From the NCBI GenBank assembly GCA_026874595.1, contig CM049312.1, positions 48,921,429-48,985,428 of the forward strand: 64,000 nucleotides of DNA, in the 5' to 3' direction. Origin of the DNA: Sipunculus nudus. Lineage: Eukaryota; Annelida; Sipuncula; Golfingiida; Sipunculidae. The position numbers were made by a program, and so were the translations under genes. Below the pieces are notes generated by a model. It was not told where the DNA came from, did no database searches, and worked only from the letters and a program-made list of their open reading frames with translations. This document shows, piece after piece, positions 1-64,000 of this stretch. Each line of letters opens with the position of its first letter. The stretch's first letter is position 1.

Positions 1-1826
1 GCACCTGGCTAGACTGAGTGAACTTTTGACCTGTGCCTAGCTGCACTGAGTGAACTCTTGACCTGTTGCATAATCTGACACAGTTGACAGTCTGCCAAAG
101 CTATAAATAGATTCAAGCTGAACTTTGGTGCCAACTATGATGCAGTGAGCAGTCTGCCAAAGCTATAAATAGAATGCAGCTACTGCACTGAGTGAACTGT
201 TGACCTATACCTGGCTGCACTTCTTCCAATCCTGGCACTGTGCCAAAACTATTTATAGAGCTGACATCATCTTGGCTAAAGGCCAACATCAAGGCACTGG
301 CAATCTGCCAATGGTAAACCAAGTGCTGCCATCTGAACACAAAAGTGGTCCCTACTTGAAATAACTTAGAAATTTATTTTCCCAATACAAAATGCTTTCC
401 AGCTGACATTTTATAAAAAATAATCAGGAATATATGTAAAAAATTATTACGGATGGACACTGAATGCAAAATTAAAATACAGATATATCTCATTGATGGC
501 AAATTCTTGAATTAAGTTGAGTAGGGATACCAATTATTTATATCCACGTACAGTTGTCTTTATACAGCCACAGAGAGGTGAATATCAATGATTGTAACAT
601 TGCTTGGTATGATGAATAATTAAATCATAAATCTAAATTTTTTAAAAGCTCTAAAAAAAACTTTCTTGTCAATATTAACCAAAGATAACCTGAAATCTAA
701 ATGTCCAGTGGCATGATGTAATAGATGCTGATAAACTGGTGCCAGGCTAGATGTAACAGCATAGCACAGCTAACATATATGGTAAAATGACTCAATTCAA
801 TCTCCATAATTCAGCCAAAAATCATTCATGTGGAACCATTAATGACAATTATTATAAGAATTATTGTAGGGATTATTCTTGTAAAATATTTAACAAACTG
901 GCTTCAGTGGCATCAGTCGAAAAATGTTTCGCAGGTTTATAACTCATATAGGAAGATACAGCAAACTTGCTAAGTTCAGCTTCCCGTAACTCAGCCAAAA
1001 AGCACTGAACCAAAACCATTTGAACAAACTTGAATTATCAACATCTGAGGATAATTAATGTGTGAGATTTAAGAATTTGGCCCAGTGGTTTTTGAGAAGA
1101 AGATCTTTGTAGCCACTGAGCTAAAATGGGCTGTTATGGCATATGACTAAATTCAGCTTCCCATAACTTAGCCAAAAGTTAATGAAAAGAGACCATTTGA
1201 ACAAACTTCAGAAAACACTACCCTAGGATCATTTCTGTGCGATATTAAACATTTTGGCCATATGCTTTCAGAGAAGAAGTTTTTAGTAGCCCTCAGTGTG
1301 ATACAGGCACTGATGACCCTGTACAAAAAAGGCCGATGCAGGTGGCGCCATCAATACCTCAATTTCAAATATGACCTATGTGACCAACATTGGCATAAAA
1401 TTTGGTGATGATAGCTCTATCTGTTTCTGAGATTTAAATTTTAATATGCTTTTTTGCACAGTTAACAAAGATCAACCTCCTCTAACTCGGCCAAAAATCT
1501 CCGAACTAGAACCATTCGAACAATCTTTCTCAAGATTGTTCCAGGGATCATTTCTGTGAAATATGGGACAATTTGTCTGGACATTTTCAGAGATGAAGAT
1601 TTTTAAAGCTTTTTTAGCTTTTTCCCTATAAAATCTAAGAAAATGCAGTTAGAAAAAAAATACACAAAATCCGATATCGTTTTTTGGATGACTGATTATT
1701 TGCAAAAAATTTGGTGATGCTAGCTCCTGCCGTTTTTGAGATAGCTATGGTTAACGTACAGACGACGCACGACGTACGACGCACGACAGACACTGCCGCA
1801 CCATCACATAAGCTCACAGGTTCGCT
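1..1826 (+). mobile_element. H5-family repeat element, 3' part (5' end outside window)
   Basis: Non-coding repeat nearly identical to 58,060-60,306. The left part has repeated phrases such as CAGTCTGCCAAAGCTATAAATAG-like segments and three TATAAATAG-type boxes (102-110, 164-172, inverted 249-257). The right part is diverged core repeats, including one GGTGGCGCCA motif near 1,342. The 3' end reads AGCTCACAGGTTCGCTAAAA, as at 60,306 and about 61,655. It abuts H1c sequence at an A-run, so H5 is probably inserted into the H1c element that continues at 1,827. The start lies upstream of the window. The class is unknown; no transposase is visible. Confidence 0.7.
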
Positions 1827-4290
1827 AAAAAATATGATTTAGAAATGAGGCACATGCTGGTTTTGCGTGGTAATAAGAATAAGCTGTATTATGAGTTGTT
1901 GTTTAGCTTATGTATGATTTTGATAGTACCTTTGGAGACAGAGAAGAGAATTGATTTCATTTATTTTATTAACAAATGGAGTACTATTGTCACACAGATT
2001 TTGACTTGGCCATATAACTTATAAGCAGAACATATAATAAAAGAGTTAACTATTTATTAAAAAAAATTACAAATATTGTCCCAGATATAATTTTTATTAA
2101 AAATAATAAGAGAATTGTATGATTTTTAAAATGAAATATAACTGAAATGATTTTTAAAATAATATTAAAGAATATATTCATGAATGCATTCATGAATACA
2201 TTTGGAAAGTATTTGCACTGGTATTCATATACTCTCATTTTTACCTGAATTCCCATTCTTTATGCAAGAAATTTTATAATGGAGTACATAATCATATTCG
2301 TATTCAAATACAATTGCAATACCATGTCTGGTATTTATTCAGTTTTAGCCAAACAATGGTGTTGAGAATAAAGAATGTACAAAATTCACACTTTCAAATA
2401 ATGATCATAAGTACCTGGTTTTATGGCTTTTATTTATATTAAAAAAAATGTTATATATTCATTTTGGACAAATTTCACATCAATGTACACACTACACACA
2501 GTAGGAATCTAGATTAATATTATCAACTGCATCTTTGTCTATCATTAATTTCCTTCATATGATCCCTAATGATTAGTAATGAATGATATGATTTACTTTT
2601 TTATTATTAAAATTGAACTGAAAAATGCCATAGGTGACTGCATGGTGTTATTTGGAATACGTGACATTCTATCCATCAATACAAGATTCTTATATCATCA
2701 GTAACTGCAAGTTGATTCCCTATTATTATAAACTAACAAATTCCTTTTCTATTTTTCTTTAATTTGTTATTAAAAACCAATAAAAATTGATTAATTTATT
2801 GTTATGTTGTTGGTTAAAACTACTAGATGAGTTGGGTTGGACACCTGGATCATCTGTGGCTGGCCATAAGCTGCCTGGCTGCCCCAGTATATGCCTCGCC
2901 TCAAACGTGCATAATTTGCTGAAAGTTCAACAAGGTCAACATACAGGTGACTCAAGAGTGGCTGGAGAGAGCCAAGGTCTGACATGGTCTCATTAAAACA
3001 TTAATAAACTCTACAATTTTTGGCCAATTTCTTTCGGCTTTCTAAACTAAAAAGCTGAAATCCTTTTGTGTGCATGATATGAAAATTATATAAACAGAGC
3101 TCACACGAAACAAAAGTGATATGGTCAAATTTGGGTAAAATTTAAGGTACTAATTTTATATTTATACTAATAACTTATAAAATTTTAAAAATTCAGAACT
3201 AATTTTGGGTATTCAATTGAATCTTGATTAAATAATGTTACATCCCTGACAAAAAATCTCTAGCTTCAGCAAGCCCCATGTTAAGGGAGTAAATATATTT
3301 CTTGATTTTTTACAAAGTGCAATACGTTTGGGCCCATAACTTAGAACAATTACGCAATACTGACATCATTTCTGGCATGTGCACAGAGAATGTATAGAAA
3401 AACATGTATATTATATATGATTAAAGTCAGATCAGTGGTTTTGATATTAGGCAGTATTGAAGTGTAACAATGAGTTTTTAATTGAAAAATGAAGTTTTTC
3501 ATTAATATCTCAAAGGTATTAAGTCCTAGTGACCAAATTCTTGGCATGATAAGAGATTTTGGAGACATCTAATTGTATGCCAAATTTTACGAACTGAGAG
3601 CTTAAGCTGGGGAGCTGAGCTCTTGCAAACTGCATAACACTAGCCTGGTGTAAACAATATGTTACATGGTGCTTGAAAACTTGAATAAAATCTACAGTTT
3701 TTGATCAACTGGTTTCAAATTTTTGGTGTTAACAGACAAAATGCTAACAAAAACATGCTGAGAAAATTAAATCCACAGTACTTACAGGAAAAAAACGTGC
3801 CATGGTCAAAGTTCGGCAAAATTGAAGGTACCAATTTTTTATTTTTGTTAATATTTTAAAAAATTTAAAAGATTTTGATCTAATTTTTGGTAAACAATTT
3901 AATTTTGATTAATTAAAGTTATATTACTTGAAAAAAAGTCCATAGCTTTAACAAGTTTTGTGTTAAGTGATCAAATATCTTTCCTGATTTTTTACAAAAT
4001 GCATTATGTTCTGGCCAATTACTTTCTTAAACTAGAATACGGGTAGTCGACAAGCGACTACTTGTATCCGCCTAAATCAGAGTGGAACGGGTGAAGTGTT
4101 GCATATCAGCATGGATGTCTGCAGCCAAATTGTGTATGTAGGTTGCGCTACCTACCAAAAAACCCAGAAAGCCGTCCAAGTTGTATACATATGCAAAATT
4201 TAAGGCAGATAAGTCAAACCACTATATTGTATATGAGTGATTTTTGCCCTTGGCAGACAAACAGATCGACGCTGTGCAAAAAAGGGTTGC

Positions 4291-5500
4291 AGGTGGCGCC
4301 ACCAGTTTAGCGTATGATAAAGAGCTTTGTGAGAACTATACACATGCAAAATTTTGGCCCAATTGGTCAAACTGTCCCCTAGATATGAGCTTGGATGTCT
4401 GCAGCGTAAACTTGATTGTAGGTGGCGCCACCTGTCATAAAATCAGATAAGCTATCCAGGATGTATACGCATGCCAAATTTCAGGTGAATTAGTCAAGTC
4501 ACTGCAGAGATATGAGTGATTTTAACCCAAGGCAGACGAACAGATGGACACTGTGCAAACATGGTTGCAGGTGGCGCCACCATTTTTGGTGTATGTTATA
4601 AAGCTCTCCAAGGGCTACATTTGTGCAAAAAAATTTTCCTGATCAATCAAACGGTTCCTGAGATATGAGCTTGGATGTCTGCAGCGTAAACATGAATGTA
4701 GGTGGCGCCACCTGTCATAAAATCAGAAAAGCTATCCAGGATGTATACGCATGCCAAATTTCAGGTGAATTAGTCAAGTCACTGCAGAGATATGAGTGAT
4801 TTTAACCCAAGGCAGACAAACAGATGGACACTGTACAAACATGGTTGCAGGTAGTGGCACCATTTTTGGTGTACGTTATAAAGCTCTCCAAGGGCTACAT
4901 TTGTGCAAAAGAATTTTCCTGATCGGTCAAACGGTTCCCGAGATATGAGCTTGGATGTCTGCAGCGTAAACGTGAATGTAGGTGGCGCCACCTGTCATAA
5001 AATCAGATAAGCTATCCAGGATGTATACGCATGCCAAATTTCAGGTGAATTAGTCAAGTCACTGCAGAGATATGAGTGATTTTAACCCAAGGCAGACGAA
5101 CAGATGGACACTGTGCAAACATGGTTGCAGGTGGCGCCACCATTTTTGGTGTATGTTATAAAGCTCTCCAAGGGCTACATTTGTGCAAAAGAATTTTCCT
5201 GATCGGTCAAACGGTTCCCGAGATATGAGCTTGGATGTCTGCAGCGTCAACGTGAATGTAGGTGGCGCCACCTGTCATAAAATCAGAAAAGCTATCCAGG
5301 ATGTTTGCGCATGCCGAATTTCAGGTGAATTAGTTAAGTCACTGCAGAGATATGAGTGATTTTAACCCAAGGCAGACGAACAGATGGACACTGTGCAAAC
5401 ATGGTTGCAGGTGGCGCCACCATTTTTGGTGTATGTTATAAAGCTCTCCGAGGGCTACATTTGTGCAAAAAAATTTTCCTGATCGGTCAAACGGTTCCCG
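4291..5500 (+). repeat. 280-bp tandem array with GGTGGCGCCACC palindromes
   Basis: Core of the H3 element. The palindrome GGTGGCGCCACC starts at 4,292, 4,421, 4,570, 4,701, 4,981, 5,130, 5,261 and 5,410; the 4,850 copy is mutated. The spacing 4,701-4,981-5,261 and 4,570-(4,850)-5,130-5,410 is exactly 280 bp, and the units are nearly identical, so the latest expansion is young. Each 280-bp unit is itself two diverged halves of about 130-150 bp. Confidence 0.9.
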
Positions 5501-5672
5501 AGATATGTGGGTTTATGTGTGGAAACAGACGCACAAACGGACGCAGAGCGCAAAGGAAAGGTCAGAGGTCAAAACAAAATCGGGGCGCAGCAGTTCACAT
5601 GTGACCCGAACATAATCCCGGGTTTCGGAAAATTCCGCCCAGCGGTTACGGAGGAGTTCTCCGGACACCTAC

Positions 5673-5703
<31 letters not shown>

Positions 5704-5718
5704 CCAGCTGAAAACATA

Positions 5719-5748
5719 GTATCCGCAAAACTCTGTTTTGGCGGATAC
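5719..5748 (+). other. H3 3'-terminal hairpin
   Basis: Arms GTATCCGC and GCGGATAC (8 bp), inner stem AAAAC/GTTTT, 3-nt loop TCT, one unpaired G on the right arm. It is followed by the insertion junction. The same structure occurs at 8,818-8,847 and, mutated, at 57,586-57,615. Confidence 0.85.
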
Positions 5749-6101
5749 AATTATATAATACAGGCATAATTTCAAGCATATACATAGGAACTATATAGAG
5801 GAATATTTATGGTAAATATGAGGAAAAACAGATGAGTGGTTTTGATATTAGGCAGCCCTGAAGTGTGAAGATAGGTTTTTAATAAAAAAATGGAGGTTTT
5901 TCCTTAATTTCTCAAAGGAACAAAGTCGCAAAGACCCAGATTTCGGCTTGGTAGGAGATCTTGGGGACATCTAACACTATGCCGAATTTTGGATTCCTAG
6001 GTCTTACAGTTTCAAAACGTGCCACATCTACGGATGAACGGACGGACGGACTGACGGAAAAACTGACAGACGGACGGACGACGGACAATGAACCACGACT
6101 A

Positions 6102-6132
6102 TAGCTCAGATGACTTATAGTCAGCTGAGCTA
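6102..6132 (+). other. H1 3'-terminal hairpin
   Basis: Arms TAGCTCAG/CTGAGCTA (8 bp), one A/G mismatch, inner stem TGACT/AGTCA, loop TAT, then AAAA. The same 31-nt design recurs at 10,867, 25,999, 28,098, 33,120, 41,834, 49,202, 52,603 and 60,630. Confidence 0.9.
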
Positions 6133-7494
6133 AAAATCATAAAAAAAATACAGGTGGCGCCACCAGTCTGCAAAAACTGGTGAAACACTCCATGTTCAAT
6201 ATCCATGCTAAGAATCATGGTGATCAATGCATTAGTTGTTCAGATACTTGAGCTTTTGTATCAAATTTTTCATTATTCGGGGGGGGGGGGGGGGGGTACT
6301 TCAGAGCCCCATAGCTGTAAGAATATGAGTAACAGAGACATAATTCAAAGTTTCCAAGTAGACTTTTCATGGATCTATCTGCATGTAAAGTTAGAAGATT
6401 CCAGGTCCAGTGTTTACGATTTGTGCCCTGTTAACAGATTACCACATATTTTAAGGTCTCAAAAATAGAGGAAAATTATTGTTAAAAATCGAAAAAAATA
6501 CAGGTGGCGCCACCAGTCTGCAGAGACTGATAACACACTCCCTGATTAATATCCACACAAAGAATCATGGTGATCAATGCATTAGTTGTTCAGACACTTG
6601 AGCTTTTGTATAAAAAATTTCATTATTCTGGGGTACACTTCGGAGCCCCATAGCTCAAAGAATATGGGTAACCTAATTCTAGGTTTCAAAGGAGATTTTT
6701 CATGGACCTCTCTGGATGTAAAGTGAGAAGATAACAGGTCCACTGGTTACGATTTGTGCCCTGTTAACAGATTACCACATCTTTGAAGGTCTCAAAAATA
6801 GATGAAAAATATTGTTAACAATCGAAAAAAAATACAGGTAGCGCCACCAGTCTGCAGAAACTGATAACACACTCCCTGATTAATATCCACACAAAGAATC
6901 ATGGTGATCAATGCATTAGTTGTTCAGACACTTGAGCTTTTGTATCAAAGTTTTCATTATTCTAGGGGTACTTCAAAGCCCCATAGCTGTAAGAATATGG
7001 GTAACAGAGACATAATTCAAGGTTTCCAAGTAGACTTTTCATGGACCTCTCTTGATGTAAAGTGAGAAGATTCCAGGTCCACCAGTTACGATTTGTGCTC
7101 TGTTAACAGTTGACAGCATTTTTGGATGTCTCAAAAATAGAGAAAAAAAAAATCATAAAAAAAAAATTACAGGTGGCGCAACCAGTCTGCAGAAACTGAT
7201 GTAACATCCCATGATCAATATCCAAGCAAAGAATCATGGTGATCAATGCATTAGTTGTTCAGATATTTGAGCTTTTGTATCAATTTTTTTATTATTGGGG
7301 GGGGGGGGGGGGGGGAGTACTTCGGAGCCCCATAGCTTGAAGAATTTGGTTAACAGTGACCTAATTCCAGGTTTCAAAGGAGATTTTTCATGGATCTATC
7401 TGCATGTAAAGTTAGAATATTCCAGGTCCAGTGTTTACGATTTGTGCCCTGTTAACAGATGACGGAATCTTTTAAGGTCTCAAAAAGGAGAAAA
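6133..7494 (+). repeat. H1a core repeats (about 340-bp monomers) of an outer element
   Basis: Four monomers, each starting near an ACAGGTGGCGCCACCAGTCTGC-type phrase (6,163, 6,503, about 6,839, 7,172). They belong to an outer H1 element whose 5' part is upstream of the window and whose 3' part resumes at 10,898-11,264. Poly-G tracts of 18 and 19 nt (6,279-6,296; 7,297-7,315) sit at the same monomer position. Confidence 0.8.
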
Positions 7495-7676
7495 ACAAGT
7501 GACCCATGGGTCATGACGCTCAGCTGACTGGGAAGAGATTCGCAAAAGGAAATTTTATCACCAGAATGGTAGTATATACCCATTCAACTGAAGCATCAAA
7601 CAGATTAACCAACAGGCCAAGATTTAGTCTGTATTTATATATCTCAAAAATAGAGAAAAATGTGTAAACTTTTAAA

Positions 7677-8848
7677 ACTAGAATACGGGTAACCGACAAG
7701 TGATTACATGTATCTGCCAAAATCGGATAGTGAGGCATGGATTGAGTGGCAAGGGGAAATAGAGTGAGGTATGTTGCATATTAGCATGGATGTCTGCAGC
7801 CTAAATGTGTATGTAGGTTGTGCCACCTACCACAAATCCAGAAAGCTGTCCAAGTTGTATACACCTGCAAAATTTTAGGCAGAAAAGTCAAACCACTACA
7901 TGTATATGAGCGATTTTTGCCCATGGCAGACAAACAGACAAACACTGTGCAAAAATCTTTGCAGGTAACCCCTCCAGTTTTGTGTATGATAAAGACCTAT
8001 GTGAGATCAAAACACTTCACAATTTTGGCCCAATCGGTCAAATGGTTCCTGAGATATGAGCTTGGATGTGTCCAGTGTTAACTAGAATGTAGGTGGCGCC
8101 ACCTGTCATAAAATCAAGAAAGCTGTCCACGATGTATAAACCTGCAAAATTTTAGGCAGTTATGTCGAACCACTACAGAGAAATGAGTAATTTTAGGCCA
8201 CGGCAGACCAACAGACAGACGCTGTGCAAACATTGTTACAGGTGGCACCACCATTTTTTGTGTATGTTACAGAGCTATCAAAGGGCTACATTTGTATAAA
8301 TTTTATTTCCTGATCGGTCAAACGGTTCCCGAGATATAAGCTTGGATGTCATCAGCGTGAACATGAACGTAGGTGGCGCCACCTGTCATAAAATCAAGAA
8401 AGCTATCCTGGATGTATACACATGACGAATTTCAGGTGAATTAGTCAATTCACTGCAGAGATATGAGTGATTTTAACCCAAGGCAGATGAACAGATGGAC
8501 ACTGTGCAAACATGGTTACAGGTGGCGCCACCATTTTTTGTGTATGTTATAAAGCAATCCAAGGGCTACATTTGTATCAATTTTATTTCCTGATCGGTCA
8601 AACGGTTCCCGAGATATGAGGGTTTATGAGTGGAAACAGACCCACAAATGGACACTGGATAGAGAGGAAAGGTCAGAGGTCAATGCAAATTGGTTAGGCA
8701 CCAGTTCACATGTGACCCGATAATAGGTGTAAGTTTGGGAAAAATCGGTCCATTAGTCTCTGAGGAGCTCTCTGGAAACGAACGCCGCCGCGGGGGAGGA
8801 ACTCGGTCAAAAACATAGTATCCGCAAAACTTCGTTTTGGCGGATACA
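7677..8848 (+). mobile_element. H3 helentron-like element, complete
   Basis: Begins ACTAGAATACGGGTAACC and ends with the hairpin at 8,818-8,847 (loop TTC). The homologous H1a copy at 34,112-35,673 is uninterrupted at this point (aaacttttaaaaaaatacagg, near 34,285), giving an empty site inside the window: the insertion is in an A-run with no obvious target duplication beyond A residues. The core has palindromes at about 8,092, 8,372 and 8,520. Confidence 0.85.
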
Positions 8849-10866
8849 AAAATACAGGTGGCTCCACCAGTCTGCAGAAACTAATAAAAACACTTAATGG
8901 TCAATATCCATGCAAAAAATCATGGTGATCTCTGCATTAGTTGTTCAGATACTTCAGTTTTTGTATCAAATTGTCCATTATTCTGAGGGATACTTCGAAG
9001 TCCTATAGCTTGAAGGATATGGGTAACAGAGACCTAATTTCAAGTTTCAACAGGCACCTTTCATGGGCCTCCTTGCATGACAAGAATGAAGATTCTAGGT
9101 CCAGTTGTTGCGATTTGTACCCTGTTGACAGATAACCACATCTTTAAAGGTCTCAAAAAAAAGAAAAAAAAATTCGTAAAAATTTGAAAAAAAAATAGAG
9201 GTGGCACACCCAGTCTGCAGAAACTGATGGAACAGCTCATGATCAATATGTATGCCAAAAATCATGACCATCAGTGTTGTAGTTATTGAAATACTGCAGT
9301 TTTTGTATCAAATTTTCAATTATTCTGGGGGGGGGGGGGTATTTTGGACCCATACAGCTTAAAGAATATGGGTAACAGAGACCTAATTTCAAGTTTCCAT
9401 GGAGACTTTTCATGGGTCTCCCTGTGTGTCAAGAATGAAGATTCTTGGTCCAGTTTTTATGATTTGTGCCCTGTTAACAGATGTTCATATCTTTAAAGGT
9501 CTCAAAAATACAGAAAAATTTCATAAAAAAAAACGAACAAATACAGGTGGTGCCACCAGTCTGCAGAAACTTATGAAACACTCCATGATCAATATCCATG
9601 CAAACAATTATGGTTATCTCTGCATTAGTTGTTCAGATACTTTAGCTTTTGTATCAAATTTTCCATTATTCTGAGCTGTACTTTGGAGTGCCATAGCTCA
9701 AAGGATATTGGTAACAGAGACCAAATTTCAGGTTTCCATGGAGACTTATCATGGGTCTCCCTGTGTGTCAAGAACGAAGATTCTAGGTCCAGTCGTTACG
9801 ATTTGTACCCTGTTGACAGATAACTACATGCTTAAAGGTCTCAAAAATGGAGAAAACAATTCGTGAACATTGAAAAATACAGGTGGCGCCACCAGTCTGC
9901 ACAAACTGATGAAACATCTCATGATCAATATGTATGTCAAAAATCATGACCATCAGTGATGTAGTTAATGAGATATTGAAGTTTTTGTATGAAATTTTTG
10001 ACTATTCTGGGGGGTAATTTTGGGCCCCATAGCTCGAAGGATATGGGTAACAGAGACCTAATTTCTGGTTTCCATGGAGACTTTTCATAGGTCTCTCAGT
10101 GTGTCGAAAATGAAGATTCTAGGTCCAGTCGTTACGATTTGTGCCACGCTAACAGATGACAGCATCCTCAAAGGTCTCAAAAATAGAGGAAAAAATCGTA
10201 AAAAATCAAACAGTACAGGTAGCGCCACCAGTCTGCAGGAACTGATCGAACATCTCATGATCAATATATATGCCAAAAATGAAGACCATCAGTGATGTAG
10301 TTATTGAGATATTGAAGTTTTTGTATGAAATTTTTTACTATTCTGGGGGGTACTTTGGAGCCCCATAGCTCAAAGGATATGGGCAACAGAGACCTAATTT
10401 CTGGTTTCCAAGGAGATTTTTCATGGACCTCTCAGTGTGTCAAGAATTAAGATTCTAAGTCCAGTCTTTATGATTTGTGCCTTGTTAACAGATGTTCACA
10501 TTTTTAAAGGTCTCAAAAATAGAGAAAAAAATTCGTAAAAAATTGAAAAAATACAGGTGGCGCCACCAGTCTGCAGGAAGTGATGTAACATCTCATGATC
10601 AATATGTATGCCAAAAATCATGACCATCAGTCAAGTAGTTAATGAGATATTGAAGTTTTTGTATGAAATTTTTTACTTTTCTGGGGGGTACTTTGGGGCC
10701 ACATAGCTCGAAGGATATGGGTAAGAGAGACCTAATTTCTGGTTTCCAAGGAGATTTTTGATGGACCTCTCAGAATCCCAAGTTACAAGGTTCTAGGTCC
10801 AGCGGTTACGATTTGTGCCTGGTTAACGGACGGACAGACGGACAGACAGACAAAGAGTGATCGCTA
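8849..10866 (+). repeat. H1a core monomers, about 340 bp, with ACGG-type microsatellite
   Basis: Six tandem monomers with the phrase order: ggtggcgccacc palindrome, 'agtctgcagaaactgatg', 'atgatcaatat', G-run, 'agccccatagctc', 'gggtaacagagacctaatt', 'gattctaggtccag', 'gatttgtgccctgttaac'. The short open frames found here are the same repeat read repeatedly and are not treated as genes. Confidence 0.85.
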
Positions 10867-10897
10867 TAGCTCAGATGACTTTCAGTCAGCTGAGCTA

Positions 10898-11264
10898 AAA
10901 ATTGTAAAAAAAATTGAAAAAGTACAGGTGGCACCACCAGTCGACAGAAACTGATAAAACACTCCATGATCAATATCCATGCAAAGAATCATGATGATCA
11001 ATGCATTTGTTCTTCAGATACTTGAGCTTTTGTATAAAAAATTTCATTATTCTGGGGTACACTTCGGAGCCCCATAGCTCAAAGAATCTGGGTAACCTTA
11101 TTCTAGGTTTCAAATGAGATTTTTCATGGACCTCCCAGTATGTAAAATTAGAAGATTCTAGGTCCAGAGGTTACGATTTGTGCCCTGTTAACGGACAGAC
11201 GGCCAGACGAAGACAGAGAAAGAGTGATTGCTAAACCTCAGATGACTTACAGTCAGCTGAGCTA
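10898..11264 (+). mobile_element. 3' part of the outer H1 element
   Basis: One more H1a monomer followed by an ACGG-like run and a degenerate terminal hairpin ending GTCAGCTGAGCTA at 11,264. It continues the monomers interrupted at 7,494. Confidence 0.75.
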
Positions 11265-11806
11265 AAAACTGCTGAACCTGGTTTGCCCAGCATATAAAAT
11301 GTGTCTTCATTAAGCTTGTAATGTAAAGTTAAACTTTGTCTTACAAACTTGTCAGCTCAGGTGCCACATTCTCACATTAATAAGCATGGGAAAATGGCCT
11401 CTGGAGCTATGTTTTGCTAGGTTATTTTTACAGAGGTGTTGGACATTATTTATTGTTAGTGATAATAATATGATAAGAACTTGGGAGCATATGGCCAAGT
11501 TTCCACCAAGTCCATACTGTCATACATGAATAAAATTTGAATCCAGAGTATCAACTGTTTTAAACTTATACTAATTAACAACAAACTACTATAAGGCAAT
11601 TATATTTTTTTTTCAAATTCAGGAAAAATATATGGTTTTGAGATTTCATAATCATATCTGATGGAATACATAATACAGGTAAACATTCACACAAAATTTA
11701 ACAAGTGCTTGTCAAAGATGGCAGGCAAATGAAGGATGAACTAGAACACTGGAAGGGGCCCACAAAGGTCCAGTCCTAAAATGCAGACCGAGTGATGCAA
11801 AATATA
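11265..11806. other. Unassigned AT-rich intergenic stretch
   Basis: I see no gene, tandem repeat or element end between the H1 3' end at 11,264 and the H1b 5' end at 11,807. Confidence 0.5.
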
Positions 11807-12140
11807 ACAAGGGACCCATGGGTCACTGTGCTCAGCTGAAATTGACCTTAAAGGTAAAATTCTACAATAATATCAAATGGAGATAAAGTCTAAGAGGAAA
11901 AGGTAATATCAGCAATGGCCGGTTGACATGATTGGTTTGTACTGATGAGTAAGAAATTGTTGCACATAATATTTTGTGACCAAAATATGCATTTTCTAAT
12001 GTTAAAATTGAAGCATGTGAGCAGTTTGTGAACATAAAATGTATATTATTACCATGATCATTAGTTGCATTTTTATTTACTGTAGACATTTCAGTAGTTT
12101 ACACATTTGTTCAATTGAATCTATTTTTTTTGTATAATAG
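11807..12140 (+). mobile_element. H1b 5' fragment
   Basis: Starts with ACAAGGGACCCATGGGTCAC and GCTCAGCTGA and follows the H1b copies at 26,204, 39,958 and 45,296 for about 330 bp, then diverges near 12,141. Its own 3' end may be the H1 hairpin at 18,744-18,774, with the Penelope-like element and the H2/H4 nest in between; that pairing is inference. Confidence 0.7.
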
Positions 12141-12211
12141 AAGGTAGTGTTACCCTCCGATGTAAAGTGCTCTATGGCCTGCAGACTAGGCCAGAGCGGT
12201 TTAACTCTGAA

Positions 12212-12273
12212 GAAAAACAACACTGTAAATTCACAACAGTCTGAAAAACAACACTGTAAATTCACAACAGTCT
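12212..12273 (+). repeat. 31-bp perfect tandem duplication
   Basis: Two identical 31-bp units (12,212-12,242 and 12,243-12,273) beginning GAAAAACAACACTG. The surrounding 12,141-12,828 segment is otherwise unassigned and holds a G15 tract at 12,390-12,404. It may be 3' untranslated or flanking sequence of the Penelope-like element. Confidence 0.85.
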
Positions 12274-12828
12274 GTTTCACGGGATGTGACCTGATCATCA
12301 GGTGAATGTGGTTAGAATGAAGCTAACGGCGTGGTTCGAAAAGCCGAGACTTTACGAGATTATGAGATTATGCTTTGTGCAATTCGGGAGGGGGGGGGGG
12401 GGGGACATATGAAAGACTGACACTGATCCTGTCGTCCTCGGGGGCACAATAGGATTGGTCAGGGTACCATGCGATACTGGAACATAACAGGGCAAAGAGG
12501 TTATTTGTTGTTTTAATGTTTATGTATAATACAAAGATATATACCAGGATGCTCAATTAGCATATTAAACTGATTTGTAATAGGGTCTTGGAAGCAGTGA
12601 ACATATCAGTAGTATACATATGATATAAATACACATATACTATGAAAATACACAATATACAAGGCAAATATGCAATATAAAAGGCAAATATACTATACTA
12701 TACTTGTACCAAGTGGGATCCACTCGGTAAACTCACCATGTGGTAGTGGTAACACCATGTCCCTCAACACTGCAACGCAGTGAGAGAACAACTACCTGAA
12801 CAGGTAAGTCTGCCCAGCGGATCTTCGT

Positions 12829-12996
12829 GGGGGGGGGGGGGGGGTTGCTGGAGGGGGGGGGGGGACACTGAATACAAGTACGAATGCTAGGTTTAAAAAT
12901 ATTTCAGAGTGAATTTATTTTGATGGCGGCACTTGGAGAGAATTTCAGCTCTTGAGTTTAACAATGATCCGGTGGGGGGGGGGGGGGGGGGGGGGG
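12829..12996 (+). repeat. Cluster of poly-G tracts (G16, G12, G23)
   Basis: Tracts at 12,829-12,844, 12,853-12,864 and 12,974-12,996. The last lies inside the Penelope-like coding remnant and breaks its frame. Confidence 0.9.
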
Positions 12997-13829
12997 CGCG
13001 CGTTGCTATAAGTAGCTTTTCAGACAAGCAGAGATCACACTTCCTCGTCCCACAGAAGTAAGATGCTGCCTTGGCAGATATTTCCCAGGAGAGCTTGTAA
13101 TGGATATTGTTGTCTTTTAGTGACTAAATGTGTTTAGACAGATGAGTATTTTTAGCGTGGGATCTGTTGCGAAAGGATTGCTTGTGGTTTTTGTATCTTG
13201 TCTTGAAATCACCTTCAGTACACCCTATGTAGTGCTTCCCGTCATTGTCTGTTCTAAGTGTTGCCTTATAGACCATGCATCTAAGCTGACACTGACCATT
13301 CATAGGACATTCGTCTTTTTTACGGCAGTTACAGTGTTTCTGAGGTACATTCACAGCAGTGTCAGTATTTTAAACCTTCATGTTATGTTTGCTGATCAGG
13401 TTAGACATGTTGGGTAGACAGCTATAGCTAATTTTCAAATTGTTCCTGTTGAATAATCTGTGGTACCTGTGATGTTTAGGGAAGTGTTTTTCAACTAGTT
13501 TCATGAATTGTCTGCCAATGTTGGTTTTTACATGACGGCTGTAGGGGGGGTTGAAACATATTATTTTCCTTTTCCTGTTTCTTTCGCTTTTCACTGTGGG
13601 TTCAACATATTTTAAGCTTTCTGAGAACCCGCTTTTTGCTAAAGCTTTGTCAAACATGGGTTTGGCTTTCATAAATTGCTCTTCATTGCAGGAGTTGTCA
13701 GATCATCATAGGTATCTGCCTAATAATAGCTGGAGAGTAATTGGATTGTGTGTGGATATAGAGCGGGTAATTGTTCGGTTTTCTGTAAGGGTAGAATATG
13801 TCATTTTGGAGGTCAAATGTTACGTCTAA
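12893..13829 (-). pseudogene. Penelope-like element remnant: reverse transcriptase thumb, linker and GIY-YIG endonuclease
   Basis: The minus-strand translation shows the 3' half of a Penelope-like retroelement protein. Reading 5' to 3': a thumb segment (13,829-13,706) with YPYRKPNN and IIRQIP; after a frameshift near 13,700, CNEEQF and AKPMFDKAL; FNPPYSRHVKTNIG; SYSCLPNM; a Cys-rich linker CNCRKKDECPMNGQC; the nuclease core HYIGCTEGDFKTRYKNH with QSF and HLSKHI; then KCDLC; and finally ILSKCRHQNKF before the stop at 12,893-12,895. In the family this enzyme primes reverse transcription at a nick. The copy is dead: a frameshift near 13,700, TAA at 13,370-13,372, a stop at 13,124 where the family normally has Trp after HI, and a G23 tract that shifts frame. 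It is cut at 13,829, as is usual for 5'-truncated copies. Confidence 0.9.
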
Positions 13830-13831
13830 GC

Positions 13832-13892
13832 ATACAGGTGGCGCCACCAATCTGCAGAAACTGATGAAACACCCCATGATCAATATATACAT
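13832..13892 (+). repeat. H1 core fragment (left half of the interrupted monomer)
   Basis: Carries GGTGGCGCCACC and 'atctgcagaaactgatg' up to 'atgatcaatat'. The same monomer resumes at 18,487 with 'aatcatgttgatcaatgcattag', so 13,893-18,486 is an insertion. Confidence 0.8.
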
Positions 13893-14122
13893 ATAGATGT
13901 GTCTGAACGACAAGAATGCCCCCGCCTGGGGCAAATTGGAAACATTTGTTATATTGTCGTATGGTCAAAAGTAGGTCAACAAGGGCAAAATACAAACTCG
14001 ATCTGTAACGGGTCATTATCAAGCAACACACCGAAAATCAGGCCGGTATCTGCAGGCATTGTGAAAAAAAGTCCATACATGTGCAAACATTAGGCCAGTA
14101 TCTGTAAGCACTGCATTGCAAA

Positions 14123-17100
14123 ACTAGAATATTAGCAAAAGCTGATAATCAGTTATAAATTTAAATAGGAGAGGTATGTACCATGTTTCATAACAATCCA
14201 CCAAATGCTTCCTGAGAAATAAGCTCCTTAGTTTTTTTTATACTAAGCTCTGTGACCTTGAAAAGTAGGTCAAGAACACCCATCTTTGAACTTGACACAG
14301 ATTTTGTAAATATCATGCATTAGCACTGAAGAAATGAAGTTCCTGTGTTGAAGACCTTTGGAGATATCCTGCACAAAAGGCCAACATTGAAAAATCTGAT
14401 AAAAAATTCATTAAAAAATCAGAAATTGTAGGTGGTGCTACCAAAATTGTGCAGCACGTACAGACCATCAGTCCCAATGATCATTATTAAGTAAGTTTTG
14501 TGAAAATCCACACAATGGTTCCTGAGATATAAGCTTCTGAGTGTTTTTCTAAAATCAGCTCTAAAACAAAGAAAAATAGGTCAAGGTCACCCATCTTTGC
14601 ACTTGACCAAGATTTTTTTATATACATCTTCACTGATGAAATAAAATTCCAATGGTGAATGCTTTTAGAGATATCCCGCTCACAAGGCCAAAATTGAAAA
14701 AATCCAATAAAAATTGATTAAACTAGATGTGTCGGAACGACACGAATGCCCCCGCCTTGGGCAAATTAGAAACATTTGTAAAATTTTGAAAATTTTTTTA
14801 GGTTCAGAAGGTGTCGTATGGTCAAAAGTAGGTCAACAAGGGCAAAATGCAAACTCGATCTGTAACGGGTCATTATCAAGCAACACACCAAAAATCATGC
14901 CAGTATATGCAGGCATTGTGAAAAAAAGTCCATACATGTGCATTTTCCATAAAAATTTCTGTCTTTCATGAAATTTTCTATGTTTAGGAGCCGTAAAACA
15001 ATCAAAAGTAGGTCAACCGGGATGAAACGCGAACTCGATCTGTAACTGTCATTATCTGCCCACACAAAAAAAATCAGGGTGGTATCTGCAGGCATTGAGG
15101 AAAAAAAGTCAGTACATATGCATTTGTTATGAAAATTTATATTTTTCATGAAACTTTCTATGTTCAGGAGCAGTCAAATGGTCAAAAGTAGGTCAACTGA
15201 GAGAAAACAAGAACTCGATCTGTAACTGGTCATTATCTGCCTACACACCAAAAATCAGGCCCGTATCTGCAGGCACTGCGAAAAAAAAGTCCATACATAT
15301 GCACCTTTTTATGGAATTTCTTTGTTAGAGCACCGTCAAACGTTCAAAAATAGGTCAACAAGGGCAAAATGCAAACTCGATCTGTAACGGGTCATTATCA
15401 AGCAACACACCGAAAAACATGCCATTATATGCAGGCATTGTGAAAAAAAGTCCATACATGTGCATTTTCCATAAAAATTTCTGTCTTTCATGAAATTTTC
15501 TATGTTGAGGAGCAGTCAAATGGTCAAAAGTAGGTCAACTGAGAGAAAACAAGAACTCGATCTGTAACTGGTCATTATCTGCCTACACACCAAAAATCAG
15601 GCCCGTATCTGCAGGCACTGCGAAAAAAAGTCCATACATATGCACCTTTTTATGGAATTTCTTTGTTAGAGCACCGTCAAACATTCAAAAATAGGTCAAC
15701 TGGGACAAAACGTGAACTTGATCTGTAACTGGTCATTATCTGCCCACACACCAAAAATCAGGCCAATATCTGCAGGTATTGTGAAGAAAAGTCTGTACAA
15801 GTGTATTTGTCGTGAAAATTTATGTTTTAAATGAAATTTTCTATGTTCAGGAGCCGTAAAACAGTCAAAAGAAGGTCAACCAGGACGAAATGCGAACTCA
15901 ATCTGTAACTGGTCAATATCTGGCCACACATAAAAAATCAGGCCAATATCTGCAGGAATTGCGAAAAAAAGTCTGTACATGTGTATTTGTCATGATATTT
16001 CATATTTTTCATGAAATTTTCTATGTTCAGGAGCCGTAAAACGGTCAAAAGTAGGTCAACCAGGACGAAACGCCAACTCGATCTGTAACAGGTCTATATC
16101 TGCTCACACACCAAAAATCAGGCCAATATCTGCAGGCATTGCGAAAAAAAGTCTGTACATGTGTATCTTTCATGAATATTTCTATTTTTCATGAATTTTC
16201 TGTTTGTACAACGGTCAAAAGTAGGTCAACCGGGACGAAACGCAAACTTGATCTGTAACTGGTCTATATTTGCCCACACACCAAAAATCAGGCCAATATC
16301 TGCAGGCACTGCGAAAAAAAAGTCCGTACATGTGTATCTGTCATGAATATTTCTATTTTTCATTAAATTTTCTAAGTTTAGGAGCCGTAAAACAGTCAAA
16401 AGTAGGTCAACTGGGACGAAACGCGAACTCGATCTGTAACTGGTCTATATCTGTCCACACACCAAAAATCAGGCCAATATCTGCAGGCACTGCGAAAAAA
16501 AGTCCGTACATGTGTATTTGTCATGAAATTTCATATTTTTCATGAAATTTTCAATGTTCAGGAGCCGTAAAACGGTCAAAAAAAGGTCAACCAGGACGAA
16601 ACGCGAACTCGATCTGTAACTGGTCTATATCTGCTCAAACACCAAAAATCAGGCCAATATCTGCAGGCATTGCAAAAAAAAGTCCGTACATGTGTATCTG
16701 TCATGAATATTTCTATTTTTCATGAAATTTTCTAAGTTTAGGAGCCGTAAAACGGTCAAAAGTAGGTCAACCGGGACGAAACACGAACTCGATCTGTAAC
16801 TGGTCTATATCTGCCCACACACCAAAAAGTAGGCCAATATCTGCAGGCATAGCGAAAAAAAGTCCGTACAACTGTTTGATTTCGGATTGACGGAAGGACG
16901 GAATGACGGACATGGGTAAAACTATATGCCCTGGCCACTTTGTGGCGGGGGCATAAAAATCAGAAATTGGAGGTGGCTCCACCAAAATTGTGCAGCACAT
17001 ACAGACCATCAGTCCCAATGACCATAGTAAGTTTTGTGAAAATTCACACAATGGTTCCTGAGATATAAGCTTCTGAGTGTTTTTCTATAATCAGCTCTAA

Positions 17101-17326
17101 AATGTAGAAAAAAAGGTCAAGGTCACCCATCTTCGAACTTTATTGAGATTTTATCGATATACATCTTCACTGATGATATAAATTTCCAATGGTGAATCCT
17201 TTAAGAGATATCCCGCTCACAAGGTAAAAGTTAACAGACGCGGACGGACGGACGCCAGACGGACGGCACGACCGACGGACAGCTTGGGTGACGACAATAG
17301 CCCATCAGCCTATGAGCTGAGGGCTA
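14123..17326 (+). mobile_element. H4 helentron-like element with nested H2
   Basis: Begins ACTAGAATATTAGC inside an A-run of the outer H2 and ends, after an ACGG-rich run (about 17,238-17,280), with the hairpin at 17,298-17,326 (TAGCCC/GGGCTA plus TCAGC/GCTGA). The core has about 310-bp units with 'aggtcaaggtcacccatctt' and a mutated GGTGGCGCCACC. I could not find the 5' segment complementary to its hairpin, so the 5' end is less certain than for H1-H3. An inner H2 interrupts it at 14,722-16,955. Confidence 0.7.
14722..16955 (+). mobile_element. H2 helentron-like element (inner), complete
   Basis: The 5' end has the mini-hairpin GTGTCG-gaa-CGACAC followed by ATGCCCCCGCC. There are roughly a dozen monomers of 160-183 bp; adjacent 'gatctgtaactggtc' phrases near 16,430, 16,610 and 16,790 are 180 bp apart. 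The 3' hairpin is at 16,925-16,955 (TATGCCCT/GGGGCATA, GCCAC/GTGGC, loop TTT). It is inserted in H4 at 'attgattaaa | aaaaatcagaaatt', matching the uninterrupted H4 junction near 14,415. Confidence 0.85.
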
Positions 17327-18455
17327 AAAATGGCTGTACATGTACATTTGTCATGAAAATTTATATTTTTTCATGAAATTTTCTATGTTTAGGAGCCGTA
17401 AAACAATCAAAAGTAGGTCAACCCTGACGAAACTCGAACTCAATCTGAAACTGGTCATTATCTGCCCACACACCAAAAATCAGGCCAATATCTGCAGGCA
17501 TTGCGAAAAAAATGCGTACATGTGTATTTGTCATGAAAATTTATATTTTTCATGAAATTTTCTATGTTCAGGAGCCGTAAAACGGTCAAAATAGGTCAAC
17601 TTGGACGAAACGCGAACTTGATCTGTAACTGGTCAATATCTGACCACACACCAGAAATCAGGCCAATATCTGCAGGCATTGCGAAAAAAAGTCTGTACAT
17701 TATTTGTCATGAAAATGTCTATTGTTCATGAAATTTTCTAAGTTAAGGAGCCGTAAAATGGTCAAAAATAGGTCAACCGGGACAAAACGCAAACTCGATC
17801 TGTAACTGGTCATTATCTGCTCACACACCAAAAATCAGGCCAATATCTGCAGGCATTGCGAAAAAAAGTCTGTACATGTGTATCTTTCATGAATATTTCT
17901 ATTTTTCATGAAATTTTCTATGTTTGTACAACGGTCAAAAGTAGGTCAACCGGGACGAAACGCGAACTTGATCTGTAACTGGTCTATATTTGCCCACACA
18001 CCAAAAATCAGGCCAATATCTGCAGGCACTGCGAAAAAAAGTCTGTACATGTGTATTTGTCATGAAATTTCATATTTTTCTTGAAATTTTCTATGTTCAG
18101 GAGCCGTAAAACGGTCAAAAGTAGGTCAACCAGGACGAAACGCGAACTCGATCTGTAACTGTTCTATATCTGCTCACACACCAAAAATCAGGCCAATATC
18201 TGCAGGCATTGCGAAAAAAAGTCTGTACATGTGTATCTTTCATGAATATTTCTATTTTTCATGAAATTTTCTAAGTTTAGGAGCTGTAAAAAGGTCAAAA
18301 GTAGGTCAACCGGGACGAAACGCCAACTTGATCTGTAACTGGTCACTATCTGCCCACACACCAAAAATCAGGCCAATATCTGCAGGCATTGCGAAAAAAA
18401 ATCTGTACAACTGTTTGATTTCGAAATGACGGAATGACGGACATGGGTAAAACTA

Positions 18456-18486
18456 TATGCCCCGGCCACTTTGTGGCGGGGGCATA
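18456..18486 (+). other. H2 3'-terminal hairpin
   Basis: Arms TATGCCCC/GGGGCATA (8 bp), G/G mismatch, inner stem GCCAC/GTGGC, loop TTT: the same 8-1-5-3-5-1-8 plan as H1 with unrelated sequence. Also at 16,925-16,955 and 42,313-42,343. Confidence 0.9.
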
Positions 18487-18774
18487 AAAAATCATGTTGA
18501 TCAATGCATTAGTTGTTCAGATACTTGACCTTTCGTATATAAATTTTTTAATATTCTGGGGGTACTTCAGAGCCCCATAGCTTAAAGAATATGGGTAACA
18601 GAGACCTAAAACCCGGTTTCCAAGGATATTTTTCATGAACCTCTTTGGATGTAAAGTTAGAAGATTCCATGTCCAGTGGTTATGATTTGTGCCCTGTTAA
18701 CCGACAGACAGCCTAACGGCTGACAGACAAAGAGTGATCGCTACAGCTCAGTTGACTTACAGTCAGCTGAGCTA
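18487..18774 (+). mobile_element. H1 3' part (right half of the interrupted monomer)
   Basis: Resumes the H1 monomer cut at 13,892, runs through an ACGG-like stretch and ends with the hairpin at 18,744-18,774 (AGCTCAG/CTGAGCT, TGACT/AGTCA, loop TAC). Confidence 0.8.
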
Positions 18775-21108
18775 TAAATCTTATTTAAATATATGTGGAG
18801 ACAGAGGGAACTCTCTTTAAACAGTATTTAAATAACTGAACAAAGCTTTCAACATTTGAACCAATGACAGTCATGTAATCAGATGTAGGGTTGAAAAGTG
18901 GAGCATCCCTAGTAACAGAGGCATCATCGTTATGTACAGTCAAGCCGGCTTATTGTCTTGTTGGTTGTGCATGCATAAATTATGATAATAACTGGGATGC
19001 GACATTATGCGGGCCTCAACATAAATGTCCTTTTGAATCATAGAAGAAGCGTTATGTCTCAAATTATATTGATATATTGTCAATAAAAAGGAAACAAATG
19101 TTTATGGATATTTTTATTGCTCAATGGCATATCAAATTACGTTTAAGCGCACCTGGCAATTTATTTCCTGTAAGTTATGTGCCGCATGCTGCAATAATCG
19201 ATAATAATCCGACTTGCCAACAGAAAGAGATGTAGCGTCTGGGTCATGAGGTCAAATGTCTGAAAAATATGTGGCACAGTAATAACGTTATGCATAGGCA
19301 AACCTTTTCACTAGATAATTCTTTCCCCTACTATTGCGCATATTTTCCAGATATCTTATTAATGACTAAAACTTCCATCATCTTTATGATAGGACTTTTC
19401 TGGGAGTGGGTATTGTCACGCCTTTGTCAACATTCTGAAGTTTCGCCGCGATTGCGGTTTTGGACTGGGCATCTCCTCCAGTGTTCACAAAACCTCCAGC
19501 ATTTCGTGGGCCCTTAAAGAATATTTCCAGTCGTAAGCAAAGTTTACAGCTCGTGCTTCATATCATCTCAGCGACCATTGCCGAGGTGTAAACCACAGCC
19601 TTGCAAAGGCCAGGAGTTCATTATGTATAACATGTGATTGCAAACATCACCCTTGTTAACAGGCGAAAAAATGTAATGATCTGGATTACCGTGGTATCTT
19701 AGGATGTAGATTGGCTAAGTGACAGGGAGTGACCCGCATGCATCACTACACTGCCGCATGCATCACTACACTGCCTCACACAGGTGGTAGACGTGAACGT
19801 TTGATACGCCTGACAAATTACAGCCTCTTAGCCTCCTTGATAGCCATTTCGGCATTTGATGTGATATTAACTGAGAACTGGTATTACTGCCAAGGTTCAA
19901 AGCATGACAATAATCGGGATTATGACAATATTGTGTGATATTAAAAGGTCAGTTTTACCACTGTTTATATAGGAAATGGTTTGGAATTTCAGATTTATGT
20001 GACAATAAACAGGATTTTCTATTAACCGATATGACACAAAGTGGGCTCGACTGTATTCAACTGTGTGCCATATCATAACCGTTTGACAAGGCGACCCATG
20101 GTCAGCTCAGCTAAATATCCTTTATTATCACCCAATACTGACTGATACTGCCTTACAAATGATGTTCAATGCAACAGGAATATAGTTTGGAAATTTTGTT
20201 TCCATGTACAATTTATCTTTTTTTTTTTATTTATTAATATATCTTTATTTTCGGTGGCATATACTGATCTTCCATAAGGCCCTGATAGTAATTAAAATTT
20301 CAAACATAAACAAATAACATGACAGTATTATATACCATACAGGTTAACATATATTCAGGTTATCAACCATGTTCATAACATTGTATGAAATAAGTGCAGA
20401 GAATAATATGCATGAAGTTTTTTTTCTTTCAAACTAATGAAAAAAGTGTGATTTATCTTTGGGGAAGAAAGGTACCTATTTATTCTATCATATCGACCCC
20501 TCCATTAATTTGACCATGGAAAATGTCTGGTGACAATAATTTCTAAATTTCCTAAAATTTTCGACCGTGAATCAAATTTGATGAACAAGCCTAGAATGTT
20601 GTTGATATAAAATCTACTATGATTGCTTTTGATGCCAACGTGAAAGTGTTGGCGAATTTCAAAATGGCGGAATCTAGTGATCACTTGGTAGAATAAATAT
20701 GGTAATTAGTCTTCAGCCCCTACTGTAACCACTTTAGAGGTATACTCCAAACAGGTTGAAAAATCTTTAAAAAATAAACAGGGCAGAAGCACCTATAAGG
20801 AAAAGTGTTACTAATGTCAGCTGTGTAATTTCAGACTACAATTTCACCACTCTTTTGCCTGTGTATGATAATTTATTACAATGTGAACCTTGACAATTGT
20901 TATGCCTTCTGTATACATCCATTTATGGCATGGAAAGCATTAAAACAAATATGACAAGGAAATAATGTTCCATATCACATAAAATGAGCCAGCCTGTTAT
21001 CTTTGTGCAAAAAAAATATTTAATATTTCCTTGTCAAATCCTGTCAGCTCAATAGGGTTGGAAAGAATCTTAATATAATAAGAACTGCAAAACTTAAATC
21101 AGGGGTGT
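18775..21108. other. Unassigned AT-rich region
   Basis: No convincing gene or element. It holds a perfect 20-bp tandem duplication (GCATGCATCACTACACTGCC, about 19,736-19,775) and a short H1-terminus-like scrap near 20,092-20,116 (GACCCATGGTCAGCTCAGCTAA). The open frame at 19,269-19,517 has no recognisable domain and is probably chance. Confidence 0.45.
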
Positions 21109-21109
21109 C

Positions 21110-22003
21110 TAACAGACTAAGCAGACCACACCAGGGGTACGGTATAAGTTCTTCTGAACTATATTACAGCAAGCTAAAATGTTATGGAGTTCAAAAATAT
21201 TTTAATTTTAAAAATTTGACCTTGAAAATGAAGGTCATGGTCACCAGTGTTCAAACTCATCAGAGATTTTTGTAGGAACACTTTCAAATTTTTCAAGTGC
21301 TTCAAATTTTGGAGGAAAATATGCAGCCCTTCAAAAGTTAGTTATAGCATCAACAAGATAACCTACAGATGACGACTGAATATGCCTCATGACACAGATG
21401 ACAACAGACTATGGCACTGAAAACAACATGTCTCCCCTGGGGGGAGGGGGACATAAATAATAAACAAGTTCACCACAAACATGCATAATATGCCGTCGTG
21501 TATCTGGTGACCTCTGACGTCACTAAATATGCGTGAATTTTGATGAGCAAGTAATTCAGGTGAGAAACTCATTCAGTAAATATGTATAATGAGTTTAATG
21601 AAAATCCATAGGAATTTTTGCAAGTTAATAAGGTGCCTTCCAAAGTGCCGTGACCTCTTACCTCATTAAATATGCATGGATTTTGCTGGAAATCAAACTT
21701 ATCAGTAAGCCTGATATTTTATTGATTAACATTTCCGATGAGTTTGATCAAAATCCTTCATATTCTTCATAAGTTTTCGCAGCGAAACCACAAAGAAGCC
21801 TAGTGACCCATGACCTTATTAAATATGCGTGGATGCTGCCCATAATCAAACTTGGGCGGATAATCTGTTGGTAAGCAGTTATGGTGAGTTTCTTGAAAAT
21901 CAATAAATGCCTTGGTATGTTATATCGGTGAGTCGGTGACACTAAAAGTCAATGGACAGATGGTATACCATAATACTCCCATCTTATGACGGGCGTATTA
22001 TAA
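21110..22003 (+). mobile_element. H7 helentron-like element, 3' part
   Basis: Three related units near 21,509, 21,650 and 21,801 share the phrase TGACCTCTTACCTCATTAAA or close variants, spaced about 140-150 bp. The segment ends in a hairpin at 21,970-22,001: ATAATAC/GTATTAT with CCC/GGG and TC/GA, mismatches between them, loop TTAT, then AAAA. The layout is the same as H1-H3 (core repeats, terminal hairpin, A-run). The 5' limit is not clear. Confidence 0.55.
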
Positions 22004-23158
22004 AAGGATACTAATATGGCAGGTCTTCAAATATAAATTTTTTAACTTCTGGCAGTCTGTTCAAACGTCATCCAGAGCAAGACTACAACAAAGAAGAAAA
22101 GCTTCAGTCAAAACACCCATTACACAGCAGAACATTTGTTTCAAATAATCACTGATTACACTACAGCATTTTTTAGAAATTCTCTGATTAACAATCAAAC
22201 AAAACACAAAGCAGTTTGACATTTACATTCCTAAACAGTGCTAAATACCTTAAAGTTAGGTAAAAACTTCGAACATATTTTCTTTCCCTCTTATTTTTAA
22301 TCAAACTTGTTAAAGAACACACTAGCTATACAGGAGCATTGAGAAAGAAGCATTTTAAGTGATACTTGTCTAGAATGGTACCATTTTTCCTGTTCTGGTT
22401 AAGTACGTGTACCTTGCAGTAACAGCAGAAGGTGCATGAACTGTCACAGACTTATTTGAAATAACTACTGTTAAGCTGTTGGCAGTCTAAGCTTCCTGTT
22501 TTATGATTAATATGTATGATAATTTTAGAAATATACACTTATATATTAGTGGTGGGAGTCTGTTCCTTTTTTATAATCAATCATCGGTTTGGGCAAACGG
22601 ATCGATGATCTATTATTAATGGGTTCAGACAAATATAAGAAATGTGCAATTATCTACAGGTGAAACTGTACTCTCTTAACCCAGCCTGCATGTCTTAGTA
22701 ATTCTACCTGACGAAAAGAAGTTTTTGCCTTTTTTTTATATATTCCTATTATTACTAAGATACGCTATTCAAAGTTTCATTTTAATTAATTATAAAAATC
22801 AAGAATTAAACCACAGTCCAGGACATCTACTTGCTTGCCCTCATCAATACTCCCGCATATCATGTTATCTTCACCACCAGCGAGGACTTTCATTTTATAA
22901 CAATTATGATGACTGCCGACATGCATACTGGTTTAACAGGCCTGCCAGAAAAATTACAGGCCCATATAATTTTAGGTAAAAATTAAAACAAGGCCTACAG
23001 GCCTAATGCAAACCTGAGCAAAGTTTGGGAGTATGAATGGAGGTTTATTTTTAAAATTTAATATTGATCCTCTTATGTCCTGCATATCTACCTTAGTCAT
23101 TATGAATTCAGCTAAATGGACGTTTCAGACCTGCAAGTTTCGGACATGGACATTTAAA
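22004..23158. other. Unassigned AT-rich region
   Basis: No gene seen. Near 22,545 the phrase TATTAGTGGTGGG is the reverse complement of CCCACCACTAATA at about 62,085, suggesting ends of a small DNA transposon. Near 22,985 'ggcctacaggcctaatgcaaacct' is a short repeat also found near 30,178 and 52,647. Confidence 0.4.
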
Positions 23159-24112
23159 AACTAGAAAACTGGTAGCCGACAAGACACTACGTGTATCTGC
23201 CGAAATCAGAGTGGGACGGTGAAGTAAGGCATGGATTGAATGGCAAGGGGAAATAGTGAGGAGTGTTGCATATTAGCATGGATGTCTGCAGCCGAAATGT
23301 GTATGTAGGTTGCGCCATCTACCACAAAAAACAAGAAAGCTGTCCAAGTTGTATACATATGCAACATTTTAGACAGATAGGTCAAACCACTACTGTATAT
23401 GAGTGATTTTATCCCACAGCACACAAACAGAAGGTTGCTGTGCAAAAATGGTGGCAGGCTGCGCCACCAATCTTGTGTATGATTAAGAGCTATGTGAGAT
23501 CTATAGACATGCAAAATATCAGAGGGATATGTCAAACAAGTCCTGAGATATAAGTCTGAATGTCAACAGCATAAACATAAAAGTAGGTGGCGCCACCTGC
23601 CACAAATTTGAAAAAGCTGTCCAAGTTGTACACATATGCAAAATTTTAGGCAGATAATTCAAAGCACTACTGAGATACGAGTAATTTTAGCCAATTGCAG
23701 ACAAACAGACGGACACTGTGCAATAATGGTTGCAGCCTGAATGTCTACAGCATAAACATAAATGTAGGTGGCGCCACCTGCCACAAAATTGAGAAAGCTG
23801 TCCAAGTTGTATTCATATGCAAAATTTTAGGCAAAGCACTACTGAGATACGAGTGATTATAGCCCACGGCAGACAAACAGATGGATGCTGTGCAAAAATG
23901 GTTGCAGGTGGCACCTCCAATTTTGTGTATGATAAAGAGATCTATACACATGCAAAATATCAGGGGGATATGTCAAACAAGTCCTGAGACGTAAGCCTGA
24001 ATGTCTATAGCATAAACATCAATGTAGGTGGCCACCTGCCACAAAATTGAGAAAGCTGTCCAAGTTGTATACATATGCAAAATTTTAGGCTGATAAGTCA
24101 AAGCACTACTGC
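23159..24112 (+). mobile_element. H3 element, 5' part (truncated)
   Basis: Starts ACTAGAAAACTGGTAGCCGAC, followed by core units with GGTGGCGCCACC near 23,586 and 23,768. It breaks off near 24,112 at an unrelated insertion-like segment; no H3 hairpin follows. Confidence 0.75.
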
Positions 24113-24272
24113 AGGCCTTGAATTTGACGACCAGCAACCAGCAAGTGCCGGTTAAAATTGGCTGGCTGCTGTCAGCCAAGATCCTGATCAGCAGCTTGCT
24201 GCCGGTCAAAAAAATTCCTCACTGCCTGTACACAATCACAGCCACTCTATATGCTTTTTAATTAGAAAAAAA
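24113..24272. repeat. Short insertion rich in inverted repeats
   Basis: Contains GACCAGCAACCAGCAAGTGCCGG and, about 60 bp on, CAGCTTGCTGCCGGTC, which are partly complementary. It begins 'ggccttgaatttgacgacc'. Possibly a small MITE or foldback that ended the H3 copy; no family is recognised. Confidence 0.4.
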
Positions 24273-26029
24273 ACAAGGGACCCATGGGTCACGGCGCTCA
24301 ACTGATTGTGACAGTTATAACTGCATCACCATAGATTTTTTGAAGTTGCAATAAAAATACAATCCTCAGTGCTCAGGAACTAGGGCTCAATGACTGGGAG
24401 GGGGGGGGGGGGTGAGAGTTACAACACTTTTGGATATAAATACAGAATATGGAATTAAATTCAATGGTGCTTACAGGGACTGGTGGGAGTTACAGCACCT
24501 CTGTATATACGTAAAGGATCAAATTTAATTTAAATGGAATTATTTTTAATTATTTAAAAACAGGCAGAGAGATGGAAAACAAAGCAAAAACTTTAATTTC
24601 CATTCTATTGAGACAGGAAAATAATGAACAAATATTTGCATTAGATCCTATTTTTTCTTTTGTTAAGTCATTTTTTTAAGTTTATAAATTTTACTATATA
24701 TTAACAGTATATCATATATATATCTGAATATTTAAATTGATTCACAAATCTAAATTGCATCAATATTTATACTTATTTTAGTCAGGTAACATCACATTAT
24801 GCACACAGATATATTCCTTTTTTTTTTATAAAATATATTTTTTAAATTTGAAAAGCAATAAATATATGAAAATAACACTCCAGAATTCACAATTTAAAAT
24901 TGCACCTTTATTTATCCATGATATGTTTCATATATTATCAAATTATGCCTACTGATGGGTTAAATTATATTTTGTTTAATCATTTAAAAGGAAATAATTT
25001 CTTAAAAATGCTACATCAGAACATGGCATCTCTTGGATTACTTCTTGAATTAATATTTCAAGAAAAGTTGTGCACATTTGATAAAAAAACAGCTTTACAT
25101 CTAAAGAAATACAGTTGACAATAACAAACCATGTATTGCAATATAATTGGTGATGGTGATGGTGGGGGGGGGGGTTGTTAGGGTCCCGCCCATGAGAATA
25201 AGTATATGTTTATTACAGCAGGGGTGTTCTGCCAGTGCTGCATCACTAATTAGGTTACCTAGGCAAGGCTGTAGTGAGCAAGAGTGGGGTCTTGGATATA
25301 CAAAATGCAAATACATTTGAGCATCTGAAAAACTTCAATGATTAGAATCATTTTTTAGCTTTTACTTTCAAATTTCAGAATTCAACAGATTAAATCCACT
25401 TGTATCCAGCTGTGAAAAATAAATTGAATATACTAACGAGAAAAAAACGTGCCATGGTCAAATTTGGGCAAAATATAAGGTACCAATTTTATATTTTTGC
25501 TATTTTAAAAAATTTAAAAGATTTTGATCTAATTTTGGGTATACAGTTAAATTTTGATTAGTTAAAGCTATATTACTGAAAAAAAGTCCCTAGCTTTAAC
25601 AATTTTCTGTGTTAAGTGACCAAATATTTTTTATGATTTTTTACAAAGTGCAATATGTTTGGACCCATAACTTTTTTTAATTATGAAATACAGACCTAAT
25701 TTATGGCATGTACATAGGAATTATATAGAGGAATATTTATGATAAATATCAGGAAAAACAGATAAGTGGTTTTGATATTAGGCAGTCCTGAAGTGTGAAA
25801 ATAGATTTTTAATTAAAAATTGAGGTTTTTCCTTAATTTCTCAAAGGAACGAAGTCGCAAAGACCCAGTTTTCGGCTTGGTAGGAGATCTTGGAGACATC
25901 TAACATTATGCCGAATTTTGGATTCCTAGGCCTTACAGTTTTGAAATGTGCCACATCTACGGACGGACAGACGGAAGACGGACAATGGACCACGACTATA
26001 GCTCAGATGATTTATAGTCAGCTGAGCTA
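24273..26029 (+). mobile_element. H1d helentron-like element, complete
   Basis: 5' end ACAAGGGACCCATGGGTCAC with GCTCAACTGA; 3' hairpin at 25,999-26,029, preceded by an ACGG-type run. The middle is AT-rich, and the last 600 bp match the H1b/H1c tail ('ggttttgatattaggcagtcctgaag'). G-tracts at 24,400-24,412 and 25,164-25,174. Confidence 0.8.
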
Positions 26030-26203
26030 ATTAGTGTTACTGGTTCCTGGTTTACGAGGAAACTGGCCTGAGAAACCAGGAAACCAGCCGATAATCTCTT
26101 ACAGTGACATATGGTGGCGCTAAGCTAGCCACCATTCGGGTCTACTCGGGGAAATTCAGGGAACATTTCAGATAAAAAATGGCTACCCGTCGGCCAATCA
26201 GAA
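26030..26203. repeat. Unique spacer with two strong inverted repeats
   Basis: CTGGTTCCTGGTTT / AAACCAGGAAACCAG (about 26,039-26,092) and TGGTGGC / GCCACCA (about 26,111-26,133). No gene seen. Confidence 0.6.
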
Positions 26204-28128
26204 ACAAGGGACCTATGGGTCACTGTGCTCAGCTGACGTTAACCTTGAAGGTAAAAATCTAAAATAATATCAAATGGAGATAAAGTGTATGAGGAAGAGG
26301 TAATAAAGGCCATGGTTGGTTTATATGATTAGTTTGTATTGATGAGCAAGAAATTGTTGCAAAAAATATTTTGTGACCTGACCATGTGTTTCCTAATGTT
26401 GAAACTAAAGCATGTGAGCAGTTTGTGAACAAATGATCTGTACTATTACCATGATCATTAGTTGGTTTTTCGATTAACTGTTGACATTTCAGTAATTTAC
26501 ACATTTGTTCAATGGAATCTATTTTTTTGTATAATATATATTATTAAATATATATGTATTTTTTTAATGAAATGTATACATTTGAAATATAGCTAATTAA
26601 CAACATAAAACAGGGCAAACAAAGCCTGATCTCAAATTCTGCTGAGGCAGGAAAATAATGAACAAATGTTTGTATTAAATCCTCATTTTTTTTATCACAT
26701 CAATTATTTTCTAATTTAAGTTTATATTTCTATACATTTCCAATTTAACATATATATCTGAATATAAAAGTTGATTCATAATTCTCAATTGCATCATCAT
26801 AAATCTCAATCTTGTCAGATAACACCACATCATGCATACAAATGTTTATTTATTTTTTACCACAAAAATATATCTTTTAAATCTGCAAAACAATAAATAT
26901 CTAAAAATAATACTTGATTTAGATTTCACAATTTTTAATTGTGTCTTTATTTATCCATTATGTGCTTCATATTTTATAATAATTTAAGCATACTGATGGG
27001 TTCAATAATATTTGTTAAAATCATTTAAAAGAAAATTGATTTCTTTAAAAATGCTACATTACACAACATTGCATCTTCTGCATTACACCTTGAATTATTT
27101 TTTCATGGAAAGTTTTTGCATATCGGAGTGAAAACAGCATTACAATTAAGGAGATACAGTGAAAACAATAACAATTACTGCATAACACTTGGTGGGCTGA
27201 TTTTGCGGGGGGGGGGGGGGGGGGGGGGGGTTGATTGGGGTGGTGATATGAGAATAACTGTACACCTGTCACAACAGGGGATCTCCCCCAGTGACTGTAA
27301 CAAATCAGAAACCCTGGCATAGCTGACTTCCAGTGACCTGGAGTGGGACCCTGCATCTGTAATCAAAGCAAGTGACTACAGAAAAAAAATCAATAACTAG
27401 CTTAATTTTCAAGCTTTTATTTTCAAATTTCAGATTTAGACAAACTAAATATTTATGTTTACATGCTGTGAAAATTAAATCAATGGTACTTACAGGAAAA
27501 AAACATGCCATGGTCAAAGTTGGGCAAAATTTAAGGTGCTGATTTTTTTTTTATGCTAATAACTTAAAAAATTTACAAAATTCAGATCTAATTTTGGGTA
27601 AACAATTGAATCTTAATTAAACATAGTTATATACTTGAGAAAATAGACTCTAGTTCCAATATTTTTCATGTTAAGCGAGTTATTATTTTTCCTGAATTTT
27701 TACAAAGTCCATTATGTTTGGGCCCATAACTTAAAGAATTTATACTTTACAGACTTAATTTCTGGCATGTACATAGAAACCATATAGAGGAATATTTATG
27801 GTAAATATGAAGAAAAACAGATGAGTGGTTTTGATATTAGGCAGTCCTGAAGTGTGAAAATAGGATTTTAATAAAAAATTGAGGTTTTTCCTTAATTTCT
27901 CAAAGGAATGAAGTCGCAAAGACCCAGTTTTCGGCTTGGTAGGAGATCTTGGGGACATCTAACATTATGCTGAATTTTGGATTCCTAGGTCTTACGGTTT
28001 CAAAACGTGCCACATCTACGGACGGACGGACGGACGGACGGACGGACGGACGGACGGACGGACAGACGGACGGACGACGGACAATGGACCACGACTATAG
28101 CTCAGATGACTTATAGTCAGCTGAGCTA
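26204..28128 (+). mobile_element. H1b helentron-like element, complete (copy 1)
   Basis: About 1.9 kb, nearly identical to 39,958-41,864 and to 45,296-49,232 once that copy's 2.0-kb insertion is removed. 5' end ACAAGGGACCTATGGGTCAC then GCTCAGCTGACG; G24 tract at 27,207-27,230; a long pure ACGG run at about 28,018-28,080; hairpin 28,098-28,128. The AT-rich body has no plausible coding frame. Confidence 0.85.
28018..28080 (+). repeat. (ACGG)n microsatellite
   Basis: More than ten ACGG units with a few substitutions, directly upstream of the H1b terminal hairpin. The same position is occupied by shorter ACGG runs in the other H1 copies. Confidence 0.95.
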
Positions 28129-28581
28129 AAAATGATCTTTTATGGCCCGCTGTTATCAGCCAATCATAGCTAAGCATAGCCATTACTGCAGCGTGGGCTA
28201 CATGACTACATTATGTTACGAGTTATCCGATTGGTCAGCTGTATAAGGATATTTGTAATACAGTTCCGCGGGAAACTACATAGTATCCACGCTGTGTTCA
28301 GTTGTAAAATCCTGCATACCTCATGTTTAACATATATAGTATATAAATAAATACTGGGAACACCATTAATATATCTATTATAAGGTCTATCATCGTCCAA
28401 ATTAGGCCTGCTATTAAATTATGATCTGGTAAAAAAAATTCTCATTCCAACCCCCGTCCGTGTCTCCATTTCACCCACTGTACATAGTCACTCGAGACTT
28501 GTATGGCTGACAGGTAAACACAGAGCGCAGTACTCGGTTCATGACTCACATGCACCCAAAAATAATGCAAACAAATGAAAA
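28129..28581. other. Unassigned spacer
   Basis: No gene. It contains CCAATCATAG, GATTGGTCAGCTG and TTCCGCGGGAAAC, which look like CCAAT-box and E2F-like sites, but no downstream gene supports a promoter. Confidence 0.4.
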
Positions 28582-29036
28582 ACAAGGGACCCATGGGTCA
28601 CAGCGCTCAGCTGTTATATATGATCACAAAATATGATTTGGAAGAGGAGGTAGGCAAAGGCTGGTTTTGTGAGGTAATATAAGCTCTATTATGAGTTAAT
28701 GGTGTTAACTCAAGTTATGTAAGATTTTGACAATATCTGTTGAGACAGGGAAAAGGATTGATGTCATTAATATTATTTACAGTTGGAAATGGTGTCCTTT
28801 AATCACACAGGTTTTGACTTGGCCATAAAACTTAACCTACATTGCAGCATTATTATTTGAAAAGTTAAAACTATTTATTAAAAATTAATAACAAATATCG
28901 TGTAAAGTATAATTTAAATTAAAAATGATAACAGTATCACCTGTTTTTTTCATCAAAGATTTTTTAATGATTATAAATATTTATAAAAATAATATAACAG
29001 AATATATTAATGAATGCATTTGTATTCAAATACTAA

Positions 29037-30599
29037 GGCCATCCTTAAAAAGTTCTGTGTTGGGGCTAACCCGGCCGGTCGTGATTTTTGGCTGCGGCTC
29101 GAATTTTTTTTTTGACATATCTGCAAATTAATATTTTTATATGATCTGCCGCAAGCACCTGGGCCCGTAAAAGTCTGCCTTCATGTGCTAGAAAAATAGT
29201 CCTTCTATTACATTTTTAGATGCACTTAATTTTCATAATGAAAGGTATTTCCCAACGTCGCCGATCGTTTAATATGAGCCCTAACAATTAGTCAGGTGGT
29301 GCCTATATATATACACGTGAAACGATCGCTACACTCGTGCGCGAGAGTAGAAAAACTGCCGGGAAACCGCCACCAAATTTCGTTGTTCTGTCGAAACAGG
29401 CTGAAAAAAAAATATTGAGCAATAAGAAATGTAGTCCATCTCTGGACCCTTGTGTCCTATGTTAGACCTGATGGACGGACACCTACGTGTCCGTCCATCA
29501 GGTCTAACATAGGACACAAGGGTCCAGAGATGGACTAGTCTGGCCCCAGTCTTTGAGAGTCATGCAGCACTTTCGGGATCATCAAGGCCAATGACCATTC
29601 CATATTCCAAAACAATCCATCCAGTGGTTCCTTAGAAATAAGCTCCAAAGTTTTTTTTCTAATATAAGCTCTTTGACCTTGGGTCATCCATCTTGGAACT
29701 TGACCAAGATTTCGTTGATATGTATCAGCACCAAAGAAATGAAATTTCTGTGTTGAATACTTTTGGAAATATCCTCCTTACATGGTAAATGTTAACACAC
29801 GCCGGTTATTTTCTATAATTCGCTCTAAAACGTCGAGAAATAAGTCAAGGTCACCCATCTTCGAACTTGACCAAGATTTTGTTTGTATATACATCAACAC
29901 CGAAGAAATAAAATTCCTAATCAGGGTACCGACATCCAATATATGGTTTCATCTTTCAAAAAGTACAGTTTTACATATATTTATATAAACATTTTATATA
30001 TTCTACTACCTTATTAGGCATTGACTATTACTAAAGAGTTCATTTATTACCGTCCTTATTAATTATACCTCTTCACTTGCAAAGGAAATCTCGAACTGCA
30101 CTTATTCCTACAATTCTGGCACTCGCATACAACACAAGATAAAATTGTCTGCAAATTCATGCGAGATCCAGAACAAGGCTTACAGGCCTAATGCGAACCT
30201 GTGCAATGGGATATACATCAGTTATAATGCTTCCATGATAACATGCTTGACTATTATTGGAAAAGTACTTGATAACTTTTCAAATACGTGAATGTTTGAC
30301 ATGTACATATTCAAAGCATGTACTAAAACATTTTAAACCCAAGTACAGGATTTTAAGCCTGTAATAAAACACAAAATCTGTTCAGAGATACCTTGTTGTG
30401 CATGTTTCAATGGTATTGAGGCAAGGAATGAATGGAGTACGGGTATGTAATTTGACATAACCTCGATATGCTAATATCCGGTAAAAAAAGGTGTAGTAAA
30501 CTCCAGATCCTCCTTTAAAAAAAATATTTTTTTCCTCCCTACCTGATGACTTTTTTTGGACCAATGTTAGCCCCAACACAGAAATTTTTAAGGATGGCA
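29037..30599. mobile_element. TIR DNA transposon, PIF/Harbinger-like non-autonomous (composite)
   Basis: Ends GCCATCCTTAAAAAG... and ...TTTAAGGATGGC form 34-bp terminal inverted repeats with two mismatches (29,037-29,070; 30,566-30,599). TAA flanks both sides (29,034-29,036; 30,600-30,602), and the related H1c copy near 2,230 has a single continuous site, so TAA is the target duplication. A 3-bp TWA duplication is the hallmark of PIF/Harbinger. No transposase frame is visible. The interior holds H4-like core sequence and a 106-bp palindrome. Confidence 0.75.
29432..29537. repeat. 106-bp perfect palindrome (51-bp arms, 4-nt loop)
   Basis: Left arm 29,432-29,482 and right arm 29,487-29,537 are exact reverse complements around CTAC. 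The left arm begins TAGTCCATCTCTGG and the right arm ends CCAGAGATGGACTA. Confidence 0.95.
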
Positions 30600-33150
30600 T
30601 AACATTTTTACCTGTATTCCTATCCTTATACATGAAATTATGGAGTACATATTCATATTTGCATTCAAATACATTTGTAAAGTACAGTACTGCACTATGT
30701 CTGGTATTTATTCAGTTTCAGCCAAACAAAGTTCTTCAGAATCCAGAATAAACAAATATCACAAATTTAAATAATGATCATAAGTACCTGGTTTTATGAA
30801 ATTTATTTATATTAAAAAAATAAAACTATAATATTCACTTTGGACTACCTACACATCAATCTACACACTAGACATAGCAAGAGTATTATGACAATTATTA
30901 ACATTACAGAAATCATAATGAGAACTTGTCCAATATCTGATTTTTTATCATATTCATAATTTTTAAATAAAAAAAAATGTATCAGAAAAAAATTTGAAGT
31001 ATCTCAGCAATGAAACCATTATATGTGTAAAAAATAACCCAAGGATAAGAACAACCTATAAATTATACAAGGAGAAAACTAGAGATGGGTTAGTTTTAAT
31101 TTTATTAACTGAAATATAGGAACCAGTAATATAAATTTTGATTATTTACGTAGTCTTGTGACAGCTGTTACAGCCACGTGTCTGAATGTCATAAGTGAAA
31201 CATATGACATCTTTAATCAGTACCTGACTGAGTAAAATTTAAAAATTTTGACATTTTTACTTTTTTTTTAATTTTGAAATAAATATAAATTAACAAGCTG
31301 AAACACTTGGAAAAGACCTGGGAATTTAGATTTATATTATAAACTGCATCTTTGTAAATAACAATATAATTTAATAATTTTTTTTTTCATTATTAAAACT
31401 GAAAAGAAAAATACCATATGTGACTCAATGGCGTTACTTGGAATACATTTTCATCCATCCATACAAAATCCATAAAACATCAGTAACTGCAAGGTAAATT
31501 CCCTGTTACTCATCAACTGTCAAATTCCTTTTCTACTGATTATTTTTAAAGTTGTTATTATAGATCTATAAAAATTTATTTATTCATTGTTTATTGTTAT
31601 GCTGTTGGTCTAAACAACTAATAGATGAGCTTGGTTGGACACCTGGATCAGCTGTGGGGAGCAATAAGCTGCCCAGCTGCAAGTATATGCCCCGCATCAT
31701 GCATGCATAATTGGCAGGAAAGGTCAAGTAGAGGACATACAGGTGACTGAATAGGGCCTGGGTAGAGCCTGGATCTGACATGGTGTCATAAAAACTTTAA
31801 TATAAGCTACAGTTTTTGGCCAATTTCTTTCAACTTTCAAAAATAACAAGCTGAAATCCTTATTTCTGCATGATATGAAAAATTATATCAACAGTGCTTA
31901 CACGAAACAAACATGCCATGATCACAATTAGGCAAAATTTAAGGTACTGATTTTATATTTATACTAATAACTTATAAAATTTGAAAATTCAGAACTAATT
32001 TTGGGTATACAATTGAATCTTGATTAAATAATGTTATATCTCTGACAAAAAAAAATCTCTAGCTTCAGCAATTTTTTATGTTAATGGAGTAAACATATTT
32101 CTTGTTTACAAAGTGCATTATGTTAGGGCCCATAACTTAAAACAATTTCGCAATACCCACATCATTTCTGACATGTGCATAGAGTATAAATAGAAGTCAA
32201 ATCAAAGTCAGATCAGTGGTTTTGATATTAGGCAGTCTTGAAGTGTAACAATTAGTTTTTAATTGAAAATTAAAGTTTTTTCTTAATATCTCAAAGGAAT
32301 GAAGTTCTAGTGACCAAACTTTTGGAATGGTAGGGGGATCTAACTGTATGCCAAATTTTGGGAGCTAAGAGCTGGCCTGGGAAGCTGGGGAGCTGAGCTC
32401 TTGCAAACTGCATTACATTTGCTTGATCTAAACAATACAATACATGGTGCTTGAAAACTTGAATAAAATCTACAGTTTTTGATCAACTGGTTTCAAATTT
32501 CAGATGTTAAGAGATGAAATGCTTATGGTATCATGCTGTGAAAATTAAATCCACAGCAGTTACAGGAAAAAAATGTGCCATGGTCAAATCTGGGCAAAAT
32601 TTAAGTTACTGATTTTATATTTATGCTAATAACTTATAAAATTTAAAAAAATCAGATCTCATTTTTGGTATACTATTGAATCTTGATTAAATATAGTTAT
32701 ATACCTGAAAGAAAGTCTCTAGCTTCAGCAATTCTCAGGTTAAGGGAGTAAATATATTTCCTAAATTTTTTCAAAGTGCATTATGTTTGGGCCCATTGCT
32801 TCAAGAATTTTAAGATATTGAAGTAATTTCTGGTATGTACATAGGAAATATACAGAGGAATTAATATATTAAAAATGGTCAATATCAGGTCAGTGGTTTT
32901 GATATTAGGCAGTCTTGAAGTGTAACAATGGGTTTTAAATGGAAAACGGAGGTTTTTCCTTAATAATTCGAAGGAGCAAAGTCCTAGAGACCCAATTTTC
33001 GGTATGGTAGGAGATTAATGGGACATCTAAAGGTATGCCGAATTTTAGATTTGTAGGTCAAATGGTTTAAAAATGTGCCAGTTTAACGGACGAAGCCGAC
33101 GGACAAAAGACCACGACTATAGCTCAGATGACTTATAGTCAGCTGAGCTA

Positions 33151-34028
33151 AAAAATGAAACTGCCTGTCAAACTTCTTTGTTTCCTGTCAAGTTCAAATT
33201 TGACAGGCAGCAGTAGCTTGTTATTTCCAAAAATGAAATTCGAGCCCTGTACTGAGATACGAGTGATTTTAGCCCAAGGCAGACAAACAGATGGATGCTG
33301 TGCAAAAATGGTTGCAGGTGGCGCCTCCAATTTTGTGTATGATAAAGAGCTATGGGAGATCTATACACATGCAAAATGTCAAAAGAATACAGCATACGAG
33401 TCCTGAGTTATAAGCCTGGATGTCTGCAGCATAAATATCAATGTAGGTGGCTCCACCTGCCACAAAATCCAGAAAGCTATCCAAGATGTATAGACCTGCA
33501 AAACTTTAGGCAGATATGTCAAACCACTGCTGAGATATGAGTGATTTTATCCCATGGCAGACAAACAGACCGACACTGTGCAAAAATGGTTGCAGGAGGT
33601 GCCACCAGTTTTGTGTATGATGAAGAGCTATGTGAGATCTATACACCTGCAAAATTTTGGCCCAATCAGTCAAACGGTTCCTGAGATATGAGCTTGGATG
33701 TCTGCAGCATAAACATAAATGTAGATGGCGCCACCTAGCACAAGATCAAGAAAGCTACCCAAGATGTAAAGACCTGCAAAACTTTAGGCAGATATGTCAA
33801 ATCACTGCCGAGATATGAGTGATTTATCTCACGGCAGAAAAACAGAGGGATGCTGTGCAAAAATGGTTGCAACAGGCGCCACCAGTTTTGGGTATGATGA
33901 AGAGCTATGTGAGATCTATACACATGCAAAATTTTGGCCCAATCGGTCAAATGGTTCCTGAGATATGAGTTTGGATGTCTGCAGCTTAAAAGTGAATGTA
34001 GGTTTTGCCACCTGTCATAAAATTAGTG
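33151..34028 (+). mobile_element. H3-related core fragment
   Basis: Units of the H3 type with GGTGGCGCC-type palindromes (33,317, 33,445, 33,727), lacking both H3 ends. It starts with a 12-bp inverted repeat CTGCCTGTCAAA / TTTGACAGGCAG (33,161-33,172 and 33,199-33,210). Confidence 0.7.
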
Positions 34029-34111
34029 GGAGCCCATAGTGCTAGAAAAGTGCACTTCTGGATAAAATTTTGGCTCTTTGCCCAGTGTTAATATAGATCA
34101 TGAGGAATATA

Positions 34112-35673
34112 ACAAGTGACCCATGGGTCATGACGCTCAGCTGACTGGGAAGAGATTTGCAAAAGGAAATTTTATCATCTGAATGGTAGTATATAACCAT
34201 TCAACTGAAGCATCAAACAGATTAAACAACAGGCTGATATTGTGTCTGTATTAATATATCTCATAAATAGAGAAAAAATGAGTAAACTTTTAAAAAAATA
34301 CAGGTGGCTCCACCAGTCTGCAGAAACTAATGAAACATCTTATGATGAATATGTATGCCAAAAATCATGACCATCAGTGATGTAGTTAATGAGATATTGA
34401 AGTTTTTGTATGAAATTTTTCACTATTCTGGGGGGTACTTTCGGGCCCCATAGCTCGAAGAATATGGGTAACAGAGACCTAAATTCTGGTTTCCATGGAG
34501 ACTTTTTATAGGTCTCTTAGAATCTCAAGAATGAAGATTCTAGATCCAGTCTTTATGATTTGTGCCCTGTTAACAGATGTCCACTTTTTAAAGGTCTCAT
34601 AAATAGAGAAAAAATGAGTAAACTTTTAAAAAAATACAGGTGGCTCCACCAGTCTGCAGAAACTAATGAAACATCTTATGATGAATATGTATGCCAAAAA
34701 TCATGACCATCAGTGATGTAGTTAATGAGATATTGAAGTTTTTGTATGAAATTTTTCACTATTCTGGGGGGTACTTTGGGGCCCCATAGCTCAAAGGATA
34801 TGGGTAACAGAGACCTAATTTCTGGTTTCAATGGAGACTTTTCATAGGTCTCTTAGAATGTCAAGAATGAAGATTCTAGATCCAGTCTTTATGATTTGTG
34901 CCCTGTTAACAGATGTCCACATTTTTAAAGGTCTCAAAAATGAGAAAAAAATTCGTAAAAAATAAAAAAATACAGGTGGCGCCACCAGTCTGCAGGAACT
35001 GATGAAACATCTCATAATCAATATGTATGCCAAAAATCATGACCATCAGTGATGTAGTTAATGAGATATTGAAGTATTTGTATCAAATTTTTCACTATTC
35101 TGGGGGGTACTTTTGGGCCCCATAGCTCGAAGAATATGGGTAACAGAGACCTAATTTCTGGTTTCCATGGAGACTTTTCATAGGTCTCTCAGAATCTCAA
35201 GAATGAAGATTCTAGGTCCAGTCTTTACGATTTGTGCCCTGTTAACAGATGTCCACATTTTTAAAGGTCTCAAAAATAGAGAAAACAATTCGTAAAAAAT
35301 AAAGAAATGCAGGTGGCGCCACCAGTCTGCACGAACTGATGGAACATCTCATGATCAATATGTATGCCAAAAATCAAGACCATCAGTGATGTAGTTAATG
35401 AGATATTGAAGTTTTTGTATGAAATTTTTCACTATTCTGGGGGGGTACTTTGGGGCCCCATAGCTTGAAGGATATGGGTAACAGAGATCTAATTCAAGGT
35501 TTCCAAGGAGATTTTTCATGGACCTCTCTGAATGTAAAGTAAGAAGATTCCAGGTCCAGTGGTTACGATTTGTGCCTTGTTAATGGACAGACGGCCGGAT
35601 GGCTGGACGGCTGGACGGACAACGGACAAAGAGTGATCGCTATAGCTCAGATCACTTACAGTTAGCTGAGCTA
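34112..35673 (+). mobile_element. H1a helentron-like element, complete and uninterrupted
   Basis: Best intact H1a reference in the window: 5' palindrome TGACCCATGGGTCA and GCTCAGCTGACT, four core monomers of about 340 bp (several with GGTGGCGCCACC), an ACGG-like run, and a somewhat decayed hairpin at 35,643-35,673. It supplies the empty site for the H3 insertion at 7,677. Confidence 0.85.
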
Positions 35674-35677
35674 AAAA

Positions 35678-35719
35678 TTGTTGGAAGCACTTCGGCCGAC
35701 CCTTCTGGCGGCCATTTTG
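35678..35719 (+). repeat. Left arm of a distant inverted pair
   Basis: 'ttgttggaagcacttcggcc' and the following bases match the reverse complement of 42,844-42,887 over about 42 bp with several mismatches. It may be a terminal repeat of a large element or just two inverted copies of a short repeat. Confidence 0.5.
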
Positions 35720-36020
35720 TTTAAATCCATTATGGCTGCTATCCGTATAGGGAAAATGCCATATTTCTGCATTATGTGATTTGAATGAATTGATTTTGGT
35801 ATCGAAATAGGGCTTTTGCATCATCCTGAGTTCAATGGGGAAGGAGTTGCCGGTGTATTGTGTCAAGGTCAGCTATATTGGGTCAAGGTCAAGGTTAATT
35901 ACCACCAAAATACACTCAAATTAATTTTATTCTGAATAAGGTGTTGTCATGCATTTAATAAACGAGACAGAAACACATTTATCCGGGATAAAAATCTGCA
36001 ATATACTAATAGTACAATTA

Positions 36021-36349
36021 CTAGTGGCGGATGTGGGGGGTCCAGACCGACCCCCCCCCCCCCACTTTTACAACCTGGACACCCTCGTTTCAGAACCAGA
36101 AGACCTTGTTTACTTGTTTAGGTCTTCATGGTTGGACCCTCAGAAGCGGATCGGGGGGGGGGGGGGGGGGGGTCCAGGAGGTCTGGACTCCCATTTTCAG
36201 CCACTGTAACCTTTTGTAAGGGTTTCAGACCAATTTTGCCCCCTGGGACCCCCTTCCCCTTTTCCAGCCCAATGGAGCTTTTTAAGGTTTTGTCATTAGG
36301 TCTCCTGGGTTGGACCCCTCCTTTTCCTGTATCCTAGATCCACCCCTGG
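36021..36349. mobile_element. MITE-like repeat with short TIRs
   Basis: Begins CTAGTGGCGGATGTGGGG and ends GATCCACCCCTGG, imperfect inverted ends of about 13 bp. Unlike its surroundings, the interior is GC-rich and has C13 (36,051-36,063) and G20 (36,153-36,172) tracts. Open frames across it are proline/glycine artefacts of those tracts. Confidence 0.5.
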
Positions 36350-37759
36350 CCCTCTCTCTTTCATTATTTGTTCTATTTAATTAAAAATTAAAATTCGGAT
36401 GACGATCACAGCCTTAGGGGATTCTACATACAAAATAGTTAATGTAAATAAAGTATTCCAGTGGCCAAACCATTGAGGGTAATGATATTCAAGAGGTACT
36501 GATCTTTATTAGGGGTAAACTTACGGTTACTTTTTTTTCTACGTTACTGCCTTAACCATGAAAACCCATTTCATTTGATACTGCTGGATAATAATTTCAG
36601 ATGGGGAGTGTTTGTTTTGATGTATCATAGCGGAAGCTGGAGGCATTTTATACAGCTCGTACTTCGAAAAGATGTAGTGTATCATTTTAGGGTGATGTTA
36701 TCTGCACAATTCACCTTACTAGAATATATATACATGTTTTTTTGTTTTGGAGCTTCATTGGTGTGTATGACTAGTAAATGGTTATTACTGTCACTTGTTT
36801 TATGTACCTTTACTTAGATAATCAAGATTTAAATTTTGTGATGACAGAAAAAGAGGACAGTCTGATTCTCAGAGACCTTGCAAAATAAATGTCTGCCAGA
36901 GGGAATGAAGGGTTGGATGCCAAAACTATGCTTGCAAAGAAAGCTGTTTATTTAAAGATGCAGAACTGTTTACAATAATGCCATGGCAATGAGAGCAGAA
37001 CTGAAACTAAAGAGAATGTGTGAAGCACCAGAGTAATAAAAACTACCAAAAGGATTTGATCAAAATTAAATGCCACCTATAGTCATGCTGTCGTGCAAGA
37101 TATGTAATAAAAGGACTGAGGAAGAGGCTCTCCATAAAGCTTCATCTGATGCTGTAGAACAGAATTTCATAAGTTGTAGTGTCAAATGTTGTACATCCAT
37201 TGAATGAACTGAAGAATATGGCATTCTAACATGATATGCAGAAAACTGAAGGAGAAGCATTCAAAACTGAGTTAGAAAGTAGATTTATGTGGGAGTTGAG
37301 ATGCCCGTATGATCATCCAAGCAGCCATATTCCACCTAAAACAGATTTTGCTAGACCATAAACCTTTTGAAGGCCACTTTTAGTCCGGATTTTTTTTAAA
37401 TCACATATTCTGGAGGCCTTGCTCATTTTCATTAATATTGTGCTGCAGGGTCCTGTTTGCATGGGAGAGCTTGACACATGTTTTAAGGAATCAAGTCATT
37501 TGCGACATAACACAAATTTTGAAGGATTAAAATTCAATCAATAAAGGTCAGGGCCATTGTACTTATGTAAGGGACTGTCTTACCAATGGCACTATTGCTT
37601 TTACGATTGAGACTACATTTGCAAAACCACTTGAGTCAAAGAGAATCAGCAAAGTTTCTATGCAGAAACTCCTGCCTCTTGGATAACTCAAATATTTCTG
37701 TCAATGCAGTGAAAGGAAGATGCTGACTTTGACAAACCATTTTATGCCCTTCATATCTT
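36350..37759. other. Unassigned region upstream of the decayed gene
   Basis: No clear gene. Part of 36,840-37,680 has coding-like composition and may be the degraded upstream half of the pseudogene at 37,760-38,700, but I cannot match residues to the family there. The open frame 36,575-36,817 is hydrophobic, unrecognised and probably chance. Confidence 0.35.
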
Positions 37760-38700
37760 CTACCATGCAGTGTGGCATTCAGCAGTTGGATATAATGTGG
37801 AATACCTACTCAGAAGATTGTCTGAAAGTTTAAGAAGAGCGAGGATCTGACGTCATAATAACGCACACTGGAGTCAAGGAAACAACTCCAATAACCACCA
37901 GCTGGAAACTATTTCTACAAAACCGTCATGACATAGTTTATATCTGTTGTTTTCTTAGTAATGCAGTTGTTGGCTAACCAGCAAGTATGTTCTCTGTAGT
38001 CCTCTACTCCAGGAAAGATATTCTTGTGATTGTCAATGAAATGCATGGAACACCCAACAATTATATCCAGAATATTTCATCCTGTGACAACGAGATAGCT
38101 GATGGAAGAATGTTACTTCACCTTGCTGATGCTTTCCAACAATTTAAAGGTATTGTTTCCAATTGTAGATTATGATGTAACTGTTTTGGTATAAGCATAT
38201 TTGAACACCTGGGGCTTCAGGAACAGTGGATAAAATTTATCACAGAAAAATCTTACCGATTTACACTGGCACATATAGTTATTGATTCTCTAGGGCCAGA
38301 GATGGTTTATCCACTGCCATTGTTTATTCGTTCACAGGTTGCGACACCACATCTTCCTTCCCAGGGATAGACAAAAGGACTCCTTCGGCAATGTGGAAGG
38401 TATTCCACAATTTCACTGAGACGTTAATAACTCTCCTGACTTATCCAGAGGAGAAGACATTGGATAGTGTCCAACACAATTCTTTGATCAATTCACTCTT
38501 ATGATTTACTCTTAATTCCACAAATGCCTCGTCAAGAGTTGTTCTCTCATGGAATTTATAGGCTTGACATGATATCACCTACTCAGCAAGCACTGCTCCA
38601 GCATATACTGATGCCTTGGTTTGGGTATGGGTCAAGGCAGAGCAAAGCAATAAGAGCACTCTCCCTTTTTGACTTTCTTGCCTGATGCCAGCAAATCCTA
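37760..38700 (+). pseudogene. Decayed copy of an uncharacterised invertebrate family with ADxRML and GCDT motifs
   Basis: The forward translation, moving between frames, gives: QQLDIMWNTYSEDCLK (about 37,780-37,830); TTSWKLFLQNRHDIVYICCF (about 37,890-37,955); SSCDNEIADGRMLLHLADAF (38,076-38,145); GCDTTSSFPGIDKRTPSAMW (38,339-38,397); RQELFSHGIYRLDMISPTQQ (about 38,532-38,590). From memory this order and spacing match a multi-copy protein family of cnidarians, molluscs and other invertebrates whose members read 'HEEADTRM...HAFTGCDTVSSF'. That family behaves like a transposon-linked gene and may have a PIN/FEN-like nuclease fold; the function is not established. This copy has several frameshifts and stops (for example just before SNAVV and after DVTVLV), so it is dead. 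Confidence 0.7.
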
Positions 38701-39404
38701 TTTTTTTGCTGTTTCATACAGTTGCTTGAAGGCATGCAGGAGCCATTGTAAATGATCTAAGGAAGGCTTCTCTGTCGATGTCAAGGCAATTGTGTCAATA
38801 ATGACACCCTTTAACTAAGATGTTCGCCTAAGTTTCTTGAATTTTATACTTTTCTGCATATGTTCAAGCTAGTATTAGTATAAGGGTTAATAATGGGGCC
38901 CAATCATCCAAACGTCCTTTATAAACTAAAGGTTACCCCTCCGAGCTTTTATAAATATAGGCCTGAAAACAAGGATATCACCTCACACAGGCTGCTTGTT
39001 TTGTTTTTATCAACGCGTTAATAATATGTTGGAGCCCGACAAAAATAATCAAAACAATTTGAACAAGGGCATCTGGCAGCAAGTCAGGTAAGCCAGAGCT
39101 TTGCAAATGGTGTTTTCCAACAAGTAACCTTTAGACCTCAGCATATATGCGACATACCACCTTTGATTACATGTTTTTTCCTGTTTGTCAATGTTGTTGT
39201 TTATCAACATGCTGTTGAGAAATAAATTAAATATATTCTTTGCGAAGGCCTTATGAGAACTTTTCATAACCAGAATTACCATTAGATAATTAATATATAC
39301 ACAGAGGAAGCCATAAATCACATAAATTCTTTTTCCAAAGGTAAGTAAATGGGCACCTTTAAGTAATGTATGTGATATGCTTTCCACAAATCTCAAATAA
39401 TGAA
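38701..39404. other. Unassigned region
   Basis: No supported gene. A minus-strand open frame of 115 codons (39,049-39,396) has no recognisable motif and AT-driven composition; I treat it as chance. Confidence 0.4.
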
Positions 39405-42343
39405 ACTAGATGTGTCGGAACGACACGAATGCCCCCGCCTTAGGCAAATTAGAAACATTTGTAAAATTTGGAAAAGTTCAGGAGGTGTCGTATGGTCAAA
39501 AGTAGGTCAACAAGGGCAAAATGCAAACTCGATTTGTAACGGGTCATTATCAAGCAACACACCAAAAATTATGCCAGTATATGCAGGCATTGTGAAAAAA
39601 AGTCCATACATGTGCATTTTCCATAAAAATTTCTGTCTTTCATGAAATTTTCTATGTTTAGGATCCGTAAAACAATCAAAAGTAGGTCAACCAGGATGAA
39701 ACGCAAACTCCATCTGTAACTGTCATTATCTGCCCACACAAAAAAAATCAGGGTGGTATCTGCAGGCATTGAGGAAAAAAAGTCAGTACATATGCATTTG
39801 TTATGAAAATTTATATTTTTCATGAAACTTTCTATGTTCAGGAGCAGTCAAATGGTCAAAAGTAGGTCAACTGAGACAAAACAAGAACTCGATCTGTAAC
39901 TTGTCATTATCTGCCTACACATAAAAAATCAGGCCCATATCTGCAGGCACTTGGAAAACAAGGGACCTATGGGTCACTATGCTCAGCTGACGTTAACCTT
40001 GAAGGTAAAAATCTAAAATAATATCAAATGGAGATAAAGTGTAAGAGGAAGAGGTAATAAAGGCCATGGTTGGTTTATATGATTGGTTTGTATTGATGAG
40101 CAAGAAATTGTTGCAAATAATATTTTGTGACCTGACCATGTGTTCCCTAATGTTGAAACTGAAGCATGTGAGCAGTTTGTGAACAAATGATCTGTACAAT
40201 TACCATGATCATTAGTTGGCTTTTCGATTAACTGTTGACATTTCAGTAGTTTACACATTTGTTCAATCAAATCTTTTTTTTGTATAATATAAATTATTAA
40301 ATATGTTTTTTTTTATGAAATGTATACAGTTGAAATATAACTAATTAACAACATAAAACATGGCAAACAAAGCCTGATCTCAAATTCTGCTGATGCAGGA
40401 AAATAATGAACAAATGTTTGTAACAAATCCTCATTTTTTTATCACATCAATTTTTTTTTAAATTTAAGTTTATATTTCTATACATTTTCAATATAACATA
40501 TATATCTGAATATAAAAGTTGATTCATAATTCTCAATTGCATCATCATAAATCTCAATCTTGTCAGATAACACCACATCATGCATACAAATGTTTATTTA
40601 TTTTTTACCACAAAAATATATCTTTTAAATCTGCAAAACAATAAATGTCTAAAAAAAAAACTTGATTTAGATTTCACAATTTTGAATTGTGTCTTTATTT
40701 ATCCATAATGTGCTTCATATTTTATCATAATTTAAGCATACTGATGGGTTCCATTATGATTGGTAAAATCATTTAAAAGAAAAATGATTTCTTTAAAAAT
40801 GTTACATTACACAACATTGCATCTTCTGGATTATACCTTGAATTACTTTTTTAAGGAAAGTTTTTGCATATCAGAGTGGAAACAGCATTACAATTAAGGA
40901 GATACAGTGAAAACAATAACAATACTGCATAACATTTTGTGGGTTGGGTTTGCGGGGGGGGGGGGGGGGGGGGGGGAATGGGGTGGTGATATCAGAATAA
41001 CTGTACACCTGTCACAGCAGGGGATCTCCCCCAGTGACTGTAACAAATCAGAAACCCTGGCATACCTGACTTCCAGTGACCTGGAGTGGGACCCTGCATC
41101 TGTAATCTGTAATCAAAGCAAATGACTAAAATAGAGCCTCAAGAAAAAAATCAATAACTAGCTTAATTTTCAAGCTTTTACTTCCAAATTTCAGATTTAA
41201 ACAAATTAAATATTTTATGTTTACATGCTGTGAAAATTAAATCAATGGTACTTACAGGAAAAAAACGTGCCATGGTCAAAGTTGGGCAAAATTTAAGGTA
41301 CTGATTTTATTTTTATGCTAATTACTTAAAAAATTTACAAAATTCAGATCTAATTTTGGGTAAACAATTGAATCTTAATTAAACATAGTTATATACTTGG
41401 GAAAATAGACTCTAGTTTCAAAATTTTTCATGTTAAGTGAGTAAATATTTTTCCTGATTTTTTACAAAGTCCATTATGTTTGGGCCCATAACTTAAAGAA
41501 TTTATACTTAACAGACTTAATTTCTGGCATGTACATAGGAACTATATAGAAGAATATTTATGGTTAATATGAGGAAAACAGATGAGTGGTTTTGAAATTA
41601 GGCAGTCCTGAAGTGTGAAAATAGGATTTAAATAAAAAATTGAGGTTTTTCCTTAATTTCTCAAAGGAACGAAGTCGCAAAGACCCAGTTTTCGGCTTGG
41701 TAGGAGATCTTGGGGACATCTAACATTATGCTGAATTTTGGATTCCTAGGTCTTACGGCCTCATGCCACATCTACGGACGGACGGACGGACGGACGGACA
41801 GACGGACGGACGACGGACAATGGACCACGACTATAGCTCAGATGACTTATAGTCAGCTGAGCTAAAAAGTCCATACATGTGCACCTTTTTATGAAATTTT
41901 CTATGTTAGAGCACCGTCAAACGGTCAAAAATAGGTCAACTGGGACAAACATGAACTCCATCTGTAACTGGTCAATATCTGCCGACACACCAAAATTCAG
42001 GCCAATATCTGCAGGCATTGCGAAAAAACGTCTGTACATGTGTATTTGTCATAAAATTTCATATTTTTCATGAAATTTTCTATGTTCAGGAGCCGTAAAA
42101 CGGTCAAAAGAAAGTCAACCGGGACGAAACCCGAACTCGATCTGTAACTGGTCTTATCTGCCCACACACCAAAAATCAGGCCCATATCTGCAGGCACTGC
42201 GAAAAAAAGTCCATACATGTGCACCTTTTTTATGAAATTTTCTATGTTTTCAGGCACAACTGTTTCATTTCGGAATGACGGAAGGACGGAATGACGGACA
42301 TGGGTAAAACTATATGCCCCGGCCACTTTGTGGCGGGGGCATA
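39405..42343 (+). mobile_element. H2 helentron-like element with nested H1b
   Basis: 5' end ACTAGATGTGTCGGAACGAC (mini-hairpin GTGTCG/CGACAC) then ATGCCCCCGCC; about 180-bp monomers; 3' hairpin 42,313-42,343. The H1b at 39,958-41,864 is inserted in the A-run of one monomer ('ctgcaggcac...aaaaagtcc'), where other monomers read continuously. Confidence 0.85.
39958..41864 (+). mobile_element. H1b helentron-like element, complete (copy 2)
   Basis: Nearly identical to 26,204-28,128. G23 tract at 40,954-40,976, ACGG run at about 41,776-41,815, terminal hairpin at 41,834-41,864. A clean insertion within H2. Confidence 0.9.
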
Positions 42344-42493
42344 AAAAAGTTATCCCACTTTTAAAAATAATGTTAATGTAACGCCTATGTAAACTGTACA
42401 CCTCTCTGCCAATGTAAGAACTTCTGTGTCAATAATGAAACTATTTAATTAAGGAATTAAGGTCTCTGGAATTGAACATTTCTTCCATGTATG

Positions 42494-42546
<53 letters not shown>

Positions 42547-42986
42547 AGTGTTAGTGTAGTGCAAGTATGTGTGAAATTTTATCACTCAAATTTAATCCTG
42601 ACAACCGAATTATTGTTTTATGTAAAAAAGTAGGTACCTGCCAAGGGGTGCAAAAACTGCTTTAGTATGACGTTTTTGGTGGTTATGACAGTGTCTTTAA
42701 CCTGGAGACATGTATAAAACTCCAACAATAAAAATTAGGACCTTGCAAAATTAATCTTTCATACAAATATCAAAGTAATTCAACCTCTTTACACAGAATT
42801 ATGCCTTTATCTCTATGCTGGTGGCAGCCATATTGGATTTGCCCAAAGTGGCTGCCAGAGGGGGAAGCGGAAGTGCTTCCATCATTGTTTTTATTCCTTA
42901 TGGTCTAAATTACCTCGGAGCAAAAAGCCATAGTTTTATCCGGAAGGGCACTTTTATGGGATGTGTGTGCACTTAGGTTCTTCACT
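42344..42986. other. Unassigned spacer with (AT)n microsatellite
   Basis: An (AT)n run of about 55 bp at 42,487-42,542. 42,844-42,887 is the right arm of the inverted pair with 35,678-35,719. No gene seen. Confidence 0.6.
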
Positions 42987-43274
42987 AAATCAAGCCCTGT
43001 CCAGGATGTATAAACCTGCAAAATTTCAGGTGGATAAGTCAAACCACTGCTAAGATTTTTTTTCCCCAAGACAGATGAACAGATGGACGCTGTGCAAAAA
43101 TGGTTGCAGGGGGCGCCACCATTTTTAGTGTCTGTTATAAAGTTATCCAAGGGCTACATTTGTACAAAATTTTTAGCCTGATTGGTCAAACGGTTCCCGA
43201 GATATGTGGGTTTATGTGTGGAATCAGACGCACAATGGACGCTAGGCAGAGAGGAAAGGTCAGAGGTCAACCAA
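42987..43274 (+). mobile_element. H3 core fragment
   Basis: One H3 unit from 'tccaggatgtataaacctgc' through a GGCGCCACC motif to 'gaaaggtcagaggtcaacc', the segment that lies upstream of the H3 3' end elsewhere. It is cut by the H1 5' end at 43,275. Confidence 0.7.
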
Positions 43275-45295
43275 CCAGTGACCCGTGGGTCATGACGCTC
43301 AGCAGACTGACATGTTGACAATATGTCCTTGCACAGACAACTAATTAAGGTAATGTAGGTGGCATCATTGTTCATGCATATTAGCTTAAGTTCATCAAGA
43401 CCCATAAACACAACAAAGCTGATGACAAACTAACCGGCCTTTCATGAGGAATCTGGCAATTTGTGTGTATTTTGCATTATTTCTAGGGTGCTCAAACATA
43501 CCCCAAAACTCTGAGAATATAGTTCACTGTGACCCTATTTCACTGGGGAGAACTTTTTGAGGAACTCTCATGATGTCAAGTGAGAAGATTCTGGGCCCAA
43601 AGGTTATGATTTGTGCCCTACTTTGGTATCAAATTTTCAATTATTCTGAGGGGTGCTTATATTTATAAGCCCTATAGCTCAGGAAATTTGGGTAACAGAG
43701 ACCTTAATACATGTTTCCAAGGAGATTTTCATAGACCTCCCTGGATTTTAGATTAGTAGATTCCAGGTCCAATGATTATGATTTGAGCCCTGCTTTGGTA
43801 TCAAATTTTTAATTGTGATGAGGGGTGCTTATAAGCCCAATAGCTCAGAGAATATGGGTAACAGAGACCTAATTTCAGGTTTCCATGGAGACTTTTTATG
43901 TACCTCTCTGGATGTAAAGTGAGAAGATGCTATGTCAAGTTGTTACTCAAGAGGGGCTGGATTGAGCCTGGGTCTGACATGGTTTCATAAAAACATTAAT
44001 AAAAGCTACAATATTTGGCCAAATTCTTTCAGCTTTCTAAACTACAAAGATGAAATCCTTATGTGTGCATGATATGAAAATTATATCAACAGTGCTCTCA
44101 GGAAACAAACGTGACATGGTCAAAGTTGGGCAAAATTTAAAGTACTAATTTTATATTTATACTAACAACTTATAAAATTTGAAAATTCAGAACTAACTTT
44201 TGGTATTCAATTGAATCTTGATTAATTAATGTTACATCCCTGACAAAAAATCTCTAGCTTCAGCAATCCTCTTGTTAAGGGAGTAAATATATTTCTTGAT
44301 TTTTTAAAAAGTGCATTATGTTTGGGCCCATAACTTAACAAGTGACCCATGGGTCATGTTGCTCAGCTGCATGGGAAGAGATTCGCAAAAAGGAAATTTT
44401 TATCATCTGAATGGTAGTATATACCCATTCAACTGAAGCATCAAACAGATTAACAAAAAGGCTGAGATTGTGTCTGTATTAATATATCTAAAAAATAGAG
44501 AAAAAAATTAAAAAAAAAAATACAGGTGGCTCCACCAGTCTGCAGAAACTAATAAAAACACTTAATGGTCAATATCCATGCAAAGAAGCATGGTGGTCTC
44601 TGGATTAGTTGTTCAGATACTTCAGCATTTGTATCAAATTGTCCATTATTCTGTGGGATACTTCGGAGTCCTATAGCTTGAAGGATATGGGAAACAGAAA
44701 CCTAATTTAAGGTTTCCACAGAAACTTTTCATGGGCCTCCTTGCATGACAAGAATGAAGATTCTAGGTCCAGTTGTTATGATTTGTACCCTGTTGACAGA
44801 TAACCTATTTTTTACAGGTCTCAAAAATAGAGAAAAAAGTTCGTAGTTTGTATGAAATTTTCCATCATTCGGGGGGGGGGGGGGGGCAAAAAAGATATGG
44901 GAAACAGAGACCTTATTTCAGGTTTCCATGGAGACTTATAATAGGTCTCTCAATTTGTCAAGAATGAAGATTCTAGGACCAGTCTATAGGATTTGTGAAA
45001 ACAATTCGTAAAAAATTGAAAAATACAGGTTGCGCCACCAGTCTGCAGAAACTGAGGGAACACCTCTTGATCAATATGTATGTAAAAAATCATGACCATC
45101 AGTGTTGTAGTTAATGAGATACTAAAGTTTTTGTATGAAATTTTCCATCATTCTGGGGGGGGGGGGGGGCCAAAAAGGATATGGGAAACAGAGACCTTAT
45201 TTCAGGTTTCCATGGAGACTTATAATAGGTCTCTCAATGTGTCAAGAATGAAGATTCTAGGTCCAGTCTATACGATTTGTGAAAACAATTCGTAA

Positions 45296-48200
45296 ACAAG
45301 GGACCTATGGGTCACTGTGCTCAGCTGACGTTAACCTTGAAGGTAAAAATCTAAAATAATATCAAATGGAGATAAAGTGTAAGAGGAAGAGGTAATAAAG
45401 GCCATGGTTGGTTTATATGATTGGTTTGTATTGATGAGCAAGAAATTGTTGCAAATAATATTTTGTGACCTGACCATGTGTTTCCTAATGTTGAAACTGA
45501 AGTATGTGAGCAGTTTGTGAACAAATGATCTGTACAATTACCATGATCATTAGATGGCTTTTCGATTAACTGTTGACATTTCAGTAGTTTACACATTTGT
45601 TCAATCGAATCTTTTTTTTGTATAATATATATTATTAAATATATGTTTTTTTATGAAATGTATACAGTTGAAATATAACTAATTAACAACATAAAACATG
45701 GCAAACAAAGCCTGATCTCAAATTCTGCTGATGCAGGAAAATAATGAACAAATGTTTGTAATAAATCCTCATTTTTTTATCACATCAATTTTTTTTTTTA
45801 AATTTAAGTTTATATTTCTATACATTTTCAATATAACATATATATCTGAATATAAAAGTTGATTCATAATTCTCAATTGCATCATCATAAATCTCAATCT
45901 TGTCAGATAACACCACATCATGCATTCAAATGTTTATTTATTTTTTACCACAAAAATATATCTTTTAAATCTGCAAAACAATAAATATCTAAAAAAAATA
46001 CTTGATTTAGATTTCACAATTTTTAATTGTGTCTTTATTTATCCATAATGTGCTTCATATTTTATCATAATTTAAGCATACTGATGGGTTCCATTATGAT
46101 TGGTAAAATGATTTAAAAGAAAAATGATTTCTTTAAAAATGCTACATTACACCACATTGCATCTTCTGGATTACCGTAAAATCTCCACTTAAAACCGCAC
46201 TTCCGATTAAAACCGCACCCAGACTTCGCCGAAATTCCAGGCGAGACACCGCGAGGGGCTCAAATACTAAGAACCCCCCTTTAAAACCGCACCAACTTTC
46301 GCTACGGAATGATTTGACAAAAGACAATCAAGCAATCATCTAGAAATGAACACGCGTAGGTTGCGACTCGGCCATTCCTGTCCACTTTAAAAATTCCTTG
46401 GGCATTTTATTTAAACACAGCATAACACTTTTTTGCAGGGTCACTCAAGCATGAAGTTTGGGAAGACGTAAGGGCCGGTGAACCTCTGCCTGTTTATACA
46501 GATTTTATATTCCGTGCCGTATTCTTGTTTGCTACTGATTTGTCATTATATTTTGGAAAAAATATTCTGCTGATCCATTTCAAGTCAATTTATATTTTAA
46601 TTCTAAAAGTAATATTTTGAAATCTTAATTTCTGATGAAAATTCCATTTTCTGGAATTACTCGGAAGATTCAAATCATTTTCAAAGCGGTTACTTCGGTA
46701 TTATCTTCGTCACATCGTACGTTGACATCGCTCCATGTCACAATTTGCTGGTGCGTTTGAAAACATCGCTGGTCAACTTAACTAAATATCAAAGTAACTG
46801 AAGTTACCTTTTCGAGATACGCACGTATAGGAAACATGACGCTTGAAAACGAGTGAATATAATGTAAAATTAAAGTGGCCATTTTTTTTCCTGAAGAAAG
46901 TTTCCGTGTGGAGAGCCATTTTGTCAAGGCAGTGTTCGCGCAAGGCACGCTGGGACGAAATAGGTGGCTGTTCTATTTACCACCCACCGCGTACAGCCGT
47001 TCAAAATATTCTTAGCAGAATACCGGGGTGTTTCAGCACATGGCGGCACTCAAACTTGATTTTAAAACGATCGTCTGCCATTGTGTGACTCTTTACGATG
47101 TCAGCTTTTATTCATTTTACATTTTAAACAAATAATCATTGCTAAATAATGCCGCAAATGGGTTTAAAGTGGGCTTTTATTTCAATTTTGCTTGACCATG
47201 CCCAACGAAGTGGACCGCTGTGTGTAACAGCAGGGTTGTTGTTAGCCGTAGCACCCGTCCTCTCTTACTACGCTACGCTGTGCGAGAGCCCTAGAAGATG
47301 ATTTGAGGAAACTGGAGACATTCCACATGACAATTAAATTCTTATATTTCGTCTGAAAATGTCGTATTCGTTAAGAAATAAAGATATTCTTATCAAATAC
47401 GCATATAACATACCACTTAGACAGTGCTTGTCCACTTTAAATGTTGATTAGAAGAATATGTATTATCCTAATAAACGGTGATACACGGGGAACGATGTCT
47501 GCTCTGGGTTTTCCCCCAGCCACGGCTGGCCGGCAGCCGCCTGTGTAACCAGTGGTAACGGGCCTTGTTGGCTCAGCGAGCAAAGGTCACGTAGTTCATT
47601 TTTTCAGATTCTGAGACAGTTTCAAGCGCAATGGTTGCAAAGTTGTAAAAGTGAGTCTTGTTTACATACTAAAACATAATATTGAGCTGAATTTCTTGGT
47701 CATTCGAATAAAGTACTATATCTCCCTTAGATTACTTAAAGTTTCCTTGTAATAAACGCACTATTTGATTTTACACGATTTTTTTCCCGACAAGGGTTTG
47801 AAGTTCTCCAGTTTACTCTGAAGCTTTTTATGCGGCCGTATCCAGAGTCCTGGATACCGCCGCATTTAATGCAGTTAGGTTGTTGTAAACGTATTATTTG
47901 GTGACAATTACCAAGATTTTATAACAAGTTATATATCACACGAAAACTAATCAGCAAATTTAATTTATAAATAACAAATAATCGTAAATAATACATTTAC
48001 ACATGGCTCCCATGCATGCTAAGAACAGTCTATGAAAGTTGCAATATTATCGCCCACGCGCCGGCCCAAAAACGATGTCTGCCAGGAAGATATTCAGGAA
48101 ACCCTTCTAGTATAAACCGCACAGTGCTTTCAGGAAATCAACCTGATTTCAAGATTTTGAATTTCTTTATTAAACCGCGGTTTTAAGTGGAGATTTTACG

Positions 48201-49232
48201 GTACACCTTGAATTACTTTTTCAAGGAAAGTTTTTGCATATCAGAGTGGAAACAGCATTACAATTAAGGAGATACAGTGAAAACAATAACAATACTGCAT
48301 AACACTTGGTGGGTTGGGTTTGCGGGGAGGGGGGGGGGTTGATTGGGGTGGTGATATGAGAATAACTGTACACCTGTTGTCACAGTAGGGTATCTCTCCC
48401 AGTGACTGTAACAAATCAGAAACCCTGGCATAGCTGACTTCCAGTGACCTGGAGTGGGACCCTGCATCTGTAATCAAAGCAAGTGACTACAGAAAAAAAA
48501 ATCAATAACTAGCTTAATTTTCAAGCTTTTATTTCCAAATTTCAGATTTAAACTAATTAAATATTTATGTTTACATGCTGTGAAAATTAAATCAATGGTA
48601 CTTACAGGAAAAAAACGTGCCATGGTCAAAGTTGGGCAAAATTTAAAGTACTGATTTTATTTTTATGCTAATTACTTAAAAAATTTACAAAATTCAGATC
48701 TAATTTTGGGTAAGCAATTGAATCTTAATTAAACATAGTTATATACTTGGGAAAATAGACTCTAGTTTCAAAATTTTTCATGTTAAGTGAGTAAATATTT
48801 TTCCTGATTTTTTACAAAGTCCATTATGTTTGGGCCCATAACTTAAAGAATTTATACTTAACAGACTTAATTTCTGGCATGTACATAGGAACTATATGGA
48901 AGAATATTTATGGTAAATATGAGGAAAAACAGATGAGTGGTTTTGATATTAGGCAGTCCTGAAGTGTGAAAATAGGATTTTAATAAAAAATTGAGGTTTT
49001 TCCTTAATTTCTCAAAGGAACGAAGTCGCAAAGACCCAGTTTTCGGCTTGGTAGGAGATCTTGGGGACATCTAACATTATGCTGAATTTTGGATTCCTAG
49101 GTCTTACGGTTTCAAAACGTGCCACATCTACGGACAGACGGACGGACCGATGGTTTGACGGACGGACAGACGGACAGACGACGGACAATGGACCACGACT
49201 ATAGCTCAGATGACTTATAGTCAGCTGAGCTA
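45296..49232 (+). mobile_element. H1b helentron-like element, complete (copy 3), carrying a TA-flanked transposon
   Basis: Matches the other two H1b copies on both sides of the insertion at 46,174-48,201. The outside flanks rejoin as 'attcgtaa + ttgaaaaatacagg'. Terminal hairpin 49,202-49,232, preceded by ACGG repeats. Confidence 0.85.
46174..48201. mobile_element. 2.0-kb DNA transposon with perfect 25-bp TIRs and TA target duplication
   Basis: CCGTAAAATCTCCACTTAAA starts the left TIR (46,174-46,198); the right TIR (48,177-48,201) is its exact reverse complement over 25 bp. TA flanks both sides, and the other H1b copies (27,090; about 40,835) show the empty site 'ctgcattacacc' or 'ctggattatacc'. 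The motif TTAAAACCGCAC recurs just inside the left end (46,206; 46,281), and related TAAACCGC occurs near 48,114 and 48,172: candidate transposase-binding sites. TA duplications point to the Tc1/mariner side, but the family is not certain. No transposase frame is visible. The interior is more GC- and CpG-rich than the host sequence and includes ACATGGCGGCAC at about 47,038. Confidence 0.85.
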
Positions 49233-52200
49233 AAAATTGAAAAATACAGGTGGCGCCACCAGTCTGCAGAAACTGATGAAACATCTCATGATCAATATGT
49301 ATACAAAAAATCATGACCATCAGTGATGTAGTTAATGTGATATTGAAGTTTTTGTGTGAAATTTTTGACTATTCTGGGGGGTACTTTGGGGCCCCATAGC
49401 TCATAGGATATGGGTAACAGAGACCTAATTTCAGGTTTCCATGGAGACTTTTCATGGGTCTCCCTGTGTGTCAAGAATGAAGATTCTAGGTCCAGTCGTT
49501 ACGATTTGTGCCCTGTTAACAGATGTTCACATTTTTAAAGGTCTCAAAAATAGAGAAAAAAACTCATTAAAAATCGAAAACTACAGGTGGCGCCACCAGT
49601 CTGCAGAAACTGTTGAAACATCTCATAATTAAAATGTATGCCAAAAATCATGACCAGCAGTGATGTAGTTAATGAGATATTGAAGTTTTTGTATGAAATT
49701 TTTTACTATTCTGGGGGGTACTTTGGGGCCCCATAGCTCCAAGGATATGGGTAACAGAGACCTAATTTCTGGTTTCCAAGGAGATTTTTTATCGACCTCT
49801 CAGAATGTCAAGTTACAAGATTCTAGGTCCAGCCGTTACAATTTGTGCCTAGTTAACAGACAGACGGACGACGGACAAAGAGTGATGACGGCATGACTGA
49901 AAGTCAGCTGAGCTAAAAACTGATGAAATACTCAATGATCTATATCCATGCAAACAATTATGGTGATCTCTGCATTAGTTGTTCAGATACTTCAGCTTTT
50001 GTATCAAATGTTCCATTATTCCGAGCTGAAATTTAGTGTGCCATAGCTCAAATGATATGGGTAACAGAGACCTAATTTCAGGTGTCCATGGAGACTTTTC
50101 ATGGGTCTCCCTGTGTGTCAAGAATAAAGATTCTAGGTCAAGTCATTACAATTTGTACCCTTTGACAGATAACTACATCCTTAAAGGTCTCATTAATAGG
50201 GAAAAAAAATTGTAAAAATTTGAAAAAATACAGGTGGCAGGAAATGATGGAACACCTCTTGATCAATATGTATGCCAAAAATCATGACCATCTGTATTGT
50301 AGTTATTGAGATGTTGCATTTTTTTTAATCAAATTTTCCATTATTCTGGGGGGTAAATAGACCTTTAGAGTGCCATAGCTCAAATGATATGGGTAACAGA
50401 GACCTAATTTCAGGTGTCCATGGAGACTTTTCATGGGTCTCCCTGTGTGTCAAGAATAAAGATTCTAGGTCAAGTCATTACAATTTGTACCCTTTGACAG
50501 ATAACTACATCCTTAAAGGTCTCATTAATAGGGAAAAAAAAATTGTAAAAATTTGAAAAAATACAGGTGGCACCACCAGTCTGCAGGAAATGATGGAACA
50601 CCTCTTGATCAATATGTATGCCAAAAATCATGACCATCTGTATTGTAGTTATTGAGATGTTGCATTTTTTTAAATCAAATTTTCCATTATTCTGGGGGGT
50701 AATTGGGAGCCCCACAGCTCAAATGATAAGGGTAACAGAGACCTTATTTCAGGTTTCCATGGAGACTTTTCATAGGTCTCTCACTGTGTCAAGAATGAAG
50801 ATTCTAGGTCCAGTCTTAATGATTTGTGCCCTGTTAACAGATGTCAACATTTTTAAAGACCTCAAAAACAGAGAAAAAAATTTGTAAAGAATCGAAAAAT
50901 ACAGGTGGCGCCACCAGTCTGCAGAAACTGATGAAACATCCCATGATCAATATGTATGCCAAAAATCATGACCATCAGTGATGTAGTTAATGAGATATTG
51001 AAGTTTTTGTATGAAATTTTTCACTATTCTGGGGGGTACTTTGGGGCCCCATAGCTCAAAGGATTTGGGTAACAGAGACCTAATTTCTGGTTTCCATGGA
51101 GACTTTTTATAGGTCACTCACTGTGTCAAGAATGAAGATTCTAGGTCCAGTCTTTATGATTTGTGCCGTGTTAACAGTTGTTCACATTTTTAAAGGTCTC
51201 AAAAATAGAGAAAAAAATTCGTAAAAAATCTAAAAATACAGGTGGCACCACCAGTCTGCAGGAACTGATGGAACATCTCATGATAAATATGTATGCCAAA
51301 AATCATAACCATCAGTGATGTAGTTAATGAGATATTAAAGTTTTTGTATGAAATTTTTTACTATTCTGGGGGGTACTTTGGGGCCAAAAAGCTGAAGGAT
51401 ATGGGTAACAGAGACCTAATTTCTCGTTTCCAAGGAGATTTTTCATTGACCTCTCAGAATGTAAAATTACAAGATTCTAAGTCCAGCGGTTACGATTTGT
51501 GCCAGGTTAACGGACAGACGGACGGACAGACGGACAGACAGACGGACGACGGACAAAGAGTGATCACTATAGCTCAGCATGACTGAAAGTCAGCTGAGCT
51601 AAAAACAATTACGCAATACTGACGTCATTTCTGGCATGTGCATAGCGAATGTATAGAAAAATTTGTGTATTATATATGATCAAAGTCAGATCAGTGGTTT
51701 TGATATTAGGCAGTCTTACAGTGTAACAATGGGTTTTTAATGGAAAAATGAAGTTTTTCATTAATATTTAAAGGAATTAAGTCTTAGTCATCAAATTCTT
51801 GGCATGGTAGGGGATTTTGGAGACATCTAACTGTATGCCAAATTTAAGGAACTTAGAGCTGAAGCTGGGGAGCTGATCTCTAGCAAACTGCATAACACTA
51901 GCTTGATGTAAACAATGTGACATGGTGCTTGAAAACTTGAATAAAATCTACAGTTTTTGATCAACTGGTTTCAAATTTTTGGTATTAACAGACAAAATGC
52001 TAACATAAACATGCTGTGAAAATTAACTCCACAGTACTTACAGGAAAGAAAACGTGCCATGGTCAAACTTGGGCAAAATTTAAGGTACCAATTTTATATT
52101 TTGGCCAATACTAAGAAAAATTAAACAGATTTTGATCTAATTTTTGGTATACAATAAAAGTTTGTTCAATTAAAGTTGTATTACTGAAAAAAAGTCCCTA

Positions 52201-52633
52201 CCTTTAACACTTTTGGTCTTAAGTGACCAAATATCTTTCTTGATTTTTTTACAAAGTCCATTATGTTTGGGCCCATAACTTTTTTAAATTAAATAATACT
52301 GACTTAATTTCTGGCATGTACATAGGAACTATATATAGAAATATTTATGGTAAATATGAAGAAAACCAGATGAGTGGTTTTGATATTAGGCAGTCCTGAA
52401 GTGTGAAAATAGATTTCTAATAAAAAATTGAGGTTTTTCCTTAATATCTCGAAGTAACAAAGTCCTATTGACCCAATTTTTGGCATGGTAGGAGATTTTG
52501 GGGACATCTAACTGTATGGCGAATTTCAGATTCATAGGTCCAATGGTGTCGAAACATGCCAGTCTTACAGACGGACACACAACGGACAATGGACCACGAC
52601 TATAGCTCCGATGACTTATAGTCAGCTGAGCTA

Positions 52634-52871
52634 AAAATCGAAACAAAGCCTACAGGCCTAATGCAAACCTGTGCAATATGATTACACCAGGTATAATGCT
52701 TCAATGCTGGACCATTACTTTTCAAGAACATGTGTAACATGTATATGAACAATGCAGGTACTAAACACTTAGAACAAGAAACAATTAAACTAGACGACCA
52801 TAGGTCGAACGCTTGCCGGAAATCGGAAGTGAAACACAGACGGACAGACAGAACATACTGTCAGTTTTCTA
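52634..52871. other. Short spacer with 'ggcctaatgcaaacctg' repeat
   Basis: Shares 'gcctacaggcctaatgcaaa' with 22,985 and 30,178. No gene. Confidence 0.45.
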
Positions 52872-52875
52872 TTAA

Positions 52876-54241
52876 CCCTCCTCCTGCGGGACCCGTATAT
52901 ATACAGGCGACGCGCCGCATCCCCGCCATGCGGGATACGTATATATACGGTTTGGGAGGGTGCTAGGTTTATAGGCCAATAAAAAAATTCTTATCCCGTC
53001 AGTCCGTTTGAAATTTTATGCGGGATCACTAAAGGGGATTTCCATTCGAATGGTTTCGTTTTCCCGGAAGGTTATTTGACAAACCGTGTGCAAATAGCGA
53101 TGACATTTTTATCATGTGTACGGGACATGACCGGTCATGACCCGCGAAGTAGGTCAATCATGGCGGCGTCTGTTATTGTTGACAATGAGAAAATAGCGCA
53201 ATTATTTCTGGATTCTGGTCGACTAATGGGAAAAGTTTTTCTTATTAACTCAATGAAAATGACAGCCAGTTTCATTATAGATCTTGAGGAACTGACTGAT
53301 CTGTTACGGGAGTGGGCAAACGGTGATGTTACGGACCGGACTGCGCGGTGTCGGCCTTCAAACCGGCACGCGCACGTCAGCCATGTTTCAAATTCAAGAC
53401 GTGATGAATTGATGAAATATATATTTGACTAGAAAAGAGCATGAAATCAATGTTAACTGTAACAAAAAAAAATGTAAAAAAACGTATATGTAAGAGGTAA
53501 GACAAGTTAAAAGTAAAAAAGTCACTTGAATAATAACGTGTAGAGAAGTTCTCTCCCATGGGTGAACATTATTGGAATGATTTAGCGATTTAATCGTCAC
53601 GTTCCTTGCATGTCAACTCATGCCGCAAGTTTAAGTCCTTGCATTATTATTTTATTTATATAAATTTTCTTTAATATTAACTGTTTATAATGAAGTTTTT
53701 TACATTTTTAATGAAGCTTACACATTTTTACGATGTCCTGTAAGCAAAGTATTTTTTTTTTTAGAAAAAAAGTAAAGAATAAAAACCTTCCAAAACTGTT
53801 GTCTCCCATGTGTTCCAAGTAAATTTATTCATATTTATATAGATAAAATAATTCTTTCCACTCTCTTCCACAAAAAAAGAATATTCAAAGACCTACGTTA
53901 AGAGGTTGATGACTTAAAAAAACAGCACAACACAACTACTGCGAGAAATTGTTAAATTAGAGTGACACAAAGAACATTTGTTTTATATCTCACATTTCAA
54001 TTGGTTGCCATGGCAATCATATATATATATATATATAAGGATATCCTAAAATTTCTCACTTTAGCAGTCTTGATTCAGTCTGGTATACAATACTACAGGT
54101 ATTGACCATTGGGACCAAAAAAGAGTACATACAGATGCTACAAATAAAGCATCCATTCAGCACTCTTTCTAAGGCAAAAAAACTGCAAACAATTCAGTAT
54201 ACAGCACATATAAGGAAAAATTCAAATCAGCAGGAGGAGGG
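52876..54241. mobile_element. piggyBac-like non-autonomous element
   Basis: TTAA (52,872-52,875) followed by CCCTCCTCCTGC, and GCAGGAGGAGGG followed by TTAA (54,242-54,245): 12-bp perfect inverted ends starting CCC, with TTAA target duplications, the signature of piggyBac elements. Just inside the left end are two related segments, TGCGGGACCCGTATATATAC and TGCGGGATACGTATATATAC, separated by CGCGCCGCATCCCCGCC. The 1,366-bp interior is far too short for a transposase of about 600 residues. It carries a 90-codon frame at 53,160. The right half is AT-rich. Confidence 0.8.
53160..53432 (+). CDS. Possible 90-residue protein or captured first exon inside the piggyBac-like element
   Basis: I do not recognise this protein. 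I chose the ATG at 53,160 because its context ATCATGGCGGCGTCTG resembles start sites of metazoan housekeeping genes and because the upstream in-frame part (from 53,076) lacks a better start. It begins MAASVIVDNEKIAQLFLDSG, has an acidic LEELTDLLREW helix-like stretch near residues 42-52, and ends KYIFD before a stop. The local sequence is CpG-rich, unlike the AT-rich surroundings, and the ATGGCGGC overlaps a YY1-like site. It could be the N-terminal remnant of the element's transposase, a host exon captured by the element, or a chance frame. A donor-like site does not obviously follow. Confidence 0.35.
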   Translation: MAASVIVDNEKIAQLFLDSGRLMGKVFLINSMKMTASFIIDLEELTDLLREWANGDVTDRTARCRPSNRHAHVSHVSNSRRDELMKYIFD

Positions 54242-54245
54242 TTAA

Positions 54246-55600
54246 TGGAATGACTCTCAGGGACATTGCTGAGAATATGTGGCCCGTAGAATGACATATG
54301 AGACAAAAGAACAGGCAAGCAGACAAAGCTGACAACAAAAGACGAACAGACAGACATACTGACTTTGTGACACAAGATTGACACCAGATGACATAACCTG
54401 GTGATTGAGAAGATTCAAAGGAAGAAAATGAGTTATAATTTATGTAATTTAGATTAATAATTTTGGAGGTATGGCGAATTAATGATATACTAGGGAGGCT
54501 CTACTGTAGCGCCCTCTAGCCGACATATTCCGAAGACGACAAATGCGTTTCGTATTATTAATGTATACCATGAGATGTCCCAGTTTCAAAAGGATTCCGT
54601 CAAAGCTGTGGCCTGTAGAATGCTATATGTAAGGCGTAAGAACCAGCAAGCAGGCGACTTTGAGGATAACGGACAAACAGATGGACACACTGACAAAGTG
54701 ACAGAAGATTGAAACCAGATGCCTTAATCAGGTTATGGAGAAGACTCAAAGGAAAAAAATAAGCTATAGTTTATGTAACTGAGGCTTTGGGTGTAGAGAT
54801 ATGGCCAATACAATGGTATGTGTGTGAGGGTCGTGTGCAGCGCCCACTAATGGCCATATCAGGAAAATGAAAAATTTATTTCTAGATATTAGTGTAAGAC
54901 ATAAGATGTAATAGTTTCAAAAGGATTCCGTCAAAACTGTGGCCTACAGAATGCTATATGTGAGACGCATGAGCCAACAAGCAGGCGAATTTGAGGACAA
55001 CTGATAAACAGACGAAAACACTGACAAAGTGTCTCAAAATTGAGTCCAGATGACTACTCCAGGTTATGAAGAAGACTCAAAGGAAGAAAAAAGCTACAGT
55101 TTATGTAACTGAGGTTTATAGTTTTGGAGATATTGCCAAAGCATGATTTGTTGGGAGAGGTTCGAGTTCAGCACCCCCTAGCCGCCATATCCGGAAAATG
55201 AAAAATTGGTTCCGAGATATTAGTGTAAGACTTAAGATGTAATAGTTTCAAAAGGATTCTTTCAAAACTGTGCCCTTTAGAATGCTATATGTGAGATGCA
55301 AGAGCAAGCAGGCGAATTTGAGGACAACTGACAAACAGACAGACACACTGACAAAGTGTCACAAAATTGTGACCAGATGACTACACTAGGTTATGGAGAA
55401 AACTCAGAGGAAGAAAATAAGCTATAGTTTATGTAATTGAGGCTTATAATTTTGGAGATATGGCCAAAATATGATATGTTCAGGAGGTTCGCATCCAGCG
55501 CCCCCTAGCGGCCCTATTCAAAAAATGAAAAAACGATTTCGAGATACTAGTGTAGGACTTATAATATGTCAGTTTCAAAACGATTCCTGCAATAATGTGG
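54246..55600 (+). repeat. H6 tandem array, about 330-bp monomers
   Basis: Four monomers with phrases 'caaaaggattccgtcaaaactgtgg', 'agcaagcaggcgaatttgagg', 'acaaacagacagacacactgac', 'ggttatggagaagactc' and 'tttggagatatggcc'. Each contains a GCGCCCCCTAGCGGCC-type site (54,507, 54,837, 55,170, 55,496; spacing 326-333 bp). The piggyBac-like element lies at its left edge. No element ends are recognised. Confidence 0.85.
54507..54526 (-). promoter_or_regulatory. CTCF-like motif, copy 1 of 4
   Basis: Forward TAGCGCCCTCTAGCCGACAT; its reverse complement fits the CTCF core (AG-R-G-G-G-C-G-C-T). The three other copies are near 54,837, 55,170 and 55,496; the last, CAGCGCCCCCTAGCGGCC, is the closest to consensus. 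Binding is not shown. Confidence 0.4.
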
Positions 55601-56171
55601 CCTTTGGCGCAAGATGAATGAAATCTCGAAATATCTCGATTCACGAGATATTTTACGAGATACTGCAATCCTTGTTATAAAATCTTTTAGTACTAGTTGA
55701 ATGCTACCTGATGCAAAAAACTAGATCACACTAGCTTTAAAAATGACAAAGTAAGAAAAATAAGACCCCTTATATTCGAATATCATGAGTTTTCCCCCAA
55801 AATTTGTAACCATGGTTACGGCAAATTTGAGTCAGCTAGACACCAGATGACAGGCCTTGGAATGACGATTAAAATGAGCCATTGTTGAAGTAGATACGAC
55901 TAATAGTCACAAAGATATGAAGAAAAAACTGTTTTGAGAATTTTTGACGACCTTGACCTTGACCTTTGACCTATTTTAACCTATTTTAAGGTGATTGTGG
56001 CAAAATTGTTGCCAGGAGAGTGCAGACAAACAAACAGACAGACAGACAGACAAACAGACAAACAGACAAACAGACATACGCAACTGAGCAATATGCTTGC
56101 CGAAATCTTTGATTCCTGCAAGCAACAAACATCACTGCTGCAATTCTGGCATGGGTGCACACAACACAAAA
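55601..56171. other. Unassigned spacer with (ACAG/ACAA)n microsatellite and AGGTCA direct repeats
   Basis: (ACAG/ACAA)n at about 56,026-56,078. At 55,948-55,976 the forward strand reads GACCTTGACCTTGACCTTTGACC, i.e. repeated AGGTCA half-sites on the minus strand. No gene. Confidence 0.55.
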
Positions 56172-57616
56172 ACTAGAATATGGGTAGTCAACAAGCGACT
56201 ACGTGTATCTGCCAAAATCAGAGTAGGAAAGGTGAAGTGAGGCATGGATTGAGTGGCAAGGGGAAATAGAGTGAGGTGTGTTGCATAATAGCCTAGATGT
56301 CTCCAGCCGAAATGTGTATGTAGGTTGCGCCACCTACCACAAAATCCAGAAAGATGTCCAAGATGTATAAACATGCAAAATTTTAGGCAGATAGGTCAAA
56401 CCACTACTGAGATATGAGTGATTTTAGCCAATGGCAGAAAAACATACGAATGCTGTGCAAAAATGGTGGCAGGTGGCGCCACCAATTTTGAGAATGATTA
56501 AGGGCTATGTGAGATCTATACACATGCAAAATTTCAGGGGGATATGTCAAACCAGTCCTGAGATGTAAGCCTGAATGTCTGCAGCGTATACATAGCTGTA
56601 GGTGGCGCCACCTGCCACAAAATCCAGAAAGCTATCCAAGATGTATAAACCTGCAAATTTTTAGGCAGATATGTCAAACCACTGCTGAGATATGAGTGAT
56701 TTTATCCCAGGGCAAACAAACAGAGGGACGCTGTGCAAAAATGATTGCAGGTGGCACCACCAGTTTTACGTATAATAAAGAGCTATGTGAGATGTATAAA
56801 AAAAAAAATGCAAAATTTTTGCCAAATTGGTCAAATGGATGTCTGCAGCGTAAATCTGAATGTAGGTGGCACCACCTGTCATAAAATCAAGAAAGCTGTC
56901 AAGGATGTATAAACCTGCACAATATCAGGTTGATAAGTCAAACCACCGCGGATATATGAGTGATTTTAACCCAAGGCAAACAAACAGATGGAGGCTATGC
57001 AAAATTGGTTGCAGGTGGCACCACCCAGTTTTGCATATGATAAAGAGCTATGGGAGATCTATACACATGCAAAATTTTTGCCCAACTGGTCAACGGTTCT
57101 TGGGATATGAGCTTGGATGTCTGCAGCTTAAACATGAATGTAGGTGGCGCCACCTGTCATAAAATCAAGAAAGCTGTCAATGGATGCAAAATTTCAGATG
57201 GATAAGTCCAACCAATGCAGAGACATGAGATGAACAAGGCAGATGAACAGATGAAGGCTGTGCAAAAATGGTTGCAGGTTGGGCCACCATTCTTAGTGTA
57301 TGTTATAAAACTTTCCAAGGGCTACATTTGTGCAAAATCTTAAGCCTTATTGGTCAAACGGTTTCCGAGATATGTGGGTTTATGAGTGGAAACAGACACA
57401 CAAATGGAAGCTGGGCAGTGAGGAAAGGTCAGAGGTCAACCAAAAATTAGGGCGCAAACAGTTCACATTTGACCGATCATAATTCTGAATTTTAAAAAAT
57501 TCTGCCCAGTGGTTATGGAGGAGTTCTCTGGAAACCTATGCGGCGATGGCAGCATCATCGGCATCAGCATCCGACTGAAAACATAGTATCCGCAATACTC
57601 TGTTTTGGCGGATACA
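56172..57616 (+). mobile_element. H3 helentron-like element, complete
   Basis: ACTAGAATATGGGTAGTCAAC at the start and the hairpin at 57,586-57,615 (inner stem mutated, AATAC opposite GTTTT). Core units with GGTGGCGCCACC near 56,471, 56,600 and 57,145. The fusion-like junction at 57,616 leads into related core sequence. Confidence 0.8.
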
Positions 57617-57975
57617 ATGATTGTAGCTGGCACCACCAGTCTTATATACAACAAAGAGATATATACATATGCCCAATGTCAGACTGATATGTCAAACCCC
57701 TCCTGTGAAATAAGCAGGGACATACACTGTGCAAAAATTATTGTAGGTGGCGCCACAAGTCTTGTATACTTTAAAGCTACCCGATATGTATAAACATACC
57801 CAATTTTAGGCTGATGTATCAAATTCCTCTGTAGAAATAAGCAGGCGCATACACTGCAAAAGTCAATGTAGTTGGCACCACCTGTCTTGTAAATGAGAAT
57901 ACCATCAAAGATGCATAGACAGGTATCAGTCCAATACATCAAACTTCCCCAGAGTTTGATGCACTGAGATGACAA
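57617..57975 (+). repeat. H3-related core units of about 125 bp
   Basis: Three short diverged units, each with 'gtaggtggcgccac'-type motifs (57,631, 57,745, 57,868) and 'catacccaattttaggctgat'. They may be the core of another family into which H3 inserted. Confidence 0.5.
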
Positions 57976-57984
57976 GGCTTAAGT

Positions 57985-60306
57985 GAGTAAGGCAGTTGAC
58001 CCCGAGTGACCTGTGACAAATTGCTGCCTCAAGCTACTGCACTGAGTGAACTCTTGACCTGCACCTGGCTAGACTGCGTGAACTTTTGACCTGTACCTGG
58101 CTGCACTGAGTGAACTCTTGACCTGTTGCATAATCTGACACAGTTGGCAGTCTGCCAAAGCTATAAACAGATTCAGCCTGAACTTTGGTGCCAAATATGA
58201 TGCAGTGAGCAGTCTGCCAAAGCTATAAATAGTGTAATGTATTGTTATTGTCTGTAGTGAGAGTGGTATGTGTACATGTATTGTAGTCAGGCTGTAAACA
58301 GGGATGGCTGGTCTGGTGACCGGCAGCCTGTGAGGTCAGCTGGTAGCCAGCAGAAAGAAAGCCAGTGACACATGGCCCCAGGGCAGTTTGTCAAGTGGCT
58401 AGCTGGGGACTGGTAGTGGGGTAGGGGACGCCTAGATAGGATTTCAGTGAGTCAGTGTGTACGTGTACAGCTAGCAACATTAAAACTACTGCTATACAAC
58501 AACGGCATCTCTTCTATTTGTGTTCCTGGGTGTTTGTGGAATACTGAGTGATATTTCTCTGCAAGGAATTGTACAATAGAATGCAGCTACTGCACTGAGT
58601 GAACTCTTGATCTATACCTGGCTGCACTTCTTCCAATCCTGGCACCAAGCCAAAACTATTTATAGAGCTGACATCATCTTGGCTAATGGCCAACATCAAG
58701 GCACTGGCAATCTGCCAATGGTAAACCAAGTGCTGCCATCTGTACACAAAAGTGGTCCCTACTTGATATAACTGTGAAATTTATTTTCCCAATACAAAAT
58801 GCTTTTCAGCTGACTTTTTATAAAAAAGAAATCAGGAATATATGTAAAATTATTACAGATGCATACTGAATGCAAAATTAAAATACAGATATATATCATT
58901 GATGGCAAATTCTTGAATTAAGTTGAGTAGGGATACCAATAATTTATAATCCACATAGCTGTCTTTATATCGCCACAGACTGCTGAATATCCATGATTGT
59001 AACATTGTCTGGTATGATGAATAACTTAAATCATAAATCTAAATTTTTTAAAAGCTTTAAAAAAAACTTTTTGTCAATATTAAACCAAATATAACCTTAA
59101 ATCTAAATGTCTAGAGGCATGATGTAATAGATGCTGATAAACTGGTGCCAGGCTAGATGTAACAGCATCACACAGCTAACATATATGGTAAAATGACTTA
59201 AATCTAAATGTCTAGATGCATGATGTAATAGATGCTGATAAACTGGTGCCAGGCTAGATGTAACATGCAGCATCACACAGCTAACATATATGGTAAAATG
59301 ACTCAATTCAATCTCCATAATTCAGCCAAAAATCTTTCATGTGGAACCATTAATGACAATTATTATAAAAATTATTGTAGAGATTATTCTTGTAAAATAT
59401 TTAACAAACTGGCTTCAGTAGCATCAGTCGAAAAACGTTTTGCAAGTTTATAACTCATATAAGAGGATCCAGCAAACTGGATAAGTTCAGCTTCCCATAA
59501 CTCAGCCAAAAAGCACTGAACCAAAACCATTTGAACAAACTTGAATTATCAACATCTGAGGATAAAAATTTGGCCCAGTGGTTTTTGAGAAGAAGATCAT
59601 TGTAGCCACTGAGCTAAAATGGGCTGTTATGGCATATGACTAAATTCAGCATCCCATAACTTAGCAAAAAGTCACTGAAAAGAGACCATTTGAACAAATA
59701 TTAGAAAGCACTACCCTAGGATCATTTCTGTGTGATATTAAACATTTTGGCCATATGGTTTCAGAGAAGAAGTTTCTTATAGCCCTCAGTGTTATACAGG
59801 CACTAATGACCCCGTACAAAAAAGGCTGATGCAGGTGGCGCCACCAATACCTCAATTTCAGATATGACCTATGTGACAAACATTGGCAAAAAATTTAGTG
59901 ATGATAGCTCCAGCCGTTTCTGAGATTTAAATTACAATATGCTTTTTTGCACAGTTAACAAAGTTCAACCTCCTATAACTCGGCCAAAAATCGCGAAACT
60001 GGAACCATTTCGAACAAACTTCAGAAAGATTGTTCCAGGGATCATTTCTGTGAAATATTGGACAATTTGGCTGGACAGTTTCGGAGAAGAAGATTTGTAA
60101 AGCTTTTTTTAGCTTTTTCCCTATAAAATTGAAGAAAAAGCAGTTAGAAAAAAATAAACAAAATCAAATATAGTATTTTGGATGACTGATTATTTGCAAA
60201 AATTTTGGTGATGCTAGCTCCTGCCATTTTTGAGATAGCTGTGATTAACCTACAGATGACGCACGACGGACGCAGCCGCATCATCGCATAAGCTCACAGG
60301 TTCGCT
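57985..60306 (+). mobile_element. H5-family element, second copy
   Basis: Nearly identical to 1-1,826. Differences: a solo LTR at 58,233-58,575 and a tandem duplication of about 100 bp (about 59,111-59,212 and 59,213-59,315), both absent from the first copy. Ends AGCTCACAGGTTCGCTAAAA at 60,306, abutting an H1 core at an A-run. Confidence 0.8.
58233..58575. mobile_element. Solo LTR, 343 bp, with 4-bp target duplication
   Basis: Starts TGTAATGTATTG and ends GGAATTGTACA (TG...CA ends), flanked by ATAG on both sides (58,229-58,232; 58,576-58,579). The paralogous copy at 161-180 has a single ATAG and reads straight through (ctataaatagaatgcagc), proving the insertion. No internal retrotransposon region remains, so one LTR was probably left after recombination. 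The superfamily is unknown. Confidence 0.85.
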
Positions 60307-60660
60307 AAAAATACAGGTGGCACCACCAGTCTGCAGAAATTGATGAAACACTCCATGATCAATATCCATGCTAAGAATCATGGTGATCAATGCATTAGTT
60401 GTTCAGACACTTTAGCTTTTGTATCAAATTTTTCATTATTCTGGGGGGCACCCATAGCTTGAAGGCACTTCGAAGCCCCATAGCTTGAAGACCTAATTCC
60501 AGGTTTCCAAGGAGATTTTTCATGGACCTCTCTGGATGTAAAGTTAGAAGATTCCAGGTCCAGTGGTTACGATTTGTGACTTGTTAACAGACAGACAGCC
60601 GGACAGCCACAGACAAAGAGTGATCGCTATAGCTCAGATGACTTACAGTCAGCTGAGCTA
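60307..60660 (+). mobile_element. H1a 3' fragment
   Basis: One H1a monomer, an ACAG/ACGG-like run and the terminal hairpin at 60,630-60,660. The 5' side abuts the H5 3' end; the 3' side abuts 'gggggcgcagcagttcacatg', a phrase found upstream of the H3 3' end (5,582). Confidence 0.75.
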
Positions 60661-60806
60661 AAAATGGGGGCGCAGCAGTTCACATGTGACCTGTTCACAA
60701 TCTAGAATTTCAAATAAGCTCACAGATTCGCTAAAAATGCAAACCAAGTTTTTTTCAAACAGTTAAAAGATAAAGTTCCAATAGTTCTAATCTGGGCATT
60801 CTGCTT

Positions 60807-60870
60807 CTAGACACTGTGTCTAGACGTCTAGACGCTGTGTCTAGACATCTAGACACATTGTCTAGACACC
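60807..60870. repeat. Cluster of TCTAGAC palindromic units
   Basis: Six TCTAGAC/GTCTAGAC motifs within about 65 bp, separated by ACTGT, GCTGT, AT and ACATT spacers; able to form several alternative hairpins. Confidence 0.8.
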
Positions 60871-61164
60871 AGACAGAGCCAGGTAAGTTGCCATGGTGAT
60901 GTCTGGACCCCACCTGGTTGTACTGAATGACCTCTTGACTTGGCTGCTGAAACTCAGCATGTGGTCAACTCTGTTTTCAAACACAGAAAGCCTTTTTCGG
61001 CTACACTACTTTTTTTAAAGCTGCATTTACCCAATCTATTCTTATAAAACTGGCAGAACCATACCATAGAATAATTCTTGTAAAATTGAAACTAATCAGG
61101 TAAACAGTTTCATCATAAAACAGTGTATAAGCTAGAAGAGTCTAAAATTACATTTTCGCTTGTA

Positions 61165-61660
61165 AAAAACAGATCAATGTAGGTGGTGCCACCAATATCT
61201 CAATTTCGGATATGACATATATGACAAACATTTGCATAAAATTTGGTGATGATAGCTCTAGCCGTTTCTGAGATTAAAATTTTAGTGTGCTTTTTTGGAC
61301 AGATGACTTAGTTCAACCTCCTGTAACTCAGACAAAAATCTCCGAACTGGAACCATTAAAACAAATTTGAGAGAGATTGTTCCAAGGACCATTTCTGTGA
61401 AATATGGGACAATTTGGCAGGACAGTTTTGGAGAAGAAGATTTTTAAAGCTTTTTCAGCTTTTCCCCTATAAAATTTAAGAAAATGCAGTTAGAAAAAAA
61501 TAAACAAAATCTGATAGAGTTTTTTATATGACTGATTATTTGCAAATTATTTCAAGATGCTAGCTCCTGCCGTTTTTGTGTTAGGTATGGTTAACGCAGA
61601 GACGCTGCACAACGCAAAAACGCCGCACTATTGCATAATCTTACAGGTTCGTTAAAAAAG
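61165..61660 (+). mobile_element. H5 core and 3' end, third partial copy
   Basis: Matches 1,340-1,826 and 59,830-60,306, more diverged, with a mutated palindrome GGTGGTGCCACC and the end 'cttacaggttcgttaaaa'. Confidence 0.7.
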
Positions 61661-62577
61661 TACTTGAAAGCTAAAAATATAATTACTCATGCAGCAGCGG
61701 CACCTGCCATCAGTTGAGTAGATTATTTCTAAGAGAATCTCGCAAAATTTGCATATGGACCTGGAGAATGATGGAGCATTTTAATGCCATACCGCCAATA
61801 TTTTGGAATGAAAACTCTCCGCTTATTTTGCAGCTCCCTGCCAGTTCACAGAGGTTTAATAAGTCCTCATCTACTCAGTTATAACTGAGGTTATTCGGGA
61901 ACACAGACTCATTATATGAAGCACAGAATGTTGTAAGAAATGGAAGAATAATTTTTGCCTATAACATAAAGACATTCTGGTAAAAACAACCATGAGTATG
62001 ATGCAATCGACAATTGCCTTTGTTAATCAAGCACTTGAAAGTGGCAGCAAACCGACTGACTTTGGAAAAAACTCAATGATCGGCCCACCACTAATATATA
62101 TACATCAGCAGCCCTTAGGGCCCCTGTCATATATATTCTAAGACTTTATATATATTGTATATTGCGGCCTTTACTGGTAGAGAATCTATTACTGGACTTT
62201 CTTATGGTTGCTTAGATTTTTATTTTAGTTTTATACAGCAGTGTAAACAAGACTTGTAAGATTAAATGGTACCATGCAGCCATACTCCGATATAGTGGCT
62301 GGATTGTTAATTTATGATTGTACATATCCTGTATATATGTATAACATATTGAATAGTGAATTTTTTTTACAGCCTACAGGTTTTAAGTATTATGTAAATA
62401 ATCTATCACTGGAATTGTGATTGCTTATATCTTATTTATAGTTATTACTTGTTTGTATACTCAGTATACTTAAAACAGTTGTCAAACTGTAACTCATTTC
62501 AATGAGCTGTTGCAGGTCCTAGTATATGTTATTTCACTTGAGTCTGGCAATTTAAAAAAATAATCTTTAAAAAAAAA
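61661..62577. other. Unassigned AT-rich region
   Basis: No gene seen. Near 62,085 CCCACCACTAATATATA mirrors 22,545. Confidence 0.45.
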
Positions 62578-64000
62578 ACAAGTGACCCATGGGTCATGAC
62601 GCTCAGCTGCCAAGCATGACCTGCGACATCATGGGCTGAGATTCACAACTTCCAGTCAAATTTTTAAGAACCAATTTGCCAATTTGTTGAAATTTTCTAT
62701 GACAACAGAAATATATAAAATGTCTGGTTAAAACACAGCGAATTGATGGTCTGAGGAAAATGTATGATTATTAAGGTATCCAGAACTATTCCCATAGCTT
62801 ACTTGATACCTGTCAGTCTCAAAAGGAACACCACAAAGGGCAAATATAAGATCAAAATATATAGCAAAAAATCAAGGAAATCCATGCAAGAATTATTGAG
62901 AAACAGGTGCTTCTGTATGAATTTTTATTCAATACAAGCCAACTGTACTGCACTTTCATATATGATGATAATATTTATTAAGAAATATTTGACCCAATCC
63001 TTTGCAAGATTACATTAATATACATCCGACTGCCTTCACTTTAACAGTTCTTGAGATAATATGATCAAAAGGAATTTAAAGATGGTTGCCTGGTGGCCAT
63101 TTTGGACTTCTGACAGGTCTGAAATCAGATAACAACCATTCTCTAAATCGGACCAAAAATTGAAGGAAAATTACTGAATCTGCACTGAAAAAAGGATTTC
63201 TAAGGTGGCTAACTGGCAGACAAAATGGATTTCTGACAAGTCTGACATTTTATATCACACATCCTCCAATAAGAGACCAAACTTGGGGCAAATTCTCCAA
63301 ATGATGTTTCAGTAATGAATGTCCAAAACAATTCAAAAGGCATGTTCAGGCGCTCATATCAGATTTATAGATATACAAATGTAAAAGTGTAGGTCCAATA
63401 TTTTTTATTATCACTCTGCTTTTCAATTGGGTCAGCAGGGTTGGTAAACTGCAAAACCTGAAAGAAAAGAAATGCAGAAAGCATGACTAAGAGACTTGTA
63501 ATAAAATAAAGCCATCCTAAATCAAGTACACATCCACATATTATGAGAACAAACACTTGTTTTTATATGTGGTGATTTTTTTAAAAATATTAAGATATCT
63601 AGGAAACTACGTTTATTGCTATGATTCCATAAAATAAACTGCAAAATGTTCCCATCATCTAATAAATCAGTAGCTAAACCTAAATACTATACTCTCACAG
63701 TGTTAATTCCTGGCTGAAGTATTCCAACAACAGTGTTTTGTTATGCAGTAACGAGGTACTTATCACTCAGCCTTATCACTTAATAGCCTGATACAAAAGG
63801 GAGTCATATGTCACCAATGTCACTCACAATTACAGCCACACGGTGAGATGTACCAGCTGGAGTGCAGGCTTATATATACAAGAAAAACAGAGTTGGTCTA
63901 CAAAATAAGTTGACCTGACCTTTGACCTTGGCCTTTTGCCCACATATCAACTGGATTCTTTCTAAATGATGGGTAACTACTAACCAATTACATCTGGCCG
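62578..64000 (+). mobile_element. H1 5' end, element running out of the window
   Basis: ACAAGTGACCCATGGGTCAT and GCTCAGCTG at 62,578-62,610. The downstream sequence has two related phrases, 'ttttggacttctgacaggtctga' (63,101) and 'atggatttctgacaagtctga' (63,225), and a TGACC-rich stretch at 63,911-63,934. No 3' hairpin before the window ends, so the extent is uncertain. Confidence 0.5.
63365..63457 (-). CDS. Possible short exon (low confidence)
   Basis: On the minus strand a pyrimidine-rich tract ending TTTCTTTCAG (63,458-63,467) precedes a frame reading VLQFTNPADPIEKQSDNKKY and a few more residues to a stop at 63,365. The composition is more protein-like than the surrounding repeats, and the acceptor-like tract fits. 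A possible donor GTATAT occurs near 63,374. I do not recognise the protein, and the stretch lies downstream of an H1 5' end, so it may be chance. Confidence 0.25.
   Translation of the reverse strand, partial: VLQFTNPADPIEKQSDNKKYWTYTFTFVYL

Follow-up and report, generated by a model that had tools for sequence, protein, structure and literature searches.

Three transposon families and their ends

The window, the whole 64,000-nucleotide stretch of Sipunculus nudus DNA analysed here, contains three families, H1, H2 and H3, which are non-autonomous Helitron2-type (DINE-1/HINE-like) rolling-circle transposons on the minus strand; all features given below are on that strand. Their layout is a 5' subTIR, an imperfect inverted repeat (IR), a microsatellite, tandem repeats, a 3' subTIR and a palindrome. 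Motif search locates in the window every motif that a first-pass annotation had named for the families; its 5' and 3' labels are reversed, as comparison with Rep/helicase loci shows for H1, and its "3' hairpin" is the 5' end.

A whole H3 element lies at 4031..5748, its 3' end at the low coordinate, where the boundary is approximate, and tandem repeats of about 280 bp within. The 3' subTIR core GGCGGATAC (4064..4072), formerly taken for a 5' segment, is followed by the palindrome GTAGTCGCTTGTCGACTAC (4043..4061) and then, on the minus strand, by CCGTATTCTAGTTT. The 5' hairpin (5719..5748) consists of the subTIR GTATCCGCCAAAAC, the loop AGA and the IR GTTTTGCGGATAC, which is short of one G; the identical base is absent from a second copy at 8818..8847. 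An H2 element, probably spanning 39405..42343 as judged from both its ends, encloses an H1 element that, on the same grounds, probably spans 39957..41864, with its 5' hairpin at 41834-41864. The H2 5' hairpin (42313..42343) is formed by the subTIR ATGCCCCCGCCAC, the loop AAA and the IR GTGGCCGGGGCAT, with C in place of the pairing G, and the C mismatch recurs in a copy at 18456..18486. The H2 3' subTIR GGCGGGGGCAT (39429..39439) precedes the palindrome GTGTCGTTCCGACAC (39412..39426) and ATCTAGTTT; the palindrome occurs at 14729 and again at 39412, and 13899 has a variant of it.

In the H1 5' hairpin at 6102..6132, the subTIR AGCTCAGCTGACT, the loop ATA and the IR AGTCATCTGAGCT are joined, with T in place of the pairing G. 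The T mismatch is also present at 10867..10897, 28098..28128, 33120..33150, 49202..49232 and 60630..60660, while the flaw position is A at 18742..18776 (IR AGTCAACTGAGCT) and one additional T is bulged out at 51570..51601 (IR AGTCATGCTGAGCT). The H1 3' end at 7494..7529, repeated in the same form at 34111..34146, is composed of the subTIR AGTCAGCTGAGC, the spacer GTCA, the palindrome TGACCCATGGGTCA and CTTGTT. A chance origin of the motifs can be rejected, as palindrome matches are far above those in shuffles, with 11 window matches against 0.16 expected for H1 (at most two mismatches) and 3 against 0.01 for H3. A degenerate H1-like copy is present at 20093.

The direction of H1 is fixed by Rep/helicase elements elsewhere in the genome. 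Domain search identified Helitron_like_N and PIF1 domains in four Rep/helicase open reading frames, and at 6 of the 12 Rep loci examined an H1-type 3' end follows downstream in the same orientation; at none of the 12 is one on the opposite strand. Two copies of one such element agree up to ACTTGTTT and diverge beyond it; an H1 5' hairpin lies upstream in one of the two. A Rep/helicase partner with matching ends was thus found for H1 only, its left boundary not being set by the comparison; none was found for the other families, and a search for end pairs of the coding elements through common 11-mers returned only noise. The Rep motif is RGSPHxH in all four reading frames, the S being of the Helentron type according to PMC4067079; as judged by this motif, the four may belong to the Helitron2/Helentron clade. 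No C-terminal endonuclease domain, the mark of a Helentron/HINE partner in the strict sense, was detected in the four at E ≤0.001; three were searched in truncated form, short of 33, 116 and 136 C-terminal residues, and the 1658-residue one may be incomplete, so this absence is weak.

The 5'-ATIR near the 5' terminus forms a 5' hairpin, as in Helitron2, and a subterminal 3'-ATIR lies directly upstream of a 3' hairpin in H1, H2, H3 and the further families or forms H4, H5b, H6 and H7a; in H5a and H7b the palindrome beyond the 3' subTIR is indistinct. The combination of subTIRs, microsatellite, central repeats and 3' palindrome typical of Helentron/HINE elements is likewise present. T runs, which may reflect insertion beside T without target site duplication, stand ahead of most 5' ends in the window; several of the genome-search patterns demanded them. 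Assignment to canonical Helitrons (Helitron1; 5' TC, 3' CTRR, no 5' hairpin) was rejected, given the 5' hairpin and 3' ends in CTTGTT or TCTAGTT.

A single flaw in the 5' hairpin stem

The 5' subTIR folds with the adjoining IR into a hairpin with one mid-stem flaw, while the distant 3' subTIR retains a base able to pair at that point. As the first-pass annotation had stated, the H1 and H2 hairpins comprise 8 bp, one mismatch, a further 5 bp and a loop of 3 nt; in H3 the flaw is a 1-nt bulge. All 19 anchored hairpins in the window (subTIR with at most one mismatch; 13 H1, 3 H2 and 3 H3) are imperfect. Among the 13 H1 copies, the flaw is T in 10, A in one and a T bulge in two, one of which, at 49902, has lost the outer IR arm. 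The base able to pair at the flaw is present in 17 of 17 window 3' ends located by their palindrome (11 H1, 3 H2, 3 H3), a count that leaves out the degenerate copy at 20093 and an H3 end near 7692 with a palindrome too altered to use. The first reading proposed a common end design with differing sequences, and distant segments that pair across the flaw; both are borne out for H1, H2 and H3. The distant segment had also been placed directly beside the palindrome, where in fact a spacer intervenes (TGAC in H1, GA in H2, TT in H3). Its pairing with the arm, described as perfect, is so in some copies and not in others: in H2 the 11-nt match is complete in 3 of 3, of 11 H1 copies, 2 have the 12-nt match and 9 match over the core CAGCTGAGC of 9 nt; of four H3 copies, one has the full 9-nt match and three differ once each, outside the flaw.

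Nearly all copies sampled across the genome retain the imperfection, and perfectly paired hairpins are not the rule, as had been anticipated. Among the matches listed, perfect hairpins number 21 of 4,392 in H2 and make up roughly 0.5% in H1; none is present among 100 in H3. In all 100 of these H3 matches the IR lacks the same base, while 100 of 100 H3 3' segments, listed separately, contain it and are full-length, though the search pattern permitted other lengths. When its anchors are intact, the bulge form of H1 accounts for at most 1,529 genome matches, an upper bound from a pattern that excluded the usual form. Seven families have a single flawed place in the IR, and in each the 3' segment of at least one copy can match across it; a flaw close to the stem end would have scored as a shorter perfect stem. 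Between families the distant segment changes together with the arm, the reverse of the outcome named beforehand as contrary to the proposal. The odd IR base is T in H1, H1b, H4, H5a, H5b and the H7a form, C in H2 and AA in H6, and a base is missing in H3 and H7b; a T conserved as the flaw base in all families was therefore rejected. Read by eye, the flaw has switched type within H1, H5 and H7 (mismatch, bulge, two-base swap or deletion) and was never lost.

The fit is poorest for the H7a form, with its 10-bp stem and a flaw at or near the inner end. Six H7 copies have a 3' end, one of them (L040) with the full 10-nt match; the H6 3' end is based on two copies, with the full 9-nt match in one. 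H8 and H9, each with one copy and an indistinct stem, were dropped before counting. The 5' hairpins of H10 and H11 are flawed as read by eye, and no 3' end was found for these two in the stretches examined (L017, L044-L048); by motif strings, none was found in L006, L013, L016, L017, L018, L042 or L044-L049. Some families may be related (H1/H4, H2/H3, H10/H11).

Folding and a possible meeting of the ends

The layout, together with a proposal that pairing between the subTIRs would displace the 5' hairpin, was published in 2013 (PMC3627910); the end design and a two-state switch such as the first-pass annotation suggested are thus not new (PMC3627910, PMC2374699, PMC4067079). We found no description of the regularity of the flaw in the literature consulted; in the text available of PMC3627910, a fixed 5' hairpin flaw is not mentioned for Helitron2 and the word "mismatch" is absent. 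The flaw may help both transposon ends to meet, though this is unproven. During strand displacement, the local hairpin would mark the 5' end; on arrival of the 3' end, or after circle formation has joined both ends, the flaw would allow the 3' subTIR to displace the IR. The ends would then pair around a loop holding the junction together with the 3' palindrome, marking the point for cutting and joining. Bao and Jurka's proposal would thereby gain a rationale for the flaw, which would bring the two pairings near balance.

Folding of 26 real copies, three of them H7a, is in part consistent with such an exchange. With the native IR, 12 of 26 copies have the subTIR paired mainly to the 3' end, compared with 1 of 26 when the IR is perfected; for 18 of the 26 native copies the two states are at most 3 kcal/mol apart. 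Since a mid-stem flaw of any kind destabilises the local hairpin, this shift towards joined ends is partly built in. Despite the flaw, the joined state is not favoured in 14 of the 26, including all three H3, both H5b, both H6 (one at 0.50) and all three H7a copies. Some of these 14 are decayed. The real copies replaced an idealised folding of nine typed forms, some with motifs combined from different copies, in which joined ends did better in seven; they back a switch less. The flaw site is not clearly more effective than other sites, and siting for maximal destabilisation was rejected: in several forms the site ranks among the highest of its class, yet taken jointly this is not significant by a rough hand estimate. 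The folded H1 and H2 window pairs were assigned from bracket order; L001 (loop gone), L004 (IR decayed), L009, L014, L015, L019 and L020 were omitted, as were 4 of the 11 window H1 3' ends, which have no usable 5' partner. That the flaw in these Helitron2-type elements lets the distant 3' subTIR displace the IR and join the ends is thus a possibility we hold with some doubt. Against it, Helraiser, a Helitron1, generates circles with joined ends while lacking inverted repeats at its termini (PMC5876387).

Alternative readings and comparison with known systems

It is also conceivable, though doubtful, that the Rep (HUH) domain reads the flaw, so that an unpaired or mismatched mid-stem base would let the transposase recognise the folded 5' end. 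Bacterial single-strand transposases recognise such irregularities: E. coli REP hairpins have conserved mid-stem mismatches whose repair abolishes TnpA-REP activity, IS608 holds an unpaired T in a protein pocket and the ISDra2 transposase touches a mismatched stem base (PMC8266576). Those HUH enzymes likewise act on hairpins with a mid-stem irregularity, which was tested in the laboratory there, but the systems are bacterial and their ends are not homologous to ours (PMC8266576). Recognition by Rep would suit the T shared by H1, H1b, H4, H5a, H5b and the H7a form and, requiring no set balance of folding energies, the copies in which joined ends are not the preferred state. Against it, no single base is kept, because H2 has C, H3 and H7b lack a base and H6 has AA, and one REP group has perfect palindromes (PMC8266576).

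Relaxed constraint combined with descent, in which only the match between 5' and 3' subTIRs counts, the IR pairs roughly and copies inherit a founder's flaw, is about as conceivable, and as doubtful. The Drosophila IR is indeed termed partial and/or interrupted (PMC2374699), the low share of perfect H1 and H2 hairpins among the matches listed is what scattered mutation would yield, and amplified changes of flaw state are few, none of them to a perfect stem, and thus too few to exclude chance. However, seven families each have one flawed place and never zero, with the remaining stem paired despite quite different sequences, and H1, H5 and H7 each swapped the type of flaw, as read by eye, and yet kept one. 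Instability of perfect short palindromes in the host, through replication stalling or hairpin nucleases, would also leave perfect copies rare among the matches listed, but is highly improbable: the elements' own 3' palindromes, which are unflawed, persist (TGACCCATGGGTCA; GTGTCG...CGACAC), as do perfect hairpins arising by one-base change. Stems of 13 bp are, moreover, short for such instability. The earlier suggestion that the imperfection is functional is plausible but unproven, since copies have the flaw in common by descent and the families may not be independent. We regard it as quite possible, just short of probable, that selection has made a single mid-stem flaw the rule in Helitron2-type transposons, retained as the three pairing segments change together. 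It would serve either as a strand-exchange trigger, passing the 5' subTIR from its neighbour to the distant 3' end, or as a structural mark that the HUH domain recognises, convergent with bacterial REP and IS608.

Recurring among thousands of matches and across no fewer than seven families, a one-base flaw offers a precise, repairable and testable feature and provides a sequence rule to find and orient such elements. In D. melanogaster DINE-1, too, IR and subTIR differ at the centre, where two bases are exchanged for one. The flaw may bear on how ends are recognised and joined in Helitron2-type elements. Helitron2 shares with our families the 5'-ATIR that forms a 5' hairpin, the 3'-ATIR just upstream of the 3' hairpin, probably insertion by T, and a proposed destruction of the 5' hairpin by ATIR pairing (PMC3627910). 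Drosophila DINE-1 (Yang and Barbash 2008, PMC2374699) has its own subTIR sequences but is alike in its subTIRs, partial IR by the 5' subTIR, GTCY microsatellite, tandem repeats in the centre and 3' stem-loop; its TT insertion may be a further point in common. By description rather than by sequence comparison, Cg_HINE of the Pacific oyster is similar as well, with 11-12 bp subTIRs, a 7-12 bp IR, a microsatellite of mostly 4-nt units, satellite-like repeats and a 3' subTIR followed by a palindrome; one-mismatch subTIRs dominate in most of its elements (PMC7492417), and Sipunculus copies vary too. Fusarium FoHeli1/2 differ in their ends and insertion site, but have an inverted repeat at the 5' hairpin and inside the 3' hairpin, and joined ends were observed there by PCR (PMC5148889).

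Terminal structures in the window

The terminal designs that the first-pass annotation had described for the element families H1, H2 and H3 are all present in the window, which spans G000:C7:48921429-48985428. On the minus strand, the elements start with a T-run (in most copies), the subTIR AGCTCAGCTGACT, ATGCCCCCGCCAC or GTATCCGCCAAAAC, a 3-nt loop and an imperfect inverted repeat (IR), followed by a GTCC-type microsatellite (clear in H1) and tandem repeats of about 336, 180 or 280 bp. They finish with a 3' subTIR, a palindrome and then CTTGTT or TCTAGTTT. This order is the layout published for DINE-1, HINE and Helitron2 (PMC2374699, PMC7492417, PMC3627910 and PMC4067079, in the parts consulted); by the same partial sources, the element type and the idea of two states are also already published.

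Anchoring on the subTIR with at most one mismatch yielded 13 H1, three H2 and three H3 5' hairpins. All 19 are imperfect, the IR being exactly complementary to its own subTIR in none. The base able to pair at the flaw, a single mid-stem mismatch or 1-nt bulge, is carried by all 17 3' ends located by their palindrome and read by eye (11 H1, three H2 and three H3). The 3' segment matches the subTIR over 12 nt in 2/11 H1 copies and over a 9-nt core in 9/11, over 11 nt in 3/3 H2 copies, and over 9 nt in one of four H3 copies, the end near 7692 included.

Besides the TGACCCATGGGTCACTTGTT class, H1 has a second class of 3' end, GTGACCCATGGGTCCCTTGTT or near it, at 24279 and 28588 of the window and in the L020 and L027 regions retrieved from the genome. 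Two inverted repeats, at 29466-29503 and 47830-47865, lie outside every family identified; one has a perfect 16-bp stem with a 6-nt loop, the other 16 bp with a single mismatch. At 54341-56076, a 331-bp tandem array adjoining a CAGA/CAGACAAA microsatellite resembles another such element; no flawed 5' hairpin was seen there.

Coding elements and orientation

At least 143 PF14214 matches occur in the 1.43-Gb genome, against none in 14 control genomes. All four ORFs examined (1658 to 2426 aa) contain Helitron_like_N and PIF1 together with the RGSPHxH Rep motif. Twelve Rep loci were inspected on their 3' side, as four long stretches and eight short flanks. An H1-type 3' end lies downstream on the same strand in six and on the opposite strand in none; D_C7 and L029 among these have common flanks, leaving five independent, and the end at L036 may be a separate insertion. 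Elements on contigs C17 and C5 are similar up to ACTTGTTT and diverge beyond it. About 14 kb towards its 5' side, the C17 element carries an H1 5' hairpin bearing the usual T flaw, a putative left boundary. These coding elements fix the direction of H1 and reverse the orientation first assigned: what had been taken for a 3' hairpin is the 5' terminus.

An endonuclease marks strictly defined Helentrons. In the four ORFs, three of which were searched without their last residues, no such domain was found; we therefore classify the elements as Helitron2-type with the architecture of DINE-1/HINE, rather than as proven HINEs.

An H3 element lies nested within the 5' part of the 14-kb Rep/Hel element at G000:C17, about 35625477-35639637 (L025, L026, L038). 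This stretch is similar in the C5 copy near 42912065 (L035, L037), so the composite of Rep/Hel and H3 appears to have been duplicated whole. DUF6570 occurs in all three Rep/Hel ORFs L025:2-6928, L021:3500-9901 and L023:2-6871, an OTU-like protease domain in two of them and a herpes-tegument N-terminal match in one.

Persistence of the flaw

Genome-wide counts are lower bounds. H2 has at least 4,392 places with up to three mismatches to a perfect hairpin. Of these, 21 distinct places are free of mismatches; in each of the next 29 distinct places among the matches listed, the only mismatch falls at the flaw (one base in 28, another in one). For H1, with at least 43,038 such places, the 100 matches listed, the best of that set, are all perfect; they occupy 82 distinct places by hand count and extend into contig 11, which suggests very roughly 125 genome-wide. 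These perfect copies have many different loops, as expected from scattered mutation and not from a single amplified lineage. With every other stem position intact, H1 gives at least 25,393 strand matches, and the flaw base among the 100 listed is T in 97, A in two, C in one and the pairing G in none. In H3 (at least 2,723 matches per strand), the IR base is absent from 100/100 matches listed under a pattern permitting its presence or absence, while 3' segments (at least 5,892) are of full length in 100/100 listed under a pattern permitting 3 to 9 bases, 72 being exactly GGCGGATAC by hand count. On G000:C1, two classes of these H3 segments can be told apart, ATTTAGGCGG and ATTTTGGCGG, and 12/100 matches listed (hand count) show a GGCAGATAC variant.

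Pattern searches of the genome gave further families, and retrieved copies supplied 3' ends for four of them, so that both ends are known for H1 to H7. The flaw is an extra T in the IR of H4 (AGCCCTCAGCC), a T mismatch, a T bulge or AT for G in H5 (AGGGCCCCGCTT), AA for G in H6 (TATCCCCTCGCAAC), and either one missing base or a bulged T close to the loop in H7 (TGTCCCCCGCTTCC). In the best-matching form of each of the seven families, the 3' and 5' subTIRs match over an unbroken 9 to 14 nt, and 5 to 9 outer pairs of the IR precede its one flawed place. The covariation proposed in the first-pass annotation is borne out: left arm, right arm and distant segment change together between families, with the flaw kept. 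Per copy with a 3' end, the full core match is found in 4/4 H4, 4/6 H5, 1/2 H6 and 1/6 H7. The 5' hairpins of H10 and H11 are flawed as well, and no 3' end turned up for either in the retrieved stretches; H8 and H9, single copies, were left out as families. Reversed-pattern controls gave no matches for the H1, H2 and H3 hairpins, the H3 3' segments and one further-family search, and 104 against 5,068, 152 against 3,632 and 98 against 945 in three others.

A TATAGT core directly follows the 5' IR in H1, H2, H5, H6, H10 and H11 despite their unlike subTIRs, some search patterns having required it; the sequence there differs in H3, H4 and H7.

The feature is a real and regular trait of a known kind of transposon. 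A published statement that the flaw is fixed and common across families was not found in the article text consulted, and one may exist elsewhere.

Folding of the ends and a possible role of the flaw

Joined ends were folded with DNA parameters. In idealised folding of nine typed forms, joined pairing dominates in seven with the native IR, against one with a perfect IR. Because some typed forms mixed motifs from different copies, folding was redone on 26 real copies, both ends coming from one element (window pairs inferred from order). Joined subTIR pairing then exceeds one half in 12/26 with the native IR (H1 5/8, H2 2/3, H3 0/3, H4 2/2, H5a 2/2, H5b 0/2, H6 0/2 with one at 0.50, H7b 1/1, H7a 0/3), against 1/26 when the IR is made perfect. 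The energies of the joined and local states differ by no more than 3 kcal/mol in 18/26 native copies; once the IR is made perfect, the local state is favoured by roughly 3 kcal/mol or more in 25/26. The flaw thus shifts the predicted ends towards balance, with many copies, some decayed, remaining local.

These predictions fit the proposal of Bao & Jurka, as far as seen in PMC3627910, that the 5' hairpin yields to the 3' end: a metastable hairpin would be able to give way, although any mid-stem flaw would push likewise. When alternative single changes were scanned, the native flaw ranked among the more disruptive changes of its class in several forms; taken over all forms, this is not convincing. 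That the flaw helps the 3' end displace the IR is a reading we hold tentatively, as somewhat short of probable; since the real copies were less supportive than the idealised forms, our confidence in it dropped slightly and the alternatives gained a little. Copies inherit the flaw of their founder, so copy number is no evidence of selection, and H1/H4, H2/H3 and H10/H11, with similar subTIRs, may have common ancestry. The central place of the flaw is partly ascertainment, as a hairpin flawed near the stem end would be counted as perfect but shorter. Few amplified changes of flaw type were seen, none of them to perfect, and chance may account for this.

Protein reading, in which an HUH enzyme might recognise the flaw, is the chief alternative that has a precedent in experiments. 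By analogy, the enzyme acting on bacterial REP hairpins requires a mid-stem mismatch, and those of IS608 and ISDra2 touch an irregular stem base (PMC8266576, seen in part); the mixed flaw types mildly oppose the reading of one specific base. The kept flaw merits a simple bench test.
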